Both the position numbers and the translations under genes were made by a program. Source: Desulfosarcina alkanivorans (GTDB lineage Bacteria; Desulfobacterota; Desulfobacteria; Desulfobacterales; Desulfosarcinaceae). Taken from it: a stretch of DNA of 64,000 nt. The DNA lies in assembly GCF_009688945.1 (NCBI RefSeq), contig NZ_AP021874.1, positions 2,666,001-2,730,000 of the forward strand, given 5' to 3'. Every line of letters starts with the position of its first letter. Within the stretch, counting starts at the first letter, position 1. Positions 1 to 64,000 of this stretch are shown here, piece by piece. A model generated the notes under the pieces. That model saw only the letters and a list, made by a program, of their open reading frames with translations, searched no databases and was not told where the DNA came from.

Positions 1-390
1 CTCCCTTTCATGCAGCACCCGCTTCAGCCGCGCCACGATCTCCGCCAGCCGGATGGGTTTTTCGATAAAATCGCTGGCCCCCTGGGCGAGGATCTCCTCG
101 TAGGCGAAATTATTCACCAGGCCGGTGATGATGATCACATCGGCATCGAAATGGTCCTTGATCCGACGGCACAGGTCGAGGCCGCTCATCCCCGTCATCT
201 GGACATCGGAGATGACCACCTCCACCGGCTCCGAAGGCAGGATCCGTAACGCCGATTCTGCACTGTCGGCCGTCAGGCAGCGGCACCCGGAGGCCTCGAT
301 GCCATAAGCAAGAATATCACGGATATCGTCGTCGTCATCCACCACCAGAACGAGGGGGGTGGATGCGTCTTCTGGTATTGCGGGTTTCAT
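1..390 (-). CDS. Response regulator receiver domain protein (partial, cut by window start)
   Basis: The minus strand reads from ATG at 390 to the window edge without a stop (130 codons). The N-terminus has the acidic cluster VVDDDDDIRDIL, a phospho-acceptor context VVISDVQMTGMSGLDLC (Asp near residue 59), a switch residue in IITG and the conserved Lys in FIEKPIRL. This is a complete CheY-like receiver fold. It would receive phosphate from a histidine kinase. Because the gene runs off the window, any output domain (for example NtrC or HD-GYP) cannot be seen, nor can its partner kinase. The receiver assignment is firm; the output is unknown. Confidence 0.9.
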   Translation of the reverse strand, partial: MKPAIPEDASTPLVLVVDDDDDIRDILAYGIEASGCRCLTADSAESALRILPSEPVEVVISDVQMTGMSGLDLCRRIKDHFDADVIIITGLVNNFAYEEILAQGASDFIEKPIRLAEIVARLKRVLHERE

Positions 391-556
391 ATATAATCTC
401 CTCAATAACCGAAAATGCCGGGTCTTGGAGGCGTTGACACAGCGCCGCAGGTTGTCCCTGGTTTCAGAAAGCCGGGTACCGCACCAAAAGGGGAGCGTGG
501 ATATGGTCGGCAGGGTGTTGGAATCGGTCCTGAAATCAGCGCCGCCGATGGCCGGC

Positions 557-1540
557 TCAGGATTTGAAAATGAGGAATATCACATAGGCCACATAGCACC
601 CGATGAGAATCAGACCTTTTCTTCGCGAAATTGTCAAGTCCCCTCTCATCATCACCCAGGGCAGTGCACTGATGGTCATCATCACCAGGTAATCCACCAC
701 CAGGCCGCTGCCGACAAAGCCCCCGGCAATAGCGATCGGCCTGACCATGGCCGTCGCGCCGACGACACTGAGAAGATTGAACACATTGCTGCCCACCAGG
801 TTCCCCAGGGAGATATCCATCTCCTTTTTCATGGCGGCGACCACCGATGTCGCCAGTTCGGGCACCGAGGTGCCGAAGGCCACGACGGTGAGGCCCACGA
901 ATTTTTCGTTGACCCCCAAAACGGACATCACGCTCACCGCGGCATCCACAAGCAGATCCGCACCGACGACCACCCCCGCCGTGCCACCCACGATCATCAG
1001 GCACTGCATCCACGTTTTTTGCATCAGCCCGGCATTCGTCGGTGGAACGATCGCCGCTTCGCCAACCAAGCCCGGCATGGCTCGACTGACACGCACGGCG
1101 ACCTTGTAATTGAACCAGGTATAGGCAAGGATGCCGCCAAAAAGGGTGACCCCCTCGATCCTGCCGATCACCGAGTTGAAGGAGAGCAGCAGCAGGTAGG
1201 CGGAAATGGCCAGCATGAGGGGGATGTCCCGGGTGATGACGATGCGGCTGGTCTTTACGGGCTGAAACACGGCGGTCAGCCCCAGCACCAGGGCGATGTT
1301 GCAGATGTTGCTGCCCACCACGTTGCCCAGGGCGATCATGCTCTTTCCCTTGACGGCGGAAACGAGGCTGACCACCAGTTCGGGGGCCGAGGTGCCAAAG
1401 GCCACCACGGTGAGGCCGATGACCATGGGGGACAGCCCCAGGCTGCGGGCCAGGGTGGAGGCGCCGCGGACCAGCCAGCCGGCACCGTAGTATAACAGCA
1501 GGAGGCCTGCCGTGAATGCGATCAGGTGGGAAATGGTCAA
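557..1540 (-). CDS. CaCA-family sodium/calcium exchanger
   Basis: A 327-residue inner-membrane protein with about ten hydrophobic segments. It carries the two inverted alpha-repeats that define the cation/Ca2+ exchanger family: GLTVVAFGTSAPELVVS near residue 43 and GLTVVAFGTSVPELATS near residue 217. Each is followed by a GN(V/L)VGSN motif whose acidic and Asn residues bind Ca2+ in the family. Length and architecture match bacterial YrbG-type exchangers, which use Na+ (or H+) to extrude Ca2+. The gene stands alone; the next minus-strand gene upstream starts more than 1 kb away. Ion preference cannot be read from sequence. Confidence 0.93.
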   Translation of the reverse strand: MTISHLIAFTAGLLLLYYGAGWLVRGASTLARSLGLSPMVIGLTVVAFGTSAPELVVSLVSAVKGKSMIALGNVVGSNICNIALVLGLTAVFQPVKTSRIVITRDIPLMLAISAYLLLLSFNSVIGRIEGVTLFGGILAYTWFNYKVAVRVSRAMPGLVGEAAIVPPTNAGLMQKTWMQCLMIVGGTAGVVVGADLLVDAAVSVMSVLGVNEKFVGLTVVAFGTSVPELATSVVAAMKKEMDISLGNLVGSNVFNLLSVVGATAMVRPIAIAGGFVGSGLVVDYLVMMTISALPWVMMRGDLTISRRKGLILIGCYVAYVIFLIFKS

Positions 1541-1698
1541 AAAACACGCCTTCCTCGGGCCGGTTTTCGAAACGGCCGGTTTTCAGTCAATGCCGGCATC
1601 GGAATTTCCTTTTTCACGTCGAAATCGACCGCAATATGACATTGTCGGGGGTTGAACACAATGCGATTTTATTCAATTCGTACCTAATTTTTCAGCCG

Positions 1699-2643
1699 TC
1701 AGGAAGCATTTCCCGAAGGTGCGTAGCGGATCAGGGCCGCTTTTCTGCCGGCCACCCGCTGATAGGTCTCGTCGGGCCACCCCAGGGCGATCACGGCATA
1801 GGGGGTTTCGTGGTCGGGAATGCCCAGCATGCGAACGATCGACCGCTGCCGCCGCATGGCTTCGATGACAAAACCGATCAGACAGGACCCCAGGCCCATG
1901 GCATGGGCGGCCAGCAGCATGTTGCCGGTGGCCAGCATCGCATCTTCGGACGGGCAGGACGCGTCATCGTCGGCGGACACCACGATCACGGCCGTGGCCC
2001 CGTGAAACAGCAGATCCCGCTCCCCCCTGTCCCACGCCGCCAGCCCCATCTTTACCGTGGGGTAGTGAAGGCGGTAATAGGCGTCCAGTTCCGGTCTGCC
2101 GACCAGCTTCAACCCGGTGCGCAGCCATCGGTTCTCCGCCATGCGGTTGGTCTGCCTGAAAAAGTCGCCCACCCGCCGCCCCAGACGGTCGACGGCGTCC
2201 CGGTCCGGCAGGATGGTGAAGGTCCACGGCTGGCAGTTGGTCCCCGACGGCGCGGTGACGCCGACGTGCACCAGATCCTCAAGCAGGGAGCGCCCCACCG
2301 GCCGGCCTGAAAAATTTCGGCAGGATCGCCGCGACCCCATGAGATTCACCAGGGCGGCGGTGTCGAAACGGCCATGGGCGATCCAACGGGTATCGGCGGC
2401 AAAGGTCTGGAAGTGGGACAGGGCGGCATCCACCGCCGTCACCCGGATGGCGTCGACCGGGCAGGCGGCGGCGCAATGGTCGCAGCCCAGGGACTCGGTG
2501 CCGATGACAGCCGCCTTGCCATCGTTCAGGCCCAGGGTTTCCTTGGGACAGACCGGTACGCACAAACCGCACCCGATGCAGGCATCGGCATCGATTTCGG
2601 TGGTAACGGAGCGATCCTGCAGATTTTTTTTACCATCTGTCAT
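1699..2643 (-). CDS. Ferredoxin-nitroreductase fusion protein
   Basis: A 314-residue protein. The first ~65 residues form a 2x[4Fe-4S] ferredoxin domain (CIGCGLCVPVCP, then CDHCAAACP). The rest is an FMN-binding nitroreductase domain with the typical RRSCRNF segment near residue 108 and a PSGTNCQPWTF motif near 138. In this family the Fe-S domain is expected to pass electrons from ferredoxin to the FMN, which reduces nitro compounds, quinones or other acceptors in the cytoplasm. The arrangement is common in anaerobes. The ATG at 2643 is the natural start, just before the ferredoxin domain. Substrate unknown. Confidence 0.92.
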   Translation of the reverse strand: MTDGKKNLQDRSVTTEIDADACIGCGLCVPVCPKETLGLNDGKAAVIGTESLGCDHCAAACPVDAIRVTAVDAALSHFQTFAADTRWIAHGRFDTAALVNLMGSRRSCRNFSGRPVGRSLLEDLVHVGVTAPSGTNCQPWTFTILPDRDAVDRLGRRVGDFFRQTNRMAENRWLRTGLKLVGRPELDAYYRLHYPTVKMGLAAWDRGERDLLFHGATAVIVVSADDDASCPSEDAMLATGNMLLAAHAMGLGSCLIGFVIEAMRRQRSIVRMLGIPDHETPYAVIALGWPDETYQRVAGRKAALIRYAPSGNAS

Positions 2644-2795
2644 TTTTTATTATTCCAGTGCTTGACATGGGTGTACCGGACCTTAATATTCCCGCTTTCA
2701 AAAAATTTTCCGTAAAGGAAGCTGTCCCGATACCGATTGAAAAAATCCGGTCCGCAACCATCGCACCACTGTTCCCGCGCCCGAGGAATCGCCAG

Positions 2796-3662
2796 ATGAA
2801 AAAGTTTTTTTACCACCAGTTTATATCGTCCGTCCTGTGGAACCTGTTCCTGATTACCGCCGGATCCATCGTATTCGGCATCGGATTGAAGGCCATCGCC
2901 ATCCCCCACGGGTTTATCACCGGCGGCATTTCAGGTCTGACCCTGCTCTTTTACTATGTCAGCGGCCTTATGTCACCGGGGTTATGGTACCTGATCGTCA
3001 ACGTCCCCATCTTCCTGATCGGCTGGATCCACGTCAGCCGGCGATTCTTTCTTTACAGCCTTTATGGCATGGCCGCCTTATCGATGGCCATCGACCTCAT
3101 CGGCTTCACCCTTCCCATCAGGGAGCCGATCCTGGGGGTGCTGGCCGGCGGCGTGCTCATGGGCGCCGGCACCGGCATCATCCTGCATTCTCTGGGTTCT
3201 GCCGGCGGCATGGACATTGTCGCCATCATCCTGAACCAGAAATTCAACGTGCGCATGGGCACGTTCTACTTTGCCTTCAATATCGTGTTGTTCGCCTTCA
3301 GCTTCGGGTTTCTGGAAGCCGACCTGGTGCTCTATTCCCTGTTCATGAGTTTCATTTCGTCACAGACCCTGGACTACGTGCTGACCATTTTCAACCAGCG
3401 CAAGATGGTCATCATTATTTCCGATTGCAACGATCGTATCTCCAGGGAGATCCATAGCCGCCTCCGCCGGGGCGTCACGTTCCTGAACGGCAGCGGGGCC
3501 TATACGGGCCGGGACAAGAAAATTATCCTGACCGTAATCCACAATTACCAGCTCAAACGCCTGGAGGAGGCCGCCCTGTCCATTGACCCGGAAGCCTTCA
3601 TCATCACCGAAAACACCTTTAACGTCCTGGGCAGGGGATTTTCCAGGCGCAAGGTGTATTGA
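2796..3662 (+). CDS. YitT family membrane protein (DUF2179)
   Basis: I chose the ATG at 2796, preceded by GAGGAA with normal spacing, giving 288 residues, the usual family length. A longer frame opens at 2658, but its first 46 residues are not hydrophobic or conserved-looking. The N-terminal ~200 residues hold 5-6 membrane segments, with the family-typical GFITGGISGL and GSAGGMDIVA. The C-terminal ~85 residues form the soluble DUF2179 domain (KMVIIISDCNDRIS... GAYTGRDKKII). The function of the family is unresolved; transport has been proposed. The gene is divergent from the nitroreductase, with 152 nt between the two starts. Confidence 0.92.
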   Translation: MKKFFYHQFISSVLWNLFLITAGSIVFGIGLKAIAIPHGFITGGISGLTLLFYYVSGLMSPGLWYLIVNVPIFLIGWIHVSRRFFLYSLYGMAALSMAIDLIGFTLPIREPILGVLAGGVLMGAGTGIILHSLGSAGGMDIVAIILNQKFNVRMGTFYFAFNIVLFAFSFGFLEADLVLYSLFMSFISSQTLDYVLTIFNQRKMVIIISDCNDRISREIHSRLRRGVTFLNGSGAYTGRDKKIILTVIHNYQLKRLEEAALSIDPEAFIITENTFNVLGRGFSRRKVY

Positions 3663-3668
3663 TAAGCT

Positions 3669-3785
3669 CATAGGTCATAGGCCATAGGTCATAGGTCATA
3701 GGCCATAGGCCATAGGTCATAGGTCATAGGTCATAGGTCATAGGTCATAGGTCATAGGTCATAGGTCATAGGTCATAGGTCATAG
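3669..3785. repeat. Heptanucleotide tandem array, 16 copies of CATAGGT/CATAGGC
   Basis: Sixteen perfect-length 7-bp units run from 3669 to 3780, with a partial unit CATAG after them. Thirteen are CATAGGT; units 2, 5 and 6 are CATAGGC. The array begins 6 bp after the stop of the YitT gene and is noncoding. There are no spacers, so it is not a CRISPR array. Pure 7-bp arrays can change length by slippage. Confidence 0.97.
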
Positions 3786-3817
3786 ATAGGTATGGGCCGG
3801 CCATCCGTTCTGTCAAA

Positions 3818-3866
3818 CAAAAAAGGCGCTGTCGGTATCCGTAAATACATCGTTGCCGACAGCGCC
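3818..3866 (-). terminator. Rho-independent terminator of the porin-lipoprotein pair
   Basis: An 11-bp perfect inverted repeat (GGCGCTGTCGG at 3825-3835 and its complement at 3856-3866) has a 20-nt loop. On the minus strand it is followed by a run of six or seven T (3818-3824, read as A on the plus strand). It lies 20 bp downstream of the stop of the small lipoprotein gene and fits an intrinsic terminator for that transcript. Confidence 0.85.
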
Positions 3867-3886
3867 GTATGGTTTTTGAGGGGTCG

Positions 3887-4111
3887 TCAGTCCGGCCGGG
3901 AAGTGTCCGGGGCCTTCTCCGCTTCGTCTGTCGCCGGGGTTTTGCCGTAAACCACAATCCCGCCCTCGTCACCGGAAAAGAGGCCGGGTCCCGGTTTTTC
4001 GTCCCTGTCGTCGTGGTATTCAAACGGCTCCGGCGAGGCGGCACATCCGGCGATCACGAGCATCATTGCCAGCACCCACGTCCGGCAGCGGTTTTTCCGG
4101 GCGGCCGTCAT
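3887..4111 (-). CDS. Small lipoprotein
   Basis: A 74-residue protein with a lipoprotein signal peptide: basic MTAARKNRCR, hydrophobic WVLAMMLVIAGC, and a lipobox ending at Cys23. The mature part is short, polar and rich in Asp, Glu, Pro and Gly, with no recognised domain. The ATG at 4111 directly abuts the stop of the porin gene (4112-4114), so the two are co-transcribed, and a strong terminator follows. It may be an accessory of the porin or an unrelated envelope lipoprotein. The lipobox is clear; function unknown. Confidence 0.75.
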   Translation of the reverse strand: MTAARKNRCRTWVLAMMLVIAGCAASPEPFEYHDDRDEKPGPGLFSGDEGGIVVYGKTPATDEAEKAPDTSRPD

Positions 4112-5395
4112 TTAGAACTTCACCCGCATGCCGGTCATAATGGCATTGATGGCGTCGTAATCGCCGCCGTTGCTGTCCAGGTCATGGAACCGGTACCCCA
4201 GGTAGGCCTCGGTGCCCCATCCCTGGATATCCTGAACCATCTGGAAGCCGAAGGTGTCGGCGTCGTCACCATCGGCGGCAATGTCCGAGTAGCGGCCGAA
4301 ATCAATGGACATGGCGGTCACCCCCAGCGGGCACCAGCGGGCCCGGTAGCCGAATTTGGTGTAGAAAAACCCGCCGTCATCCCTGCCGGGGCCCTTGTGG
4401 TCGCGGGTGCCCATGGCAAAGGTGCCGTTGAACCCGGAGTCGTGCAGCACCGACACCGATCCGGCCAGCTGATCGTCAATGCCCTCTGACGTGCTGCCGG
4501 GGTTGGCGTAGGCCGCCGCCGCGGCCAGCTTGAAGGCATCCACCTGTGCCGTATAGCGCACGGCAAAGTCACCGCCCCCGTCGGCAATGTATGAGGTCGA
4601 ACCGACAAAGCCGTTGAACGAGGGGCTGTCGTAGCGGATGCGTTCGTCCCGGCCGAGCCCGTCCATGTTGCTGAAGACGCTGCCGATATTGATCACGGAC
4701 AACGCGTTGTTGTCGCTGTCGTAAAACAGCTGGCCGCCGGCCATGTCGCCAATGCTGGAATAGCCGACGACGCTGGTGCCGGACAGGTCCATCTCGGAGG
4801 TGCCGTCCGAGGCCGTGGATCCCCAGCCCAGTGAAAATTTGCCGATGGTGCCGCCATCCACCCAGAGGTCCAGGTGCCGCTTGCGAAAATTATTGTCGCC
4901 GACACCGCGCTTGTCGTTCTGGTTGACCAGGTTGCTGTCATTGGACTGGAACTCCACCTCGATCCGGGTTCCCACTTCATAGTTGCCACCCGGCTTGATG
5001 GTGCCCAACACCCCCACCCGGGTGGAAGAGTTGTCGTTGTCCACCAGGTAGACATTGCTATTGTCACCATCGTCGCTGAACAGCACCGCCTTGTTCACCT
5101 GGCCGTAAACCTTGACATTGGCCTTGGGGTTGCCGGTCTTGACGGCTGCCGGGCTGTCCGTCGCCGCCTCGGCCGAAGCCACTTCCCTCTGGTTCTTCAG
5201 GGCCTGCACCTGCACCTGAAGCTGCTCGAGGGCCTTTTGCTGTGCCTCGATCTGGGCCTGCTGCTGCCGGATGATCTTCTCGAGACGATCCAGGGTTTCC
5301 GGGTCCGCCCCGTATGCACTAAACGCAGTCATAAAACCAATCACGACAGCAAGAACGGACATGCGTCGCAGGATGTTCACCATAACCGTTTTCAT
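4112..5395 (-). CDS. Trimeric porin-like outer membrane protein (DcaP-like)
   Basis: A 427-residue exported protein. The ATG at 5395 follows GGAGGG and begins a clean signal peptide (MKTVMVNILRRMSVLAVV... AYGA). The frame stays open to 5440, but those 15 residues would precede the signal. After cleavage comes a Gln-rich coiled coil (residues ~30-65, QQQAQIEAQQKALEQLQVQVQAL), then a beta-rich barrel region of alternating polar and aromatic residues ending in MRVKF with terminal Phe, as in outer-membrane barrels. Coiled coil plus barrel is typical of DcaP-like trimeric channels for small organic acids. Substrate unknown. It is first in a two-gene unit with the small lipoprotein. Confidence 0.87.
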   Translation of the reverse strand: MKTVMVNILRRMSVLAVVIGFMTAFSAYGADPETLDRLEKIIRQQQAQIEAQQKALEQLQVQVQALKNQREVASAEAATDSPAAVKTGNPKANVKVYGQVNKAVLFSDDGDNSNVYLVDNDNSSTRVGVLGTIKPGGNYEVGTRIEVEFQSNDSNLVNQNDKRGVGDNNFRKRHLDLWVDGGTIGKFSLGWGSTASDGTSEMDLSGTSVVGYSSIGDMAGGQLFYDSDNNALSVINIGSVFSNMDGLGRDERIRYDSPSFNGFVGSTSYIADGGGDFAVRYTAQVDAFKLAAAAAYANPGSTSEGIDDQLAGSVSVLHDSGFNGTFAMGTRDHKGPGRDDGGFFYTKFGYRARWCPLGVTAMSIDFGRYSDIAADGDDADTFGFQMVQDIQGWGTEAYLGYRFHDLDSNGGDYDAINAIMTGMRVKF

Positions 5396-5745
5396 GGCAC
5401 CCCCTCCGTTTCCTGATGGTTGATGATAGTGGACAATCATTCGACAAAGAGCATCCCGCCCCCCTGGATGCAGCGCGGCCTCGGCTGAAAGGGCTCGTCA
5501 GGCGCCTCCCCGGCCGCGCCGTATCAAGCCAACCGGTCGGCCATGCCTGCCCGCAACCACACTGGTGATGGATTTACGATTGGACGGAATTGAACAGATG
5601 GGTCAGAATTGGATCGCAAGTCAAATACGATGGGACTATATCATCAAAAAAAGAAGTCTGCAAATGACGGTCGCCGGGCCATTTCACGAAAGTCATCTTA
5701 TCTCACCGGGGGGCCGCCACGGGTTGCGCTTGCCGTAGGGCCGTA
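5396..5745. other. Intergenic region upstream of the porin, no gene seen
   Basis: About 350 bp between the RmuC stop and the porin start. Short frames here are interrupted or antisense to neighbours and lack ribosome binding sites. The stretch at 5620-5660 is A-rich. The porin promoter must lie here, but no convincing -35/-10 pair stood out. Confidence 0.5.
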
Positions 5746-7233
5746 TCAATCGGCCGATCCATCCGGACCGGGCTCCCCATCGGGCACACAGGACGACGGA
5801 AGCACTTTATTGGCTTTCACGCCCAGCGCCTTGAGCTGCTCGGCCCGCCGGACCAGGTTTCCCCTTCCCGAACAGAGCCGGTCCCGGGCCGTGCGATGGG
5901 CTTCCCGGGCCCGATCAAGCTGCCGGCCGACCTCCTCCATGGCCTCGATGAACCCGATAAACTTGTCATAAAGCCCGCCGGCCTGGCGGGCGATCTCCAG
6001 GGCGTTTTCATTCTGGTCCGCATAGCGCCAGAGGTTGTGAATGGTTCTCAGGGTCACCACCAGGGTGGACGGCGACACCAGGATCACGTTCTTCTCGAAG
6101 GCTTCGGCCAGCAGCGAGCGGTCGTGCTCCAGGGCCGTGAAAAAAGCCGCCTCGATGGGCACGAACATGAGCACGAAATCCAGGGTATGAAGCCCTTCCA
6201 GGTCTTCGTAGTGTTTTTCGCCCAGACCGTTGAAGTGACTTCTCAGAGAAGTGAGCAGTGCCTTGATCGCCGTGCTGCGCACCCTTTCATCGGTGGATGA
6301 ATGGTAGCGTTCATAGGCCTTGAGGGACACCTTGGCATCCACGATGACATCCCTGCCCTCGGGTAGCCGGATGATGACGTCCGGCTGGTATCGGCTGCCG
6401 CGGCTGTCGGTCAGGCTCACCTGCGTCTCGTAGGCCCGTCCCTTTTCCAGGCCGGAGGCCTCCAGGATCCGTTCCAGGATCACTTCTCCCCAGCCGCCCA
6501 GGGTCTTCACGTCCCCCTTGAGGGCGTTGGTCAGGTTGAGGGCGTCCTTTCCGATCCGCTCGTTCAGGTTTTTCAGGTGGCCGATTTCATTCAGCAGGGT
6601 CGCCCGATCACGGGATTCCTTGTCGTAAACGTCCTCCACCCGCTTTTTGAAATCACCCAGTTGCTCGCGCAGCGGACTGATCAGCCCATCCATCCGGGCC
6701 TGGCTGTCGTCGGCGAAAATCCTGCCCTTCTCTTCCAGAATCCGTTCCGCCAGTACCTTGAACTCGACGGTCAGTCGCTCCCGGGCATCGTTGAGCAGAG
6801 CAATCTTCTCACTGGCCTGCCGGCGTTCGGCGTCCAGCCGGGTGGTGGTCTCGGACAACTTTTTTTCCAGGGACAGGTTCGCGGCGTTGAGCTGTTCCTG
6901 CCCGTGCCGGTTCTTCTCCAGCGTTTCCTCCAGCACGGGAATCCGGGCAGCGGTCTGTTCCAGGGCGGCCTTTTGCGCTTCCAGTCGGGACAAGGCATCG
7001 CGGCGCTGGTCCAGCTGGCCTGCGAGCGAAGCCAGGTCGGCCCGTGCCGTCTCCAGCTGTTGCCGGGCAGAAGCCAGCTTTTCTTCCATGGTCGCCTTTT
7101 CCATCTCCCCGAGGTGCATCATGGCGGCCAGTTCGGATTTCAACCGCGACCGGACGACCAGCAATGCGATCAATACAGCCAGGAGTATCCCGGCAGTTCC
7201 GCCGATCAGATAGATGAGTTGAAGCTGGGTCAT
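5746..7233 (-). CDS. rmuC: DNA recombination protein RmuC
   Basis: About 495 residues from ATG at 7233; an in-frame ATG at 7257 would add eight residues without a better ribosome site. It starts with one membrane segment (LIYLIGGTAGILLAVLIALLVV). A long coiled coil follows (residues ~40-175, rich in Glu/Gln/Leu heptads), then the conserved RmuC core with GGWGEVILERILEASGL, DVIIRLPEGRDVIVDAKVSL and LVSPSTLVVTLRTIHNLWRY. RmuC limits DNA rearrangement and resembles a membrane-tethered nuclease of the PD-(D/E)XK type; the DAKVS segment is the likely active-site strand. Monocistronic. Confidence 0.96.
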   Translation of the reverse strand: MTQLQLIYLIGGTAGILLAVLIALLVVRSRLKSELAAMMHLGEMEKATMEEKLASARQQLETARADLASLAGQLDQRRDALSRLEAQKAALEQTAARIPVLEETLEKNRHGQEQLNAANLSLEKKLSETTTRLDAERRQASEKIALLNDARERLTVEFKVLAERILEEKGRIFADDSQARMDGLISPLREQLGDFKKRVEDVYDKESRDRATLLNEIGHLKNLNERIGKDALNLTNALKGDVKTLGGWGEVILERILEASGLEKGRAYETQVSLTDSRGSRYQPDVIIRLPEGRDVIVDAKVSLKAYERYHSSTDERVRSTAIKALLTSLRSHFNGLGEKHYEDLEGLHTLDFVLMFVPIEAAFFTALEHDRSLLAEAFEKNVILVSPSTLVVTLRTIHNLWRYADQNENALEIARQAGGLYDKFIGFIEAMEEVGRQLDRAREAHRTARDRLCSGRGNLVRRAEQLKALGVKANKVLPSSCVPDGEPGPDGSAD

Positions 7234-7404
7234 TCCATGTCCCCTGTGAATGGTCATGCAGCGATCCGATGAAGGTCGTCATGCGTTTATACGCCAGTTT
7301 CAACGGCAACTCCACCCTCTTTTCATTGGTACCGGTTGAGATCGACACCGCCCGAACCATAAATGATGGTGGGCGCGCTGGCCACGTATGGAGGACCCGG
7401 CGCT

Positions 7405-7441
7405 AACCGTTGCCAAACCGTTTTCTAACCAAATACTAACA
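7405..7441 (+). promoter_or_regulatory. Four 11-bp-phased direct repeats upstream of the lipase promoter
   Basis: Short AAC(C) motifs start at 7405, 7416, 7427 and 7438, exactly 11 bp apart (AACCGTT, AACCGTT, AACCAAA, AACAAAA). Direct repeats phased by one helical turn are the usual DNA site of OmpR/PhoB-family response regulators. They end directly before a plausible -35, the position expected for an activator site. Confidence 0.5.
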
Positions 7442-7447
7442 AAAATA

Positions 7448-7476
7448 TTGACCCTGTCTGGCGCACTGTTTAAATT
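7448..7476 (+). promoter_or_regulatory. Candidate sigma-70 promoter of the lipase gene
   Basis: TTGACC at 7448-7453 and TAAATT at 7471-7476 are separated by 17 bp. Transcription would begin near 7483. That leaves no leader for the GTG at 7486 and supports translation from the ATG at 7549. Confidence 0.45.
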
Positions 7477-7548
7477 GAATCTTTAGTGCCACGATTCACC
7501 AGCATATTCAAACGTCCATGGATCAACTGCTTACAGGCGAACAACCCG

Positions 7549-8367
7549 ATGGCCCACAACCACTCATGGCAGTCCGTATTCAAGCCGGGGAGCTCCGAAG
7601 ATTTTTTCCTGGATGAAACCCCCATGAAGTTCTGCGTGAATGCGGATGGGTTCAACCCGGTCAACGCCTGGTGGCTTTCAGAGCTGTCCCGATTGATCTA
7701 TCGAAGAGATGCTTCGGAGGGCGTCCAGAGGCCGGGGCGCACATCCCGGAACGCGTTCCTGGCACGCGTGGGTCTGGCTGAACGGCACTTTTTCAACGGC
7801 CCCACGATTCAAGGCGCGCTTGTGGAAACCGTCGACACCGGCAAGGATGCCTTTGCGGCCCTGGTATTTCGCGGTACCCGCGGTCGCCTGTCCAACTGGC
7901 TGGTCAATCTGGATATGGTCATGAGTCCGTGGCCTCACGGCGGCAGGGTCCACCGCGGATTCAAGCATGGGTTGATGGAACTCTGGGAATCCATCTCCGC
8001 AGCCCTGGAATCCGTGGACAAACCCCTGTTCTACACCGGCCACAGCCTGGGCGGCGCCATGGCCACACTGGCGGCATCGCTTAAATCACCACACGCCGTT
8101 TATACGTTTGGCGCCCCTCGGATCGGAGATGTCGCCTTTGCCGCAACCCTGTCCGATGTGAAGATTTACAATGTATGCAATCCCCGGGATATCGTTACCG
8201 AGCTGCCCCCTTCCGGATGGTGGTCCCGTTTTATCCATGCCGGGACCATGATCCACAATATCGAAGTGATGCGGCCCCATCGCAGCCTTGTTCAGGCGCC
8301 TTCATTTCTGGCCGGCCACGCCCCCCTGAATTATACCAACCAGCTTCCGGTCGCCTTCGACAATTAG
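7549..8367 (+). CDS. Class 3 lipase family protein
   Basis: A 272-residue alpha/beta hydrolase. The lipase_3 signature YTGHSLGGAMA places the nucleophile at Ser166, and a VFRGTRG strand near residue 107 forms the oxyanion side. Asp in NPRDIV and His in the C-terminal GHAPLNY fit the rest of the triad. No signal peptide is visible, so the enzyme is probably cytoplasmic or peripherally bound and would act on acylglycerols or similar esters. The frame is open from a GTG at 7486, but that codon sits almost at the predicted transcription start; ATG 7549 has AGGCGA upstream. A second, unrelated alpha/beta hydrolase follows 138 bp later. Confidence 0.88.
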   Translation: MAHNHSWQSVFKPGSSEDFFLDETPMKFCVNADGFNPVNAWWLSELSRLIYRRDASEGVQRPGRTSRNAFLARVGLAERHFFNGPTIQGALVETVDTGKDAFAALVFRGTRGRLSNWLVNLDMVMSPWPHGGRVHRGFKHGLMELWESISAALESVDKPLFYTGHSLGGAMATLAASLKSPHAVYTFGAPRIGDVAFAATLSDVKIYNVCNPRDIVTELPPSGWWSRFIHAGTMIHNIEVMRPHRSLVQAPSFLAGHAPLNYTNQLPVAFDN

Positions 8368-8505
8368 GATCCTCCAAATACGGATATCCGATAAAGGCTT
8401 TAGATCCAGCCCTGTGCCGGATGGACGAATCGTTGACCCCGGCCACCGGTCTCTGGTAAATACTTCTCTCGCACGCCATCACCCCAAAGGGAGAAAAGCA
8501 CGGCC

Positions 8506-9405
8506 GTGGCCCTTAACCGTGGCACAACCATACCGGATCGACTGAAGCGCCTCGACGGCTATCTTGCCGATGCGGAATCCCGAATTCAAGGAATCAGGGA
8601 GGACTGCGAAAAAACAATCGTCTGGCATGACAGCCAGCGGAAGCGGCGGGACCTTGCCATCGTATACATCCACGGTTTTTCGGCCAGCCGCATGGAAACC
8701 TGGCCCCTGTGCGACCGCCTGGCCGAGGCCAATGGCGCCAACCTGTTCTATACCCGCCTCACCGGCCACGGACAGGATGGCCCCGCCATGGCCGCGGCAA
8801 CGGTCGCGGACTGGCTGAACGACGGCCTGGAAGCCGTGGCCATCGGCCGGCGTCTGGGGAAAAAGATCATCCTGGTGGGCATGTCCACCGGCGCCACCCT
8901 GGCCACCTGGCTGGCGGCCCAGCCGTCGGTGGCCCCGCTGATCGACCGCCTTGTTCTTCTATCCCCCAACTACTTTCCCAAAAACCCCATGGCCGCGGCA
9001 GCCCTGTGGCCGCCCTCATTTCGGATCATGGAGCAGTTTTACGGCGGATGGCGAAGTTTCAGCATCGCCAATGACAGGCATGCCCGCTACTGGACCGTGC
9101 GATACCCGCTGAAGGCCATTGCCGTCATGATGCAGCTGGTTCGCCGCTCCTGGCAGGTTGACCTGAAAAACGCCGCCATGCCCGTGCTGATGATGGTCAA
9201 CCCCTGGGACCGGGTGGTCAACGTCACCCTGGCCGTCGTACGCTACCGGGCCTTTCCGTCCGCGCAGAAAAAGCTGGTGCTGTTCAGGAAAAACAGGGAT
9301 CTGGGCCGCCACGTGCTGGCCGGCGACATCCTGGCCACGCAGGCCACCGCAAAGGCGTTCGCCATCATAAACACCTTCCTTAACGAACACAGGCCGCAGG
9401 AATGA
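8506..9405 (+). CDS. Alpha/beta hydrolase (serine aminopeptidase S33 / lysophospholipase type)
   Basis: A 299-residue cytoplasmic hydrolase starting with GTG after GGGAGAAAAG. Visible motifs: VYIHGF (oxyanion strand, near residue 53), RLTGHGQDG near 85, the nucleophile elbow GMSTG with Ser127, Asp in NPWDRV near 230, and His in LGRHVL near 267. Thus the Ser-Asp-His triad is complete. The closest general groups are carboxylesterases and monoacylglycerol lipases. Substrate unknown. It is downstream of the class 3 lipase on the same strand but has its own ribosome site and a 138-bp gap. Confidence 0.88.
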   Translation: MALNRGTTIPDRLKRLDGYLADAESRIQGIREDCEKTIVWHDSQRKRRDLAIVYIHGFSASRMETWPLCDRLAEANGANLFYTRLTGHGQDGPAMAAATVADWLNDGLEAVAIGRRLGKKIILVGMSTGATLATWLAAQPSVAPLIDRLVLLSPNYFPKNPMAAAALWPPSFRIMEQFYGGWRSFSIANDRHARYWTVRYPLKAIAVMMQLVRRSWQVDLKNAAMPVLMMVNPWDRVVNVTLAVVRYRAFPSAQKKLVLFRKNRDLGRHVLAGDILATQATAKAFAIINTFLNEHRPQE

Positions 9406-9453
9406 AACACCCCCGAGGAGGAAACCATCGACCGGTTGCATAAATCCAGCCTG

Positions 9454-9476
9454 CACTTATTGTTGTGGAATAAGTG
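9454..9476. other. Small perfect hairpin between hydrolase and TM2 gene
   Basis: CACTTATT (9454-9461), a 7-nt loop, and AATAAGTG (9469-9476) form a perfect 8-bp hairpin 31 bp before the TM2 gene start. No T-run follows, so it is not a classic terminator. It could be an mRNA processing site or an operator; nothing in the sequence decides this. Confidence 0.4.
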
Positions 9477-9507
9477 TTGAGAACCCGTCATCCGTGAAAG
9501 GAATACC

Positions 9508-9903
9508 ATGGCCGACACCAACGACACCCACCTCAAATCGGTGGGCTACATTCTCTGGATCTTCGGATTCACCGGGGCCCACCGGTTTTATTTCGGCAAG
9601 CCCATTTCCGGCACCATCTACTTTTTCACCCTCGGCCTGCTGGGCATCGGCTGGCTCATCGACCTGTTTCTGATTCCCTCGCTGGACCGGCAGGCGAGCA
9701 TCCGGTTCCGCAGCGGCCGCGTCGACTACACGCTCGTATGGGTGCTGCTCACCTTCCTGGGATTGCTGGGCATCCACCGCATGGCCATGGGCAAATGGCC
9801 GACCGGCATCCTTTACCTGCTGACCGGCGGCATCTTCGGGCTGGGCTACCTTTATGATTTCTGGACGCTCAACGACCAGATCACGGTGATCAACGGATCT
9901 TAG
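9508..9903 (+). CDS. TM2-domain inner membrane protein
   Basis: A 131-residue protein made of two TM2-like units, each with two membrane spans. The first contains GFTGAHRFYFGK followed by GLLGIGWLIDLF; the second contains LLGIHRMAMGKW followed by GIFGLGYLYDFW. The charged G-x-H-R-F/M and the WxxD/YxxD motifs are the family signature. The duplication inside one chain is typical of longer bacterial members. Function unknown. An AAAGG ribosome site precedes the ATG. Its stop overlaps that of mtgA by 4 bp in convergent orientation. Confidence 0.9.
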   Translation: MADTNDTHLKSVGYILWIFGFTGAHRFYFGKPISGTIYFFTLGLLGIGWLIDLFLIPSLDRQASIRFRSGRVDYTLVWVLLTFLGLLGIHRMAMGKWPTGILYLLTGGIFGLGYLYDFWTLNDQITVINGS

Positions 9904-10628
9904 GGACCGGGCGTCCCCAGCGACCGGCCGCCCCTGAAAAAAGCGCTGCCGCCCAGCGCGTTCATCTGCTGGCGAATCTGCCAGGTCCGCCGTTTCACAT
10001 AGTCGGAGGGCCGGTCGGCACGCATGCGTCTGGGGCTGGGCAGCACCGCCGCCAGGGTGGCGGCTTCGCGGCGATTCAACCGGGACGCCGGTTTGTGGAA
10101 AAACCGCCGCCCGGCGGCTTCAACGCCGAACACACCGGTGCCCATTTCGGCAATGTTGAGATAGACTTCCAGGATTCGCCGCTTGGACCATGATATTTCC
10201 ATGAGCAGGGTAAAATAAACCTCCACGCCTTTCCTGACATAGCTGCGTCCCGGCCACAAAAACAGATTCTTGGCCACCTGCTGGCTGATGGTGCTGGCCC
10301 CGCGGGGACGGCTGCGGGCACGGTTGTCCCGGATGGCATCGGCAATGGCCTTGACGTCCAGCCCCCAGTGATCGAAAAAATTCTGATCTTCGGAAGCAAT
10401 CACGGCCAGGGCCGCGTGGGGAGAGATCCGGTCCAGGGGTACCCACCGGTAGTCCACCCGGGTGCCCGACAGGCGCTGCTGAAGCATGAACGCGCTGGTG
10501 GGCGGGGCCACCCACCGGAAAAGAAGGGTCATTGCGATGGTGCCCGCCAGCACGAGGGCCGCTGTTTTCCGCAGCAGCCCCATGAGCCTGCGACCCCAGC
10601 TTTTTTTGGGTCTTTTTCGCCTGGCCAT
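9900..10628 (-). CDS. mtgA: Monofunctional peptidoglycan glycosyltransferase MtgA
   Basis: A 242-residue single-domain GT51 transglycosylase that polymerises lipid II into glycan strands at the inner membrane. A basic N-terminus (MARRKRPKKSWGRR) is followed by one membrane anchor (residues ~18-42). GT51 motifs appear in order: ASEDQNFFDHWG with the catalytic Glu, GASTISQQVAKNLFLW, KRRILEVYLNIAEMG with the second Glu, and the C-terminal NRREAATLAAVLPSP. There is no transpeptidase domain, which separates it from class A penicillin-binding proteins. Monocistronic, convergent with the TM2 gene. Confidence 0.96.
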   Translation of the reverse strand: MARRKRPKKSWGRRLMGLLRKTAALVLAGTIAMTLLFRWVAPPTSAFMLQQRLSGTRVDYRWVPLDRISPHAALAVIASEDQNFFDHWGLDVKAIADAIRDNRARSRPRGASTISQQVAKNLFLWPGRSYVRKGVEVYFTLLMEISWSKRRILEVYLNIAEMGTGVFGVEAAGRRFFHKPASRLNRREAATLAAVLPSPRRMRADRPSDYVKRRTWQIRQQMNALGGSAFFRGGRSLGTPGP

Positions 10629-10687
10629 GGGTGGTTCACACCGTTTCCGTCATTCCGGACCAATGCATGGGCCGTCTGCCGGTTGAT

Positions 10688-11464
10688 TCAGTTCAGGTTG
10701 AAGAAAGTCGAGGCATTCAGGTAAAAAAGTTTCTCGCGCAGGGCCTCCGGCAGGTCATCACGGTGTCGACAGCGCACGGCGTCTTCAAAAAACATGCTGC
10801 CCGAGTCCGTGTTGCACATGATGCGGTCGACCTGATCGGCATGGATCGAAACGATACGCGTCATCTCCGGCCACGCGGTTTTGGCCGGGCTCAGGGTGAC
10901 CCCCGCCCAGAAACCGGCCTCGAGTACCGCCCCGATGGTTTCGACCGTGCAGTGATCGACGACCAGCCCCGGACGCAGCTCCGGAAATCGATCCAGGATC
11001 TCCAGGATGACTGCGGTAATCCGGCGTTTATCGGACCGGGGGGTGTGAACACCGATTCTTTTGCGGCGCTTCAGCAGGCGCCTGCCTATTTCGAGCTGGG
11101 CGACGAAGACCTCCCGCTCCCTGGCATCGCCGGTTTCAAGACCGATTTCACCGATGCCCAGACACGCTGGATCATCGATGAACGGTTCCAGAATCGGGCC
11201 GATCTGCGACGGCTTCAAATCCGGCGGCATCGAACGGGGGTGAATGCCGGCCAGATAATGGCAATTCAGGCCGGCAGCGGTAAGGGTCCGGATGCAGTCA
11301 GCCTTGGCCTGGAGGCTTGCTTCCAGTTGGGCAACCGATTCGACCCCTTCGAAATAGGACCATGAAACCACTGCGCAGCTGTTTTCCTTGAGCCATTGCA
11401 GGCGATGGGGGTGATGCCGCAGTATCAGATCAAGGTGAACGTGACTGTCAAGAATGCTTTTCAT
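10688..11464 (-). CDS. TatD-like metal-dependent hydrolase
   Basis: A 258-residue TIM-barrel amidohydrolase-like protein. It has DSHVHLDL at residues 6-13 (metal-binding HxH), GIHPRS near 73, IGEIGLE near 103 (metal-bridging Glu), VHTPRSDKR near 139, VDHCTVET near 169 and NTDSGS near 218. These are the positions of metal ligands in TatD-family nucleases and hydrolases. It is more divergent than true TatD, so phosphodiesterase or amidohydrolase activity on another substrate is possible. The gene is separated from mtgA by 59 bp on the same strand and could be transcribed before it. Confidence 0.82.
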   Translation of the reverse strand: MKSILDSHVHLDLILRHHPHRLQWLKENSCAVVSWSYFEGVESVAQLEASLQAKADCIRTLTAAGLNCHYLAGIHPRSMPPDLKPSQIGPILEPFIDDPACLGIGEIGLETGDAREREVFVAQLEIGRRLLKRRKRIGVHTPRSDKRRITAVILEILDRFPELRPGLVVDHCTVETIGAVLEAGFWAGVTLSPAKTAWPEMTRIVSIHADQVDRIMCNTDSGSMFFEDAVRCRHRDDLPEALREKLFYLNASTFFNLN

Positions 11465-11601
11465 AGAAACCCGGCAGACCTTTCTGTGGAACAGAAGAAT
11501 CTAAAAAAAGAGGATCCGTAGCCTTGCGGAAGACCGTGAATCAAGGATATAAGCAGGATACCGTCCTCCAGGCAGCCCGATGCAGCCAGAAAGCCGACAC
11601 C

Positions 11602-12165
11602 ATGGACTCGAGTAAAGCACAAATCCCGTCAGAATTCCACATCCGCAAAGGCGTCCCCGGGGACGCCCGATTCCTGGCCACACTGGGCAGAAAGACCTTT
11701 TCCGACAGTTTTGCGGCGGACAATCGCCCCGAAGACATGGCCGCCTACCTGGACGCGTCCTTCGGTCCCGGAAAACAATCCCTGGAGCTGGCGGACCCGC
11801 TGTCCGTATTCCTGATTGCCGAAGTCCGGGGCCGGGCGGCAGGATACGCAAGGCTGCTGAAATCGCCGGTGCCGCCGGGTATCCGTATCCGCCCGGAACG
11901 CCCCATCCAGCTGGTGCGCCTCTATGCCTGCCGGCAATGGATCGGACGCGGGGCCGGTCCGGCACTGATGCGCGCGTGCATTGCCGAATCACGGAAGCGG
12001 CGATGCGACGGCATCTGGCTGAGTGCCTGGGACAGGAATATCCGGGCGATCCGTTTTTACCGCAAGTGGGGGTTTTCCCGGGTGGGCACCCGGCCGTTCC
12101 TGGTGGGAAACGACCGGCAGAACGATCTGGTCCTGTGGCGGCCGCTGCTGGCGGCGCCGCAATAA
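11602..12165 (+). CDS. GNAT family N-acetyltransferase
   Basis: A 187-residue acetyltransferase from the ATG at 11602; a TTG-initiated frame at 11524 would add 26 residues with no ribosome site. The GNAT core is visible: VFLIAEVRGRAAGYARL (beta 3-4), VRLYACRQWIGRGAGPALMRACI (acetyl-CoA loop of the Q/RxxGxG/A type) and WLSAWDRNIRAIRFYRKWGF (beta 5 and the conserved NxxAxxFYxxxGF helix). It is a soluble enzyme moving acetyl from CoA to an amine or protein N-terminus. Substrate unknown. Divergent from the TatD-like gene. Confidence 0.88.
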   Translation: MDSSKAQIPSEFHIRKGVPGDARFLATLGRKTFSDSFAADNRPEDMAAYLDASFGPGKQSLELADPLSVFLIAEVRGRAAGYARLLKSPVPPGIRIRPERPIQLVRLYACRQWIGRGAGPALMRACIAESRKRRCDGIWLSAWDRNIRAIRFYRKWGFSRVGTRPFLVGNDRQNDLVLWRPLLAAPQ

Positions 12166-12501
12166 GGCCAAAACCCGACCGGGGATGGGGTGACCACCAG
12201 CCGGAAACGCTGCGGGTGGCCGGGTGACGGTCCATCCATGGTCCGCTGCCATGACCGGGCGTGGGAGAGCCGGTCCACGATGACCGCAAATGGGCTGGAT
12301 GCATCCACGCCTTCCTGCAGGCCGCAGGAGTGGTCAACGGTCACCGGGCCGGCTGCTTCCGGCATCGGGAGTTGATCGCCGGTCTGCAGGCTGAATCGGA
12401 CTCGTCCGGAAAGGGCCCTGCCGCATACGGGTAAACGGCCGGGGCGAAATGGCATTTGGAAGGGCCCGGCACGTCAACAGGTGGCCCCGGGAGGCATGGA
12501 A
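12166..12501. other. Intergenic region before the two-component operon, no gene supported
   Basis: 336 bp between the GNAT stop and the regulator start. Several frames are open on both strands because of the GC content, but none has both a ribosome site and recognisable protein character. The GGGAGG ribosome site of the downstream regulator is at 12489-12494. Confidence 0.45.
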
Positions 12502-13212
12502 ATGACAGGCGCAACAGCGAAAACCGTCCTGGTTGTCGAAGATGATGAGAATACGGCATCGCTCATCGCCCTGTACCTGGAGCGCGAAGGTTTCATGCCG
12601 GTGACGGCCGGAGACGGACAAGCGGGCCTGGCCCTGGCGAAAACCCGCCGGCCCGATCTGGTGATTCTCGACCTGATGATCCCCAAGGTGGACGGCTGGG
12701 AGGTCTGCCGACAGTTGCGACAGGTTTCCGAAGTGCCGGTGATCATGCTCACGGCGCGGGGGGATGAGATCGACCGGGTGGCCGGGCTCACCCTGGGCGC
12801 GGACGATTACGTGGTCAAGCCATTCAGCCCCCGGGAACTGGTGGCCCGGGTCAAGGCCGTGCTCCGGCGCACGTCCCCGGCGGCGAAGACGGAGAAAACC
12901 GTCCTGATTCACGGTGCGGTCCGCATGGACCTGGAAAATCGCCGGTTCACCGTGAGCGATGAACCGGTTTCGCTCACGCCCCACGAGTACGCACTGATGG
13001 CGGCCCTCATGTCCGCCCCGGGACGGACCTTCACCCGGGACGAACTGCTGGACCGCCTGTATCCCGGCGGGGAAGCCGCAGTCATCGACCGGGTGGTGGA
13101 CGTCCACATCGGCAAGCTTCGCCAGAAAATCGAACCGGTGCCCGCCGCGCCGCGTTACATTCTGACCGTTCGCGGCATCGGCTACCGCTTTGCGGACCGG
13201 CAGCCGGAGTAA
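12502..13212 (+). CDS. OmpR-family response regulator
   Basis: A 236-residue DNA-binding regulator. The ATG at 12502 is 7 bp from GGGAGG; the frame is open from 12481. The receiver domain covers residues 1-120: VVEDDENT, phospho-acceptor Asp57 in VILDLMIP, MLTARG, and Lys in VVKPFSPREL. The winged-helix effector covers ~135-232 with LTPHEYALMAALMSAPGRTFTRDELLDRLYPG and RVVDVHIGKLRQKIE. It is followed after 13 bp by its cognate kinase gene. As an OmpR-family member it should bind phased direct repeats, such as those at 7405 and 16915 in this window, although no link is proven. Confidence 0.95.
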   Translation: MTGATAKTVLVVEDDENTASLIALYLEREGFMPVTAGDGQAGLALAKTRRPDLVILDLMIPKVDGWEVCRQLRQVSEVPVIMLTARGDEIDRVAGLTLGADDYVVKPFSPRELVARVKAVLRRTSPAAKTEKTVLIHGAVRMDLENRRFTVSDEPVSLTPHEYALMAALMSAPGRTFTRDELLDRLYPGGEAAVIDRVVDVHIGKLRQKIEPVPAAPRYILTVRGIGYRFADRQPE

Positions 13213-13225
13213 GGAGGAGACCACG

Positions 13226-14317
13226 GTGAAACGCTTCCTGATGGTCAAGCTGCTGACCGTCAACCTCGTGGTCGTGGGGTTTGCGGTGGCGGTGGTGTGG
13301 CTGGCGATCGACACCCTGGCCGCAGGCTACTTCGTCACGCTCATGGAAAAATACCACATCTCACCCGAACCGGCCCACGCCATGTTTGTCGCTGCCGTGC
13401 ACCGGTACCTGATCTGGGCCCTGGGGGGGGCCATGGGGCTGGCCATCCTGCTGAGTTTCGTGATGAATCGCCGCATCCTGGGCCCCCTGACACGCATGAC
13501 GGCCATCACCGATGAAATTGCCGCCGGTAAATTTTCAGCGCGGGTTCCCGTGGCCGCAGCGGACGAGGTGGGGCAACTGGCCCGGGCATTCAACCGCATG
13601 GCGGAAAACCTGGAAAAGATTGAACGCCTGCGCCGCACCCTGATGATCGACGTGGCCCATGAACTGCGCACCCCGCTGACCAACATCCGGGGATACCTGG
13701 AAGCACTGACCGACGGCGTACTGCCCCCGGATCCGGGAACCCTCGGCCTGCTTCAGGACGAAACCCTGCGACTGGCCGAACTGGTGGAAGACGTACTCGC
13801 CCTGGCCCGGGCCGATGCCGCTGGCGGTCAGCTTGAACCGACGTCCGTCGATTTGCGGTTCATGGTGCAAAACGTGCTGGCGGCCTTTGCCCCGGCGGTG
13901 GGTAAAAAAACACTGGCAGTCCGTCTCCACGCACCCGCATCGCCGGTAATGGTCCACGCGGACCGCAAACGCCTGGACCGCGTCCTGCGTAACATCACCG
14001 ACAATGCCGTCCGCTATGCGCCGGCGAAAAGCCCTGTTACCGTCACGGTCGCCACGGAACCGGAAGCGGTCCGGGTGGACTACGCCAATCCCGCCGATGA
14101 CCTCGTCCCGGAGGACCTGCCTTATCTTTTCGAACGCTTTTACCGGGGGGAAAAATCGCGCTCCCGGCGTCACGGCGGCGCCGGCATCGGTTTGTCCATC
14201 GTCAAGAAACTGGTGGAAGCCCATGGCGGAGGGGTTTATGCCGACCTGACCGATGGCGTCGTCCACATCGGTTTTACCCTGCCTCTGGCAACGGATACGA
14301 CAGCCGGTCGACGATAG
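13226..14317 (+). CDS. Membrane histidine kinase of the OmpR-type pair
   Basis: 363 residues from GTG 13226, preceded by AAGGAGGAG. An ATG frame from 13190 overlaps the regulator gene and has a worse site. Two membrane segments (~7-33 and ~62-81) enclose only a ~28-residue periplasmic loop, so sensing is probably within the membrane or through a partner. HAMP follows (~82-134), then HisKA with His145 in DVAHELRTPLTNIRGYLEA, and HATPase_c with NITDNAVRYAP, a degenerate G1 box and HGGAGIGLSIVKKLVEAHGG. It forms an operon with the regulator at 12502. Confidence 0.95.
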   Translation: MKRFLMVKLLTVNLVVVGFAVAVVWLAIDTLAAGYFVTLMEKYHISPEPAHAMFVAAVHRYLIWALGGAMGLAILLSFVMNRRILGPLTRMTAITDEIAAGKFSARVPVAAADEVGQLARAFNRMAENLEKIERLRRTLMIDVAHELRTPLTNIRGYLEALTDGVLPPDPGTLGLLQDETLRLAELVEDVLALARADAAGGQLEPTSVDLRFMVQNVLAAFAPAVGKKTLAVRLHAPASPVMVHADRKRLDRVLRNITDNAVRYAPAKSPVTVTVATEPEAVRVDYANPADDLVPEDLPYLFERFYRGEKSRSRRHGGAGIGLSIVKKLVEAHGGGVYADLTDGVVHIGFTLPLATDTTAGRR

Positions 14318-14497
14318 ATCAGGCCCCCCGCCCTCGAGAAACCGTAAGCGCGTGACCGGATCTTTCATGGATCCATGGACAGCCGGTTGCCGTGCATGAC
14401 GGAAAATAATCGACAAAATGGTGCCTGTCCTGCTTAATTTTTTGAAACCGTGGGCGATATGGTTGTTAACTTCTTACTTTAGGGGAAGGTCTGAAGG

Positions 14498-16831
14498 ATG
14501 TCCGTAAAACCGTCCTATGAAGAATGCCATCAGAAGGTCCAGGATTTAAAAAGAAGGATGGAAATTTACCGCTCCTTTGTGAACAACAGTTCGGACCTTT
14601 TTTATCGAACGGGCCTTGATGGCAAAATCTCGTATATCTCGCCTTCGGTTTACAAGCTCTCGGGTTATACCGTGAAAGAAGCAATTGGAATGAATATGGC
14701 GGAACAGATATACCTGTTTCCGGAAGAACGGAAGATTTTCATCGAAAAGCTTCATGATAAAGGTCAGGTGGTTAATTTTGAAGCCCAATTGAAAAGAAAA
14801 GACGGGGCCGTCTGGTGGGCTTCCACCAGTGCGCACCTGTACAGGGACAGGGACGGGAAGGTACTCGGCGTTGAGGGGATAACACGCGACATAACGGGGC
14901 TGCAGACCGCCAACCAGGCACTCAAAGAAAGTGAAGAGCGGTTCAGGCTGGCCTTTCTGACGATTCCGGACGCGATCAATTTAAACAGAGTCTCTGATGG
15001 GGTGTATATCGACATCAATGAGGGGTTTACCGATCTGACCGGTTATACGCGTGAAGACGTCATTGGAAAGCCATCTCTCGACATCAATATCTGGAAAGCG
15101 TCCGAAGACAGGAAGCGGTTGGTAGATGAATTGATGAAAACCGGCCATGTGAAAAATCTTGAGGCCCGATTTGTAAGAAAAAATGGAGAAGTGGGCATAG
15201 GCCTCATGTCGGCACGCATCCTTCATATCAACAATGAAGATGTCATTCAATCCATAACCAAGGATATTACCGAACGCAAAAACGCAGAAAGGTCCCTGCA
15301 ACAGAGTGAGAAGCGGTTACGGTTGATCACGGACAACATGGCGGATGTCGTCAGCCAGGTGGATGCGGCCTTCAAGGTTATCTATACCAGCCCATCATTA
15401 AAAAGGATATTTGGGTATCTTCCGCATGAAATCGAAGGGAAACGCGGAACGGACATGATCCACCCGGACGATCTCGAACGGATTCTCAAGGTGGCTGAAA
15501 AAGCCAGACGACAGTGCGCGCAATCGGTTCTCCTCCAATACCGTTATCGGCATGCAAACGGCGATTACGTCTGGGTCGAATCTGCCGTTCGCCTGCTCTA
15601 CGATGAACGGGGTCAGTCAAAGGGGGCCATCCTCGGTACGCGGGACATCTCTGATCGCAAGCAAGCCGAAAAAGAAAAAGAAGTCCTGGAGAAACAACTC
15701 ATTCAGTCGCAGAAATTGGAATCATTGGGCCGCCTTGCCGGAGGTGTCGCCCACGACCTGAACAACCTGCTTTCGCCGATACTCGGGTACAGCGAACTGC
15801 TTTTGGATGATTTGGCCATGCAGGCTCAACACAAGGAGAAGATAGAGCAGATTAACATGGCAGGAATGAGAGCCCGGGATTTGGTGAGCCAACTGCTGGC
15901 TTTCAGCCGCAAACAGACCCTGAAGGTCCGATCGGTGAACGTGAACGACGTGCTTGCGGATATTGGAAAACTCCTTGAACGTACCATTCGTGAGGATATT
16001 GAGATCAGTATCTGCCAATGCCCCCATATCAAACCGGTAATGGCCGATACTGGCCAGATCGAGCAAGTGATTATGAACCTGGCGCTGAACGCCGCAGACG
16101 CCATGCCTGAAGGGGGAAAATTGACCATTGAAACGGCGCTGGCGGAATTGGATGAGACCTATACGTCGACGCATCCTGTCGTCAATCAGGGCGAATATGT
16201 CATCCTGAGTTTCAGTGATACCGGACACGGAATGGATGAAGGCACCCGTCTAAAAATTTTCGAGCCATTTTTTTCAACCAAGGGAAAACAGGGAACGGGT
16301 CTGGGGCTCGCAACGGTTTACGGAATCGTCAAGCAGCACCACGGCAACATCTGGGTCTACAGCGAACCCGGCAACGGCTCGATCTTTAAGATTTACCTGC
16401 CAACGACCCAAAAACAGCCGATGGTGACACCCACGGACAAAAAACCGAGTTCCGGGTTAACGGGCTCGGAAACGATTTTGCTGGTGGAAGACGATACACA
16501 GGTGCGTGACCTTGCCCATGAAATCCTTACCAATCATGGATATACGATTTTACAGGCTCAAAATGGAAAAGAGGCATTGAACGTCTGCAGGTCACATGAA
16601 GGCCCGATAGATTTGTTGATCACGGATGTGGTGATGCCGGGAATGAACGGAAAAGAGCTTTTTTCCATTTTGACAAAAAAGCATCCGGACGTCCAGGTGA
16701 TCTACATGTCCGGCTATACGGAAAACATTGTCTCCCATAATGGCGTGCTCGATGAAGGTTTGCAATTCATCCAAAAGCCGTTCACCGTTTTCAATTTAAC
16801 GGCCAAAGTACGTCAGGCCCTTGCCGGGTAG
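14498..16831 (+). CDS. PAS-PAS-PAS hybrid sensor histidine kinase with receiver domain
   Basis: A 777-residue cytoplasmic kinase without membrane segments. Three PAS/PAC modules lie at about 20-140, 145-265 and 270-395, each ending in a (V/I/L)xxI(T/S)(R/K/D)DI(T/S) PAC motif. The HisKA domain has the phosphorylated His near 418 in GGVAHDLNNLLSPILG. HATPase_c follows with NLALNAADAMPEGG, DTGHGMDEG and GTGLGLATVYGIVKQHHG. A C-terminal receiver (~660-777) has LLVEDD, Asp710 in LLITDVVMPGMNG and YMSGYTE. Such kinases sense ligands or redox through PAS cofactors and relay to a separate output; no partner is adjacent. Codon and base use are less GC-rich than the neighbours. Confidence 0.95.
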   Translation: MSVKPSYEECHQKVQDLKRRMEIYRSFVNNSSDLFYRTGLDGKISYISPSVYKLSGYTVKEAIGMNMAEQIYLFPEERKIFIEKLHDKGQVVNFEAQLKRKDGAVWWASTSAHLYRDRDGKVLGVEGITRDITGLQTANQALKESEERFRLAFLTIPDAINLNRVSDGVYIDINEGFTDLTGYTREDVIGKPSLDINIWKASEDRKRLVDELMKTGHVKNLEARFVRKNGEVGIGLMSARILHINNEDVIQSITKDITERKNAERSLQQSEKRLRLITDNMADVVSQVDAAFKVIYTSPSLKRIFGYLPHEIEGKRGTDMIHPDDLERILKVAEKARRQCAQSVLLQYRYRHANGDYVWVESAVRLLYDERGQSKGAILGTRDISDRKQAEKEKEVLEKQLIQSQKLESLGRLAGGVAHDLNNLLSPILGYSELLLDDLAMQAQHKEKIEQINMAGMRARDLVSQLLAFSRKQTLKVRSVNVNDVLADIGKLLERTIREDIEISICQCPHIKPVMADTGQIEQVIMNLALNAADAMPEGGKLTIETALAELDETYTSTHPVVNQGEYVILSFSDTGHGMDEGTRLKIFEPFFSTKGKQGTGLGLATVYGIVKQHHGNIWVYSEPGNGSIFKIYLPTTQKQPMVTPTDKKPSSGLTGSETILLVEDDTQVRDLAHEILTNHGYTILQAQNGKEALNVCRSHEGPIDLLITDVVMPGMNGKELFSILTKKHPDVQVIYMSGYTENIVSHNGVLDEGLQFIQKPFTVFNLTAKVRQALAG

Positions 16832-16909
16832 GCCGTGATGGTCATTTAGGACAACTGAACACGCCCAATACCAGGATACCAGAATCCTCCCAATCCCCTC
16901 TCCCTTGAA

Positions 16910-16941
16910 AATCTTTACCCAATCTTTACCTTAACGTTACA
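16910..16941 (+). promoter_or_regulatory. 11-bp-phased direct repeats upstream of msrAB
   Basis: TTAC motifs start at 16915, 16926 and 16937, exactly 11 bp apart. The first two sit inside identical 9-bp ATCTTTACC copies. Phasing by one helical turn resembles OmpR/PhoB-family regulator sites. They lie 73-100 bp before the msrAB start. Confidence 0.45.
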
Positions 16942-16959
16942 CATCCCTTGGCGGGATGT
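16941..16959. other. Hairpin in the msrAB leader
   Basis: ACATCCC (16941-16947), a 5-nt loop and GGGATGT (16953-16959) form a perfect 7-bp stem followed by a short T-containing stretch (CTTATTGT). It could terminate read-through from the hybrid kinase gene or act in the msrAB leader. The T-run is weak. Confidence 0.4.
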
Positions 16960-17013
16960 CTTATTGTCTGTTCGTCACCCAATGGATACAGACAGACGGG
17001 CAGGAGGTGTGAA

Positions 17014-18147
17014 ATGAAAAAAATGATTATTGCATCACTGGTACTGGCAGCGGTGCTTATCGGTTATCAGCAGGTCAGAAGCATGGATGACAAGATGGAG
17101 AAACCCATGGATAAAATGGCTGAACACACGCTATCGGCCGTCTTTGCCGGCGGCTGTTTCTGGTGCACCGAATCGGATTTCGAACAGGTGGACGGCGTTC
17201 TCCAGGTGGTGTCGGGCTACACCGGCGGACGAATGGAAAACCCGACCTATAAGCAGGTATCGGCCGGCGGGACCGGCCATGTCGAGGCCGTTAAAGTAAT
17301 TTACGACCCGACCCGGATATCCTACGACCAACTGCTGGCGGTCTTCTGGCGCCACGTGGACCCCACCGATGCCGGCGGCCAGTTTGTGGATCGGGGCGAT
17401 CAGTACCGCAGTGTCATTTTCTACGCTACCGATGAAGAGCGCCAGATGGCAGAAGCGTCCAAGCGAGCCCTGGATGCATCCGGCCGCTTCGATCGGCCGG
17501 TGGTGACCGACATTCTCCCGCTGGGCACGTTCTACGAGGCCGAAGCGTACCACCAGGATTATTACAAGAAAAATGCGCTGCGCTACAAATGGTACCGATC
17601 CGGCTCGGGAAGGGACCGGTTTCTTGAGATGACCTGGGCCAGGGAGGAAATGAACATGGAGAAAAAGATGTCTTCCCCGGGGGCGGCGGTGCAAAAATCC
17701 GAGCCCCCCTATGACATCCCCCCGGATGAAACGCTCAAAAAAACCCTGACCCCGGAGCAGTACCGGGTGGCCAGGGAAGACGGCACCGAGCCGCCCTTCA
17801 ATAACGAATTCTGGGACAACCACGAACCGGGCATTTATGTGGATGTCGTATCCGGGGAACCGTTGTTCAGCTCCACCGACAAATTCGATTCGGGAACCGG
17901 CTGGCCCAGCTTCACGCGTCCGCTGAATCCGAAGAACGTGGTGGAGAAAAAAGATTCCAGCTTTTTCATGGTACGCACCGAGGTGCGCAGCAAGCACGCC
18001 GACTCCCATCTGGGACATGTCTTTGAAGACGGCCCCGACCCCACCGGACTTCGCTACTGCATCAACTCGGCGTCCCTGAAGTTCATTCCCGCCGATGAGC
18101 TGGATCAATCCGGTTATGGCCGCTACCGGAAGCTGTTCGACGAATAG
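17014..18147 (+). CDS. msrAB: Exported MsrA-MsrB fusion methionine sulfoxide reductase
   Basis: 377 residues. The ATG at 17014 follows a strong AGGAGGTGTGAA site; the frame is open from 16948. A hydrophobic N-terminus ([18 protein letters not shown]) is a signal peptide or anchor, so the enzyme works outside the cytoplasm. The MsrA domain covers ~40-200 with catalytic Cys51 in AGGCFWC and the family GYTGG. The MsrB domain covers ~235-370 with [17 protein letters not shown] and catalytic Cys349 in [10 protein letters not shown]. The usual zinc CxxC in the MsrB part is replaced by VDVVSG, as in the PilB-type fusions. It repairs both S and R methionine sulfoxides in envelope proteins; the electron donor is not encoded nearby. 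Confidence 0.95.
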
Positions 18148-18154
18148 AGGGATT

Positions 18155-18354
18155 GGGACCTGGTTTGTGGTTGGTTGTTTGTGGTTGGTGTTGGTGGTTT
18201 CAGTGCTCGGGGATGTGGGATATGGGTTCGGGGTTCGACATCGGCCCTCAATCCCTCAATCCCCAAATTCCTTAATTCATCCTTCGTCCCTCGCCTCTCG
18301 TCTCTGGTTGCTGGTCGCCACTCAAAGCCACAGACCAGAAACCACAAACGACAA
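18155..18354. repeat. Degenerate heptad inverted-repeat element (copy near korC-1)
   Basis: The left arm (18159-18201) is a run of 7-bp-period G/T-rich units such as GGTTTGT and GGTTGGT. The right arm (18328-18353) is A/C-rich and close to its reverse complement. Between them are further 7-bp-period pyrimidine units (TTCGTCC, CTCGCCT, CTCGTCT, CTGGTTG, CTGGTCG). The element separates msrAB from korC and is noncoding. A breakpoint of the Kor duplication lies inside it at 18305. Confidence 0.75.
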
Positions 18355-18362
18355 GCCGGGCT

Positions 18363-18905
18363 TTAACCGGCGTTCCGGCCCAGTTCCAGCCCCAGTTCCA
18401 GGGCCTGGTGGTTCATCTCCAGAAAACCCGACGGGATGCGCTGCTCCAGAACCTTCATGATCGACGCCGGCTGCACCAGGCCGGTCATCCCCACCACCGC
18501 CCCCAGCATGCAGATGTTGAACACGATCGGCTTGCCGATCCGGTCCATGACCGTCTCGTACATGGGCAGCTGACGCTGGCGGGCGTCCACCTTCAGCTGC
18601 GGCCGGACGAAACGCGTGTCCATGATCAAAAGACCTCCGGGGCGGATGATGTCGTAAAACGTGTTGTACGACTCCTGGGTCAGGCACACCAGCACGTTGG
18701 GCTGGATCACCTTGGGAAAGTTGATCTGGGTGTCAGAGATGATCACGTCGGAGCGCGTCGCGCCCCCGCGCGCCGCGGCACCGTAAGCCTGCGTCTGAAC
18801 CGCCGTCAGATCTTCGTGAAGCACCGCCGACTCGGCAAGGATGATCGCCGCCGTGATCACCCCCTGGCCGCCAGACCCCGAAAATACCATTCTGCATCGT
18901 TCCAT
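18363..18905 (-). CDS. korC: 2-oxoacid:ferredoxin oxidoreductase, gamma subunit (copy 1)
   Basis: A 180-residue gamma-type subunit with the diagnostic MVFSGSGGQGVITAA at the N-terminus, followed by AVQTQAYGAAARGGATRSDVIIS and the C-terminal NICMLGAVVGMTGLVQ. In the four-subunit 2-oxoglutarate/2-oxoisovalerate type enzymes this chain completes the CoA-dependent decarboxylase with alpha and beta. It is the last gene of korD-A-B-C; its ATG at 18905 abuts the korB stop. The protein is identical to that of copy 2 (33093-33635). Naming it Kor rests on the four-subunit layout; a Vor or Ior specificity is possible. Confidence 0.92.
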   Translation of the reverse strand: MERCRMVFSGSGGQGVITAAIILAESAVLHEDLTAVQTQAYGAAARGGATRSDVIISDTQINFPKVIQPNVLVCLTQESYNTFYDIIRPGGLLIMDTRFVRPQLKVDARQRQLPMYETVMDRIGKPIVFNICMLGAVVGMTGLVQPASIMKVLEQRIPSGFLEMNHQALELGLELGRNAG

Positions 18906-19709
18906 CTATCGTCCCCCCATGGCCCGCTCGATGATCCGGTTGTACTCGCTGCAGTACTCGGGCTTGTCCGTCTGTACGAATATACCCCGCTCGATCAGAT
19001 CCGGGTTCTCCGCCTTTTTCTTCGAGCCGATGGGCACCGTCATCTCCTTCATGCGCGTCATCATGTCCACGGCGCTGCCCAGCCGGTTCTTGCGTCCGAA
19101 GTAGGTCGGGCACTGGCTCATCACCTCCACCACCGAAAACCCCTCGTGCAGCACCGCGCTGCGGATGATGTCCGCCATCTGCTGCACGTGGTAGGTCGTG
19201 GTGCGCGCAACGAACGTCGCACCGGCCGCCCGGGCCATCTCCACCACGTCGAAACCCTGGTCGATGTTGCTGTACGGCGCCGTCGTCGCCATCATCCCCG
19301 GGCCCGTCAGCGGACTGTACTGGCCCCCGGTCATCCCGTAGATGCGGTTGTTCATCACGATGGCCGTGATGTCGATGTTGCGCCGCGCCGCGTGGATGAA
19401 GTGGTTGCCACCGATGGACAGCGCGTCCCCGTCGCCCATGGGAACGATCACGTTCAGCTCCGGCTTGCTCAGCTTCACACCCGTGGCGAACGCCAGGGCC
19501 CGACCGTGGATCGTGTGCAGGGTGTGAAAATCCATGTACCCCGAAATGCGCGACGAGCAACCGATGCCCGACACCATCACGATCTCGTTGCGGCTCATCC
19601 CCAGCCGCTCCACCGCGCGGATCAGGCCGTTGAGGACGATCCCGTGACCGCAGCCCGGACACCACAGGTGGGGAAAAAACCGCTCCCGGATATAGTCGTT
19701 GACTGCCAT
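18906..19709 (-). CDS. korB: 2-oxoacid:ferredoxin oxidoreductase, beta subunit (TPP-binding, copy 1)
   Basis: A 267-residue beta subunit. The TPP site is visible: GDGDALSIGGNHFIHAARRNIDITAIVMNN (GDG...NN motif, residues ~92-121). The Cys ligands expected for the beta-chain cluster include LWCPGCGHG near residue 17 and GIGCSSR near 49. It binds thiamine diphosphate and carries out the decarboxylation of the 2-oxoacid, passing electrons to Fe-S centres. It starts 1 bp after the korA stop and abuts korC, so the genes are translationally coupled. The protein is identical to the copy at 33636-34439. Confidence 0.95.
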   Translation of the reverse strand: MAVNDYIRERFFPHLWCPGCGHGIVLNGLIRAVERLGMSRNEIVMVSGIGCSSRISGYMDFHTLHTIHGRALAFATGVKLSKPELNVIVPMGDGDALSIGGNHFIHAARRNIDITAIVMNNRIYGMTGGQYSPLTGPGMMATTAPYSNIDQGFDVVEMARAAGATFVARTTTYHVQQMADIIRSAVLHEGFSVVEVMSQCPTYFGRKNRLGSAVDMMTRMKEMTVPIGSKKKAENPDLIERGIFVQTDKPEYCSEYNRIIERAMGGR

Positions 19710-19710
19710 C

Positions 19711-20859
19711 TTAGACCCCCTTGCCCTTGATCAGGCGAAGTATGTTCTTGATGTCCGTGGGCGTGATGAACGCGCCGTCGATTCGGTTGGCCAGAAACAC
19801 CCGCTCCGGGTGGTCCACCGTGGTCTTGACCATCTGGCACACCTGCCCCATGTTCATCTCCACCACCACCGTGGTCCTGGCCGCGTTGCAGTACTGGCGG
19901 ATGACCTCCGCCGGAAACGGCCACAGCGTCTGCAGTTCCAGAAGGCCGATCTTCTCTCCGCGCGGCCGCAGGCTCTCCACGATGTGCAGCGCACTGCGCG
20001 CTGACGAACCGAACGACACCAGCACCGTCTCCGCGTCCTCCAGGTAAAACGTCTTGTAGCGCGCCATCTGGGCCGCGTTGTTCTCGATCTTGTCCACCAG
20101 GTGACGCAGCAGCCCGTGAACGATCTTGGGGTTGTCCGACGGAAACCCCCACATGTCGTGCACCAGACCGGTCACGTTGTAGCGGTGAACCCCGCCGAAG
20201 TCGCTCATGGGCAGCCGCCCGTCTTCGCGCGGCAGGTAGGGATGGTAGTCCACCCCCCCCTTGACCGCCGTGCGCAGCCGCTCCACCAGCGGGATCTCCC
20301 CCGGCTCCGGGATCTCAAGCCGCTCGCGCATGTGGCCGACCACCTCGTCGAACAGCAGCACCACCGGCGTGCGGAAGGTCTCGGCGATGTTGAAGGCCTC
20401 GACCGTCATGGCGAACACGTCCTGGTGGTTCGACGCCGTCAGCGCAACGATGCTGTGGTCCCCGTGGGTCCCCCAGCGCGCCTGCATCACGTCTCCCTGG
20501 CTCACGTGGGTCGGCACCCCCGTCGACGGACCCCCGCGCTGGACGTTCACGATCACGCACGGAATCTCCGCCATCACCGCGTAACCCAGCGCCTCCTGCT
20601 TGAGCGAAAACCCAGGCCCCGACGTGGCCGTCAGCACCTTGTGCCCGGTCAAAGACGCGCCGATGACCGCGCACATGGAGGCGATCTCGTCCTCCATCTG
20701 GATGAACTTGCCGCCGATCTGCGGCAGCCGTTTCGATAAATGCTCGGCAATCTCCGTCGACGGCGTGATCGGGTAGCCGGCGAAAAAATCCAGCCCCGCG
20801 TAAAGCGCCCCTTCCACGCAGGCCTGGTTGCCCTGGATGAATTTAATCTGTCTGGTCAT
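19711..20859 (-). CDS. korA: 2-oxoacid:ferredoxin oxidoreductase, alpha subunit (copy 1)
   Basis: A 382-residue alpha subunit from the ATG at 20859, the start shared with the second copy; a longer frame to 20928 runs into the diverged spacer and is not conserved. Motifs: GNQACVEGALYAGLDFFAGYPITPSTEI (alpha-chain signature), MEDEIASMCAVIGASLTGHKVLTATSGPG, and QRGGPSTGVPT. The chain contains the pyrimidine-binding and transketolase C-like domains of the enzyme that converts 2-oxoacid plus CoA to acyl-CoA, CO2 and reduced ferredoxin. The length and QRGGPSTG motif are typical of the 2-oxoglutarate type. Identical in protein sequence to copy 2. Confidence 0.95.
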   Translation of the reverse strand: MTRQIKFIQGNQACVEGALYAGLDFFAGYPITPSTEIAEHLSKRLPQIGGKFIQMEDEIASMCAVIGASLTGHKVLTATSGPGFSLKQEALGYAVMAEIPCVIVNVQRGGPSTGVPTHVSQGDVMQARWGTHGDHSIVALTASNHQDVFAMTVEAFNIAETFRTPVVLLFDEVVGHMRERLEIPEPGEIPLVERLRTAVKGGVDYHPYLPREDGRLPMSDFGGVHRYNVTGLVHDMWGFPSDNPKIVHGLLRHLVDKIENNAAQMARYKTFYLEDAETVLVSFGSSARSALHIVESLRPRGEKIGLLELQTLWPFPAEVIRQYCNAARTTVVVEMNMGQVCQMVKTTVDHPERVFLANRIDGAFITPTDIKNILRLIKGKGV

Positions 20860-20930
20860 GGCTTTGCCTTTACACTCCGTTATTGTCTGGTTTCTCTGTA
20901 CTGACCGGAAACCATCTTTATCCATCACCC

Positions 20931-21031
20931 GAATTCAGGAGGCCGAATCCAGAATTCAGAAGGAAAGGATGTCGCCTTCGGCGGCACCGATTTATTCTGA
21001 CTTCTGACTCCCGGCTTCTGGCTTCTGATCC
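20931..21031. repeat. Heptad inverted-repeat element between korD and korA (copy 1)
   Basis: The left arm (20931-20965) reads GAATTCA, GGAGGCC, GAATCCA, GAATTCA. The right arm (20995-21031) reads TTCTGAC, TTCTGAC, TCCCGGC, TTCTGGC and TTCTGAT, roughly the reverse complement. The right arm overlaps the 3' end of korD and encodes its last residues. The same element is at 35652-35752. Confidence 0.8.
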
Positions 21032-21231
21032 GCCACCGTCACCTCGATGGCCAGGTCCGGGCAGCGCAGTTCGCACAGCCGGCAGGCGATGCAGTCCTCA
21101 ATACGCACCGCCACCGCCTTGTCCTGAGCGTCCAGTTCCAGTACCGACTTCGGGCAGAACGCCACGCAGATCCCGCAGCCCTTGCACCAGTCCCGGTTGA
21201 TCCGGTGTTCCTTCAACTTTGTTTTTGGCAT
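20992..21231 (-). CDS. korD: 2-oxoacid:ferredoxin oxidoreductase, ferredoxin subunit (delta, copy 1)
   Basis: A 79-residue 2x[4Fe-4S] ferredoxin with CKGCGICVAFCP and CIACRLCELRCP, preceded by the KorD-typical HRINRDWCKGCGIC. It accepts electrons from the alpha/beta core. First gene of the operon. The last ~13 residues (ADQKPEAGSQKSE) are encoded by the right arm of a 7-bp-period repeat element, so the tail is repeat-derived rather than part of the ferredoxin fold. Sequence identity with the second copy ends 3 bp upstream of the ATG, so the two operons have different promoters. Confidence 0.94.
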   Translation of the reverse strand: MPKTKLKEHRINRDWCKGCGICVAFCPKSVLELDAQDKAVAVRIEDCIACRLCELRCPDLAIEVTVADQKPEAGSQKSE

Positions 21232-21302
21232 GTTACCTGTGATTCCTTATTCTTTTCCAAACAGCGGGTTTCATATTCTCCGGCACATAAACATAAAGCC
21301 GC

Positions 21303-21983
21303 TTACCGCTTTTTAAGCTTCTGGTAATAGGAGTGGACCGTATAGACCGCCGCAAGGGGATTGTGGCCGGTTACCCGGTCTTTGGCGGCCAGTACGGTGC
21401 TGAAGGCCTCGGCTCTTTTGAGAAACATGGCGTCGTGCCCCACACAAAGGCCGAGCACTACGTTCAGATCAGTCTCTTCCCGATTCAATATTTCGGCCTG
21501 AAGCAAAGGGTTGCACATGGTTTCATAGCTCCCGACGTTCACTTTTTCAGCATCGGTGAGCCCGATCGCCTCCTTGGCGATACCGCCGCAATTGCAGGAA
21601 ACGGAAGCCAGTACAAATCCTTGAGATTCAAATATGTCAGCGACGAGGCCCGCTTCCTTTTGCAGTCCTCCGCAAAAGGCGAGCCCCAGCTTGCGGCAGC
21701 CGAGCTTTTTGGCAAACTCGACGGTTTCCTGAATTCGAGACTTGGTCGGCTGAAGAACATAGGGCCCCGGATTGCGGTTGGCGTAGCATTCGGCTTCCTG
21801 GATCGAGGCCATTCGTGCGAATTCGGCAACTGCCGGATAATGGTAGCTATCGAGAATTTTCTCTGCGAGTTCACGATAGTTGACGGTAGGACAAAATTCT
21901 GGATGACGACCGCCGGATTCCCTTTTACATATTTTTTCGTTATTGGGGATACGGCATCTTGCGCAATGGGCTCTGCTTTCCAT
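21303..21983 (-). CDS. DUF1847 cysteine-rich metal-binding protein
   Basis: A 226-residue protein. The N-terminal Cys pattern (CARCRI...C...FCP) resembles a small metal-binding ribbon. Inside are LGLAFCGGLQKEAGLVADIFESQGF, SVSCNCGGIAKE and MCNPLLQAEILNREETDLNVVLGLCVGHDAMFLKRAEA, hallmarks of the DUF1847 family seen in anaerobes. The Cys residues in CGG, CNCGG, MCNP and GLCVGHD suggest metal or Fe-S binding. Biochemical function is unknown. The gene lies 71 bp upstream of korD copy 1 on the same strand and may share its transcript. Confidence 0.86.
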   Translation of the reverse strand: MESRAHCARCRIPNNEKICKRESGGRHPEFCPTVNYRELAEKILDSYHYPAVAEFARMASIQEAECYANRNPGPYVLQPTKSRIQETVEFAKKLGCRKLGLAFCGGLQKEAGLVADIFESQGFVLASVSCNCGGIAKEAIGLTDAEKVNVGSYETMCNPLLQAEILNREETDLNVVLGLCVGHDAMFLKRAEAFSTVLAAKDRVTGHNPLAAVYTVHSYYQKLKKR

Positions 21984-22050
21984 TACAGCTCCTGTTCGAA
22001 AAAGAATTTAGTGTTCCGCCTGTTTTTAGGTCATCTATTTCCATTATGGT

Positions 22051-23331
22051 TCAATCGCCCATCCTGCTCTCCTCGCTGAAAAAGGAGATGCAGACCAGAA
22101 GAAAAACGCTTGTAATCAGAAAAAAAACCAGGGCCGGCGTGTATGCCTCGGGCGGATAGGCGCCACCCGTTTTTCCGGTCCTGTCCATAATCCATCCCGT
22201 CAGCGGCTGGTAAACGGCGGCGCTTAAAAATGCGAAAAAGTTGACGCTTCCCACCGCTGTGCCGGCCATCCAACCGGGAAAAAGCTCTTTGGCTGCGGCA
22301 AAGGCGACCACCGCCACCCCGTTGCCGAAAATCCCGAACAGAAAAAACAGCGGAAAGAGGGCTGCGTATGACAGGCGGGTCCTGAACGAAAAGATCAGGA
22401 TCCAGAGAATGACCTGCACCAGGGAGGCGAACCAGACCACCGTCTTTCTTCGACGTACCATCCGGTCCGAGATGCGGCCCAGCAAAGGGCCGCCGGCGAT
22501 GGTACCCAAAGCGATCATGGCCAGAATGTTTCCGGTTTCGGATTTGGAAAGACCGCAGACATCCATCAGGAAAGGACCCGCCCACAACCCGCAGAACCCG
22601 AAGAGGATGCCACCGAAAAAGAAAAACCAGCCGGCCAGCGGCCAGAATCGGCCGGTGGACAACACGACCCCCAGACCGGTCCATACCCCGGGTCGACGGT
22701 CGACTGAATTCACCTTGCCGGCGTCCACCGATCCCGGTGGTGGTTCCGGCACCACCAGCCAGGTGGCCACGGCCAACAGGATCGTCAGGCTGCCGATGCC
22801 GGCAAAAGTCCCCCGCCATCCGAAGAAAGCCGTCATCCATGTCAGGGGGGTGGCGGCAACAAACCAACCGACGCCGCCCATGGCCAACAGCAACCCGGAT
22901 ACCGCCGCGTACTCCTTGGGATTGAACAGACCGGCGCAAACCCGCATGGCCGGCACGAAAACAGCGGAAAGACCGAGGCCGACCAGGATCCGGGCAGCCG
23001 TGGCCACATGGAAATTGGGTGCCAGTCCAAAGAGAATCGCTCCGGCGGCACCCAGGGTCGAAAACAGCGCAATGGTTTTGCGGGCGCCCCAGCTGTCCGC
23101 CAGCACCCCCACCGGCAGCTGCATCAGGGCGTAGGGATAGAAATAGCCAGAGGAAAGCAGGCCCAGGGAAGCCCCGCTGATGGAAAAAGCCGACACCAGC
23201 TCCCGGGTCATGAGTGCCGGAGAGACCCGGTGGAAGTAGACCAGCAGGTACTGGAGCGACAGGATCGCAAAGACCGCCCACCGATATCCGGTTTGCCCCG
23301 TGGCCCTGGCCAGCGGTTGCGAAAAAGCCAT
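22051..23331 (-). CDS. MFS transporter
   Basis: 426 residues from the ATG at 23331, which has a G-rich ribosome site (GAGGGGGGGACAGT) 17 bp past the stop of the upstream gene; the frame is open to 23379. About twelve membrane segments. The motif-A loop GVLADSWGARKTI lies between helices 2 and 3 and a GRISDRMVRRRKT loop lies in the second half. Arg in YFHRVSPALM of helix 1 is typical of the anion:cation symporter-like group. It is next to an FAD/Fe-S oxidoreductase unit, so it may import or export the organic acid that unit handles. Substrate is inference. Confidence 0.9.
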   Translation of the reverse strand: MAFSQPLARATGQTGYRWAVFAILSLQYLLVYFHRVSPALMTRELVSAFSISGASLGLLSSGYFYPYALMQLPVGVLADSWGARKTIALFSTLGAAGAILFGLAPNFHVATAARILVGLGLSAVFVPAMRVCAGLFNPKEYAAVSGLLLAMGGVGWFVAATPLTWMTAFFGWRGTFAGIGSLTILLAVATWLVVPEPPPGSVDAGKVNSVDRRPGVWTGLGVVLSTGRFWPLAGWFFFFGGILFGFCGLWAGPFLMDVCGLSKSETGNILAMIALGTIAGGPLLGRISDRMVRRRKTVVWFASLVQVILWILIFSFRTRLSYAALFPLFFLFGIFGNGVAVVAFAAAKELFPGWMAGTAVGSVNFFAFLSAAVYQPLTGWIMDRTGKTGGAYPPEAYTPALVFFLITSVFLLVCISFFSEESRMGD

Positions 23332-23348
23332 ACTGTCCCCCCCTCCCG

Positions 23349-24365
23349 CTACCATTTTGAGGACGGCGCGGCGAAACACCGGTGCAGGAGTTCTCCCATG
23401 TCCCAGACCCGGATGCTCAGGTCCTTCTCATGCTTCATCAGGTTGATGAGGCAGATGGGGCATGCCACCAGAACGTCACGGCATCGCCCGGCCAGCTCTC
23501 TGGCCCGGATGCATGAGATCGACCGGCTCAGATCCGCGTAGGCATATTCGACCGGCCCGCCGCAGCAGGCGGTGTTGACGCGATTGTTTTCGGGTTCGAC
23601 CACCTCGACGCCCATCCGGGACAAAACGGTCCGGGCAGGCTCCACGACACCCAGGTCCCGGGTCATCACACACGAGTCGTGCAGGACGATTCTTTCCGGA
23701 ATCCCGTCCGGCCTGATTGCTGGAAAGATGGTTTCGGTTTGTGCAAGTACTTCCAGGTAATGGCGAACGTTCAGGTTGAAGCCCGGAATATAGCGGGGGT
23801 ATATCTTTCGAAGCATGAAGGTGGTGTGGGGATCGACCGTCACAACCGTCTGGCTTCCGGATGCGTTGAGCGTCCGGTATACCTCTCGGGCGATGGGGAC
23901 GACCGCCTCTTCCAGCCCCAGGTCGTATAACAGGACCCCGCTGTAAAGCTCGTTCTCATGGAGGTAAGCCGGCGGCGTACCGGCCCTTTTCAGGGCGGCA
24001 ACAATGCCCTTGAGGGCGGATTCGGACCGTTCCCGGACATCTCCCTCGCGCCGGGCGCCCAGGCGGATAATGGGATCGGCGGCTATGGCACCGGCCATCT
24101 CGGCCATTTTCGCGAACGCCTTGACCGACAGCATCGGTAGCAGCGGCTGTGCGGCCGCTGCCATTTCCGTGGTCTGAACCACGTAGGGAAGCATCTGGTA
24201 CATCCGGGCCGTATAGAGCAGCGCCGCGCCGCGAGCCGGCAGACCCAGCCCGCCGGCCCACCGCGTCCAGTACGCATTTTTCAAGCCCAGCGGATCCCCG
24301 GTCCGTTCCAGGTTGCCGCGGATGGTGTTCAGGGCCTGTGAAATCAAGACCTTAGAGTTTCGCAT
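23349..24365 (-). CDS. CCG-domain Fe-S oxidoreductase subunit (HdrD/GlpC-like)
   Basis: 338 residues. The ATG at 24365 follows AGGGAGGAAAAC and overlaps the end of the upstream Fe-S gene by 14 bp. One clear CCG (cysteine-rich) domain lies in the C-terminal half: HDSC, then ACCGGPVEY, then VACPICLINL, the motif that holds a noncubane cluster in heterodisulfide reductase and in GlpC/LldE-type proteins. The N-terminal half has no canonical second CCG. Together with the ferredoxin-like protein and the FAD oxidase upstream it should form a membrane-associated 2-hydroxyacid dehydrogenase that passes electrons to quinone or another carrier. Confidence 0.88.
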   Translation of the reverse strand: MRNSKVLISQALNTIRGNLERTGDPLGLKNAYWTRWAGGLGLPARGAALLYTARMYQMLPYVVQTTEMAAAAQPLLPMLSVKAFAKMAEMAGAIAADPIIRLGARREGDVRERSESALKGIVAALKRAGTPPAYLHENELYSGVLLYDLGLEEAVVPIAREVYRTLNASGSQTVVTVDPHTTFMLRKIYPRYIPGFNLNVRHYLEVLAQTETIFPAIRPDGIPERIVLHDSCVMTRDLGVVEPARTVLSRMGVEVVEPENNRVNTACCGGPVEYAYADLSRSISCIRARELAGRCRDVLVACPICLINLMKHEKDLSIRVWDMGELLHRCFAAPSSKW

Positions 24366-24693
24366 GTTTTCCTCCCTGAACCAACCGATCCGAAAGCAGA
24401 CGGCGGCCACGCTGGATCAGTTCACAGATATCCAGATTCTGTCCCTTGCTCTTGCAAACAACCTCACAGCGGCGGCATTGCAGGCAGCTGTAAAGGCAGT
24501 ATGTCAGCGCATCGTCCAATTCAAGCACGCCGTTGAGCAGGTGTTTTACAATTTGCATGCGTCCGTACGAGGAAAAGCTCTCGACGCCCCCGAAGGCCTG
24601 GTAGGTGGGGCAGACATCCACGCAAAACCTGCACGAACGGCATTTGGCCAGTTCCTGAAGAAGCAGTTCCTGTTCCCTGTCGTCTCTGTTCAC
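24352..24693 (-). CDS. 4Fe-4S dicluster protein (HdrC/GlpC N-terminal-like)
   Basis: A 113-residue all-helical ferredoxin-type protein with two clusters: CRSCRFCVDVCP near residue 18 and CLQCRRCEVVCK near 70. This is the N-terminal module of GlcF/GlpC proteins as a separate chain; the CCG module is the next gene. The GTG start overlaps the FAD-oxidase stop by 4 bp (GTGA), which implies translational coupling. It would relay electrons from the flavin subunit to the CCG subunit. Confidence 0.9.
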   Translation of the reverse strand: MNRDDREQELLLQELAKCRSCRFCVDVCPTYQAFGGVESFSSYGRMQIVKHLLNGVLELDDALTYCLYSCLQCRRCEVVCKSKGQNLDICELIQRGRRLLSDRLVQGGKHAKL

Positions 24694-26102
24694 AACCAGC
24701 CCTCCAGGTTCCCTCGATTGAGTATATTCTCAGGATCGAAAGTCTTCTTAAGCCGAATCAGTGTTTGGGTGTAAACCGGGCCGTACTTCTTTTCCAGGAA
24801 CCCGGCACGCTGGGCCGTCAGGCCCCATTCACCGCCGCATCCGCCGTACTTGACGTTGAGGGCCTCGGTTTTTTCCCGGACCTCAAGGGTGACAGCCTTT
24901 TTCACCTCGTTGGAAATGTCTTTGGTGGGGATGAAGGCATAGCCATGGATGGTCGGCGCACCGATGTGGCCGAAGGAGTAAAACTCATTTCCCTTAAAAC
25001 TGTCCAGGTTCAGAATCAGTTCTTTCGCTTCCCGGAAGGCGAGCTTGAGCTTGTCCACCCGGGGCGTAATCTCACTGCCGAAGGTCGAACCGAGCCGGTA
25101 CACGTAATTTCCCGCCTCCGCCCGACTGCTCCAGATCTTATCCCATTCGGCCGCATCGGAGACGATCCGGGCTTCGATGGGGTTCGCTTTCTTGACGAAT
25201 TCTAGGAAAATACGGGCCTTTTCCCGACAGCCCACCTCGGTGGCTGAGTGCATGCTCATCATGGCAACGGCACCGGGAGGGGCCTCAAGCCCCACGGCCT
25301 CAAATCCGACCTTTGAGGATTTCTCATCCAGGTATTCGAAAAACAAGGGGGTGTGCATCCCTTCCCGGTACATGGCCATCACCGTATCGAGAATCTCTTC
25401 GGTGCTGTTGAAATAGGCCACGATGTTCGCCATGTGCGGCTTGGGAATCAGGCGCATGCGGATCCGGGTGATTACGCAAAGCAGGCCTTCGGAACCCACG
25501 AGAAATTTAGTCGCCTCGATACCGGCCGGCTTGCGGGTCGATTGCGTCCCTGTTTGAAGGATCTCGCCGGTGGCCAGGACCACTTCCATTCCCAGCACAT
25601 AGTCCCCCGGCTTGCAGAGGCTGGCATCCACCGCATGGGCGCTGGTGTTTACCGAAACGGAGCCGCCGATGGTGGCGATCGGTTCGCTCCCGGGAAAGAT
25701 CGGCAACAGGGCGTTGTGAGGCGCCAGCGCTTTTCTGAGATTTCCGATGTGCATCCCCGGACCGACTTCAAAGTACCCCCGTTCCGGGAATATTTTCAGA
25801 TCCTGCATCCGGGCCGTGTCGAGCACAATGGCGTTGGTTTTGGGCCGGCCGAGGCCGACCAGGGAGGTGCCGGACCCATGGGTGTGCACCGGAATCTTTT
25901 TGGCACTGGCATAGGTCAAAATGGCGGAAACCTCCCGACTGTCCGCCGGCCGGACCACCGCGTAAGGCATGTGGTGGGGCTCTACGTCCCAGGGCATGGT
26001 ATCCTTGGCGTAGGCCAATGCGGTGGGCCGGTCGCTAAAGGCGTTGTCCTGGCCGACGATATTGACTAAATCTCTGGTAAGCTGTTTAAGGCCGACATCC
26101 AT
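24690..26102 (-). CDS. FAD-binding 2-hydroxyacid dehydrogenase (GlcD/D-lactate type)
   Basis: A 470-residue soluble flavoprotein of the PCMH/GlcD family. The N-terminal FAD domain (~40-225) has VVRPADSREVSAIL, HTHGSGTSLVG, EVGPGMHIGNLRK and GGSVSVNTSAHAVDASLCKPGDYVLGMEVVLATG. The C-terminal FAD-oxidase domain ends with GAPTIHGYAFIP and FDPENILNRGNLEGW (the family FDP.xILNPG variant). GAGGAGAA precedes the ATG. It oxidises a 2-hydroxyacid to a 2-oxoacid. With the two overlapping downstream Fe-S genes it forms a three-subunit GlcDEF-like enzyme. The natural substrate (lactate, glycolate, 2-hydroxyglutarate or other) cannot be told from sequence. Confidence 0.92.
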   Translation of the reverse strand: MDVGLKQLTRDLVNIVGQDNAFSDRPTALAYAKDTMPWDVEPHHMPYAVVRPADSREVSAILTYASAKKIPVHTHGSGTSLVGLGRPKTNAIVLDTARMQDLKIFPERGYFEVGPGMHIGNLRKALAPHNALLPIFPGSEPIATIGGSVSVNTSAHAVDASLCKPGDYVLGMEVVLATGEILQTGTQSTRKPAGIEATKFLVGSEGLLCVITRIRMRLIPKPHMANIVAYFNSTEEILDTVMAMYREGMHTPLFFEYLDEKSSKVGFEAVGLEAPPGAVAMMSMHSATEVGCREKARIFLEFVKKANPIEARIVSDAAEWDKIWSSRAEAGNYVYRLGSTFGSEITPRVDKLKLAFREAKELILNLDSFKGNEFYSFGHIGAPTIHGYAFIPTKDISNEVKKAVTLEVREKTEALNVKYGGCGGEWGLTAQRAGFLEKKYGPVYTQTLIRLKKTFDPENILNRGNLEGWL

Positions 26103-26114
26103 TGGTTTCTCCTC

Positions 26115-26804
26115 TTATTCATATGGCTTTTCCGTTTTTTTACCCGCATAAACCGTAAAATTGTGGTGCTTGAAAAAACAATCCACGTCCGCGAAACCGG
26201 CCGCTCTCATCCAGGCAAGTTGATGATCCAAAGTGGCGGGCCGGTCGCAGGCCATCCGCTGATAGATCGCGTCAAGTGCTTCTTTCTCGATGTCGGTTGA
26301 GCCCAGGTGCCGGCGCCAAAAGGACTGATAAAGCGCTTCCGTGGCCGGCGTTGCGCCCAATGCCAGCTCGGCATGGATAAAATACCCGCCGGGGGTCAGC
26401 CTCTCGAAGACCCTCTGCACCAACCGCTGTTTTTCCGAATCGGACAAATGATGGACCGACATGGCCGAAACGATCAGCGGGTGTGGGCCGGGCAGTTCTT
26501 CACGGGCGTAGTCCCGGACGTAAAAATCCACGCCTGTTTCCCCGGAAAACCGTTCCCGGGCCAGGGTCAGCATCTTTTCGGAATTATCGAGAAGGTGCGC
26601 CTCGGCCCTGGTGAACCGTTCCCGGATCAGCGCGGAAACCAGACCGGTTCCGGCACCCAGGTCAAGAAAGGAAAACCGGTCCGCCGGTGCGAAGGGAATC
26701 AAATCCAACAGGGTTCCGTAGAAGTCGTCAAAGCAGTAGATGACCTTTCGTCGGTTGCCGTCGTATTTCCGGGCCCCGGCGTCGAAAAGTTCTTTTACCG
26801 TCAT
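26115..26804 (-). CDS. SAM-dependent class I methyltransferase
   Basis: 229 residues from the ATG at 26804 (AGGTG upstream); an ATG three codons earlier is possible. The Rossmann SAM site is FLDLGAGTGLVSALI with the acidic residue in LLDNSEKML. A post-I acidic motif sits in VRDYARE, and motif IV-like IVSAMSVHHLSDSEKQ follows, as in the methyltransferase_25/UbiE-like group. Soluble. It is 12 bp upstream of the FAD oxidase in the same operon. Its role there is unclear; it could act on the imported substrate or be an incidental member. Confidence 0.9.
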   Translation of the reverse strand: MTVKELFDAGARKYDGNRRKVIYCFDDFYGTLLDLIPFAPADRFSFLDLGAGTGLVSALIRERFTRAEAHLLDNSEKMLTLARERFSGETGVDFYVRDYAREELPGPHPLIVSAMSVHHLSDSEKQRLVQRVFERLTPGGYFIHAELALGATPATEALYQSFWRRHLGSTDIEKEALDAIYQRMACDRPATLDHQLAWMRAAGFADVDCFFKHHNFTVYAGKKTEKPYE

Positions 26805-26839
26805 AAAAAGCACCTGATCTTCAGTTTTTGGGGACCGGC

Positions 26840-28216
26840 TCAGCCGGCCATGATTCGGACGAGATCATTCACATCGGTCAGCGATTCCAGATGATCGACC
26901 ATGGAGAACAGCTCGTCGCGGGCCGCATCCTGGATTTCAATTCCGCTGAAATCGATGCATTTGAGGAACTTGTTGCGGCACTGGTCCTCGTTCATGGGAT
27001 TTTGGGGATTGCCCAGAGGCACCGGGACCCGTTCGCGGGCAACGGTTCCGTCCCCCCGGGTTATTTTCATGCGGGCCTGAAGGATATCCTTTGAAGGAAG
27101 GGTCGGATCGGCAACGACCCGGACGCGGTCGGCCAGGCGCATCACCGCGGAATCGGTGATGGCCCGGGGTTCAAAATCCTGCAGAAAGACATCGCCCCGG
27201 ACAAGGGCGCACGCCGTGGTATAGGGGATGCTGAACTGGGCGTCGACCTGCGGGTTGTCCCCGATCTCAAAAGGCTTGCCCACCATTTCAGCCACCATGG
27301 CGGAAACGGACACGTCGACCTGCCCGATGGCATCTACCGGCCCCACCCGGTCCTTCAGGGCCAGTGCGGCGCCAATGCTTGAATGGGTCATCCGGCAGCT
27401 TGGATAGGGCTTGATGCTCAAATCAACAATGCTATGATGCGCGCCCAGGCCCTCGGTGACCGCTGAAGGGGTGAACACGCCCTGCTCGTATAGCGGGTAG
27501 AACCCGTATGCACCGGTGAGGAACCGCCGGCTGCCGGTGATGCCGCGGCCGGCCAGAAAAGCGGAAAGCACACCGGCGGAGGCGGCAAAACCGGGTTGCA
27601 TCCGCTTGACCAGTCGGCCTTCAATCAGCCCTTGAGCGTTGCCGGAGGTCTGTCCGTATACCACACCGAGAGCGTTGAAAATCTGTTCCCTGTCGAGACC
27701 GAGAACCTTGGCGGCGGCGGCAGCGGCGCCAAAACCGCCGCAAGTGGCCGTTCGGATCCAGGAAAGGGGGCTGTCAATGGCCAGGCTGATTCGGCAGATG
27801 AGGTCCACGCCGACCACCAGGGCGGTGATCAGTTCCTTTCCCCCCACCTTTTTTCCGGTCTCTGCTGCCGCCAGTGCAGCGGGCAACACATTTACGAAAG
27901 TGTGCAGGGCCGAAGCATCAAGCGTATCGTCGAAATCCAGGGCATGCATCATGGCACTGTTGGCCATGGCGGCCAGCGGCGGCGGCGCCTGAATACCGGA
28001 CAGAAACACCGAAGCGCCCTGTGCCGTCTGCCAGGTGGCGAGCAGGTCGACTATTTCCGGGCACCCCGGTGCCTGGCGTCCCGGGAAGGTCACACCGAGG
28101 GCATCCAGGATCAGTTTTTTGCAGCAACTGACCGCTTGCGCATCAAGGTCATCGAAGCCGGTACCGGCAATGTGATCGACCAGCAGTTGTTCCAGAGATG
28201 GTTCTATGGTTGGCAT
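26840..28216 (-). CDS. MmgE/PrpD family protein
   Basis: 458 residues from the ATG at 28216 (GGAGAC upstream), the usual family length. It shows the all-helical N-terminal domain with HALDFDDTLDASALHTFVNVLPAALAAAE, GVDLICRIS and AAAAAAKVLGLDREQIFNALGVVYGQTSGNAQG, and the C-terminal domain with IKPYPSCRMTHSSIGAAL. The family includes 2-methylcitrate dehydratase, cis-aconitate decarboxylase and iminodisuccinate epimerase. All act on polycarboxylates by removing or moving groups. The neighbouring TAXI-TRAP genes point to a transported carboxylate as substrate. The exact reaction is not readable. Confidence 0.92.
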   Translation of the reverse strand: MPTIEPSLEQLLVDHIAGTGFDDLDAQAVSCCKKLILDALGVTFPGRQAPGCPEIVDLLATWQTAQGASVFLSGIQAPPPLAAMANSAMMHALDFDDTLDASALHTFVNVLPAALAAAETGKKVGGKELITALVVGVDLICRISLAIDSPLSWIRTATCGGFGAAAAAAKVLGLDREQIFNALGVVYGQTSGNAQGLIEGRLVKRMQPGFAASAGVLSAFLAGRGITGSRRFLTGAYGFYPLYEQGVFTPSAVTEGLGAHHSIVDLSIKPYPSCRMTHSSIGAALALKDRVGPVDAIGQVDVSVSAMVAEMVGKPFEIGDNPQVDAQFSIPYTTACALVRGDVFLQDFEPRAITDSAVMRLADRVRVVADPTLPSKDILQARMKITRGDGTVARERVPVPLGNPQNPMNEDQCRNKFLKCIDFSGIEIQDAARDELFSMVDHLESLTDVNDLVRIMAG

Positions 28217-28370
28217 GTCGTCTCCGTCATTTTCCATTCGGGGGGAAGCATCCGGCATTCAACGGGCACCCCCCGGACATCGTCCGTGGGCCTGCCGCGA
28301 GGGCCTCTCCTTTTCTGAACGTACGGCCCCATCGGGGTATCAAAACAAGTCATGATCCCATTTCTCACGG

Positions 28371-30272
28371 TCAGGTGGCCTGCTGCCGGTGGATCAGACC
28401 GATGGTAAACCGTTTGACCAGATCGGGAACCCGAATGCAAAGGATCACGATGACGAGAGCCAGTCCTGCGATGTCCGAATAAAGGCCGGGATAAATGAGG
28501 CATCCGCCGCCGATGAACAGCAGCGACCGGAGAAGGATGGTCAGCCGGCCCCCAAGATAGTTCTGGGCGGCGCAGGCCAGGGCGAGCACCCCAAAAAAGG
28601 AGGTGATGCACACCTGGACAATCTGTCCGCTGTTGCCGATCAACAGCAAGGCGTTGTTGTAGACAAACATGTAGGGCACAATGAAGATGACCAGGGCCAG
28701 ACGGCAGGCCGTGAACGAAGTGCGCATCATGGGTGCGTCTGCGATCCCGGCGGCCACGAAGGCGTCCGGCGCCATGGGCGGCGTGATGCCTGCGATGGTG
28801 GCGAAATAGAAGACGAAGAGATGGGCTGCCAGCGGGTAAACCCCGAGCTTGATCAGGGCCGGCACCACAAGAATGGACAGCACGATATAGGCGGCTACGG
28901 GCGGTACACCCATGCCGAGGATAATCGAGGCGACCATCGTCAAAAGCAGCAGCAGCAGCAGGTTGCCACCGGACATTTTGATCAGCAGGCCCGACATCAT
29001 CAGTCCCAGACCGGTCAGGGTGATCATGCCCAGTACGACGCCGCCCAATGACAGGATGGCAACGACAGGCAGCGCCGTGAGGGCGCCCTGTTCGAGGCCG
29101 TCGAAAAACTGGCGGATGGTCATCCGCCGGCCGGGGCCGGCCAACTGGCTGCACAGGGGGATGGAAACGGCGCCCCAGAAAGCCGCCCGGGTCACCGAGA
29201 CCTTGGAGTATACCAGAAAGAAAATCAGGACGAAAATCGGGATGAAGAAAAACCAGCCTTCTTTGAGCGTCTGCTTCAAGCTGGGGAGTTCCTCCCTGGG
29301 CATACCGGCCATGTCCAGTTTCTGGGCTTCAATGTCGATCATCAGAAACAGCCCGACATAGTATAGTATGGCTGCCAGGCCCCCGGCTTTCATGATGGTG
29401 ACGTAGTTGACGCCCAGAACCTCCATGATAATGAAGACGGCGCTGCCCATGATCGGCGGCATGAGCAGGCCGCCGGCACTGGAAACCGTTTCCACGGCGG
29501 CAGCGAAATGGGGCTTGTAGCCGCTGCGCTTCATCAGCGGGATCGTGATCTGGCCGGTGCCCGCCACGTTGGCCGTGCCGCTGCCCGAAAGCATTCCGAA
29601 CAGGGATGAGGCCACCACGGCGATTTTTGCAGGACCGCCGCGTACGTGCCCGAAAAGGGCGAAAGAGAGATTGATGAAAAATTCACCACCACCGGCGGCC
29701 CGCAGAAGCGCGCCAAAGAGAATGAACAGGAAGATGTACGTTGCAGAGATTCCGGCCAGCATTCCAAAAACGCCGTCGGTGGTGATGAACATGTTGCTGA
29801 CGATACGCTCGAAGGAGTAGTTGCGATGGGCTATAAAACCGGGCAGCATTTCGCCGAAGCGGGCGTACATCATCGCCGCCACGGCGATCACCGGAAAAAT
29901 CCAACCCAGTGTCCTGCGGGCGGCTTCGATGCACATCAGCAGAAAAACGGTCCCCATGGCCAGTTCGTACCAGGGAGGACACATGCCGCATTCGCCGATT
30001 TTCTTGAACCAGTTGCACAACACATATATTCCCATCAAAAGGACAGCGCCCGCCATCAGGTATCCATGCCAGGCAATACGCAGTTTCTTCTTTTGATCGA
30101 AACCGTAGGCCAGAAAAATCAACACCAGGGCGAAGGTCACATGAATGACCCGCTGGTTCATGGCGGTCAGTTGAAAGATGCCCGTATAAAGCTGAAAAAG
30201 GCTCATGGCAATGGCAATGACGCGGATGAGAAGTGGGGGGTGTACTGCGGGCGGTGCGGTTTGGTTCTCCAT
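28371..30272 (-). CDS. TRAP transporter fused permease (4TM/12TM, DctQM type)
   Basis: A 633-residue inner-membrane protein with about 16-17 hydrophobic segments. The first ~170 residues are the small DctQ-like part. The rest is the DctM-like large subunit, with GALLRAAGGGEFFINLSFALFGHVRGGPAKIAVVASSLFGMLSGSGTANVAGTG and GMGVPPVAAYIVLSILVVPAL, which are hallmarks of fused TAXI-TRAP permeases. It uses a Na+ or H+ gradient to import a carboxylate delivered by the TAXI protein encoded at 30519-31514. Downstream on the transcript is MmgE/PrpD, 154 bp away. Confidence 0.95.
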   Translation of the reverse strand: MENQTAPPAVHPPLLIRVIAIAMSLFQLYTGIFQLTAMNQRVIHVTFALVLIFLAYGFDQKKKLRIAWHGYLMAGAVLLMGIYVLCNWFKKIGECGMCPPWYELAMGTVFLLMCIEAARRTLGWIFPVIAVAAMMYARFGEMLPGFIAHRNYSFERIVSNMFITTDGVFGMLAGISATYIFLFILFGALLRAAGGGEFFINLSFALFGHVRGGPAKIAVVASSLFGMLSGSGTANVAGTGQITIPLMKRSGYKPHFAAAVETVSSAGGLLMPPIMGSAVFIIMEVLGVNYVTIMKAGGLAAILYYVGLFLMIDIEAQKLDMAGMPREELPSLKQTLKEGWFFFIPIFVLIFFLVYSKVSVTRAAFWGAVSIPLCSQLAGPGRRMTIRQFFDGLEQGALTALPVVAILSLGGVVLGMITLTGLGLMMSGLLIKMSGGNLLLLLLLTMVASIILGMGVPPVAAYIVLSILVVPALIKLGVYPLAAHLFVFYFATIAGITPPMAPDAFVAAGIADAPMMRTSFTACRLALVIFIVPYMFVYNNALLLIGNSGQIVQVCITSFFGVLALACAAQNYLGGRLTILLRSLLFIGGGCLIYPGLYSDIAGLALVIVILCIRVPDLVKRFTIGLIHRQQAT

Positions 30273-30518
30273 GATTGACCCCGTTTTTTCCGATTATTCG
30301 CTACGCTTCAGGTGGGCGGCCACCCATCTGCCCGACGGCGGACCCGACCTATGGTGCTTTCCGTATGGCGTTTTGCGGACGATACGCTGCGATGTCTCCG
30401 GCTGTGGGAGCGGCCGCTTCGACGGGCCCCTCCCGATCCGTTCCAAAGTGCTTCCAAGGCCTGTGGACAGGGCGTGGCGGACGTGCAGGCAAGTGCTGAC
30501 GCTGCACGTCCATTCCGG

Positions 30519-31514
30519 TTATTCGTAATGCTCTGACCGATGATCCCAGATGCCCTTCTCCTTGTAATACCTGACCGCTCCCGGATGGTAACCGACGGGA
30601 ACACCGGGAGATCCGCGGAAGGCGTTTTCCGGTGTATACATCTTGGCCATGGGATGGATGGCATCCCTGTCCCCCGGATGGTCATAAACCGCCTTGATGA
30701 TATTGTAGACCAGGTCCTCCGGCAAATCGGTCCGACAGATCCACATCTGCGGCAGGCAATAGGTGTGGATATCCTGGTCGATGCCATTGTAGGTGCCTGC
30801 CGATATGGTCAGCGGTACGACATTGCTGAACTGGCTGCGCAGCCCTTGGAGCATATCGGGCTTGATGTCCAGAATCCGGATCGGGATGTCCCGGGCCAGT
30901 TCCATAACGGACGCCAGGGGTGAACCGGCGAAAATCAGGCCGGCGTCGATGGTCTGGTCCCGGAGGCCTCGGGTCACTTCCGAAAAAGAGATGTATTTCG
31001 GAGAGAAGTCGTCGAAGGACAGATCCCAGCCGTTCTTCAGGTGCTTTTTCGATACCACGTTGAGGGTGGCGCTTCCGGCCGGACCGACACCGATCACCTT
31101 CCCCCTGAAATCGGCGATGGACTCGATCTTGGATTCCTTGCGTACGATCCAGTGCACATCGCTGGTATGGCCGATGGCGATCAACCGGATCTTATCGACA
31201 TCCAGGCCCTGCTCCTTGATGCCATTGAGGGTGCCCATGCAGGCCAGCCCCATTTCCATTTCCCCCCGGATCATCAAACGGGCATTTTCGTTGGAAGCGG
31301 CCGTGGATTCCGCAGCCACACGAACATTGGGGACATGGTTGTTGATCAATGAAGCGAAGCCGGCCCCCAGGAAATAATAGGTTCCCGCCGGGCTCCCGGT
31401 CCCGAAAGAGATAAATTCGATGGCTGATGCCGGCGGCGCGGCCACGACAAGAAGTGCGATTAATGAGACGCTGCTGAATTTCATGAACCGGATTAAAAAG
31501 CCTTTTACAGACAT
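30519..31514 (-). CDS. TAXI family TRAP substrate-binding protein
   Basis: 331 residues. The ATG at 31514 follows AGGAGGGCATT and opens a signal peptide (MSVKGFLIRFMKFSSVSLIALLVV... PASA); the frame is open to 31613. The mature protein begins IEFISFGTGSPAGTYYFLGAGFASLIN, the TAXI signature, and has ESTAASNENARLMIRGEMEMGLA and GKVIGVGPAGSATLNV. It acts as the periplasmic receptor for the fused permease downstream. TAXI ligands include glutamate, 2-oxoglutarate and other carboxylates, in line with the catabolic genes around it. A 246-bp gap separates it from the permease gene. Confidence 0.95.
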   Translation of the reverse strand: MSVKGFLIRFMKFSSVSLIALLVVAAPPASAIEFISFGTGSPAGTYYFLGAGFASLINNHVPNVRVAAESTAASNENARLMIRGEMEMGLACMGTLNGIKEQGLDVDKIRLIAIGHTSDVHWIVRKESKIESIADFRGKVIGVGPAGSATLNVVSKKHLKNGWDLSFDDFSPKYISFSEVTRGLRDQTIDAGLIFAGSPLASVMELARDIPIRILDIKPDMLQGLRSQFSNVVPLTISAGTYNGIDQDIHTYCLPQMWICRTDLPEDLVYNIIKAVYDHPGDRDAIHPMAKMYTPENAFRGSPGVPVGYHPGAVRYYKEKGIWDHRSEHYE

Positions 31515-31545
31515 AATGCCCTCCTTTAGAATCCTTCGAATGGGG

Positions 31546-31965
31546 TTAGCCAAGCTCTTTGACCAAAATCGTGAAACCACTGGGCAACTGATTGTAGAGC
31601 ATCGGAAACTCACGCGTGTGCTCCTCTCCGGCCGGCACCCCGGTCACATCGCCCTTGACCTTGCGGGGATACAACCCGCCCGCCGATGTACCGTCCGGCA
31701 GGAAAATATTGACGCGAAACCGCTTGGTTTCAGACGACATGTTTTTCACCGAAAGGGCCATGTGCAGACGGTCGGTGCCCTTGTATGGCTTGATGCAATA
31801 AGCGATCTTTGTAATTTCCGCCGAAGGGGCGATCTCATAATTGATATTCTGGGCGAAAGCATCTTCCTTGACCTCAACCGCCGTGGTGGCGCATCCGCAA
31901 AAACCAAAGATCACCATCGCCAACAAGACGCTTCCCATAAATCCAATCCGACTCAGCCTGGGCAT
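31546..31965 (-). CDS. Predicted lipoprotein of unknown function
   Basis: A 139-residue protein with a lipoprotein signal (MPRLSRIGFMGSVLLAMVIFGFCGC, lipobox Cys25). The mature part has beta-sandwich character (MALSVKNMSSETKRFRVNIFLPDGTS), loosely like the YcfL/DUF1425 group, with no catalytic motif. It sits between the GntR gene and the TAXI gene, all on the minus strand; its stop is 31 bp from the TAXI start. It could be an accessory of the transporter, but nothing proves it. Confidence 0.78.
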   Translation of the reverse strand: MPRLSRIGFMGSVLLAMVIFGFCGCATTAVEVKEDAFAQNINYEIAPSAEITKIAYCIKPYKGTDRLHMALSVKNMSSETKRFRVNIFLPDGTSAGGLYPRKVKGDVTGVPAGEEHTREFPMLYNQLPSGFTILVKELG

Positions 31966-32086
31966 AACATTCTCCTTTTCTGTGGTGGGGTTGTTTTGGT
32001 TGTGTCCTTGTATTCTGAAAATGGAAGATTATTCGGGGGATCGTTTCGAGTTTTCTCACCGTGGATGATTTTTGGTGGATACGTTC

Positions 32087-32860
32087 TTAACCTCCGAAGT
32101 GGTTCTCCTGCCGTATTCGGCGGTCGATTTCCTGCACCTGGTCTGCAGGCATGACCCGGGCGTATGCCTGGTAGGTAGCCAGCAGATGCCTGCGCGTCAT
32201 TTCATAGGCCTCGGCCGAATTGCGTTTAATGATGGCATCGAGGATTTCCCGGTGCCCCTGGATGAACTTCTGGATTACCTGGCGTTTGAGCCGGGTTCGG
32301 GTCAACTCGATGATTGTGGCGGAATAGGATTGGGTGATCGATTCCGTGATGAAGATGATAATCGGGTTTTTGGTGATTTTGGCGACTTCGCAGTGAAAAG
32401 AAACATTCGTCAACCGGGCGTCTTTGCGCGAGTTGGGAATTTGAGATTCGGCCCGGTCCAAAAGCTGCCGCAGCCGGTCAATATCGTCGTCACTGCGGTA
32501 CTTCGCGGCAATTTCCGACGCCCGCGGTTCGATATAGAGGCGCGCATCGATCAGGTGCGAAAAACCAATGTGCCCCATGTGAATGAGGTTGCGAAAATTT
32601 TCGGTGATCGGATCCGAATTGGGTTCCGACACGTATGCACCGGCATATACGCCTCTTCGTATTTCGATCAGGCCGGCGCTTTGCAGGTTCCTCAGAGCCT
32701 CACGGATGGTGACCCGGCTCACCTGGAACTGGTCCACCAGTTCCCTCTCCGAAGGCAGCTTCTCACCGGGTTTAAAGGTTGCATCCGCAATGGAGGATTG
32801 GATCGCGTTTTTCACTTCCTGGGAAAGCAACGGTTTTTTCAGGGACTTGTAGCCTGCCAT
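32087..32860 (-). CDS. FadR-type GntR transcription regulator (FCD domain)
   Basis: 257 residues. The GntR winged helix spans ~10-80: GEKLPSERELVDQFQVSRVTIREALRNLQSAGLIEIRRG. The FCD ligand-binding domain spans ~105-235 and carries helices with EPRASEIAAKYRSDDD, FHCEVAKITKNPIIIF and HREILDAIIKRNSAEAYEMTRRHL, including His residues that bind a metal in the family. FCD regulators sense carboxylic acids or acyl-CoAs. Being the first gene of the minus-strand island, it is the likely controller of the lipoprotein, TAXI-TRAP and oxidoreductase genes. Confidence 0.94.
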   Translation of the reverse strand: MAGYKSLKKPLLSQEVKNAIQSSIADATFKPGEKLPSERELVDQFQVSRVTIREALRNLQSAGLIEIRRGVYAGAYVSEPNSDPITENFRNLIHMGHIGFSHLIDARLYIEPRASEIAAKYRSDDDIDRLRQLLDRAESQIPNSRKDARLTNVSFHCEVAKITKNPIIIFITESITQSYSATIIELTRTRLKRQVIQKFIQGHREILDAIIKRNSAEAYEMTRRHLLATYQAYARVMPADQVQEIDRRIRQENHFGG

Positions 32861-32992
32861 GTCGACGTCCTTTCCAGTGGGTCGATGGTGTCAACGACTA
32901 ATGTCTGTCGTTCGACGTCTGTTGTCATACCACTATAGGAACCGCATTCCGATGTCAAACCTTTTCCGAAAAAGGGGTTGAAGGAAAGCGGT

Positions 32993-33083
32993 CGGTCTGT
33001 GGTCTGTGTTTCCTGGTCTCTGGTTGCGGGTTTGTGGTTGCTGGTCGCCACTCAAAGCCACAGACCAGAAACCACAAACGACA
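32993..33083. repeat. Degenerate heptad inverted-repeat element (copy near korC-2)
   Basis: The left arm (32993-33043) has 7-bp-period G/T-rich units (GGTCTGT, GGTCTCT and GGTTTGT-like). The right arm (33058-33083) is A/C-rich and near-complementary. From 33035 onward it is identical to the element at 18305-18354, while the left arm differs in sequence but keeps the same heptad style. Confidence 0.75.
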
Positions 33084-33092
33084 AGCCGGGCT

Positions 33093-33635
33093 TTAACCGG
33101 CGTTCCGGCCCAGTTCCAGCCCCAGTTCCAGGGCCTGGTGGTTCATCTCCAGAAAACCCGACGGGATGCGCTGCTCCAGAACCTTCATGATCGACGCCGG
33201 CTGCACCAGGCCGGTCATCCCCACCACCGCCCCCAGCATGCAGATGTTGAACACGATCGGCTTGCCGATCCGGTCCATGACCGTCTCGTACATGGGCAGC
33301 TGACGCTGGCGGGCGTCCACCTTCAGCTGCGGCCGGACGAAACGCGTGTCCATGATCAAAAGACCTCCGGGGCGGATGATGTCGTAAAACGTGTTGTACG
33401 ACTCCTGGGTCAGGCACACCAGCACGTTGGGCTGGATCACCTTGGGAAAGTTGATCTGGGTGTCAGAGATGATCACGTCGGAGCGCGTCGCACCCCCGCG
33501 CGCCGCGGCACCGTAAGCCTGCGTCTGAACCGCCGTCAGATCTTCGTGAAGCACCGCCGACTCGGCAAGGATGATCGCCGCCGTGATCACCCCCTGGCCG
33601 CCAGACCCCGAAAACACCATTCTGCATCGTTCCAT
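33093..33635 (-). CDS. korC: 2-oxoacid:ferredoxin oxidoreductase, gamma subunit (copy 2)
   Basis: A 180-residue protein identical to that at 18363-18905, with the same SGSGGQGVITAA motif. Two silent base differences separate the genes (33492 and 33615). Last gene of the second korDABC unit. It ends about 230 bp before the GntR regulator gene of the catabolic island, with a heptad repeat element between. Confidence 0.92.
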   Translation of the reverse strand: MERCRMVFSGSGGQGVITAAIILAESAVLHEDLTAVQTQAYGAAARGGATRSDVIISDTQINFPKVIQPNVLVCLTQESYNTFYDIIRPGGLLIMDTRFVRPQLKVDARQRQLPMYETVMDRIGKPIVFNICMLGAVVGMTGLVQPASIMKVLEQRIPSGFLEMNHQALELGLELGRNAG

Positions 33636-34439
33636 CTATCGTCCCCCCATGGCCCGCTCGATGATCCGGTTGTACTCGCTGCAGTACTCGGGCTTGTCCG
33701 TCTGTACGAATATACCCCGCTCGATCAGATCCGGGTTCTCCGCCTTTTTCTTCGAGCCGATGGGCACCGTCATCTCCTTCATGCGCGTCATCATGTCCAC
33801 GGCGCTGCCCAGCCGGTTCTTGCGTCCGAAGTAGGTCGGGCACTGGCTCATCACCTCCACCACCGAAAACCCCTCGTGCAGCACCGCGCTGCGGATGATG
33901 TCCGCCATCTGCTGCACGTGGTAGGTCGTGGTGCGCGCAACGAACGTCGCACCGGCCGCCCGGGCCATCTCCACCACGTCGAAACCCTGGTCGATGTTGC
34001 TGTACGGCGCCGTCGTCGCCATCATCCCCGGGCCCGTCAGCGGACTGTACTGGCCCCCGGTCATCCCGTAGATGCGGTTGTTCATCACGATGGCCGTGAT
34101 GTCGATGTTGCGCCGCGCCGCGTGGATGAAGTGGTTGCCACCGATGGACAGCGCGTCCCCGTCGCCCATGGGAACGATCACGTTCAGCTCCGGCTTGCTC
34201 AGCTTCACACCCGTGGCGAACGCCAGGGCCCGACCGTGGATCGTGTGCAGGGTGTGAAAATCCATGTACCCCGAAATGCGCGACGAGCAACCGATGCCCG
34301 ACACCATCACGATCTCGTTGCGGCTCATCCCCAGCCGCTCCACCGCGCGGATCAGGCCGTTGAGGACGATCCCGTGACCGCAGCCCGGACACCACAGGTG
34401 GGGAAAAAACCGCTCCCGGATATAGTCGTTGACTGCCAT
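33636..34439 (-). CDS. korB: 2-oxoacid:ferredoxin oxidoreductase, beta subunit (copy 2)
   Basis: A 267-residue TPP-binding subunit identical at protein and, as far as I could see, nucleotide level to the copy at 18906-19709. The GDGD...NN thiamine motif and the WCPGCGHG cysteine motif are both present. Its start is 1 bp after the korA stop and its stop abuts korC, the same coupled layout as copy 1. Confidence 0.95.
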   Translation of the reverse strand: MAVNDYIRERFFPHLWCPGCGHGIVLNGLIRAVERLGMSRNEIVMVSGIGCSSRISGYMDFHTLHTIHGRALAFATGVKLSKPELNVIVPMGDGDALSIGGNHFIHAARRNIDITAIVMNNRIYGMTGGQYSPLTGPGMMATTAPYSNIDQGFDVVEMARAAGATFVARTTTYHVQQMADIIRSAVLHEGFSVVEVMSQCPTYFGRKNRLGSAVDMMTRMKEMTVPIGSKKKAENPDLIERGIFVQTDKPEYCSEYNRIIERAMGGR

Positions 34440-34440
34440 C

Positions 34441-35589
34441 TTAGACCCCCTTGCCCTTGATCAGGCGAAGTATGTTCTTGATGTCCGTGGGCGTGATGAA
34501 CGCGCCGTCGATTCGGTTGGCCAGAAACACCCGCTCCGGGTGGTCCACCGTGGTCTTGACCATCTGGCACACCTGCCCCATGTTCATCTCCACCACCACC
34601 GTGGTCCTGGCCGCGTTGCAGTACTGGCGGATGACCTCCGCCGGAAACGGCCACAGCGTCTGCAGTTCCAGAAGGCCGATCTTCTCTCCGCGCGGCCGGA
34701 GGCTCTCCACGATGTGCAGCGCACTGCGCGCTGACGAACCGAACGACACCAGCACCGTCTCCGCGTCCTCCAGGTAAAACGTCTTGTAGCGCGCCATCTG
34801 GGCCGCGTTGTTCTCGATCTTGTCCACCAGGTGACGCAGCAGCCCGTGAACGATCTTGGGGTTGTCCGACGGAAACCCCCACATGTCGTGCACCAGCCCG
34901 GTCACGTTGTAGCGGTGAACCCCGCCGAAGTCGCTCATGGGCAGCCGCCCGTCTTCGCGCGGCAGGTAGGGATGGTAGTCCACCCCCCCCTTGACCGCCG
35001 TGCGCAGCCGCTCCACCAGCGGGATCTCCCCCGGCTCCGGGATCTCAAGCCGCTCGCGCATGTGGCCCACCACCTCGTCGAACAGCAGCACCACCGGCGT
35101 GCGGAAGGTCTCGGCGATGTTGAAGGCCTCGACCGTCATGGCGAACACGTCCTGGTGGTTCGACGCCGTCAGCGCAACGATGCTGTGGTCCCCGTGGGTC
35201 CCCCAGCGCGCCTGCATCACGTCACCCTGGCTCACGTGGGTCGGCACCCCCGTCGACGGACCCCCGCGCTGGACGTTCACGATCACGCACGGAATCTCCG
35301 CCATCACCGCGTACCCCAGCGCCTCCTGCTTGAGCGAAAACCCAGGCCCCGACGTGGCCGTCAGCACCTTGTGCCCGGTCAAAGACGCGCCGATGACCGC
35401 GCACATGGAGGCGATCTCGTCCTCCATCTGGATGAACTTGCCGCCGATCTGCGGCAGCCGTTTCGATAAATGCTCGGCAATCTCCGTCGACGGCGTGATC
35501 GGGTAGCCGGCGAAAAAATCCAGCCCCGCGTAAAGCGCCCCTTCCACGCAGGCCTGGTTGCCCTGGATGAATTTAATCTGTCTGGTCAT
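34441..35589 (-). CDS. korA: 2-oxoacid:ferredoxin oxidoreductase, alpha subunit (copy 2)
   Basis: A 382-residue protein identical to the alpha chain at 19711-20859; five silent substitutions distinguish the genes. The spacer before it, toward korD, has diverged from copy 1, yet the region around the start codon (GGCAAAGCC before the ATG) is kept. This shows which start codon is real and that the ribosome site lies within the conserved block. Confidence 0.95.
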   Translation of the reverse strand: MTRQIKFIQGNQACVEGALYAGLDFFAGYPITPSTEIAEHLSKRLPQIGGKFIQMEDEIASMCAVIGASLTGHKVLTATSGPGFSLKQEALGYAVMAEIPCVIVNVQRGGPSTGVPTHVSQGDVMQARWGTHGDHSIVALTASNHQDVFAMTVEAFNIAETFRTPVVLLFDEVVGHMRERLEIPEPGEIPLVERLRTAVKGGVDYHPYLPREDGRLPMSDFGGVHRYNVTGLVHDMWGFPSDNPKIVHGLLRHLVDKIENNAAQMARYKTFYLEDAETVLVSFGSSARSALHIVESLRPRGEKIGLLELQTLWPFPAEVIRQYCNAARTTVVVEMNMGQVCQMVKTTVDHPERVFLANRIDGAFITPTDIKNILRLIKGKGV

Positions 35590-35651
35590 GGCTTTGCCTC
35601 TGTTGCCTGGTTTCTCAGTAATGTCTGGTAAACCGTTGGTTTGCAGTGCCT

Positions 35652-35752
35652 GAATTCAGGAGGCCGAATCCAGAATTCAGAAGGAAAGGATGTCGCCTTC
35701 GGCGGCACCGATTTATTCTGACTTCTGACTCCCGGCTTCTGGCTTCTGATCC
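35652..35752. repeat. Heptad inverted-repeat element between korD and korA (copy 2)
   Basis: Base-for-base the same as 20931-21031, including the noncoding left arm and loop. The right arm again encodes the tail of KorD. The spacer next to it (35600-35651) is diverged, so the element is conserved better than its noncoding neighbour. Confidence 0.8.
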
Positions 35753-35952
35753 GCCACCGTCACCTCGATGGCCAGGTCCGGGCAGCGCAGTTCGCACAGC
35801 CGGCAGGCGATGCAGTCCTCAATACGCACCGCCACCGCCTTGTCCTGAGCGTCCAGTTCCAGTACCGACTTCGGGCAGAACGCCACGCAGATCCCGCAGC
35901 CCTTGCACCAGTCCCGGTTGATCCGGTGTTCCTTCAACTTTGTTTTTGGCAT
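35713..35952 (-). CDS. korD: 2-oxoacid:ferredoxin oxidoreductase, ferredoxin subunit (copy 2)
   Basis: A 79-residue 2x[4Fe-4S] ferredoxin identical in DNA and protein to the copy at 20992-21231, repeat-derived C-terminal tail included. The start at 35952 is the one shared by both copies; a frame to 36030 lies in unrelated sequence. The upstream region (35956-36268) is not homologous to that of copy 1, so this operon has its own promoter. Confidence 0.94.
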   Translation of the reverse strand: MPKTKLKEHRINRDWCKGCGICVAFCPKSVLELDAQDKAVAVRIEDCIACRLCELRCPDLAIEVTVADQKPEAGSQKSE

Positions 35953-35955
35953 GTG

Positions 35956-36268
35956 TCTTCCCCGACTTTTTACCCTTTCGTTCATGCTTGGCAGGATCTC
36001 GTAAAGAGGCCTGTTTTCCAACCGCCGCAAAATGGTGCCCTCATAGAAGCTCGATAGCCCCTTGTCAAGAAAAAGCGAATTGTTTTCCGGCCTTTTGGGG
36101 TTTTAAAGCTCGAAAGGTCAAATTGCTTTGTTTTTCAATGGGGTAATGAACAGCCTGCAGCCGCAGGCAGCCGGTTGGAAAAACGGGCAGGCCGGGCCTG
36201 GAATTGCGTTGGTCCGGCGAACGAAGTGAAAAGGGCACGGGAGCGCGTTTCGGCAACGCAGGCAGCCA
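35956..36268. other. Intergenic region upstream of korD copy 2
   Basis: About 310 bp with no supported gene. It contains a GC-rich near-palindrome (CCTGC...GCAGG) around 36153-36166 and an AT-richer stretch at 36060-36140. It must hold the promoter of the second Kor operon, but no clear -35/-10 was found. Confidence 0.45.
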
Positions 36269-36973
36269 CTAAATATAGGTAATCAAATCCGGATCGTTCT
36301 GGGCCTCCAGGTGCGCCACGCAATTGAAGAGCACCAGCCACAATTGATCCTGATGATGGCGCAGCACGGTAATGGAGGTATTGCGCAGTTCCCAGCCCAG
36401 GCGGACCGTCTGTTCTCTGGAGGTGTCCAGGGTCCGGCGCAGGGCGACGGCCGTGGGTCCGCCGGAGGTGAACACGACCACTTTCTTGTGGTCCTCCAGC
36501 TTGCGCACCAGCTTGTCGATGGCACCGCCGATTCGCTCCCTGAACTGCTGCGCCATTTTAAGGCGCGTGTCAATCTGGACAGGCATCATGTCCGCCTTTT
36601 CGGCAACGTCGAAGATCCGTCCGATAGCACCGTGGTCGGTATGGATATGCTTCATCTGCTCTGATAGCTCGGGGTCTTCCTTGATTACGGTGAACAGGCG
36701 ATTCATCATCTGGTCGGAACTGTCCATTTCATTGAAATCCGCATCGATGGTCAGCTTCGGCGTCGATTCACCATTCATCTGGTCCATGGCGATGGTGGCG
36801 GTCTGCACCTGCCGCCTCAGTGCGCCGGAGTAGGCGGCATCGAACCGGATGCCGGTGTCGCGGAAGTGCCTGCCCAGCAACTCAGCCTGCCGCTCACCGA
36901 CAGTGGACAGCCGGTCGTACGCCGGCTGACCGAATGACGCCTGACCATGCCGAACAAAATAGATTTCATTCAT
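36269..36973 (-). CDS. Histidine phosphatase superfamily protein (PGAM-like)
   Basis: A 234-residue protein with the N-terminal phosphohistidine motif FVRHGQASFG (His9), DRLSTVGERQAELLGRHF, and YSGALRRQVQTATIAMDQM with the conserved Arg. The glutamate region is FNEMDS. Where the second catalytic His of an xxSHGG motif is expected, the sequence reads VVVFTSGGPTAVAL, so that His is missing or replaced by Ser. This is seen in a subgroup of the superfamily and may lower or change activity. Cytoplasmic; stands alone. Substrate unknown. Confidence 0.88.
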   Translation of the reverse strand: MNEIYFVRHGQASFGQPAYDRLSTVGERQAELLGRHFRDTGIRFDAAYSGALRRQVQTATIAMDQMNGESTPKLTIDADFNEMDSSDQMMNRLFTVIKEDPELSEQMKHIHTDHGAIGRIFDVAEKADMMPVQIDTRLKMAQQFRERIGGAIDKLVRKLEDHKKVVVFTSGGPTAVALRRTLDTSREQTVRLGWELRNTSITVLRHHQDQLWLVLFNCVAHLEAQNDPDLITYI

Positions 36974-37242
36974 CCGGGTACCTTATTCACTTTTTGGAGT
37001 TATCGGTTTGCATTGCGGAATGCCCGCCAGCGCGGCATCGACAAGGAAGGTTCTAACCGGTTTGAAACAGGACCGACCTTATTGGATCCGATTACGGATA
37101 ATTATCCCAGGCGGATCAGAATCGTCAAGAAAAATGAATATTGATTCATTTCGCTTGTGCCGGCAGCGATCGGGAAGTAGGATAGCGCCGACGGGCAGCG
37201 CCCGAAATTTCAAGTACCCTTAGATGTGACCAAGGAGCCGTT

Positions 37243-38574
37243 ATGATATCATCAACCGTTGCAGTCGTTCGCTATCAAAAGCCCCGGGAATCCGTAAAAC
37301 ACGCCGTAGACCTGTGCCATGGTCTGGAGAATCTGAAATCCGGCATGCGCGTGTTCATCAAACCCAATATCGTTTTCTGGACCCGAGCGGTCGCCTTCCC
37401 CAAATGGGGGGTCATCACCACCTCGCGGGTCGTGGAAGACATGGTCCGGCTGCTGAAGGACAAGGGGGTCGACGATATTACCATCGGCGAAGGCATGGTC
37501 ACCCAGAACCCCAAAGACGGCCGGACGCCGGCCCATGCCTTCGAGACCCTTGGCTACAGGGTCCTGGAACGGCGATACGGGGTCAGGACGATCAACGTCT
37601 TCGAGCGTCCGTTTGAAGGAGTGGACCTGGGAGACGGTGTTTCACTGAACTTCAACACGGATATCCTCAACTGCGACCTGGTGGTCGATCTGCCCGCCAT
37701 GAAAGCCCACAACCAGACTGTTGTCAGCCTGGGCATCAAAAATCTCAAAGGCACCATCGACATCCCTTCGCGCAAACGCTGCCACAATGCGGATCCGGGC
37801 AAGAACCTGGACTTCATGGTGGCCCGCCTGGCCGACCGGCTGCCGCCGGTGTTCACCCTCATCGACGGCATCTATACCCTGGAGCGCGGCCCCGGCCCCG
37901 ACGGCAGCATGCGACGCAGCGATATCCTGGTGGCATCATCGGACATCCTGTCGGCAGACATGGTCGGCGCACGGCTCCTCGGCTATGAACCGGACCAGGT
38001 GCCCCACCTGGCCCTGGCCGCCGCCAACCGCGGCCGGCCCACGGACCTTTCCGACGTTCGGGTGGTGGGCGCGGCGCCAGAGGATCTGGCCCGGCCGCAT
38101 AATTTCGATTTTCCCTACACCAGCGATGAACACGGTGAACTGCCGGCTTCGCTGGCCAAACAGGGCATCAAAGGCGTGTTTTACCGCAAATACGACGATA
38201 CCATGTGCACCTATTGCAGCCAGCTCAACGGCCTGACACTCACGGCCATTCGCTTTGCCTGGAAAGGGCAGGCCTGGGACCGAATCGAAATCCTCACCGG
38301 CAAACGCATGGATCCGACGCCGGGAATGCAGGCCACCATCCTGCTGGGCAAGTGCATGTACCAGAAGCACAAAAACAACCCGGACATCAACCGGATGATC
38401 GCCGTCAAGGGGTGTCCACCCCGACCGTCGGACATCGTCAAGGCCCTGCACCAGGCCGGCATCGATGCCGATCCGGGCCTGTTCGAAAATATCGACCAGC
38501 TGCCCGGATTCTACATGGCCCGCTACCAGGACCGGCCGGAGTTCGAGGAGGGCTTTTTCCGGGTGGAAGACTGA
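37243..38574 (+). CDS. DUF362 domain-containing protein
   Basis: A 443-residue protein starting with ATG after a GGAG site. The DUF362 core is visible: VFIKPNIVFW near residue 37, TSRVVEDMVRLLKDKGVDDITIGEG, NCDLVVDLPAMKAHNQTVVSLGIKNLKGTID near 140-170, and TLIDGIYTLERGPGP. A CTYCSQLNG pair of Cys lies near 325, and further Cys residues occur in the C-terminal third (LLGKCMYQK, KGCPP). The family is common in anaerobes and often carries Fe-S domains, although here a classic ferredoxin motif is absent. Function unresolved. Confidence 0.9.
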   Translation: MISSTVAVVRYQKPRESVKHAVDLCHGLENLKSGMRVFIKPNIVFWTRAVAFPKWGVITTSRVVEDMVRLLKDKGVDDITIGEGMVTQNPKDGRTPAHAFETLGYRVLERRYGVRTINVFERPFEGVDLGDGVSLNFNTDILNCDLVVDLPAMKAHNQTVVSLGIKNLKGTIDIPSRKRCHNADPGKNLDFMVARLADRLPPVFTLIDGIYTLERGPGPDGSMRRSDILVASSDILSADMVGARLLGYEPDQVPHLALAAANRGRPTDLSDVRVVGAAPEDLARPHNFDFPYTSDEHGELPASLAKQGIKGVFYRKYDDTMCTYCSQLNGLTLTAIRFAWKGQAWDRIEILTGKRMDPTPGMQATILLGKCMYQKHKNNPDINRMIAVKGCPPRPSDIVKALHQAGIDADPGLFENIDQLPGFYMARYQDRPEFEEGFFRVED

Positions 38575-38660
38575 GGTCGGAAGAAAAGATCAATAGGACT
38601 GCATGGCGTCAAGCAAGAAACCAAGAAAACGGATGGATTTCAGACGCCTGCGGGTTGGAA

Positions 38661-38780
38661 GGGTTCGTAAACCGTTCAAGATCAAGGATTGCGAGTTCCA
38701 AGGATTGGAGGCGTAAGGGTTTACGCCGCAATGACGCGGGATGAAGCGTAACGCAGATATCGGATGTGTTTTACGGAGCC
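38661..38780 (+). repeat. Dispersed palindromic element (family member 1)
   Basis: Same family as 54407-54530. It shares the internal blocks AGATCAAGG, TTGCGAG, ACGCCGCA(A/G)TGACG and GGGATGAAGCGTAACGCAGA. The ends are imperfectly inverted (GGTTCGTAAA and TTTTACGGAGCC). Noncoding, 90 bp after the DUF362 gene. Confidence 0.8.
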
Positions 38781-38784
38781 GCTG

Positions 38785-38895
38785 TTAGTCATAGGTATCC
38801 CAAAAATGAGATATCTGTACGGCGTTGGCCCCGCCGTCCATCATCAAGGTCTGCCCGAACCATCGGCGCAAAGCCAGATCACACGGCCCGCATCG
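38785..38895 (-). pseudogene. Remnant of an SDR gene 3' end
   Basis: Directly after the SDR stop codon the minus strand continues in the same frame for 36 codons to a second stop. The middle reads FGQTLMMDGGANAV, which repeats the last residues of the SDR itself (TGQILMVDGGASAV). This is the C-terminal motif of a short-chain dehydrogenase without the rest of a gene. It looks like the leftover of a deleted tandem paralogue. Confidence 0.65.
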
Positions 38896-39657
38896 TTACA
38901 CCGCGCTGGCCCCGCCGTCCACCATCAGGATCTGTCCGGTGATAAAACCGGCACCCGGTGAGCACAAAAACAAGACCGGATGCACCACGTCCACGGTTTC
39001 GGCGATGCGGCCCATGGGAATCGCCCTGACGATCTCCTTGAGCAGGTCGTCGTTGGACCAGAAAGGCTGTGAGAAACCGGTGCGCACCATGCACGGCGCC
39101 ACGGCATTGACCTGGACGTTGAAGGGCGCCAGTTCCTGGGCCAGGGTTCGGGTCATCATCTCGATGGCCGCCTTGGCGATGCCATAGATGCCCATGAACG
39201 GGGCAGCCCGCCGGGCGGCGATAGAGGTGATGCTGACGATCCGGCCCGCCTTCTGCTCCCGCATCAGCTGCGCCGCTTTTCGGGAACACAGCCAGGTGCC
39301 GGTGAGGTTGGAGTCGACAATCTTGCTGAACAGGGCCGGTTCGGCATCCACCACCCCGGTGATCAGGTTCATGCCCACATTGTTGACCAGTGCATCGACC
39401 CGGCCGAAGTGCGCCACGGTCTGGTCGAAGAGCCGGTCCACGTCGGCTTCACGGGCGACGTGGGCCGGAATGGCCAGCAAACGATCCCCCCCGTCCAGTT
39501 CAGCCGCGGCCGCATCCAGCCCCGCCTGCTTGCGGCCGCAGATGACCACCCGGGCGCCCTCGGCCAGCAGCGTTCTGGCCAGGTCCAGACCGATGCCCCG
39601 GCTGCCGCCGGTCACCACCACGACGTTTCCCTCTAATCCGTACGAAATGCTTGCCAT
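38896..39657 (-). CDS. Short-chain dehydrogenase/reductase
   Basis: 253 residues. The ATG at 39657 follows TTGGAGACAACA; a frame from 39672 adds five residues. Classical SDR features: TGGSRGIGLDLA cofactor loop (~14-25), NNVGMN near 90, IVSITSIAARRAAPFMGIYGIAKAAIEM with the catalytic Ser and the Tyr-xxx-Lys pair near 154-158, and the C-terminal TGQILMVDGG. Arg within ICGRKQ after beta-2 favours NADP(H). Cytoplasmic. Divergent from the AOR gene; they may handle the same alcohol/aldehyde/acid chemistry. The exact substrate is unknown. Confidence 0.93.
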   Translation of the reverse strand: MASISYGLEGNVVVVTGGSRGIGLDLARTLLAEGARVVICGRKQAGLDAAAAELDGGDRLLAIPAHVAREADVDRLFDQTVAHFGRVDALVNNVGMNLITGVVDAEPALFSKIVDSNLTGTWLCSRKAAQLMREQKAGRIVSITSIAARRAAPFMGIYGIAKAAIEMMTRTLAQELAPFNVQVNAVAPCMVRTGFSQPFWSNDDLLKEIVRAIPMGRIAETVDVVHPVLFLCSPGAGFITGQILMVDGGASAV

Positions 39658-39860
39658 TGTTGTCTCCAACATATCGATTGAGCGTTCGGATAACCGAACC
39701 AGGTTATGAATCTGATTCGATTTTATAACAGGATTCTATTCATCTTGACTTCACCTAATGGATTCCCTATGAAAAGTCAATCGGGCGCCCTTTAAAGAAA
39801 CGCACCGGCGCGCCCCGCCGTCACGTCCGCCTGAGAACAGAAAAAAGGATTGGAGACCCT

Positions 39861-41786
39861 ATGGCAAGCCGATTCGGCGGATATACGGGAAAAATACTGG
39901 ACATCAACCTGTCCACCGGGGCCATCGGCGAGTATCCGATCTCCGACAAGGATCGGGAGCGATTTCTCGGCGGCCGGTTCCTGTCCACCAAGATCATGTG
40001 GGACCAGCTTACGCCGGGCACCGATCCCCTTTCCGAAGAAAACATTCTCATTGTCATGACTTCGCCCCTCACCGGCACCGGGGCCCCGTCCACCAGCCGC
40101 TACGACATCTCCGCCAAAAGCCCCCTCACCGGTGCCGTGGGCCACTCCAACAGCGGCGGCAGTTTCGGTATCCGCCTCAAGCGGGCGGGCTGGGACGGCA
40201 TGATCGTCCGCGGCAGGGCACCCGGACCGGTCTATATCGAAATCGATCAGGACCGCGTGGCCATCCACAACGCCGAAGAACTCTGGGGGTTGGACACCCA
40301 GGCCGCCCAGGCGGCCATGGGCAAGGGCGGCACCCTGGCCATCGGTCCGGCCGGGGAGAACCGGGTCAAATTCGCCACCGTGGTCTCCCAGGAGCGCAGC
40401 CACGGCCGTACGGGCATGGGCGCCGTCATGGGGTCCAAAAACCTCAAGGGCGTCGTGGCCCGGGGAAAATGCAAGATCCCCATCCGCGACAAAACGCGTT
40501 TCAAGAAAAGCGTTAAAAAATGGACCCGCATGCTCAAGGGGCACCCGGCCACCGGCGAGGCGGCACCCCGCTACGGCACTGCCGTTTTTCTCACGGCCCT
40601 GTCCGCCGGCAACGCATTGCCCACCCGAAACTTCTCCCGTGGAAGCTATGAAAACGCCGAAAAAATTTCCGGTCAGCGGCTGGCACGGGAGTACCTGGTC
40701 AGAAACGACGGATGCGCCTCCTGCCCCATCCGCTGCGGCCGGGTGGTGGAACTGGACGGCAAGAACGTCAAAGGCCCCGAATACGAAATTCTCTGCCTGA
40801 TGGGCGCCAACCTGCTGATCGACGACCTGGAGGCCATCATCCGCTGGAACTACGAACTGGACCTTCTGGGCATGGACACCATCACCGTGGGCAACCTGCT
40901 CGGCTTTGCCATGGAACTCAATGAAAGAGGCATGTGGGACAACGGCCTCCGCTTCGGTACAAAGGAGAACATCTCCGCCGTTATAGAAGACATCGCCTAC
41001 CGCCGTGGCGTCGGTGCGGACCTGGCCGAAGGGGTAAGAGCCCTGTCCGAAAAATACGGCGGTCAGGCCTTTGCCGCCCATGTCAAAGGCCTGGAGATCG
41101 CCGCCTACGAACCCCGCGCCTCGGTGGGCCACGGCCTGGGCTATGCCACGGCCAGCCGCGGGGCCTGCCATCTGGACGGCGGCTACCTGATCTACCTGGA
41201 GGTGACCGGTCCGGTGACCCTCGACCCCCTGCACCGGCGCTCCAAACCCGGGTGGGTCATCCTGGACCAGGACCTGCTGGCCGCCATCAGCGCCGGCGGC
41301 AACTGCCTGTTCACATCCTGGACCTTCGTGCCCAGGATCGCCTTTACCCTATCCCGCTTTCGCTGGGTGGCCAAAACCATCACCCGGCTGATGACCTTCT
41401 CCTGGCCGGCGGTCGAGCTTCTGCTGAAAGTGCCGCCCTTTTTCATGCGATTCCACCTGCCCCTGCTGCCCCACACCAAAGTGATCAAACAGGTGACCGG
41501 CATGAAAATGGATTTCGGCCGCTTTTCGCGGGTTGGTGCTCGCGGGTACACCCTGGAACGCCTGTTCAACCTGCGTGAAGGCATCGGCAAGGCGGCCGAC
41601 ACCCTGCCCAAGCGGTTTACCGGGGATCCGTTGCCGGGCGCCGGGAAAAACTCGGGGGTCCCCATCGAGCAGATGCTGCCCGCCTACTACCGGCTCAGAG
41701 GTTGGGACACGGAAGGCGTTCCCACTGAGAAAACCGTGAAAAAACTGGGATTGGACGTTGTGGATCTGGACGCCTTAAGCGACTGA
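39861..41786 (+). CDS. Aldehyde:ferredoxin oxidoreductase (tungsten AOR family)
   Basis: A 641-residue enzyme that interconverts aldehydes and carboxylates with ferredoxin. The N-terminal pterin domain has GYTGKILDINLSTG, SPLTGAVGHSNSGGSFG and GPAGENRVKFATVVSQERSHGRTGMGAVMGSKNLK. The [4Fe-4S] ligands are visible at Cys285, Cys288, Cys292 (CASCPIRC) and Cys482 (GGNC), close to the spacing in characterised AORs. GPEYEIL and LLGMDTITVGN also fit. The segment around 500-550 (SRFRWVAKTITRLMTFSWPAVELLLK) is unusual and hydrophobic, perhaps an insertion. Expressed divergently from the SDR gene. Needs tungsten or molybdenum pterin cofactor. Confidence 0.95.
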   Translation: MASRFGGYTGKILDINLSTGAIGEYPISDKDRERFLGGRFLSTKIMWDQLTPGTDPLSEENILIVMTSPLTGTGAPSTSRYDISAKSPLTGAVGHSNSGGSFGIRLKRAGWDGMIVRGRAPGPVYIEIDQDRVAIHNAEELWGLDTQAAQAAMGKGGTLAIGPAGENRVKFATVVSQERSHGRTGMGAVMGSKNLKGVVARGKCKIPIRDKTRFKKSVKKWTRMLKGHPATGEAAPRYGTAVFLTALSAGNALPTRNFSRGSYENAEKISGQRLAREYLVRNDGCASCPIRCGRVVELDGKNVKGPEYEILCLMGANLLIDDLEAIIRWNYELDLLGMDTITVGNLLGFAMELNERGMWDNGLRFGTKENISAVIEDIAYRRGVGADLAEGVRALSEKYGGQAFAAHVKGLEIAAYEPRASVGHGLGYATASRGACHLDGGYLIYLEVTGPVTLDPLHRRSKPGWVILDQDLLAAISAGGNCLFTSWTFVPRIAFTLSRFRWVAKTITRLMTFSWPAVELLLKVPPFFMRFHLPLLPHTKVIKQVTGMKMDFGRFSRVGARGYTLERLFNLREGIGKAADTLPKRFTGDPLPGAGKNSGVPIEQMLPAYYRLRGWDTEGVPTEKTVKKLGLDVVDLDALSD

Positions 41787-42046
41787 AACACGCCCGCCAT
41801 CGTAAAAAAGCCCCGTTTTATTCACCTTCCAAATGCCTGGTTCCTCCATATCAACGGCCACCCCCTATCCCATTCCATGGCATCCTTCACCCGCCGCGAT
41901 CAGGTGAATCGGTTCGATCGGAATTATCGCGGACTGTCAGGATAATTTTATCCAGAAAAATAGTCCACCGGCCTAAAGGTTGGATAAAAAGCGCCAATAA
42001 ACAACAGGCAACAACGATGCTACATCGTGGCATATTTCTCTACATA
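41787..42046. other. Intergenic region after AOR, no gene seen
   Basis: 260 bp without a credible frame. An AT-rich portion (41940-42010) precedes the palindromic element. No terminator hairpin with a T-run was found after the AOR stop. Confidence 0.45.
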
Positions 42047-42187
42047 GTGCCCATCCATAAATGGCCAATTTGTCCGATATCTGCGTTGCGCTCAAAATTT
42101 TATCCTTGGAATATCAGGCATATGCCTGCGGTAAAATTTTTCGCGCGCCTTGATCTCGACCCAATTTTCCTATTTCTGGATGAACAC
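42047..42187 (-). repeat. Dispersed palindromic element (family member 2, inverted)
   Basis: Its reverse complement carries the family blocks GAGATCAAGG and GCAACGCAGATATCGG. Outer arms: GTGCCCATCCATAAATGG at 42047 and the imperfect inverse ending TTTCTGGATGAACAC at 42187. A central GGCATATGCC palindrome lies at 42117-42126. It ends 23 bp before the chemoreceptor gene, just before its AGGAGG ribosome site. Confidence 0.75.
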
Positions 42188-42210
42188 GACCTACAACAGG
42201 AGGCACCATC

Positions 42211-43932
42211 ATGCTGAATCGGCTGTCCGTCAAAGGCAGAATGTATATCATCAACATATCGATCCTGGTTCTGTTCGTCACCATGGTCCTGTTTTCAGTG
42301 AGCAGCAGCAGCGGGGTCAAGGACCTGGGCATCGAAAAAACCGGCGAGGTGATGCTGACGGATCAGAAGGCCAAGCTCCAGGTGGCTACCCACACGGCGG
42401 CGATGATGATTGGTACAGCCATCAAGGGTGTCACCGATAAAGCGGAAGCGGTCGCCGTCATCCGCAGCCTGGTCGATGAGATCCGCTATGAAAGCGACCG
42501 GTCAGGCTACTTTCTTGTGTACGACGGTACCACCAATGTGGCCCTGCCCCCCAAAAAAGAGCTCCAGGGAAAAGATCTGGCGGGAATCAAAGATAAAAAC
42601 GGCGTAATGATTGTCCAGGAAATGCGTGACAGGGCCAGGGACGGCGGCGGGTTCGTAAACTACATCTGGTCCAAGCCGGGAGCCGGCGACACCCGCAAAC
42701 TGACATATGCAGAGATGATTCCGGGAACCAGCATGTGGATCGGCACCGGCGTCTACCTGGACAACATCGACGTCTACCAGGCCCGGATGGCCGATGAAAT
42801 CGGTTCCATGGTCTCCAGCCGCACCACCCGCATGGTCCTGGTGTCGGGCATCATCTTCGCCGCCATCATTGCCCTGTGCCTGTCGATCGCCTTCGGCATC
42901 GTGCGGGCATTGAAGGAGATGATCGCCAGCTTCCAGGACATCGCCGAGGGCGAGGGGGACCTGACCAAGCGCATCGAGATTGCCTCCAGGGATGAAATTG
43001 CCGAACTGGCCGGCTGGTTCAACACGTTCCTTGAAAAGCTCCAGCCGATGATCAAAAAAATTGCTGACAACGCCACCCACATGAATCACTCGTCGGCAGC
43101 GTTGTCCGACATTGCCACCATGGTGTCCCGCGGTGCCGGTGAAACCTCCAGCCGGGCAAACAATGTGAGCACAGCCGCCGAAGAAATGAGCGCCAGTCTG
43201 AACAACGTGGCCGCAGCCATGGAACAATCGTCAACCAACACCTCCATGGTGGCCACCGCCGCCGAGGAGATGACCGCCACCATCAACGAGATCGCCCGGA
43301 ACGCCGAAAAGGCCCGATCCATCTCCGAGCAGGCCGTGCACAAGGCCCGGGACACCTCCGGTCAGATGGATGGTTTAGGACAGGCCGCCCAGGGCATCGG
43401 CAAGGTGGTGGAGACCATCACCGAAATCAGCGAGCAGGTCAACCTGCTGGCCCTCAACGCCACCATCGAGGCGGCCCGGGCCGGCGAGGCCGGCAAGGGT
43501 TTTGCCGTGGTGGCCAACGAAATCAAGGAACTGGCCAAACAGACCAGCGAGGCGACCCTGGAGATCAAGGAAAAGATCGCCAATATCCAGGGCAGCACCG
43601 ACGGCACCGTCAAGGGCATCAACGAGATCACCGGGGTGATCGACAGCGTCAACGACATCGTCGGCACCATCGCCACGGCCGTGGAGGAGCAGAGCACCGC
43701 GACCCAGGAAATCGCCAACAACATCGCCCAGGCGTCCCGAGGCATTCAGGAGGTCAACGAGAATGTCAACCAGAGTTCCACGGTGGCCGCGGACATTACC
43801 GGCGACATCGCCGTGGTCAACCAGAGTTCCAGCGAGATGGCCAACAGCAGTGACCAGGTGAAGGTCAGTGCCGACGACCTCAAGGGCATGGCTGAAGAAT
43901 TGAACACCATCGTGGGCAGCTTCAGGGTTTGA
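42211..43932 (+). CDS. Methyl-accepting chemotaxis protein with Cache sensor
   Basis: 573 residues with AGGAGG upstream of the ATG. Membrane segment 1 is at ~10-30. A periplasmic single-Cache (sCache_2-like) domain spans ~40-195, with [36 protein letters not shown] and [22 protein letters not shown]. Membrane segment 2 is at ~207-228, HAMP at ~229-280, and a long coiled-coil signalling region follows with the CheA/CheW hairpin [38 protein letters not shown]. sCache_2 receptors commonly bind small carboxylates. No che genes are adjacent. The C-terminus lacks a CheR-binding pentapeptide. Confidence 0.96.
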
Positions 43933-44058
43933 TCGCTTCGTTTGGGCATGAAGTGATCTCAAACGGATCTTGGCCCGGCTCCAGATCCGGTCGAAGCCGC
44001 TCTCCATGGCTGACAATCACCGCCTGCTTGCTCGATTACATAGAGAAAGGGGCACGGC

Positions 44059-44346
44059 ATGAATACGAATCGAACAACGAACAGCCGGCCGTCAACCAGG
44101 GGAGACCGATTGTTTCGGTGCCGGCGGATCACGCTTGCCATGGCATCGTTGGCCGTCACGGCCCTGCGGGCACTTCAGGCAGGCGGTCCGGCACCCGGCC
44201 CCGCCCGGGCGCCAGCGTCAGGAGAAGCGACGGCGCCAGCGAAATTCTCATCCGCCGACCCCCTGCACAGGTCCATCAGCATCGATGGACTGGACTATCT
44301 TGCCGGAAGCAACCAGCATTGCTCCCGGCAAGCGATCATCCGTTAA
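44059..44346 (+). CDS. Possible small exported protein
   Basis: A 95-residue frame with an AGAAAGGGGC ribosome site 6 bp before the ATG. It has basic residues followed by a moderately hydrophobic stretch (ITLAMASLAVTALRALQA), then a Pro/Ala-rich part, so it may be secreted. No family recognised. Its stop overlaps the convergent hsp20 stop by 4 bp. The frame could also be chance in GC-rich DNA; I keep it as possible only. Confidence 0.35.
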   Translation: MNTNRTTNSRPSTRGDRLFRCRRITLAMASLAVTALRALQAGGPAPGPARAPASGEATAPAKFSSADPLHRSISIDGLDYLAGSNQHCSRQAIIR

Positions 44347-44747
44347 CCGGCCTGCACCGCAATGCGCCTGGGCGTGGCCTTTTCGACCTTGGGCAGGGTA
44401 AGCCGCAGCACCCCGTCACTGAGCTTTGCATCGATCTTTTCCTGGGCGATGACCTCGGACAGGGAGAATTGGCGGTAATAGCGCCCGGTTTCATATTCCA
44501 CGTATATCTTCTCGCCGGGCGTCCCCGCGGCGGGCCCTACCTCTCCCGTCAGCGTCAGGGTATCGTCGCGAAGATCCACATTGAGATTATCCGCCTTCAC
44601 ACCGGGCATATCCGCCAGCAGCGTGATGGCTTTTTCGGTCTCGAAAATATCCACATTGGGGGTAAACACCGGGCCCGGCTTGGTCTGCTCGGCGGCTGAA
44701 TCCAATGGCTGCTTTTCTCTGACCTTCAGTTCTTTTGACTCAGACAT
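44343..44747 (-). CDS. Hsp20/alpha-crystallin small heat-shock protein (second of pair)
   Basis: 134 residues. The alpha-crystallin domain covers ~35-130: FETEKAITLLADMPGVKADNLNVDLRDDTLTLTGEV, YEYETGRYYRQFSLSE-type centre and KLSDGVLRLTLPKVEKATPRRIAVQ. The N-terminal arm is short and polar. It is a cytoplasmic ATP-independent holdase. It lies 26 bp downstream of the other hsp20 gene with its own GAGGAA site, so both share a transcript. The C-terminal I-x-I/V anchor appears as IAV. Confidence 0.94.
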   Translation of the reverse strand: MSESKELKVREKQPLDSAAEQTKPGPVFTPNVDIFETEKAITLLADMPGVKADNLNVDLRDDTLTLTGEVGPAAGTPGEKIYVEYETGRYYRQFSLSEVIAQEKIDAKLSDGVLRLTLPKVEKATPRRIAVQAG

Positions 44748-44773
44748 GATCCGTTCCTCCTTTACTGTCCGGG

Positions 44774-45232
44774 TTATTGAACCGCAATCTGTCGGGGCTT
44801 GGCCTTTTCCGCTTTGGCGATGGTCACGGTCAGTACGCCGTCCGCCAGCCGGGCCTTGACGTTTTCGGGATCGATGTCGCCGGGCAGGGCAATGGCCCGC
44901 GAAAAGCGCCCTGCTTCACGCTCCCGGCGATGATATCGGGCATCGGCATCCTCTTCAGAGATCTTGCGTTCGCCGGCCAGGCTCAATTGATTGGCGGTGA
45001 CATTGAGGTCCAGGTCCGCGGATTTAACTCCCGGCAGTTCCGCACTGACGTAAAAAGCCTCTGCATCCTCCGTGATGTTCACCGCCGGATAGACACCGGC
45101 TCCGACACGGCCGGACTGCCTGTCCCCGAAGGCGTCGAAAAGCCGCTCCATCTGACGCCGCACACCGTCAAGATCTGTGTAGGGAGCACCGAAGCGCTGA
45201 CCGGGAGCACCGAAAAGCGTTCTGTAAATCAT
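44774..45232 (-). CDS. Hsp20/alpha-crystallin small heat-shock protein (first of pair)
   Basis: 152 residues. The N-terminal arm (~1-45: MIYRTLFGAP... LDGVRRQMERLFDAFGD) has the amphipathic helix typical of class A bacterial Hsp20. The alpha-crystallin domain (~46-145) shows EDAEAFYVSAELPGVKSADLDLNVTANQLSLAGER, FSRAIALPGDIDPENVKARLADGVLTVTIAKAEKAKPRQIAV. The strong AAAGGAGG site precedes the ATG. It forms oligomers that hold unfolding proteins, probably mixed with the second Hsp20. A sigma-70-like promoter and a palindrome overlap upstream. Confidence 0.95.
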   Translation of the reverse strand: MIYRTLFGAPGQRFGAPYTDLDGVRRQMERLFDAFGDRQSGRVGAGVYPAVNITEDAEAFYVSAELPGVKSADLDLNVTANQLSLAGERKISEEDADARYHRREREAGRFSRAIALPGDIDPENVKARLADGVLTVTIAKAEKAKPRQIAVQ

Positions 45233-45282
45233 TACCTGCCTCCTTTGGTTGTGGGTCTTTCCAACCCGTCTGATTTTTCCAA

Positions 45283-45310
45283 AGAATATTTATCGATTTG
45301 ACGTTGTCAA
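45283..45310 (-). promoter_or_regulatory. Candidate promoter and palindromic operator of the hsp20 pair
   Basis: On the minus strand TTGACA (45310-45305) and TATTCT (45288-45283) are 16 bp apart. The -35 lies within the perfect 5+3+5 palindrome TTGAC-GTT-GTCAA at 45298-45310. A repressor bound there would block the promoter. No CIRCE element was seen. Confidence 0.5.
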
Positions 45311-45331
45311 TATAGTAGAAATATTTTTTAA

Positions 45332-45361
45332 TTGCATTATTTTCTAAAAATGTTGTATAAA
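45332..45361 (+). promoter_or_regulatory. Candidate sigma-70 promoter of the tandem-RHH gene
   Basis: TTGCAT at 45332-45337 and TATAAA at 45356-45361, 18 bp apart, in an AT-rich stretch. Transcription would begin near 45368, 31 bp before the ATG at 45399. It is back to back with the hsp20 promoter. Confidence 0.5.
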
Positions 45362-45398
45362 AGTAATTACTAAAAAGCGCCGTACGTGGAGATTGAAT

Positions 45399-46028
45399 AT
45401 GAATCCGAAACACACGAAAAGTAAAAATCAGTCCCTGATGTTTATTTCCAGTTCGGGCCTTCGCGGCCGGCAATCGGTGCGAGCCACCTTCAAGCTCTCC
45501 TCGGGGTGCATCGAGGCCATCAGCATTGTTGCCGCACAGTTGGGCATCAAACAAAAATCCCTGTTCGATCATCTGGCCCAGGACAGCGAGTCACTCAACG
45601 CCATTGCCCGGGAGGTTCAAAATGCCCGGGTCCGGCCTGAAAACCGGGTCCAGAAAACCTACGTGATCAGCCGAAGTTCCCTCTCGCTGCTGGATGAAAT
45701 TTCAAGGGCCTTCAACGCGCCCCGCGATGCACTGGTGGAGTTCTCGGTAAGACGGTTGCTGCCGGTAATCGACAGGGAACAAAAAAAGTATGAAATGCGC
45801 AAGGCGGCCTTCTCCGGAATCCAGCGGCATTTCAATAAAGGAATGCAGCTGCTCGAGCAGATGAGCGATCAGTTGGGGGAGGACGATCCGGTCGTCACCC
45901 GGATGGCATCGGTGATGGATACTTACACCGTTGCGGCCAAAGCCATGGCGGCCTTTCTTGAGCGAACCCAAGGCATCGAGGATTTCGATCCGGACGATCT
46001 GAACCAGATTGAGGTGCAGTTTGAGTGA
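45399..46028 (+). CDS. Putative tandem ribbon-helix-helix DNA-binding protein
   Basis: 209 residues from the ATG at 45399 (GGAG upstream); a TTG two codons earlier is less likely. I see two short beta-helix-helix patterns: ~28-62 (RATFKLSSGCIEAISIVAAQLGIKQKSLFDHL in two halves) and ~86-122 (QKTYVISRSSLSLLDEIS then FNAPRDALVEFSVRRLL). Each resembles a ribbon-helix-helix unit, so one chain could form a pseudo-dimer. The rest is helical with an acidic C-terminus (EDFDPDDLNQIEVQFE). No catalytic motif. It is transcribed away from the hsp20 pair, with 166 bp between starts. The DNA-binding role is inference from the pattern. Confidence 0.6.
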   Translation: MNPKHTKSKNQSLMFISSSGLRGRQSVRATFKLSSGCIEAISIVAAQLGIKQKSLFDHLAQDSESLNAIAREVQNARVRPENRVQKTYVISRSSLSLLDEISRAFNAPRDALVEFSVRRLLPVIDREQKKYEMRKAAFSGIQRHFNKGMQLLEQMSDQLGEDDPVVTRMASVMDTYTVAAKAMAAFLERTQGIEDFDPDDLNQIEVQFE

Positions 46029-46350
46029 TAGGATCGCCCCACGGCCGGCACCTTCACGGCCGCAACGTGGCGCAATTTCATCCGGGGCTGGAAATGCCCC
46101 CCGGTCAGGGGCGCCGATGCCCCTCGTTGCCGGAAAGCACCGGACCGTTGACCCTATAACGGCCAAACCGGGCCGCCCCTTCACACCGGTTGCAGTACCG
46201 ATGAGAATGGGTTATCATGTTTTCCGCTGACATTGCATCCGCGGAACCCCGTGCTTCCAGGGGGGGGGTAAGTCCCGCCCGCATGCAGATCGTCCCCGAA
46301 AAAGGAGTTCCGGCGAATCGCTGCCTTAACTGGAGGATGGGAGTCCCGAA
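46029..46350. other. Intergenic region, no gene seen
   Basis: 322 bp between the tandem-RHH stop and the GIY-YIG gene. Very GC-rich at 46030-46180, with a G9 run at 46260-46268. No convincing frame, terminator or promoter. Confidence 0.45.
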
Positions 46351-47163
46351 ATGATCAAACTCATCGATCTGCTCAAGATCACCGGCGTTTACCTGAACAG
46401 CTATAAAATTCATTGCGCTGCGGGCAAGGACGACTCCCCGCTGGAAGCCTTCTTCGAAGGCCGGTTCAAGGCCTGGCAGGAGCATCAGAACCAGCAGAAT
46501 TTTCGATGCGATGAGATCATCTCCCTGATCCACCTGCAGGAGGACAAATGGCTTTTTGCCGGCATATACCAGGTGCTGGGCGTAAAACACCGCAAAGCGG
46601 GGGACAAAAGCTGGTTTGAATATGGCACCAAAGAGATGGCCGGCCTCGAGCATCTCACCGGTCGCATCGTCATCCAGTTCCGCAAGCGCTTTATCGCATC
46701 CCATTTGATCGGCATAAAATACATCGACAAGCTGCTGGTATCTGAAATTCGTGAAAAGCGGATGCGGGTTTCGGACTTTCCCGGATACAATGCCATCAAC
46801 CTGAGTTACCGGCTGCTGCGAACCGTTGTCCGAAAAAATTTACCCCAATGGAAAGAAGCCCTGAGCAATGTCAGCGGGATTTATCTGGTTACTGACACCC
46901 ATACCGGCAAACATTTTGTCGGCAGCGCCCATGGCGGCGACACGATCTGGCATCAATGGGTCTCTTTTGCCATCAGCGGCCATGCGGATGTCAAACCATT
47001 GAGCCGGCTTTTGAGCCGCGAGGTGGGCGACTACCAGTTCAATTTCCAATTTTCCATACTCGAAATCTGCGACCTGAAGACAGGCAGGGATTATGTCCTG
47101 TCCAGGGCACAGCACTGGAAACAGGTGCTGCGTTCGATTGAATTTGGTTACAATGAAAAATAA
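46351..47163 (+). CDS. GIY-YIG domain protein with unknown N-terminal region
   Basis: 270 residues, ATG after GGAG. The C-terminal ~90 residues match a GIY-YIG nuclease fold: SGIYLVTDTHTGKHFVGSA (residues ~174-192, GIY then FVG for YIG), a conserved Trp (IWHQW) and a helix with FSILEICDLKTGRDYVLSRAQHW containing the acidic region. The first ~165 residues (MIKLIDLLKITGVYLNSYKIH... KWLFAGIYQVLGVK) form a separate domain I do not recognise. It may be a nuclease or a degenerate GIY-YIG protein; the replaced Tyr makes activity uncertain. Not linked to an obvious partner. Confidence 0.72.
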   Translation: MIKLIDLLKITGVYLNSYKIHCAAGKDDSPLEAFFEGRFKAWQEHQNQQNFRCDEIISLIHLQEDKWLFAGIYQVLGVKHRKAGDKSWFEYGTKEMAGLEHLTGRIVIQFRKRFIASHLIGIKYIDKLLVSEIREKRMRVSDFPGYNAINLSYRLLRTVVRKNLPQWKEALSNVSGIYLVTDTHTGKHFVGSAHGGDTIWHQWVSFAISGHADVKPLSRLLSREVGDYQFNFQFSILEICDLKTGRDYVLSRAQHWKQVLRSIEFGYNEK

Positions 47164-47431
47164 GATCCCGCTGCGTTTTCGCCGATCCCGGGGCGGCCGC
47201 CATTGAAATGGCGTTGATCTGGCCGCATCATTGGGCTAAATTGGAAAAACGATGTACCGACAGTCGAAAATGCCTGATTCTTTTTAGTGCATACCCTGCT
47301 CCGCCATCCACTTGCCCTACCCTGGAAAACATGCCTTTCAGGCCCGGCTGCCGTATATCTTTTATGGACCGTTCTCCTTGCCGCTTGACCCGGGATTGAC
47401 GGTAACGTCTTTTTTACAGGAGGATCGCCAC

Positions 47432-49936
47432 ATGGATGACAAGCACCACCAAAACAGCATCGGCGGCAGGGAGGCGTGCCTGTGCGACCGGACACTGGAA
47501 AAGGATATCCAGCGTCACATGCGGTTCACCATGGGCAGGGACCCGGCCAAACCCAACCGGCATGCCTGTTTCATGGGATTGGCATACAGCGTCCGAGACC
47601 GCCTCATGGACCGGTGGTTCCACACCCAGCGCTCCCAGTATGACACCCTGGCCAAGCGGGTGTACTTTCTCTCCCTGGAATTTCTGCCGGGCCGATTTCT
47701 CATGAACTACCTGATCAGCCTGAAGATGGTTGACGAAGCCCGCCGGACGGTGGAGAAGATGGGCTTTGATCTCGACGAACTGGAAGAGGAAGAATGGGAT
47801 GCCGGCCTGGGGAACGGCGGCCTGGGACGCCTGGCCTCGTGCTACATGGACTCGCTGGCCTGCCTGGACTTTCCCGGCTACGGTTACGGCATCCGCTACG
47901 ATTACGGCATATTCCACCAGACCATGGAAAATGGATGGCAGCGGGAACAATGCGACAACTGGGCCCGTAAAGGAACGCCCTGGGAAATCCGCCGTGGAGA
48001 ATTTTTAATTCCGGTCCGCTTTTACGGCCACACCGAAACCCGCACCGATGCCAACGGCCGCCAGTACTACCGCTGGGTCGACGGCGAAGTGGTCATGGCC
48101 ATGGCCTGCGATATCCTCGTCCCCGGCTACGGAGATGGTTTCGTCACCAATATGAGACTGTGGCGGGCCCAGTCCAGCCGGGAGTTCAACCTGGATGAAT
48201 TCAACCAGGGAGACTATATCGGCGCCGTCGAGGCCAAGGTGCTCAGCGAAAACATCTCAGGGGTGCTCTACCCCAGCGACGAAATGGAACAGGGCCGGGA
48301 ACTGCGCCTGAAACAGCAGTATTTTTTCGTGGCCGCCACCCTGGCCGATATCATGCGTCGATTCAAAAAATTGAACCGGAATTTCTCCGAACTTCCCGAT
48401 TTCGTGGCCATCCAGCTCAACGACACCCACCCGGCCATCGCCATTCCCGAACTCATGCGCCTGCTCATGGACGGGGAGGGGATGGCATGGGACGACGCCT
48501 GGCCCGTCTGCGAAAAAACGTTCGCCTACACCAACCACACGATACTCCCGGAAGCCCTGGAGACCTGGCCCGTTGACCTCATCCGCCGGCTTTTGCCCCG
48601 GCACATGGAAATCATATTCGAGATCAACCGCCGTTTTCTGAACGAGGTGCGAACCCGCCAGCCATCGGACAGCAGCCTTCCGGGGCGTGTATCGCTGATT
48701 ACGGACAGCGGTCAGCAGCGGGTCCGCATGTCCCATCTGGCCATCGTGGGCAGCCATACCGTCAATGGCGTGGCCGAGCTGCACAGCAAAATTATCAGGG
48801 AAGATCTGTTCAGGGACTTCGACACGGTATTCCCCGGACGCCTGGCCAATGTCACCAACGGCATCACCCCCCGCCGATGGCTGGCCCAGGCCAATCCCCT
48901 GCTGGCACGGCTGATCAATGAAACCATCGGGCCCGAGTGGATCACGGATCTGGATCGACTGCGGGAACTGGAACCCCTGGCCGACGACGCTGCATTTCGC
49001 CGACGCTGGATGGAGACCAAACGGGACAACAAAAAACGGCTGGCACGCTATGTCCTGAGAAAAATCGGTCTGGGCATCGATCCGGACACCCTTTTCTCGG
49101 TGCAGGTCAAACGCATCCATGAATACAAGCGGCAGTTGCTCAACGTGCTGCACGTGATTACCCGTTTTCACCGCATCAAGGCCGCCCCCGGCCTCCCGGT
49201 GGTGCCGCGTACGACCATCTTTGCCGGCAAAGCCGCCCCGGCCTACCACCAGGCCAAACTGATCATCCGTCTGGTCAACGCCGTGGCTGAGAAAATCAAT
49301 AATGACCCGGACATCCAGGGAAAGCTGAGGGTCCTGTTTTTACCCAATTACTGCGTCTCCCAGGCCGAGAAAATTATCCCGGCGGCAGACCTGTCCGAGC
49401 AGATTTCCACCGCCGGTATGGAAGCATCGGGAACGGGAAACATGAAGATGTCCCTGAACGGGGCCCTGACCATCGGCACCCTTGATGGCGCCAACGTGGA
49501 AATCATGGAGGAAGTGGGCCGGGAAAACATTTTCATCTTCGGGCTGACGGCAGGCCAGGTAACCACCCTTCGCAACGGCGGCTACCACCCGGGGACCTAC
49601 TACGACGGTGATGCCGAACTGAAACAGGCCCTGGACAGCATCAGCCGGGGTGACTTCTCGCCGGAAGACCCCCATCTCTTTGCGCCCGTCGTCGATTCGC
49701 TGCTTCACCAGGGGGATTACTACATGCTCCTGGCCGACTACCGGGACTATCTAACCGCTCAGGAATCGGTGGACAATGCCTTTCAGGACAAGGAAGAATG
49801 GGCCCGGAAATCGATCCTCAACACCGCCCGCATGGGTAAATTCTCCAGCGACCGCTCGGTCAGGGAATACGCCGACCGCATCTGGGAATTGAAGCCGCTG
49901 CCGGCGGTTGAATTAGGTGAAGAGTCTTTAGGCTGA
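47432..49936 (+). CDS. glgP: Glycogen/alpha-glucan phosphorylase
   Basis: 834 residues from the ATG at 47432 (AGGAGGATC upstream); the frame is open from 47312. GT35 features: YFLSLEFLPGRFLMNYL near 75-90, NGGLGRLASCYMDSLACLDFPGYGYGIRYDYGIFHQ near 130-165, QLNDTHPAIAIPELMRLL, TNHTILPEALETWP, and the pyridoxal phosphate Lys672 in EASGTGNMKMSLNGALTIGTLDGANVEI. It releases glucose-1-phosphate from storage glucans using phosphate. The length and complete motifs suggest an active cytoplasmic enzyme. No glg neighbours are present in the window. Confidence 0.97.
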   Translation: MDDKHHQNSIGGREACLCDRTLEKDIQRHMRFTMGRDPAKPNRHACFMGLAYSVRDRLMDRWFHTQRSQYDTLAKRVYFLSLEFLPGRFLMNYLISLKMVDEARRTVEKMGFDLDELEEEEWDAGLGNGGLGRLASCYMDSLACLDFPGYGYGIRYDYGIFHQTMENGWQREQCDNWARKGTPWEIRRGEFLIPVRFYGHTETRTDANGRQYYRWVDGEVVMAMACDILVPGYGDGFVTNMRLWRAQSSREFNLDEFNQGDYIGAVEAKVLSENISGVLYPSDEMEQGRELRLKQQYFFVAATLADIMRRFKKLNRNFSELPDFVAIQLNDTHPAIAIPELMRLLMDGEGMAWDDAWPVCEKTFAYTNHTILPEALETWPVDLIRRLLPRHMEIIFEINRRFLNEVRTRQPSDSSLPGRVSLITDSGQQRVRMSHLAIVGSHTVNGVAELHSKIIREDLFRDFDTVFPGRLANVTNGITPRRWLAQANPLLARLINETIGPEWITDLDRLRELEPLADDAAFRRRWMETKRDNKKRLARYVLRKIGLGIDPDTLFSVQVKRIHEYKRQLLNVLHVITRFHRIKAAPGLPVVPRTTIFAGKAAPAYHQAKLIIRLVNAVAEKINNDPDIQGKLRVLFLPNYCVSQAEKIIPAADLSEQISTAGMEASGTGNMKMSLNGALTIGTLDGANVEIMEEVGRENIFIFGLTAGQVTTLRNGGYHPGTYYDGDAELKQALDSISRGDFSPEDPHLFAPVVDSLLHQGDYYMLLADYRDYLTAQESVDNAFQDKEEWARKSILNTARMGKFSSDRSVREYADRIWELKPLPAVELGEESLG

Positions 49937-49954
49937 AGGTAAGATTCGCGGAAG

Positions 49955-50155
49955 CGCCAATCCTCAAAAAAATAACAATTGTTAAACGCCAAATCCCAAA
50001 TAAATTCCAAATCACAATATCCTAACCGCAAATTCAGGGCCAGGTCCTGCAACAGATTGTCATTATGATATTTCCAGTTTGAAATTTTGAATTTGGCTAT
50101 TGTGATTCATTTGCCATTTGGGTTTTGGGTATTGTGATTTATAATTGGTTTTGTG
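49955..50155. repeat. AT-rich 7-bp-period inverted repeat after glgP
   Basis: The left part (about 49988-50025) has units like CAAATCC, CAAATAA and ATCACAA. The right part (about 50070-50147) has units like TTTGAAA, TTTTGAA, GGGTTTT and GGGTATT. AAATCACAATATCC on the left is nearly complementary to GGGTATTGTGATTT on the right. Noncoding. It could form a large imperfect hairpin and might end glgP transcription. Confidence 0.65.
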
Positions 50156-50213
50156 ATCAAAAAACAAAGCTTTCAGGAAAAATCAACAATTTGTCAACCA
50201 AGAGGCCATCCAC

Positions 50214-51491
50214 ATGCCCGAAGATAAAAGCATGCCCTCTCCTGCCAGTTCGGTGTCCATCGCCCGGCAGCCCATTTTTGACCAGAACCGTCGATTGTGG
50301 GGTTATGAACTGTTTTGTGTCGGCGAGGACCCGTCGGCCACACCGGACTGCACGCCGGAAAATACGGCCATCAACGTTGCCGCAAGCGCGTATATGGGGC
50401 TCCAGCAGATTCTGAAGCAGGGCCACAAAATAATGCTCAATTTTGATGAGATCGGCATCCTGGATGACATGCCCTATGCCCTGCCCCCGGTGCTTGCCGC
50501 GGTCCAGGTGGATGAACAGGTATTTCTGCGCCCGACCATCCCTGAGATATTGGCACGCCTGAAATCCGATGGCTACCTGATCGCCGTCAGCGGGTTCAGC
50601 GGTGAGCGGCAGTTCGAGCCGTTATACCGGTTGGCGGACATCATTGCCGTACCGGTGATCGGCAAACAAAAAGCGGAGGTGTCGACCCTGTTGGCCACCA
50701 TCCACGATGTGGATGCCAAGCTGCTGGCCCGTCGGGTGGATGAGGCCGCCGCCTTCGACATGGTCCGGGAAGCGGGTGTCACCCTGTTCGAGGGGGCCTT
50801 TTTCAAGCAGCCGGACACCATCAGGGTGAGGAAGATGACCTCCAGCGCGGTGTCGCGCCTGCAACTGCTCAAAAGTATCGAACAGCAGGACCCGGATATC
50901 GATGGCCTCGCGGAAACCATTCAATCCGATGCCGCCATCAGCTTCCGCCTGCTGGCCTACCTGAACGCCTCCGCCTTCGGCTTTTCTCAAAAAATCAAAT
51001 CCATCCACCATGCCATCCGGCTGCTGGGATGGCCGAAACTGAAAAACTGGCTGCGGGTGGTCCTGCTCAACGACATGAGCCAGGCCGCAGACACGCCGGA
51101 CCTGCTCCGTCTTTCCGCCCAGCGGGGCAAATTCCTGGAACTGGTGGCCCGGCATCACGATTTCTGGGGGTTCGATCCGGAAAGCCTGCACCTGCTGGGA
51201 CTGTTTTCCCTGCTCGACACCATGCTGGGCACCCCCATGGCGGACATCGTCACCTTTCTGCCCATCGAAAACAAAATCAAGGGCGCCCTGCGCCGCGATT
51301 CCAACAACGAGTACCTGCCGCTGGTCCGTCTCGCCCAGTGCGTCGAGGAAGCCCGCTGGGAGGACGCCGGAGCCATGATGCAGCAGCTCAACCTGGATCG
51401 GGCGAAGGTGACAGCCGCCTTCAAGGATGCCGTGGAATGGGCCAACCAATTGACGTCGGCGGACGGCGTGGACCGGCATGATACCGATTAG
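50214..51491 (+). CDS. EAL-HDOD signalling protein (YuxH family)
   Basis: A 425-residue cytoplasmic protein. The N-terminal ~200 residues are a degenerate EAL-like domain that begins SIARQPIFDQNRRLWGYELFC, where the catalytic EAL is YEL and later metal ligands are missing, so c-di-GMP hydrolysis is unlikely. The C-terminal ~200 residues form an HDOD domain (LQLLKSIEQQDPDIDGLAETIQSDAAISFRLLAYLNASAFGF... IHHAIRLLGWPKLKNWLRVVLL). The family is linked to signalling and motility regulation without a defined reaction. Overlaps no neighbour. Confidence 0.93.
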   Translation: MPEDKSMPSPASSVSIARQPIFDQNRRLWGYELFCVGEDPSATPDCTPENTAINVAASAYMGLQQILKQGHKIMLNFDEIGILDDMPYALPPVLAAVQVDEQVFLRPTIPEILARLKSDGYLIAVSGFSGERQFEPLYRLADIIAVPVIGKQKAEVSTLLATIHDVDAKLLARRVDEAAAFDMVREAGVTLFEGAFFKQPDTIRVRKMTSSAVSRLQLLKSIEQQDPDIDGLAETIQSDAAISFRLLAYLNASAFGFSQKIKSIHHAIRLLGWPKLKNWLRVVLLNDMSQAADTPDLLRLSAQRGKFLELVARHHDFWGFDPESLHLLGLFSLLDTMLGTPMADIVTFLPIENKIKGALRRDSNNEYLPLVRLAQCVEEARWEDAGAMMQQLNLDRAKVTAAFKDAVEWANQLTSADGVDRHDTD

Positions 51492-51547
51492 ACGGTCGAT
51501 ACCGATGCCCCCGGGGCATCCCCTTTCTATCGTTCGGGAAAGGCGGC

Positions 51548-52162
51548 CTACCCTTCCTTGATCACGATCTCTTCCCCGAGCGTGGCCCCGAGAAGCAGAT
51601 CAAGGCCACCGCCTTCGGTGGAAAAATTCTTCGGGGTGTATTCCGTACAGGGCTTGCCGCCGCATTCATTGTCCGGAAGCAGTCCCATGCGCTGGTAGGC
51701 CTCGCCCACCAATTCGCTGCAGAACAGGCTGGACAGGTCCTCTTCCACATGGCCCATGGGACCGTCCCACACGGCCTTGACCATCTGGATGATGTGCGCT
51801 TCGTAGGGGCGGTCTTTCATCTCCTGTCGGAAACGGGAAAGGGCGTCGAGCATGCCGGGCGTGCGGTCAACGCTCAGGTGCCGGACGGCGATCGTACCAT
51901 TGTAGGCCTTGACCGCTTCACTCATCACGTTGATCTGCACCCCGTTTTTCAGATTGCCGTCAACAAAGTCCTTTGCCTTGCACACCGGCGTGGCCTGGTA
52001 AAGCAGGGCCACGTCCGGCTGTTTCACGCGTACCACCATGGCCACGTGAGACCAGGTGCAAAGGGCGCCGATCTTCAACCCCATGCTGATCAGGCCTTTT
52101 CCTGAAAACAGTACGATGTCACCGGTATCCAGCCGCTCTCTCACGTCATCGTAAATCGCCAT
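51548..52162 (-). CDS. YiiX-like permuted papain-fold hydrolase
   Basis: A 204-residue soluble protein. The N-terminal TGDIVLFSGKGLISMGLKIGALCTWSHVAMVV carries His39, and EEDLSSLFCSELVGEAYQRMG carries Cys148. This His-before-Cys order is the permuted NlpC/P60 (YiiX/DUF830) arrangement, which acts on amide or thioester bonds, possibly of lipids or peptides. No signal peptide. AAGGAAC precedes the ATG. The last ~40 residues include YTPKNFS, common in the family. Substrate unknown. Confidence 0.85.
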   Translation of the reverse strand: MAIYDDVRERLDTGDIVLFSGKGLISMGLKIGALCTWSHVAMVVRVKQPDVALLYQATPVCKAKDFVDGNLKNGVQINVMSEAVKAYNGTIAVRHLSVDRTPGMLDALSRFRQEMKDRPYEAHIIQMVKAVWDGPMGHVEEDLSSLFCSELVGEAYQRMGLLPDNECGGKPCTEYTPKNFSTEGGGLDLLLGATLGEEIVIKEG

Positions 52163-52197
52163 CAGCCAGTTCCTTTCTCCAGAGGGTAAAAGGGTTG

Positions 52198-52230
52198 TCG
52201 TATGCCGGCCAGTCGCAGGGGGGCATACGC
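52198..52230. other. GC-rich hairpin between YiiX-like and MaoC genes
   Basis: CGTATGCC near 52199 pairs with GGCATACG near 52222 around a GC-rich loop. It follows the MaoC-to-YiiX direction on the minus strand. No T-run is seen, so termination is doubtful; a role in mRNA structure is possible. Confidence 0.35.
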
Positions 52231-52380
52231 CCGCGCGGGCCTTTCGGGTATCAGTAAAACCAGTGGATATGACGAACGGAATTCAAACCGGATGGAACGC
52301 TGTATTTTCAGTATCAGATGGATCGGGGGGTTACAAATGGTTTTCCGGTCCCTGTTTCTGGATGCAACCGCCGTAAAGGG

Positions 52381-52842
52381 TCAACCAGGGGGCCCGGCAC
52401 CCAACAGGTCACGGAGCACCTCCCGTTCCTGCAGGTTGGGCAGGACGCCAAAAAGCCCGGCTTCCAGGACGATCTCCCCGCGCTGGTTGGTAAAGACGGC
52501 TTCGGCTTCCGCCCGATTCTTCTCATCCAGGGCGATGAGCGTGCAGCGGCAGGTGATGGTGTCGTTGAGATAAACCGGCTTCCTGAACCTGAAATTCATC
52601 CCCGAGGCCAGCCATCCCATCTGGCCGCCCATCTCGGTGATCATGCCGCCCACAAGCAGGCCATGGCAGATCCGGTCCGTGAACCCCTTGAGGGCAACGA
52701 ACCGCCGGCTGGAGTGGATGGGGTTGTCGTCCCGGGTCACGTCGGCAAAGGCCTTGACATCTTTCTCGGAAAAGGTCCGGGTGAGGGTGAATGTATCACC
52801 GGTCTTCAGCCCGGCAACGGTCCGGCGGCGGATGTCGGTCAT
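52381..52842 (-). CDS. MaoC-like hot-dog dehydratase/hydratase
   Basis: A 153-residue hot-dog fold protein of the R-hydratase type. ADVTRDDNPIHSSRRFVALKGFTDRICHGLLVGGMIT contains the hydratase-2 motif with catalytic Asp and His (DDNPIH). LNDTITCRCTLIALDEKNRAEAEAVFTNQRGEIVLEAG follows. It probably hydrates an enoyl-CoA or a related thioester. AAGGAAACGGAG precedes the ATG. It is 218 bp upstream of the YiiX-like gene on the same strand. Confidence 0.92.
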   Translation of the reverse strand: MTDIRRRTVAGLKTGDTFTLTRTFSEKDVKAFADVTRDDNPIHSSRRFVALKGFTDRICHGLLVGGMITEMGGQMGWLASGMNFRFRKPVYLNDTITCRCTLIALDEKNRAEAEAVFTNQRGEIVLEAGLFGVLPNLQEREVLRDLLGAGPPG

Positions 52843-52861
52843 GGGAAAACTCCGTTTCCTT

Positions 52862-53080
52862 AGGGTTCAAGGATTCGAGGGGTCCGGGGTTCGAGTGAAG
52901 GCAGACGATCGTTTAACTGTTGGATCAAGCTTCAGGTTCGGATCGTTGTGAAAAGCGAGCCACAAAACAACCCATTTGCAATTTCGAAAGACCAGGGTTG
53001 AAATCATCTCATGATGGCGATTGAAAAAAGGCGGAATGCCTTCCTTGCCCCTCGTCCCTTGGCCCCTTGGATCCTTCTCA
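52862..53080. repeat. Degenerate heptad inverted repeat flanking a ~140-bp middle
   Basis: The left arm (52862-52895) has units like GGTTCAA, GGATTCG and CGGGGTT. The right arm (53040-53077) has CCTTGCC, CCTCGTC, CCTTGGC and CCCTTGG. The arms are imperfectly complementary over ~28 bp. Noncoding, between the fusion regulator and MaoC. Confidence 0.6.
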
Positions 53081-54379
53081 TTTTTTTATCTTAACCCACA
53101 GCAGCCTCGCCTTCCCCTTGCCCGTGTTTTTCCATTGGGAGGGGGTTTCACTGCTGAGATAGATCACATCCCCCGGTTTTGCCGGAATCATGCGGTTGCC
53201 GACGTTCAATTCCACCTGGCCTTCGAGGAGATACCCCATTTCCTGGCCTTTGTGGACGAAAAAATGGGCGGAAAGTTTCTTGCCGGGGGGAATTTCGATC
53301 AGGTAGGGTTCGGCGTCTGCATCGAATTCCGCCGGACTCAGCCGGTAACCGACCGCATCCCGTTTCGGCAGGTCGGACAGGGCGACCCGGGTGCCGCCGT
53401 CCGAGAAAACCACCTGATCCACTGCGTCGGACCGCTCCTGGAAAAAAGCGGCCACCGGAACGTTCAACACCTGGGCGATTTTGTACACCCCCGGCAAAGA
53501 GGGGTAGATGGTACCGCTTTCGATCTGGGAAATGGTGCTGGGCGTCACTCCCACCAGGGCGGCCAGCTCTTTCTGGGCCATGGCCTGCCGTTTTCTGATC
53601 TGTTTGACCCGGCCGCCCAGATCGATGTTTCCGCCCTTGCCGGTCTCCGTTTCAAAGGCCACCGCCAGTCCGTCGTTCCAGTATATCAGGGGACGGTTCA
53701 GCGCGTCGGGCTTGCGTTTGTCCGCCTTGAGGATGGTCAGTGCCGACTTTCCCCGTTTGACGGACAGGTCGATGGCCACCTGGGCAATATGGTTGATGTT
53801 GGCCCTCAGCCGTTCCGAGTGGGCACGCTTTTCCATGATCCAATAGGCGATGGTATCCAGTTCATAGAGTCGCGGGCAGGCATGGGAGTAAAACTTCAGA
53901 ATCGCCTCTTCCCCTCCCCACAGGTCCTGCATGCCGGTGAGCGAGTCGAATACGAAGCGCACGTCCCCCGTCATGGAACCGTGCAGGCTGTAAAAGGCAT
54001 CGGAGACCACTTTCGGATCTCCGGGTTCGTTGATTCGAACGATGCGGTAGGGCCACCGGGCGCCGTCTTTCTCGTAAAATTTACTGAACACCTCGCTGCC
54101 GTCCCCTTTTCCGTGGGTGAAGCAGTCCAGGATGGTCAGATGCTGATTCTCCGCCAGCGGTCCCAGATCCTCCAGCAGGGTTCGGGGGGACCGGTCAAAG
54201 CTGATGTATATCAACGGCTTGCCCTGACGCTGGGATTCATGCACAAAATTGAGGCTGAAGGTCGCGGCCAGGCTGCCGGCATCGTCGTACCAGACGACGT
54301 TATCGCCGATAAACAGCGCCCCCAACTGCCGGTCAAGCTGCCGGACCCCCGAAGATACGCGGATTTTATTTTTAAACAT
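53078..54379 (-). CDS. KaiC/RecA-like + XRE helix-turn-helix + cupin fusion regulator
   Basis: 433 residues in three parts. Residues 1-245 resemble a KaiC/RadA-type RecA fold (SGVRQLDRQLGALFIGDNVVWYDDAGSLAATFSLNFV), but the Walker A loop lacks the GKT/S. A Walker B-like VRFVFDSLTG is present. Residues 254-310 are an XRE helix-turn-helix (VKQIRKRQAMAQKELAALVGVTPSTISQIESG). Residues 355-430 are a cupin (HFFVHKGQEMGYLLEGQVELNVG), as in regulator/cupin proteins. It probably binds DNA and a small ligand, while the RecA-like part may bind nucleotide without hydrolysis or act as a scaffold. GAGGG precedes the ATG. Confidence 0.85.
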   Translation of the reverse strand: MFKNKIRVSSGVRQLDRQLGALFIGDNVVWYDDAGSLAATFSLNFVHESQRQGKPLIYISFDRSPRTLLEDLGPLAENQHLTILDCFTHGKGDGSEVFSKFYEKDGARWPYRIVRINEPGDPKVVSDAFYSLHGSMTGDVRFVFDSLTGMQDLWGGEEAILKFYSHACPRLYELDTIAYWIMEKRAHSERLRANINHIAQVAIDLSVKRGKSALTILKADKRKPDALNRPLIYWNDGLAVAFETETGKGGNIDLGGRVKQIRKRQAMAQKELAALVGVTPSTISQIESGTIYPSLPGVYKIAQVLNVPVAAFFQERSDAVDQVVFSDGGTRVALSDLPKRDAVGYRLSPAEFDADAEPYLIEIPPGKKLSAHFFVHKGQEMGYLLEGQVELNVGNRMIPAKPGDVIYLSSETPSQWKNTGKGKARLLWVKIKK

Positions 54380-54406
54380 GATACCCTCGTAAAAAAGTGC
54401 ATTTCC

Positions 54407-54530
54407 GACGGATTCGTAAAAAAGCCGAGATCAAGGCTTGCGAGTCGTAAGGAATGAGGCGTACTGACGGTACGCCGCAGTGACGAGGGATGAAGCGTAA
54501 CGCAGAAATCGGCATTTTTACGAATCCGTC
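54407..54530 (+). repeat. Dispersed palindromic element (family member 3, intact ends)
   Basis: A 124-bp element with 22-bp terminal inverted repeats matching at 21 positions (GACGGATTCGTAAAAA at the left end). The interior contains AGATCAAGG, TTGCGAG and an inner GCGTAC/GTACGC hairpin. It lies just upstream of the KaiC-XRE-cupin gene. No transposase is encoded, so it resembles a miniature inverted-repeat element or a REP-type unit. Confidence 0.85.
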
Positions 54531-54732
54531 AAACATGAATGCGGCACCTGTTGACATCGGTTGACATTTCAACTTCGGTGATCACGATACACTAACGGGC
54601 GGGTTGGACGAAAGTTAAAAAAAAGGTTGCCAAAAACCTGTCGGATCAATTAATGCGGCAGCGACAGCTATACGACAGGAAACAGCGGGTTGGGCCACTG
54701 GCTTGGGCGCTGATAATTCGGAAGGCAAAACC

Positions 54733-57555
54733 ATGGTGAAAAAGAAACCGATCGTTGTCATCGGATGTGCGGTGCTCGGAGTGGACATGAAGCATGCCGC
54801 CAGGCACCTGGGGCTCGACGTCGACTTCAAATTCCTGGAAGCCGGACTTCACGAACGGCCCGACCTGCTGAAAAAAAAGCTGCAGGCGGCCATCGATGCG
54901 GTATCGGCCGCCGGCGACGCCGAACGGATCGTGATCGGTTACGGGGTCTGCGGCAGGGGCACCATCGGTATCCAGGCCCGTGAGATCCCGCTGACCATCC
55001 CCAAGGTGCACGACTGCATCGCCATGTTCCTGGGCGGCCCCGAGGCGTATCGCAGGCAATTCAAAAAATTCCCCGGTTCTTACTACATCACCGCCGGATG
55101 GTACGAGGAAAAAGCCGTACCGGTTTCCCAGCGCAAACTGCAGGCCTGGTATGGCGACCAGCGGGTCCACCGTGACGACATCGCCCGTCAGCACGGCGAG
55201 CGGGCGGCGGACCAGACCATTGCCTTTCTCAACTCGTGGCAAAAAAATTATCAGCGGGCCGCCTATATCGATACCGGCGTCAGAAACGGCGGGAAATCCG
55301 AGAAGCATGCCCGGGAAATGGCCGAGGCCTATGGCTGGCGCTATGAAAAAATCCCCGGCAGCCTGGCCCTGGTCGAAAAAATGCTGACCGGCACCGCCAC
55401 CACCGACGAGATCCTTTTCGTCGCGCCCCGGCACGCCATCGAATTCGATGCGGTGACCGGCACCCTGTCATCGCATCCCTTGTGGGCGGAGCGCTCCGCC
55501 ACAGGGGACGGCACCACCGTGGTCACCGGGGGCGCGCCAGCCGCGTCGCGCACCGCCGGCATCGGACTGGGCATCGATGCCGGCGGCACCTATACGGACG
55601 CGGTGGTCTACGATTTCATCAGCAAGGCCACCCGGTGCAAAGGCAAGGCCCTCACGACCCGCTGGGATTTTACGGTCGGCATCGATCGGGCCCTCGAAAA
55701 ACTGGATCCGGACCAGCTGAAACAGGTGGAGATGGTGGCCCTGTCCACGACCCTGGCCACCAATGCCATCGTGGAGGGCGACGGCCAGCGGGTGGGCCTG
55801 CTGCTCATGCCCCCTTACGGCATATACCGGCCGGATGATTTTCACCACGAACCCAAGGCACTGATCCCCGGACGCCTGTCCATCACCGGTGAAGAAATCG
55901 AGCCGGTGGACGAAGAACGGGTGCGGCAGACCGTCACGCGGATGGTGGAAATAGAGCGCGTCAGCGCCTTTGCGGTATCCGGTTTTGCCGGTGCCATCAA
56001 TCCGGACCACGAATTGACGGTCAAACGCATCATCCGGGAGGAAACGGGCCTGTGGGTCACCTGCGGGCATGAGTTGTCCGCCATTCTCGATTTTACAATC
56101 CGGGCCACCACGGCGGTGCTGAATGCCCGCATCATACCCCGACTGGGCCGGCTGATCGTCAATCTGGAACATTCCCTCAAAAGAAACAACATTCTCGCAC
56201 CCATCGTGGTGGTCAAGGGAGACGGGACCCTGATGCAGGCGGAGATGGCCAAACAGCGGCCGGTGGAAACCATATTCTCCGGTCCGGCCGCCAGTGTGGC
56301 CGGCGCCCGGCACCTCACCGGCCTTGAAGATGCCCTGGTGGTGGATGTGGGCGGCACCACCACGGACACAGCGGCAGTCGAGGACGGCAGGGTGCGCGTC
56401 TGCAGCACCGGATCCACCGTGGCCGGCCGGCGGACCCATGTACGGGCCCTGGATATCCGCACTGCCGGACTGGGGGGTGACAGCCTGATCAACCGCGAAA
56501 AAGGCACCCTCTCCATCGGTCCCCGCCGGGTGGCGCCCATTGCCTGGCTGGGTGCCAATTCGGACGGCGCCGTTGAGGCCATCGAATACCTGAGCACCCG
56601 CCTGCGCCATTTTGAGACCAGCACCCGAAACATGCAGATCCTCGCCCTCAACGAAACGGCGGACCGGCTGGAGCCGACGGAGATGGAGAAGAAGGTCCTG
56701 GACCTGCTTGGGAAACGACCCCGATCCATCCTGGAACTGACCCGCCGGACCGGTGTGCTTCTGGACCGCCACCTTCCCCTGGACCGGCTGGAAGAAAACT
56801 TTGTCGTCCAGCGTTGCGGGCTGACCCCGACCGACCTGCTGCATATCAATGGAGAGTTCCGGCGCTGGGACCCGGCGACGGCCGACCGGTTTTTCCACAT
56901 GTTCGCCGCCTTGAACAAAAAAGCGGAAAACGCCCTGCTGAAAGAACTGCTGGAAACCGTATCGCGAAACCTGGCCCTGGAGATTCTAAAACGCCAGCTG
57001 GACGATGAGGTCAACCCCGAGGCCCTGCACAGCTGCCCGGTCTGCCAGGCTTTGATGAACAACGTCTTCAACGGCGGGAACAGCCATTATCGCATGCACA
57101 TCGACTTCAAACGGCCGGTGGTGGGCATCGGCGCGCCCATCGCCTTTTTCCTTCCCCGGGCAGCCGCCATGATCGGTGCCCGGGCCGTCCTGCCCGAGCA
57201 TGCCGACGTGGCCAACGCCATCGGGGCCATCACCAGCAGCGTGGTAATCGAGCGCCAGGTGCGCATCATCCCCGGTGGGGACAGCGGATTTCTCATCGAA
57301 GGCCTCTCCGGCGCCAGGCGTTTCAAGGAATTCGAGACGGCGGATGCATTCGCCAAAGGCCAACTGGTCGGCATGGTGCGGACATTGGGCCGGGAAGCCG
57401 GCACCAGCAGCACCGAGGTCACGATCGAAACCGAGGACCAGCTTCCCGTGGATGCCGGCGGGAATCCGGTCTTCATCGGCCGGATCCTCAAGGCTCGGCT
57501 CACCGGTCCCCCCGACCGCGTCGTGGCCGAAACGCCGATGGTCAGCGCCGTATAG
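54733..57555 (+). CDS. DUF1638-hydantoinase/oxoprolinase fusion protein
   Basis: 940 residues from the ATG at 54733 (GGAAGG upstream). Residues ~1-250 match DUF1638 (VIGCAVLGVDMKHAARHLG, IVIGYGVCGRGTIGI, VHDCIAMFLGG, SYYITAGWYEE). A short linker follows. From ~276 the chain is a hydantoinase/oxoprolinase-type ATPase: GIGLGIDAGGTYTDAVVYD, STTLATNAIVEGDG, GDGTLMQAEMAKQRPVETIFSGPAASVAGA and VVDVGGTTTDTAAVEDG. A Cys pair lies in HSCPVCQALMN near 778. DUF1638 genes often sit near corrinoid methyltransferase genes in anaerobes, which suggests a reactivation or C1-related role; no such gene lies next to it here. Confidence 0.85.
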   Translation: MVKKKPIVVIGCAVLGVDMKHAARHLGLDVDFKFLEAGLHERPDLLKKKLQAAIDAVSAAGDAERIVIGYGVCGRGTIGIQAREIPLTIPKVHDCIAMFLGGPEAYRRQFKKFPGSYYITAGWYEEKAVPVSQRKLQAWYGDQRVHRDDIARQHGERAADQTIAFLNSWQKNYQRAAYIDTGVRNGGKSEKHAREMAEAYGWRYEKIPGSLALVEKMLTGTATTDEILFVAPRHAIEFDAVTGTLSSHPLWAERSATGDGTTVVTGGAPAASRTAGIGLGIDAGGTYTDAVVYDFISKATRCKGKALTTRWDFTVGIDRALEKLDPDQLKQVEMVALSTTLATNAIVEGDGQRVGLLLMPPYGIYRPDDFHHEPKALIPGRLSITGEEIEPVDEERVRQTVTRMVEIERVSAFAVSGFAGAINPDHELTVKRIIREETGLWVTCGHELSAILDFTIRATTAVLNARIIPRLGRLIVNLEHSLKRNNILAPIVVVKGDGTLMQAEMAKQRPVETIFSGPAASVAGARHLTGLEDALVVDVGGTTTDTAAVEDGRVRVCSTGSTVAGRRTHVRALDIRTAGLGGDSLINREKGTLSIGPRRVAPIAWLGANSDGAVEAIEYLSTRLRHFETSTRNMQILALNETADRLEPTEMEKKVLDLLGKRPRSILELTRRTGVLLDRHLPLDRLEENFVVQRCGLTPTDLLHINGEFRRWDPATADRFFHMFAALNKKAENALLKELLETVSRNLALEILKRQLDDEVNPEALHSCPVCQALMNNVFNGGNSHYRMHIDFKRPVVGIGAPIAFFLPRAAAMIGARAVLPEHADVANAIGAITSSVVIERQVRIIPGGDSGFLIEGLSGARRFKEFETADAFAKGQLVGMVRTLGREAGTSSTEVTIETEDQLPVDAGGNPVFIGRILKARLTGPPDRVVAETPMVSAV

Positions 57556-57610
57556 GTCGCCCCCCCATGAGGAACGGATGCGGTTACAATGGCGGGCCAT
57601 TGTCTGAGGT

Positions 57611-57748
57611 GAATCCAGGAATACGGGAGGCAGAGGCCAGTAGAGGTTCGATGCCGCTGCACACCGGCGATTCCCTGTCCGTGATTGCGCCGAAGGCGGT
57701 TCCTTCTTCTGGATGCTGACTCCCGAATTCTCCTTTATCGAATTCAGG
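57611..57748. repeat. Heptad inverted-repeat element after the hydantoinase fusion gene
   Basis: The left arm (57611-57646) reads GAATCCA, GGAATAC, GGGAGGC. The right arm (57701-57735) is near its reverse complement, with about 22 of 28 positions matching. Its consensus resembles the korD-korA elements. Noncoding. Confidence 0.75.
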
Positions 57749-57815
57749 CAACACCGACTGGCCCTGACCTGGGCCAAAGACGTGATTCTCCGGAATCTTA
57801 AAACACGGCACAGGT

Positions 57816-58451
57816 CTATTCGACCAGGTCACGGATCGCTTTGATGCCGGCCAGGGAGAACTGCGTGGTGTGCTCGGCGATCCGATTTACGCATTCGGGG
57901 GTCAGTTCATCCTCATCGAGAAAGTCAACCCGGCTTCTGCGAAGCAGGCTGTATCCCCGGCACTGGTTGACGATGCTCATCTCGCAGAGCTTGACTGCCG
58001 TCTCGGGCACATCCGGCCCCATGATCTTTCGAATCAGTTCGGTCATCTCTTGTCGGCGGGGAGCGATTTCCTCTTTCCAGGCCTCGTCGATCAAGCCGGT
58101 CGGATTGGCCAGTTCCATCAGTTCCATCCGCCGAAAATTGCTCCTGTGCCCATCGATGTTCAGAATCTTGACGATAAATCGATGAATCATAAAGCCGAAC
58201 CGCTTTTCCGGCGAAAGATCCGCTGACGTTTCTTCCATCCCGGCCAGAAACTGCTGCAAGGCCTGGCGCCAGGCCGCCACGTACAACGAGTCCTTGTCGC
58301 CGAAATAGTAGTTGACGGCGGCCACGTTGGCACCGGCCCGACGGCAGATCTCGGTGATCGTTGCCATCCGGTACCCCTTTTCCGCAAATACCGAGCAGGC
58401 TGCATCCAGTAATTTCTGCTTGGTTTCCTTGCCGTCTTTCCGCTTTGCCAT
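57816..58451 (-). CDS. TetR family repressor (CecR-like)
   Basis: 211 residues. The N-terminal TetR helix-turn-helix (KQKLLDAACSVFAEKGYRMATITEICRRAGANVAAVNYYFGDKDSLYVAAW) is canonical. The C-terminal domain, with FRRMELMELANPTGLIDEAWKEEIAPRRQEM and CEMSIVNQCRGY, resembles the CecR/YbiH ligand domain. It is divergent from the RND efflux operon with 208 bp between starts. This is the standard layout for a local repressor of the pump. An inverted repeat for its binding lies 24 bp before its own ATG. Confidence 0.93.
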   Translation of the reverse strand: MAKRKDGKETKQKLLDAACSVFAEKGYRMATITEICRRAGANVAAVNYYFGDKDSLYVAAWRQALQQFLAGMEETSADLSPEKRFGFMIHRFIVKILNIDGHRSNFRRMELMELANPTGLIDEAWKEEIAPRRQEMTELIRKIMGPDVPETAVKLCEMSIVNQCRGYSLLRRSRVDFLDEDELTPECVNRIAEHTTQFSLAGIKAIRDLVE

Positions 58452-58471
58452 TTAATAAACCTTATATTTAC

Positions 58472-58491
58472 GAATAGTTAAAAACTAATAC
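58472..58491. promoter_or_regulatory. Candidate TetR operator
   Basis: TAGTT-AAA-AACTA (58475-58487) is a perfect 5+3+5 palindrome; extended arms GAATAGTT and AACTAATAC are nearly symmetric. It lies in the AT-rich gap between the repressor gene and the efflux operon, close to the repressor start. Confidence 0.45.
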
Positions 58492-58535
58492 AGAATATTA
58501 ATTGTTTATTTTAAATGACTTTTTAAAAAATTTAT

Positions 58536-58564
58536 TTGATAATGTCAACTGTCTTTGCTATATC
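58536..58564 (+). promoter_or_regulatory. Candidate sigma-70 promoter of the RND operon
   Basis: TTGATA (58536-58541) and TATATC (58559-58564) are 17 bp apart. Transcription would begin near 58571, about 89 bp before the adaptor ATG. The preceding ~60 bp are strongly AT-rich. Confidence 0.5.
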
Positions 58565-58659
58565 CGCCCTGCCATCACGGCAGGTGTGATCCATGGATCG
58601 ACAACGAAATGGCATCCTCAACACCAAATGGAAACAGCAGACGGAGGAAATAGGTACCC

Positions 58660-59859
58660 ATGAAACCGATAAATCAAATGAGGGTAAAAATTGGCATGGC
58701 GATCGTCCCGTTGGCCGTCCTGGCCATGGTCGGCTGCCAGAAAGCCAAAAAGGAAACCCGGCAGCCGGCGCCGACGCCCCAGGTATCGGTGGTAACCGTC
58801 CAGCCGCAACCGATCATGCTGACAACCGAATTGCCCGGCCGCACATCCGCCTACCGGATCGCCGAGATCCGGCCCCAGGTCAACGGCCTCGTCCAGAAAC
58901 GGCTGTTTACCGAGGGCGTCGACGTAAAGGCCGGTCAGGTTCTTTACCAGATTGACCCCGCCTCTTTTCAGGCAACGCTGAAAAACGCCGAGGCCGCCCT
59001 TGCCCGATCCAGGGCCAACCTGCCCGCCGTTCAATCCAGGGTCGATCGCTACGAGGAACTGCTGGCCGAAAAAGCGGTCAGCCAACAGGATTACGACGAT
59101 GCCAACGCCTCCCTCAGGCAGGCCGAGGCCGACGTCCAGTACTGGCAGGCCACGGTGGAGACCGCCCGCATCAACCTGGACTACACCCGCATCACCGCGC
59201 CCATCTCCGGCCGCATCGGCCGTTCCAATGTGACCGAAGGGGCCATCGTGACCGCCTATCAGCCGGTGGCCCTGGCAACCATCCAGCAACTGGATCCCAT
59301 CTATGTGGATGTGCCACAGTCGACCACCGAACTGCTGCGCCTGAAGCGGCGCCTGGCAGACGGCCGCCTCAACCGGGACGACATGAACCACAAAATCGCC
59401 ACCCTCATCATGGAAGACGGCGCCACCTATCCCCAGGAGGGAACCCTGCAGTTCCAGGATGTGACCGTGGATCCCACCACCGGTTCGGTGACCCTGCGGG
59501 CCGTGTTCCCCAACCCCGACGGTTCGCTGCTGCCGGGCATGTTCGTGCACACCGTCATCAATGAGGGCGTCAACCAGGCGGCCGTCCTGATCCCCCAGCA
59601 GGGCGTTTCCCGGGATCGTCGGGGCAACCCCATCTCCCTGATCGTGGATGACGAAAGCAAGACAGCCCTGCGCATGCTCACCGTGGACCGCGCCGTAGGC
59701 GACCAGTGGCTGGTTTCGGCCGGCCTGGCCTCCGGCGACCGGGTGATCGTCGAGGGGCTGAAAATGCTGCGGCCCGGCACCCTGGTGAAGCCATCCCCTT
59801 TCCATGCAGCCGACGCGAATCCGGCCAAAGCGACCCCGCCGGCCGGCGCACCCAACTAA
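58660..59859 (+). CDS. RND efflux membrane-fusion (periplasmic adaptor) lipoprotein
   Basis: 399 residues. The signal ends in a lipobox (VLAMVGC, Cys near 26), so the protein is lipid-anchored in the inner membrane. The AcrA/MexA pattern follows: PGRTSAYRIAEIRPQVNGLVQKRLFTEGVDVKAGQVLYQIDP (lipoyl half), a coiled-coil hairpin (~100-165), DYTRITAPISGRIGRSNVTEGAIV (second lipoyl half), and a beta-barrel part with GSVTLRAVFPNPDGSLLPGMFV. First gene of the operon, 12 bp before the pump gene. Named in general terms because substrate range is unknown. Confidence 0.96.
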   Translation: MKPINQMRVKIGMAIVPLAVLAMVGCQKAKKETRQPAPTPQVSVVTVQPQPIMLTTELPGRTSAYRIAEIRPQVNGLVQKRLFTEGVDVKAGQVLYQIDPASFQATLKNAEAALARSRANLPAVQSRVDRYEELLAEKAVSQQDYDDANASLRQAEADVQYWQATVETARINLDYTRITAPISGRIGRSNVTEGAIVTAYQPVALATIQQLDPIYVDVPQSTTELLRLKRRLADGRLNRDDMNHKIATLIMEDGATYPQEGTLQFQDVTVDPTTGSVTLRAVFPNPDGSLLPGMFVHTVINEGVNQAAVLIPQQGVSRDRRGNPISLIVDDESKTALRMLTVDRAVGDQWLVSAGLASGDRVIVEGLKMLRPGTLVKPSPFHAADANPAKATPPAGAPN

Positions 59860-59871
59860 CGGAGGCATCTG

Positions 59872-62800
59872 ATGTTATCGAAATTCTTCCTGGACCGGCC
59901 GGTCTTCGCCTGGGTGATCGCCATCGTCATGATGAGCGCCGGGGCCCTGGCCATCTATAACCTGCCCATATCCCAGTATCCGCCCATCGCCCCGCCGTCC
60001 ATCGCCATCGAGTCTTATTATCCCGGGGCCTCGGCGGAGACCGTGGAAAACACGGTGACCCAGATCATCGAGCAGAAGATGACCGGCCTGGCCGACATGC
60101 TCTACCTTTCCGGAGAAAGTTCGTCCTCCGGCACCTCGCGGATCGAACTGACCTTCGAGCCGGGCACCGATCCGGACCTGGCCTGGTCCAAGGTGCAGAA
60201 CAAGCTCCAGCTGGCCATGGCCAGCCTGCCGGACGTGGTCCAGCGCCAAGGTGTGAAGGTCAGCAAATCGACCCGCAACTACCTGATCATTATCGGGCTG
60301 ATTTCCGAAGACGGCAGCATGAACGGCGACGATCTGCGCGACTACGCCCAGTCCAACCTGGAAAAAATCCTCTCCCGGGTGCCGGGGGTGGGTGAGGTCG
60401 AAGCCTTCGGATCCCAGTACGCCATGCGGATCTGGACGGACCCGGACAAACTGACCAATTTTCATCTGACCATGGAAGACGTTATCGGGGCCCTGCAGGC
60501 TTACAACGTGGAGGTCTCGGCCGGCCAGTTCGGCGGGACCCCGGCCGTGGAAGGCCAGCGCCTGAATGCGGCCATCGTGGTCCAGCACCTGCTCCAGACC
60601 CCCGAGGAGTTTGCCGCCATCCCGATCGTGACCAACCCCGACGGGTCGGTGGTGCGGATCAGGGACATCGGACGAACCGAACTGGGCACCGAGCGCTACG
60701 ACGTGGTGGCCAAAAACAATGGCAAGCCCGCTGCCGCCATGGCCATCCGCCAGGCCGCCGGCGCCAACGCCCTGGACACGGCCGATGCCGTCAAAGCGAA
60801 AATGGAGGAGATGAGCCGCTATTTTCCGCCCGGTATGAAGGTGGTCTATCCCTATGACACCACCCCCTTTACCGAGGTGGCCATCCGGGAGGTGGTCAAA
60901 ACGCTCTTCGAGGCGGTTTTTCTGGTCTTCGTGATCATGTATCTGTTCATGGGGACCTTCCGGGCCACCCTGATCCCCACCATCGCTGTGCCGGTGGTGC
61001 TGCTGGGGACCTTTGCCGTTCTGGGGCTGTTCGGGTTTTCCATCAATATGCTCACCATGTTCGCCATGGTGCTGGCCATCGGCCTGCTCGTGGACGATGC
61101 CATCGTGGTGGTGGAAAATGTGGAGCGCATCATGGCCGAAGAAGGCCTCTCGCCCCGGGAGGCCACGGCCAAGTCCATGGACCAGATCACCAGCGCGCTC
61201 ATCGGCATCGGTCTGGTGCTGGCGGCGGTCTTCGGGCCCATGGCCTTTTTCCCCGGGTCCACCGGTGTCATCTACCGCCAGTTTTCCCTGACCATCGCCG
61301 CGGCCATGCTCCTGTCGGTGGTGGTGGCCCTGATTTTGACCCCGGTGCTGTGCGCCGCGCTGCTCAAGCCGGTACCGGCAGGGCACCAACCGGCCGACGG
61401 CGCCGTGTTTTTCCTGCGCCCCTTTTTCCGGTGGTTCGACCGGTCCTTTTCCCGTTTCCGTGACATCTACGTCAAACATGTCGGCCGGGTGCTGGCCAAA
61501 AAACTGCGCTACCTGCTGGTATTTGTGCTGATCGTGGTCGCCATGGGCTATCTTTTCAGACGCATGCCCACGGACTACCTGCCCAACGAAGACCAGGGGA
61601 TCATGCTGGTCCAGGCCGTGCTGCCGGGAAATGCCACCCTGGAGCAGACCGATAGGGTCATGGACAAAGTCCGGGACCATTTTCTGACCCGTGAAAAAGA
61701 GGCCGTGGATTCGATCATGACCATTCCGGGAATCAGTTTCGGCGGCCAGGGGCAGAACATGGGACTGGCCTTCGTCAAGCTCAGGGACTGGGACCTGCGC
61801 CAGCGGCCGGATCTGAAGGTCGACGCGATTGCCGGCCGGGCCATGGGCGCTTTTTCACAGATCAGGGAAGCCATGGTCTTCGCCTTTCCGCCGCCGGCGG
61901 TACTGGAACTTGGCAATGCCACCGGGTTTGACTTCCAGCTCCAGGATCGCGGCGGGGTGGGCCATGCCAAACTGATCGAGGCCCGCAACCAGCTGTTGGG
62001 CATGGCGGCCCAGGACCCGCGCCTGGTCAAAGTGCGGCCCAACGGCATGGAGGACGTACCCGAATACCGCATCGACGTCGACTGGGACAAGGCCGGCGCC
62101 CTTGGGGTGCCCATCTCCAGCATCCACACCACCATCGCCGCGGCCTTCGGCAGTTCCTATGTCAACGACTTTATCCAGGCCGGGCGCGTCAAGCGGGTCT
62201 TCGTCCAGGCCGACGCCCCGGACCGCATGCTGCCCGAGGACCTGAACAAGCTCTATGTGCGCAACACGGCCGGCAAAATGGTCCCCTTCGCCTCCTTTGC
62301 CTCAGGGCACTGGACCCAGGCGTCGCCGCGGCTGGAGCGCTACAACGCCTTCCCCGCCATCAACGTCTGGGGCGAGCCGGCCCCGGGGCGCAGTTCGGGT
62401 GAGGCCATGGCGGCCATGGAAGAGATCGTGGCCCGGCTGCCCGAGGGGATCGGCTTCGACTGGACGGGCCTGTCCTACCAGGAGCGCATGGCCGGCTCCC
62501 AGGCGCCGCTGCTGTATGCCTTTTCCATCTTCGTCATCTTCCTCTGCCTGGCGGCCCTGTACGAGAGCTGGCCGATCCCCATCGCGATTCTGCTGACCCT
62601 GCCCCTGGGGGCCATCGGCGGGGTGATCGCCTCCACATGGCGGGGAATGCCCAACGACGTCTATTTCCAGATCGGGCTGCTGACCACCATGGGGCTGACC
62701 ACCAAAAACGCCATCCTCATCGTCCAGTTCGCCCGGGCCAGGGTGGATGAAGGCGCCCGGCTGACCGCGGCCACCCTCGAAGCGGCCAAGCTGCGCCTGC

Positions 62801-63051
62801 GCCCCATCATCATGACCTCCCTGGCCTTCGGATTCGGTGTCCTGCCCCTGTTCCTGGCCAGCGGGGCCGGGGCCGGGGCCCAGCGGGCCATCGGCACCGG
62901 GGTGCTGGGCGGCATGGTCACGTCCACCATCCTGGTGACCCTGTTTGCCCCGCTTTTTTACGTGATTATTTACAAAGCGCTGGGAAAACATCGAAAAAGC
63001 GTTACCATGAAACACATTGTTGAAAACGGCTCAGGGGGGACAGTCTCATGA
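59872..63051 (+). CDS. RND multidrug efflux pump, inner-membrane subunit (AcrB/MexB type)
   Basis: 1059 residues, the standard HAE1-RND length, with twelve membrane helices in two halves and two large periplasmic loops. MLSKFFLDRPVFAWVIAIVMMSAGALAIYNLPISQYPPIAPPSI is the typical N-terminus. Helix 4 has AIGLLVDDAIVVVENVERIM, carrying the paired Asp residues of the proton relay. The second half has GLTTKNAILIVQFA with the relay Lys. It forms a trimer that exports hydrophobic compounds with the adaptor and the outer-membrane channel. GGAGG precedes the ATG. Its stop overlaps the next start by 4 bp (ATGA). Confidence 0.97.
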   Translation: MLSKFFLDRPVFAWVIAIVMMSAGALAIYNLPISQYPPIAPPSIAIESYYPGASAETVENTVTQIIEQKMTGLADMLYLSGESSSSGTSRIELTFEPGTDPDLAWSKVQNKLQLAMASLPDVVQRQGVKVSKSTRNYLIIIGLISEDGSMNGDDLRDYAQSNLEKILSRVPGVGEVEAFGSQYAMRIWTDPDKLTNFHLTMEDVIGALQAYNVEVSAGQFGGTPAVEGQRLNAAIVVQHLLQTPEEFAAIPIVTNPDGSVVRIRDIGRTELGTERYDVVAKNNGKPAAAMAIRQAAGANALDTADAVKAKMEEMSRYFPPGMKVVYPYDTTPFTEVAIREVVKTLFEAVFLVFVIMYLFMGTFRATLIPTIAVPVVLLGTFAVLGLFGFSINMLTMFAMVLAIGLLVDDAIVVVENVERIMAEEGLSPREATAKSMDQITSALIGIGLVLAAVFGPMAFFPGSTGVIYRQFSLTIAAAMLLSVVVALILTPVLCAALLKPVPAGHQPADGAVFFLRPFFRWFDRSFSRFRDIYVKHVGRVLAKKLRYLLVFVLIVVAMGYLFRRMPTDYLPNEDQGIMLVQAVLPGNATLEQTDRVMDKVRDHFLTREKEAVDSIMTIPGISFGGQGQNMGLAFVKLRDWDLRQRPDLKVDAIAGRAMGAFSQIREAMVFAFPPPAVLELGNATGFDFQLQDRGGVGHAKLIEARNQLLGMAAQDPRLVKVRPNGMEDVPEYRIDVDWDKAGALGVPISSIHTTIAAAFGSSYVNDFIQAGRVKRVFVQADAPDRMLPEDLNKLYVRNTAGKMVPFASFASGHWTQASPRLERYNAFPAINVWGEPAPGRSSGEAMAAMEEIVARLPEGIGFDWTGLSYQERMAGSQAPLLYAFSIFVIFLCLAALYESWPIPIAILLTLPLGAIGGVIASTWRGMPNDVYFQIGLLTTMGLTTKNAILIVQFARARVDEGARLTAATLEAAKLRLRPIIMTSLAFGFGVLPLFLASGAGAGAQRAIGTGVLGGMVTSTILVTLFAPLFYVIIYKALGKHRKSVTMKHIVENGSGGTVS

Positions 63052-64000
63052 ACAGGCACTTTATTTTCGTATGGGTCGGCATCGCCCTGCTGCTGGGCGC
63101 CTGCTCCCTGACCCCGACCTATACCCGGCCCGACGCGCCGGTAGCCGACTCCTGGCCCGACGGACCGGCCGATGGGAAAACCGATATCCAGCCCGATGGG
63201 CTCCGTGCCGCCGATATCCCCTGGCGGGAATTCTTCGTCGACCCGGGCATGCAGCAGACCATCGCAGCGGCCCTGGAAAACAACCGCGACCTGCGCCTGG
63301 CGGCCCTCAATGTGCAACGGGCCCGGGCAGTCTACGGCATTCAGCGGTCGGCCCTCTATCCGGCCGTGGACGCCACCGCCAACGCCAGCAGACAGCGCGT
63401 CCCGGCGGACCTCACCAACACCGGCGACGTCGAACGGCCGGAGCAGTACGATGTCAATCTGGGGATCTTCGCCTGGGAGATCGATTTTTTCGGTCGCCTG
63501 CGCAGTCTGCGGGACCAGGCCCTGGAATCCTTCCTGGCCACGGAGCAGGCATACCGCAGCACCCGGATCCTGATCGTCTCGTCCGTTGCCGATGCCTATC
63601 TCTCCCTGGCCGCCGACCGGGAGAACCTGGCCCTGTCGCGAACCACCCTCCAGGCCCAGCAGGATTCCTACCGGCTGATCAAACGGCGCTATGACGTCGG
63701 CCTGGCCTCGGAAATCGATCTCAACCGGGCCCAGACCCAGGTGGATGTGGCCCGCCGCAACATCGCCAGCTACACCCTGCAGGTGGCCCGGGATGCCAAC
63801 GCACTGAAACTGCTCGTCGGTACAGTGGCGCCGGTTCCCGAGGAGATGCTGCCCGACGACCTGGCCGGCGTAAAACCGCCCGCAGTGGTCCGGGCCGGCC
63901 TTTCTTCGGAGGTGCTGCTTTTGCGCCCGGACATCCTGCAGGCCGAAAACCAGCTCAAGGCGGCCAACGCCAACATCGGCGCGGCCCGGGCTGCGCTGTT
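63048..64000 (+). CDS. RND outer-membrane factor lipoprotein (OprM/NodT type), partial at window end
   Basis: 317 complete codons from the ATG at 63048, which overlaps the pump stop; the gene continues past 64000. A lipoprotein signal (MNRHFIFVWVGIALLLGAC, Cys19) precedes SLTPTYTRPDAPVADSW, the usual OprM-family start. Helical barrel repeats are visible: LEIDFFGRLRSLRDQALESFLATEQAYRSTRILIVSSVADAYLSLAADRENL (first hairpin) and LVGTVAPVPEEMLP, LLLRPDILQAENQLKAANANIGAARA (second). It forms the outer-membrane channel of the pump. The C-terminal part is outside the window. Confidence 0.95.
   Translation, partial: MNRHFIFVWVGIALLLGACSLTPTYTRPDAPVADSWPDGPADGKTDIQPDGLRAADIPWREFFVDPGMQQTIAAALENNRDLRLAALNVQRARAVYGIQRSALYPAVDATANASRQRVPADLTNTGDVERPEQYDVNLGIFAWEIDFFGRLRSLRDQALESFLATEQAYRSTRILIVSSVADAYLSLAADRENLALSRTTLQAQQDSYRLIKRRYDVGLASEIDLNRAQTQVDVARRNIASYTLQVARDANALKLLVGTVAPVPEEMLPDDLAGVKPPAVVRAGLSSEVLLLRPDILQAENQLKAANANIGAARAAL

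Follow-up and report, generated by a model that had tools for sequence, protein, structure and literature searches.

Three korDABC copies in Desulfosarcina alkanivorans, probably kept uniform by recombination between them

The genome of Desulfosarcina alkanivorans (G000) carries a korDABC module at three loci, and the copies are in all probability kept uniform by recombination between them in the form of gene conversion (rough probability 0.85). Two copies, W1 and W2, lie in the window (the whole stretch of 64,000 nucleotides analysed), where 33035-35954 and 18305-21233 are 98.8% identical over 2930 columns when the window is BLASTed against itself; beyond this, the threshold used yields just two further repeat pairs, 113-128 columns long and 76-77% identical. 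W1 and W2 differ in five codons of korA, none of korB and two of korC, all synonymous, and their four Kor proteins are identical. The near-identical direct repeat of the preliminary description, with its seven silent sites, is thus real. Its count of two copies holds for the window but not for the genome, which has a third copy at 7075344-7078230, at a distance of about 4.4 Mb on the one contig that also carries the window. Similarly, silent-only divergence applies to W1 and W2 but not to the third copy, which differs from both in amino acids of KorD (Gly18Cys) and KorC (codons 177, 178 and 180).

The identity of W1 and W2 ends 2–3 bp before the korD start, and its opposite end falls within an imperfect period-7 array. 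The lag-7 self-match at the two boundaries is 0.58 and 0.55, against 0.24-0.37 for the other lags tried except 14 (2 × 7). Both boundaries, when checked, agree with the earlier placement of one end inside a 7-bp repeat and the other just before korD. A stretch of 303 bases is equal in the two copies (20931-21233 and 35652-35954). The short korD-korA spacer, already described as diverged, is so in its korA-proximal half, with 16 mismatches and 11 gap positions in 71 columns, flanked by stretches with 0–1 differences in 302 bases and 5 in 1149 bases. The supposed noncoding repeat element proves in part to be coding, the TTCTGAC heptads at 20995-21028 lying within korD (20992-21231) and encoding the KorD C-terminal tail. 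The features of this part of the window are:

17029..18147, +, msrAB, left flank of the insertion (PF01625, PF01641; synteny)
18148..36268, no strand, block of 18,121 bp separating msrAB from the phosphoglycerate-mutase-like gene; both genes are adjacent in relatives
18305..18362, −, 58-bp tail after korC, W1, within the period-7 array
18363..18905, −, korC, W1 (PF01558)
18906..19709, −, korB, W1 (PF02775; 2-oxoglutarate:ferredoxin oxidoreductase beta model below cut-off)
19711..20859, −, korA, W1 (NF006412, 527 bits, cut-off 411)
20860..20991, −, korD-korA spacer, W1; korA-proximal part is the diverged island
20992..21231, −, korD, W1; tail encoded by TTCTGAC-type heptads
21303..21983, −, DUF1847 gene, last before kor in operon A (PF08901)
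22051..23379, −, MFS transporter (PF07690)
23349..24374, −, cysteine-rich (CCG) domain protein (PF02754)
24352..24693, −, small 4Fe-4S protein (PF13183)
24690..26102, −, GlcD-like FAD-linked 2-hydroxyacid dehydrogenase (PF01565, PF02913; TIGR00387 below cut-off)
26115..26813, −, methyltransferase-like protein (NCBIfam matches below cut-off)
26840..28258, −, MmgE/PrpD family protein (PF03972, PF19305)
28371..30272, −, TRAP transporter fused permease (TIGR02123 above cut-off)
30519..31520, −, TAXI family solute-binding protein (TIGR02122 above cut-off)
31546..31965, −, small protein, lipoprotein-like by eye (no Pfam family; kept in G004 and G006)
32087..32860, −, GntR/FCD regulator, first gene of operon A (PF00392, PF07729)
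32900..32959, −, region before GntR with a TTGACA element and TAGTGGTATGACANCAGACGTC block, candidate promoter/operator; present in G000, G004 and G006
33035..33092, −, 58-bp tail, W2, equal to the W1 tail
33093..33635, −, korC, W2
33636..34439, −, korB, W2
34441..35589, −, korA, W2
35590..35712, −, korD-korA spacer, W2; 122 of 123 bases equal to the third copy
35713..35952, −, korD, W2
36022..36077, −, promoter-like element (TTGACA, 17 bp, TATGAG), resembling pre-kor elements of relatives
36269..36973, −, phosphoglycerate-mutase-like gene, histidine phosphatase superfamily, right flank of the insertion (PF00300)

The four genes form one operon for alpha, beta, gamma and ferredoxin-like delta subunits (Pfam/NCBIfam). 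The product is a 2-oxoacid:ferredoxin oxidoreductase with 2-oxoglutarate as its probable substrate. Its subunit set and domains are those of the OorDABC/KorDABC 2-oxoglutarate:ferredoxin oxidoreductases (solved relatives 8ys5 and 6n2n). The general model NF006412 is above cut-off for KorA, and KorA and KorB are below the cut-offs of the 2-oxoglutarate-named NCBIfam models. The best solved match of KorB is 8ys5_C (249.6 bits), named a 2-oxoglutarate enzyme, and that of KorA is 1yd7 (353 bits), a 2-keto acid enzyme for which no specificity for 2-oxoglutarate is stated, followed by 8ys5_A (267 bits). A relative of the isocitrate/isopropylmalate dehydrogenase family occurs within 7 kb upstream in seven of 80 related loci.

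Draft genomes cannot reveal collapsed copies, and the multi-copy pattern was counted in the four genus genomes of one or two contigs, three of which display it (G000 three copies, G004 three, G006 two, G001 one). Within G000, G004 and G006 the kor blocks, at corresponding loci, are 97.7-99.8% identical, against 84.7-92.8% for the korABC piece when genomes are compared with each other. The korABC dS, computed over korA, korB and the first 175 codons of korC, is 0.007-0.012 within G000, 0.003 within G006 and 0.010-0.030 within G004, against 0.23-0.57 between the three. In the tree, the copies of each genome form a 100/100 clade, and the tree test rejects a clade of the three locus-A copies (p-AU 1.0e-6) as well as the pairings G004A+G006A (p-AU 4.7e-77) and G004B+G006B (p-AU 2.3e-9). 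A grouping of each copy with another species, which the preliminary description had named as evidence against its view, did not occur; genome-mates join instead. The noncoding korD-korA spacer follows the same rule, being equal in 213 of 213 bases across the three G004 copies and in 128 of 128 across the two G006 copies, and only 41-55% alike between G000, G004 and G006, G004 and G006 having the korA-proximal part in common. As a counterpoint, the korD piece, compared on its own, reaches as much as 96.9% identity across G004 and G006. Paralogues within a genome are thus closer than orthologues, at loci that correspond across species, and the homogenisation extends to synonymous and noncoding sites, the W1 spacer being the exception. 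The pattern is that of concerted evolution, most simply by gene conversion, and the earlier proposal that conversion keeps the blocks alike gains support from homogenised copies, spacer included, at corresponding loci in three genomes. The diverged W1-W2 island between near-identical stretches is what would be expected of separate conversion tracts. Within korA, korB and the first 175 korC codons, the three G000 copies vary at eight codons, and at each of these a single copy differs from the other two, so that conversion tracts cannot be traced within the coding sequence. Outside the genus, no homogenisation is seen in the two genomes G020 and G017, whose paired copies are 72.9% alike over 2463 columns and 81.9% alike over 1597 columns, the latter where contigs end.

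The kor dS between G004 and G006 is 0.23-0.24. Between G000 and G006 it is 0.52-0.53, about half that of five other genes (0.76-1.19; a misframed aspartokinase row of 50% identity is excluded from this set), a reduction that could stem from codon bias or exchange between species. The ten neighbour genes in operon A have dS of 0.27-1.52 between G000 and G006. Between G004 and G006, operon A reaches 0.41-1.60, above the five other genes (0.21-0.48), and may for this reason itself have been exchanged.

What is new in G000 is an 18.1-kb kor-flanked block dividing genes that neighbour each other in relatives. The msrAB and phosphoglycerate-mutase-like genes are adjacent in G001, G004, G006, G007 and G012, that is in all five genomes with both genes in the stretch read; in G000 they are split by a GntR-headed catabolic operon (operon A) with korDABC at each end. 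W1 closes operon A, which ends in kor, after the DUF1847 gene, in G000, G004 and G006. The third copy sits at the kor-hemW locus, common to the genus (G000, G001, G004, G006). W2 is a hybrid with a kor-hemW-type promoter and head and a catabolic-operon-type tail. Over the 11 bases preceding korD it is identical to the third copy, and the spacers of these two copies agree at 122 of 123 positions; the W1 spacer is just 80% like that of W2. At the other end W2 matches W1, both where korC ends and throughout the 58-bp tail, which the third copy lacks. In this picture the genus-wide kor-hemW locus holds one copy, W1 ends a catabolic operon that two other species also close with kor, W2 is a recombinant of the two types, and W1, operon A and W2 together make up the block, with gene conversion as the presumed homogenising process. 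The place of operon A in the G000 chromosome differs from that in G004 and G006, so the locus-A correspondence of G000 rests on operon content, not position. In G004 and G006, locus A stands at matching positions on the chromosome, and the similarity (89.6% over 9.6 kb) takes in the kor end without a break. A composite transposon was rejected for the block, as ten of the 11 operon-A genes have Pfam or NCBIfam assignments, none to a transposase; one, a small protein, is without a Pfam family, and small ORFs were inspected by eye. Searched as a dispersed repeat, the right junction (36070-36268) has one further genome match, of 31 bases at 88%, and none of 4227 Rfam families reaches its gathering score in 17000-37500.

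The strongest rival is homologous integration, in which operon A travels with its terminal kor, recombines with a resident kor, and this kor is turned host-like largely at entry. The different places of operon A in G000 and in G004/G006 favour it, as does the restriction of the operon-A DUF1847 gene (>90% identity) to three of the ten genus genomes searched, G000 included. So does the G000 arrangement itself, an operon between direct-repeat kor copies with differing heads and tails, as a single crossover leaves. In contrast, locus A of G004 and G006 holds one kor each rather than two flanking copies, and A and B copies are alike within either genome despite the dS separating the species, which requires homogenisation that postdates the split. 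Nor would a simple single crossover lead one to expect the 58 bases with which the tails of W1 and W2 both begin. As a full account integration is unlikely; it may have acted in G000 beside later conversion in G004 and G006 and is not fully exclusive of the conversion reading. Tentatively, and with considerable doubt, korDABC could be seen as a portable end module or recombination dock, through which substrate-specific operons yielding 2-oxoglutarate are acquired or moved by homologous recombination, the newcomer kor being overwritten by the host version; the G000 block would then be a snapshot of such an integration.

Recent independent duplication, in which kor was lately copied in each species and no old copies need homogenisation, accords with the near-identical single copy of G001 and with W2 and the hut-linked G004 copy, which stand at places without counterpart in the other genomes. 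Duplication is the likely origin of these two copies. As a general explanation it is improbable because the loci correspond across species: kor following DUF1847 in three genomes, with continuous flanks in G004/G006, would need repeated insertion at one spot, and the diverged island of W1 amid near-identical stretches misfits a uniform recent copy. An assembly artefact is very improbable; near-identical 2.9-kb repeats are prone to misassembly, but G000 is a single 7.3 Mb contig, every copy stands between distinct flanks and carries differences unique to it, and two other one- or two-contig genomes also carry multiple copies. Strong purifying or codon selection alone, to which the lack of amino-acid differences between W1 and W2 and the between-species kor dS below that of five other genes would be congenial, is dismissed, since copies of one genome agree at synonymous sites and in the noncoding spacer and those of different genomes do not, the spacer contradicting it directly.

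The proposal of one enzyme under two controls stands at the level of sequence: W1 ends the GntR operon, W2 lies behind a genus-conserved promoter-like element, and the third copy lies behind a gene set different again from those before W1 and W2. The element at 36022..36077 resembles pre-kor elements in G001, G004 (locus B), G006 (locus B), G007, G011 and G012, the best match being G011 (84% over 57 columns, E 5.7e-11) and the weakest G012 (70% over 47, E 0.004); a consensus promoter scanner listed no promoter there. Separate control of each copy would give several substrate-specific operons the same downstream enzyme. Recombination between W1 and W2 might, as the preliminary description suggested, also delete or amplify the segment that they enclose.

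Duplicated metabolic genes normally diverge or are lost. Here one multi-subunit enzyme recurs behind several operons, with its own upstream regions and a sequence uniform within each species. The system lends itself to testing how a new copy arises, what part homology plays when catabolic operons move, and how far conversion extends, its limits being the start codon of korD and the final codons of korC.

Concerted evolution of bacterial operons is already known from amoCAB, haoAB and cycAB of Nitrosomonadales, where, according to PMC6053082, it was judged by synteny and trees and attributed to gene conversion. As there, kor has near-identical metabolic operon copies in each genome and paralogues closer than orthologues, a pattern also matching that of tuf and others in the 26-gene list of that paper, 22 of whose 26 genes belong to protein complexes. 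In contrast to the Nitrosomonadales operons, whose synteny is kept in eight species, the kor copies stand behind operons varying between species, in three genomes, and one is a head-tail hybrid. In PMC6053082, long-lasting recurrent concerted evolution means a pattern in at least five species, and with three genomes we do not claim that class. The two tables giving the 26 genes list no 2-oxoacid:ferredoxin oxidoreductase subunit, and the word ferredoxin is absent from the main text of that paper. Among the papers listed in literature searches, judged by title and abstract opening, no report of concerted evolution in this oxidoreductase came up.

By eye, the TTCTGAC heptad at 20995-21028 resembles the class 3 heptanucleotide repeats of Geobacter metallireducens (consensus MTYCTGA), listed in PMC2700814 as predicted regulator sites; the kor array, in contrast, lies inside the korD frame. 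A strict-threshold heptad scan of the window returns only 3657-3799, misses the imperfect kor arrays and is no gauge of heptad abundance. Elsewhere in G000, a 428-codon frame lies between Usp and aspartokinase, and G001, G011 and G012 also have frames at that place.

The two korDABC copies of the window, predicted to encode a 2-oxoacid (probably 2-oxoglutarate):ferredoxin oxidoreductase, align with 98.8% identity over 2930 columns when the window is compared with itself by BLAST, and a third copy lies on the same 7,324,708-bp single contig, of which the window covers positions 2666001-2730000. The loci discussed are listed below, where G000 is the source genome, G001 to G012 are the other genomes of the genus and the suffixes a and b mark copies.

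18305-21233: kor copy W1, the end of operon A
33035-35954: kor copy W2
7075344-7078230 of the contig: third kor copy, followed by hemW
Locus A (W1, G006a and G004b): GntR, small protein, TAXI, TRAP, MmgE/PrpD, methyltransferase-like, GlcD-like, Fe-S, CCG protein, MFS, DUF1847, korDABC
Locus B (third copy, G006b, G004a, G001 and drafts G010, G011 and G012): korDABC, then a HemW-like gene, named from radical SAM and HemN_C in G006

W1 and W2 differ at five codons in korA, none in korB and two in korC, every one synonymous, and all four Kor proteins are identical. Identity is complete over 303 bases that cover korD and the element next to it, but in the korD-korA spacer the part nearer korA has diverged (16 mismatches and 11 gap positions in 71 columns). 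The korC-side outer boundaries of both copies fall in sequence of period 7. The preliminary description had reported each of these features, including seven silent differences and one duplication end inside a 7-bp-period repeat, and is borne out here. Its silent-only divergence holds for the window pair but fails against the third copy, from which W1 and W2 differ in protein by KorD Gly18Cys and at KorC codons 177, 178 and 180. Nor is the repeat element noncoding as regards its TTCTGAC heptads (20995-21028 and 35716-35749), which lie in the korD frame and code for the KorD C-terminus. By eye, these resemble the MTYCTGA heptads of Geobacter metallireducens, termed predicted regulator sites in PMC2700814. 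Of the 7-bp-period arrays detected across the window, the most regular comprises about 17 tandem TCATAGG heptamers at 3668-3785. In two genomes one copy has an altered KorD residue 18, which lies between ferredoxin cysteines: the G000 third copy has Cys for Gly, and G006a has Arg vs Gly.

Thirteen genus genomes, the source genome among them, were searched for kor, with paralogues of about 45-52% identity left out of the counts. The four genomes with one or two contigs carry three (G000), one (G001), three (G004) and two (G006) copies. Among the nine drafts, counts are lower bounds because near-identical copies cannot be told apart: G010, G011 and G012 display a single copy, korA of G007 is interrupted by an assembly break, and G002, G003, G005, G008 and G009 have no kor match at E 1e-100. 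A hemW match follows kor within 6 kb in 21 of the 62 related loci with korC and more than 4 kb past the korA start. The additional G004 copy overlaps at its start the end of an amidohydrolase frame, read as hutI (the imidazolonepropionase-specific domain scores below cut-off), and precedes a glutamate-dehydrogenase-family frame devoid of a start or N-terminal part.

Inside a genome the kor blocks are 97.7-99.8% identical, against 84.7-92.8% between genomes for the korABC piece and up to 96.9% (G004 vs G006) for the shorter korD piece. Similarly, korABC dS is 0.007-0.012 within G000, 0.003 within G006 and 0.010-0.030 within G004, and reaches 0.52-0.57 between G000 and G004 or G006 and 0.23-0.24 between G004 and G006. 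Phylogenetic analysis places every genome's copies in a clade of their own (support 100/100) and rejects topologies in which locus-A copies unite across the three genomes, or in which G004 and G006 pair by locus A or by locus B. The korD-korA spacer is equal in the three G004 copies (213/213), in the two G006 copies (128/128) and at 122/123 bases between W2 and the third copy, and is 41-55% alike among the three genomes, G004 and G006 having its korA-proximal part in common. The W1 spacer, 80% like that of W2, is the exception. This likeness of synonymous and spacer sites within genomes is not produced by selection on protein. Homogenisation covers the block that begins at the korD start codon and ends in the last codons of korC, with flanks that vary by locus. 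Eight codons vary among the three G000 copies and each variant is confined to one copy, which prevents tracts from being drawn in coding sequence.

Between G000 and G006, dS is 0.27-1.52 for ten operon-A genes and 0.76-1.19 for five non-operon genes (a sixth, misframed, was left out), about twice the kor value in the latter; codon bias or interspecies exchange may explain the lower kor value. Between G004 and G006 it is 0.41-1.60 for operon A, 0.21-0.48 for the five genes and 0.23-0.24 for the kor at the operon end. Judged from these values, kor divergence tracks the genome and not operon A. DUF1847 (21303-21983), adjoining kor, has a G000-G006 dS of 0.27, far under the 0.88-1.52 of the nine remaining operon-A genes and below its own G004-G006 value (0.49), perhaps through local exchange.

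The msrAB and phosphoglycerate-mutase-like genes are adjacent in all five other genomes where both were read (G001, G004, G006, G007 and G012; the G011 contig stops beside the gene), with a gap of about 11-16 bp in G004, G006 and G012. In G000 they are parted by 18,121 bp containing W1, operon A, W2 and the W2 upstream region. Operon A of G004 and G006 is bordered on one side by an aspartokinase-like gene and on the other by a Usp gene that is followed by a very long frame, polyketide-synthase-like by eye. The aspartokinase and Usp genes are about 2 kb apart in G000 and its sole DUF1847 match is the window gene, so operon A does not occupy that place there and has been relocated or exchanged. 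DUF1847 occurs at >90% identity in three of the ten genus genomes searched, the source genome counted. Before the GntR gene, the TAGTGGTATGACANCAGACGTC block at 32900-32959, present in G000, G004 and G006, is a candidate operator.

W2 is a hybrid, equal to the third copy over the 11 bases preceding korD, and to W1 in the korC end and 58-bp tail; the simplest reading of its origin is recombination within kor that joined a B-type to an A-type copy. W2 is preceded by a TTGACA-17 bp-TATGAG element resembling the pre-kor element of G011 (84% over 57 columns, E 5.7e-11), with similar elements in G001, G007, G004, G006 and G012 (worst E 0.004). Since the consensus scanner called no promoter there, its candidate promoter role rests on this conservation. 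Apart from a 13-base match adjoining the start codon, the element is missing at the third copy, where hemW is retained. This copy is preceded by two genes whose products score under NCBIfam cut-offs, one LarA-like and the other resembling a fused FAD/Fe-S 2-hydroxyacid dehydrogenase.

Wang and Chen describe 26 prokaryotic genes under long-lasting concerted evolution, including amoCAB, haoAB and tuf; kor is missing from the gene tables of that paper (PMC6053082). A literature search, with subscription papers mostly outside its reach, listed no report of such evolution for this enzyme, and we count kor as one further instance of this known phenomenon. What is unusual is that the module is scattered behind unrelated operons and that a hybrid copy borders an inserted operon.

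KorA scores above the cut-off of a general 2-oxoacid:acceptor oxidoreductase model, with 2-oxoglutarate-named models below theirs. The best solved relatives are a 2-oxoglutarate enzyme for KorB and a 2-keto acid enzyme for KorA, and 7 of 80 related loci have an isocitrate/isopropylmalate dehydrogenase family relative no more than 7 kb upstream of kor. The substrate is likely 2-oxoglutarate. Upstream genes point to 2-hydroxyacid oxidation, TAXI/TRAP uptake and probably histidine breakdown, which suggests that kor is a common next step for several substrates. At one locus outside the genus (L204, G017:C138) kor immediately follows an isocitrate/isopropylmalate-dehydrogenase-family gene (PF00180), beside genes that by eye look like a tripartite tricarboxylate transporter.
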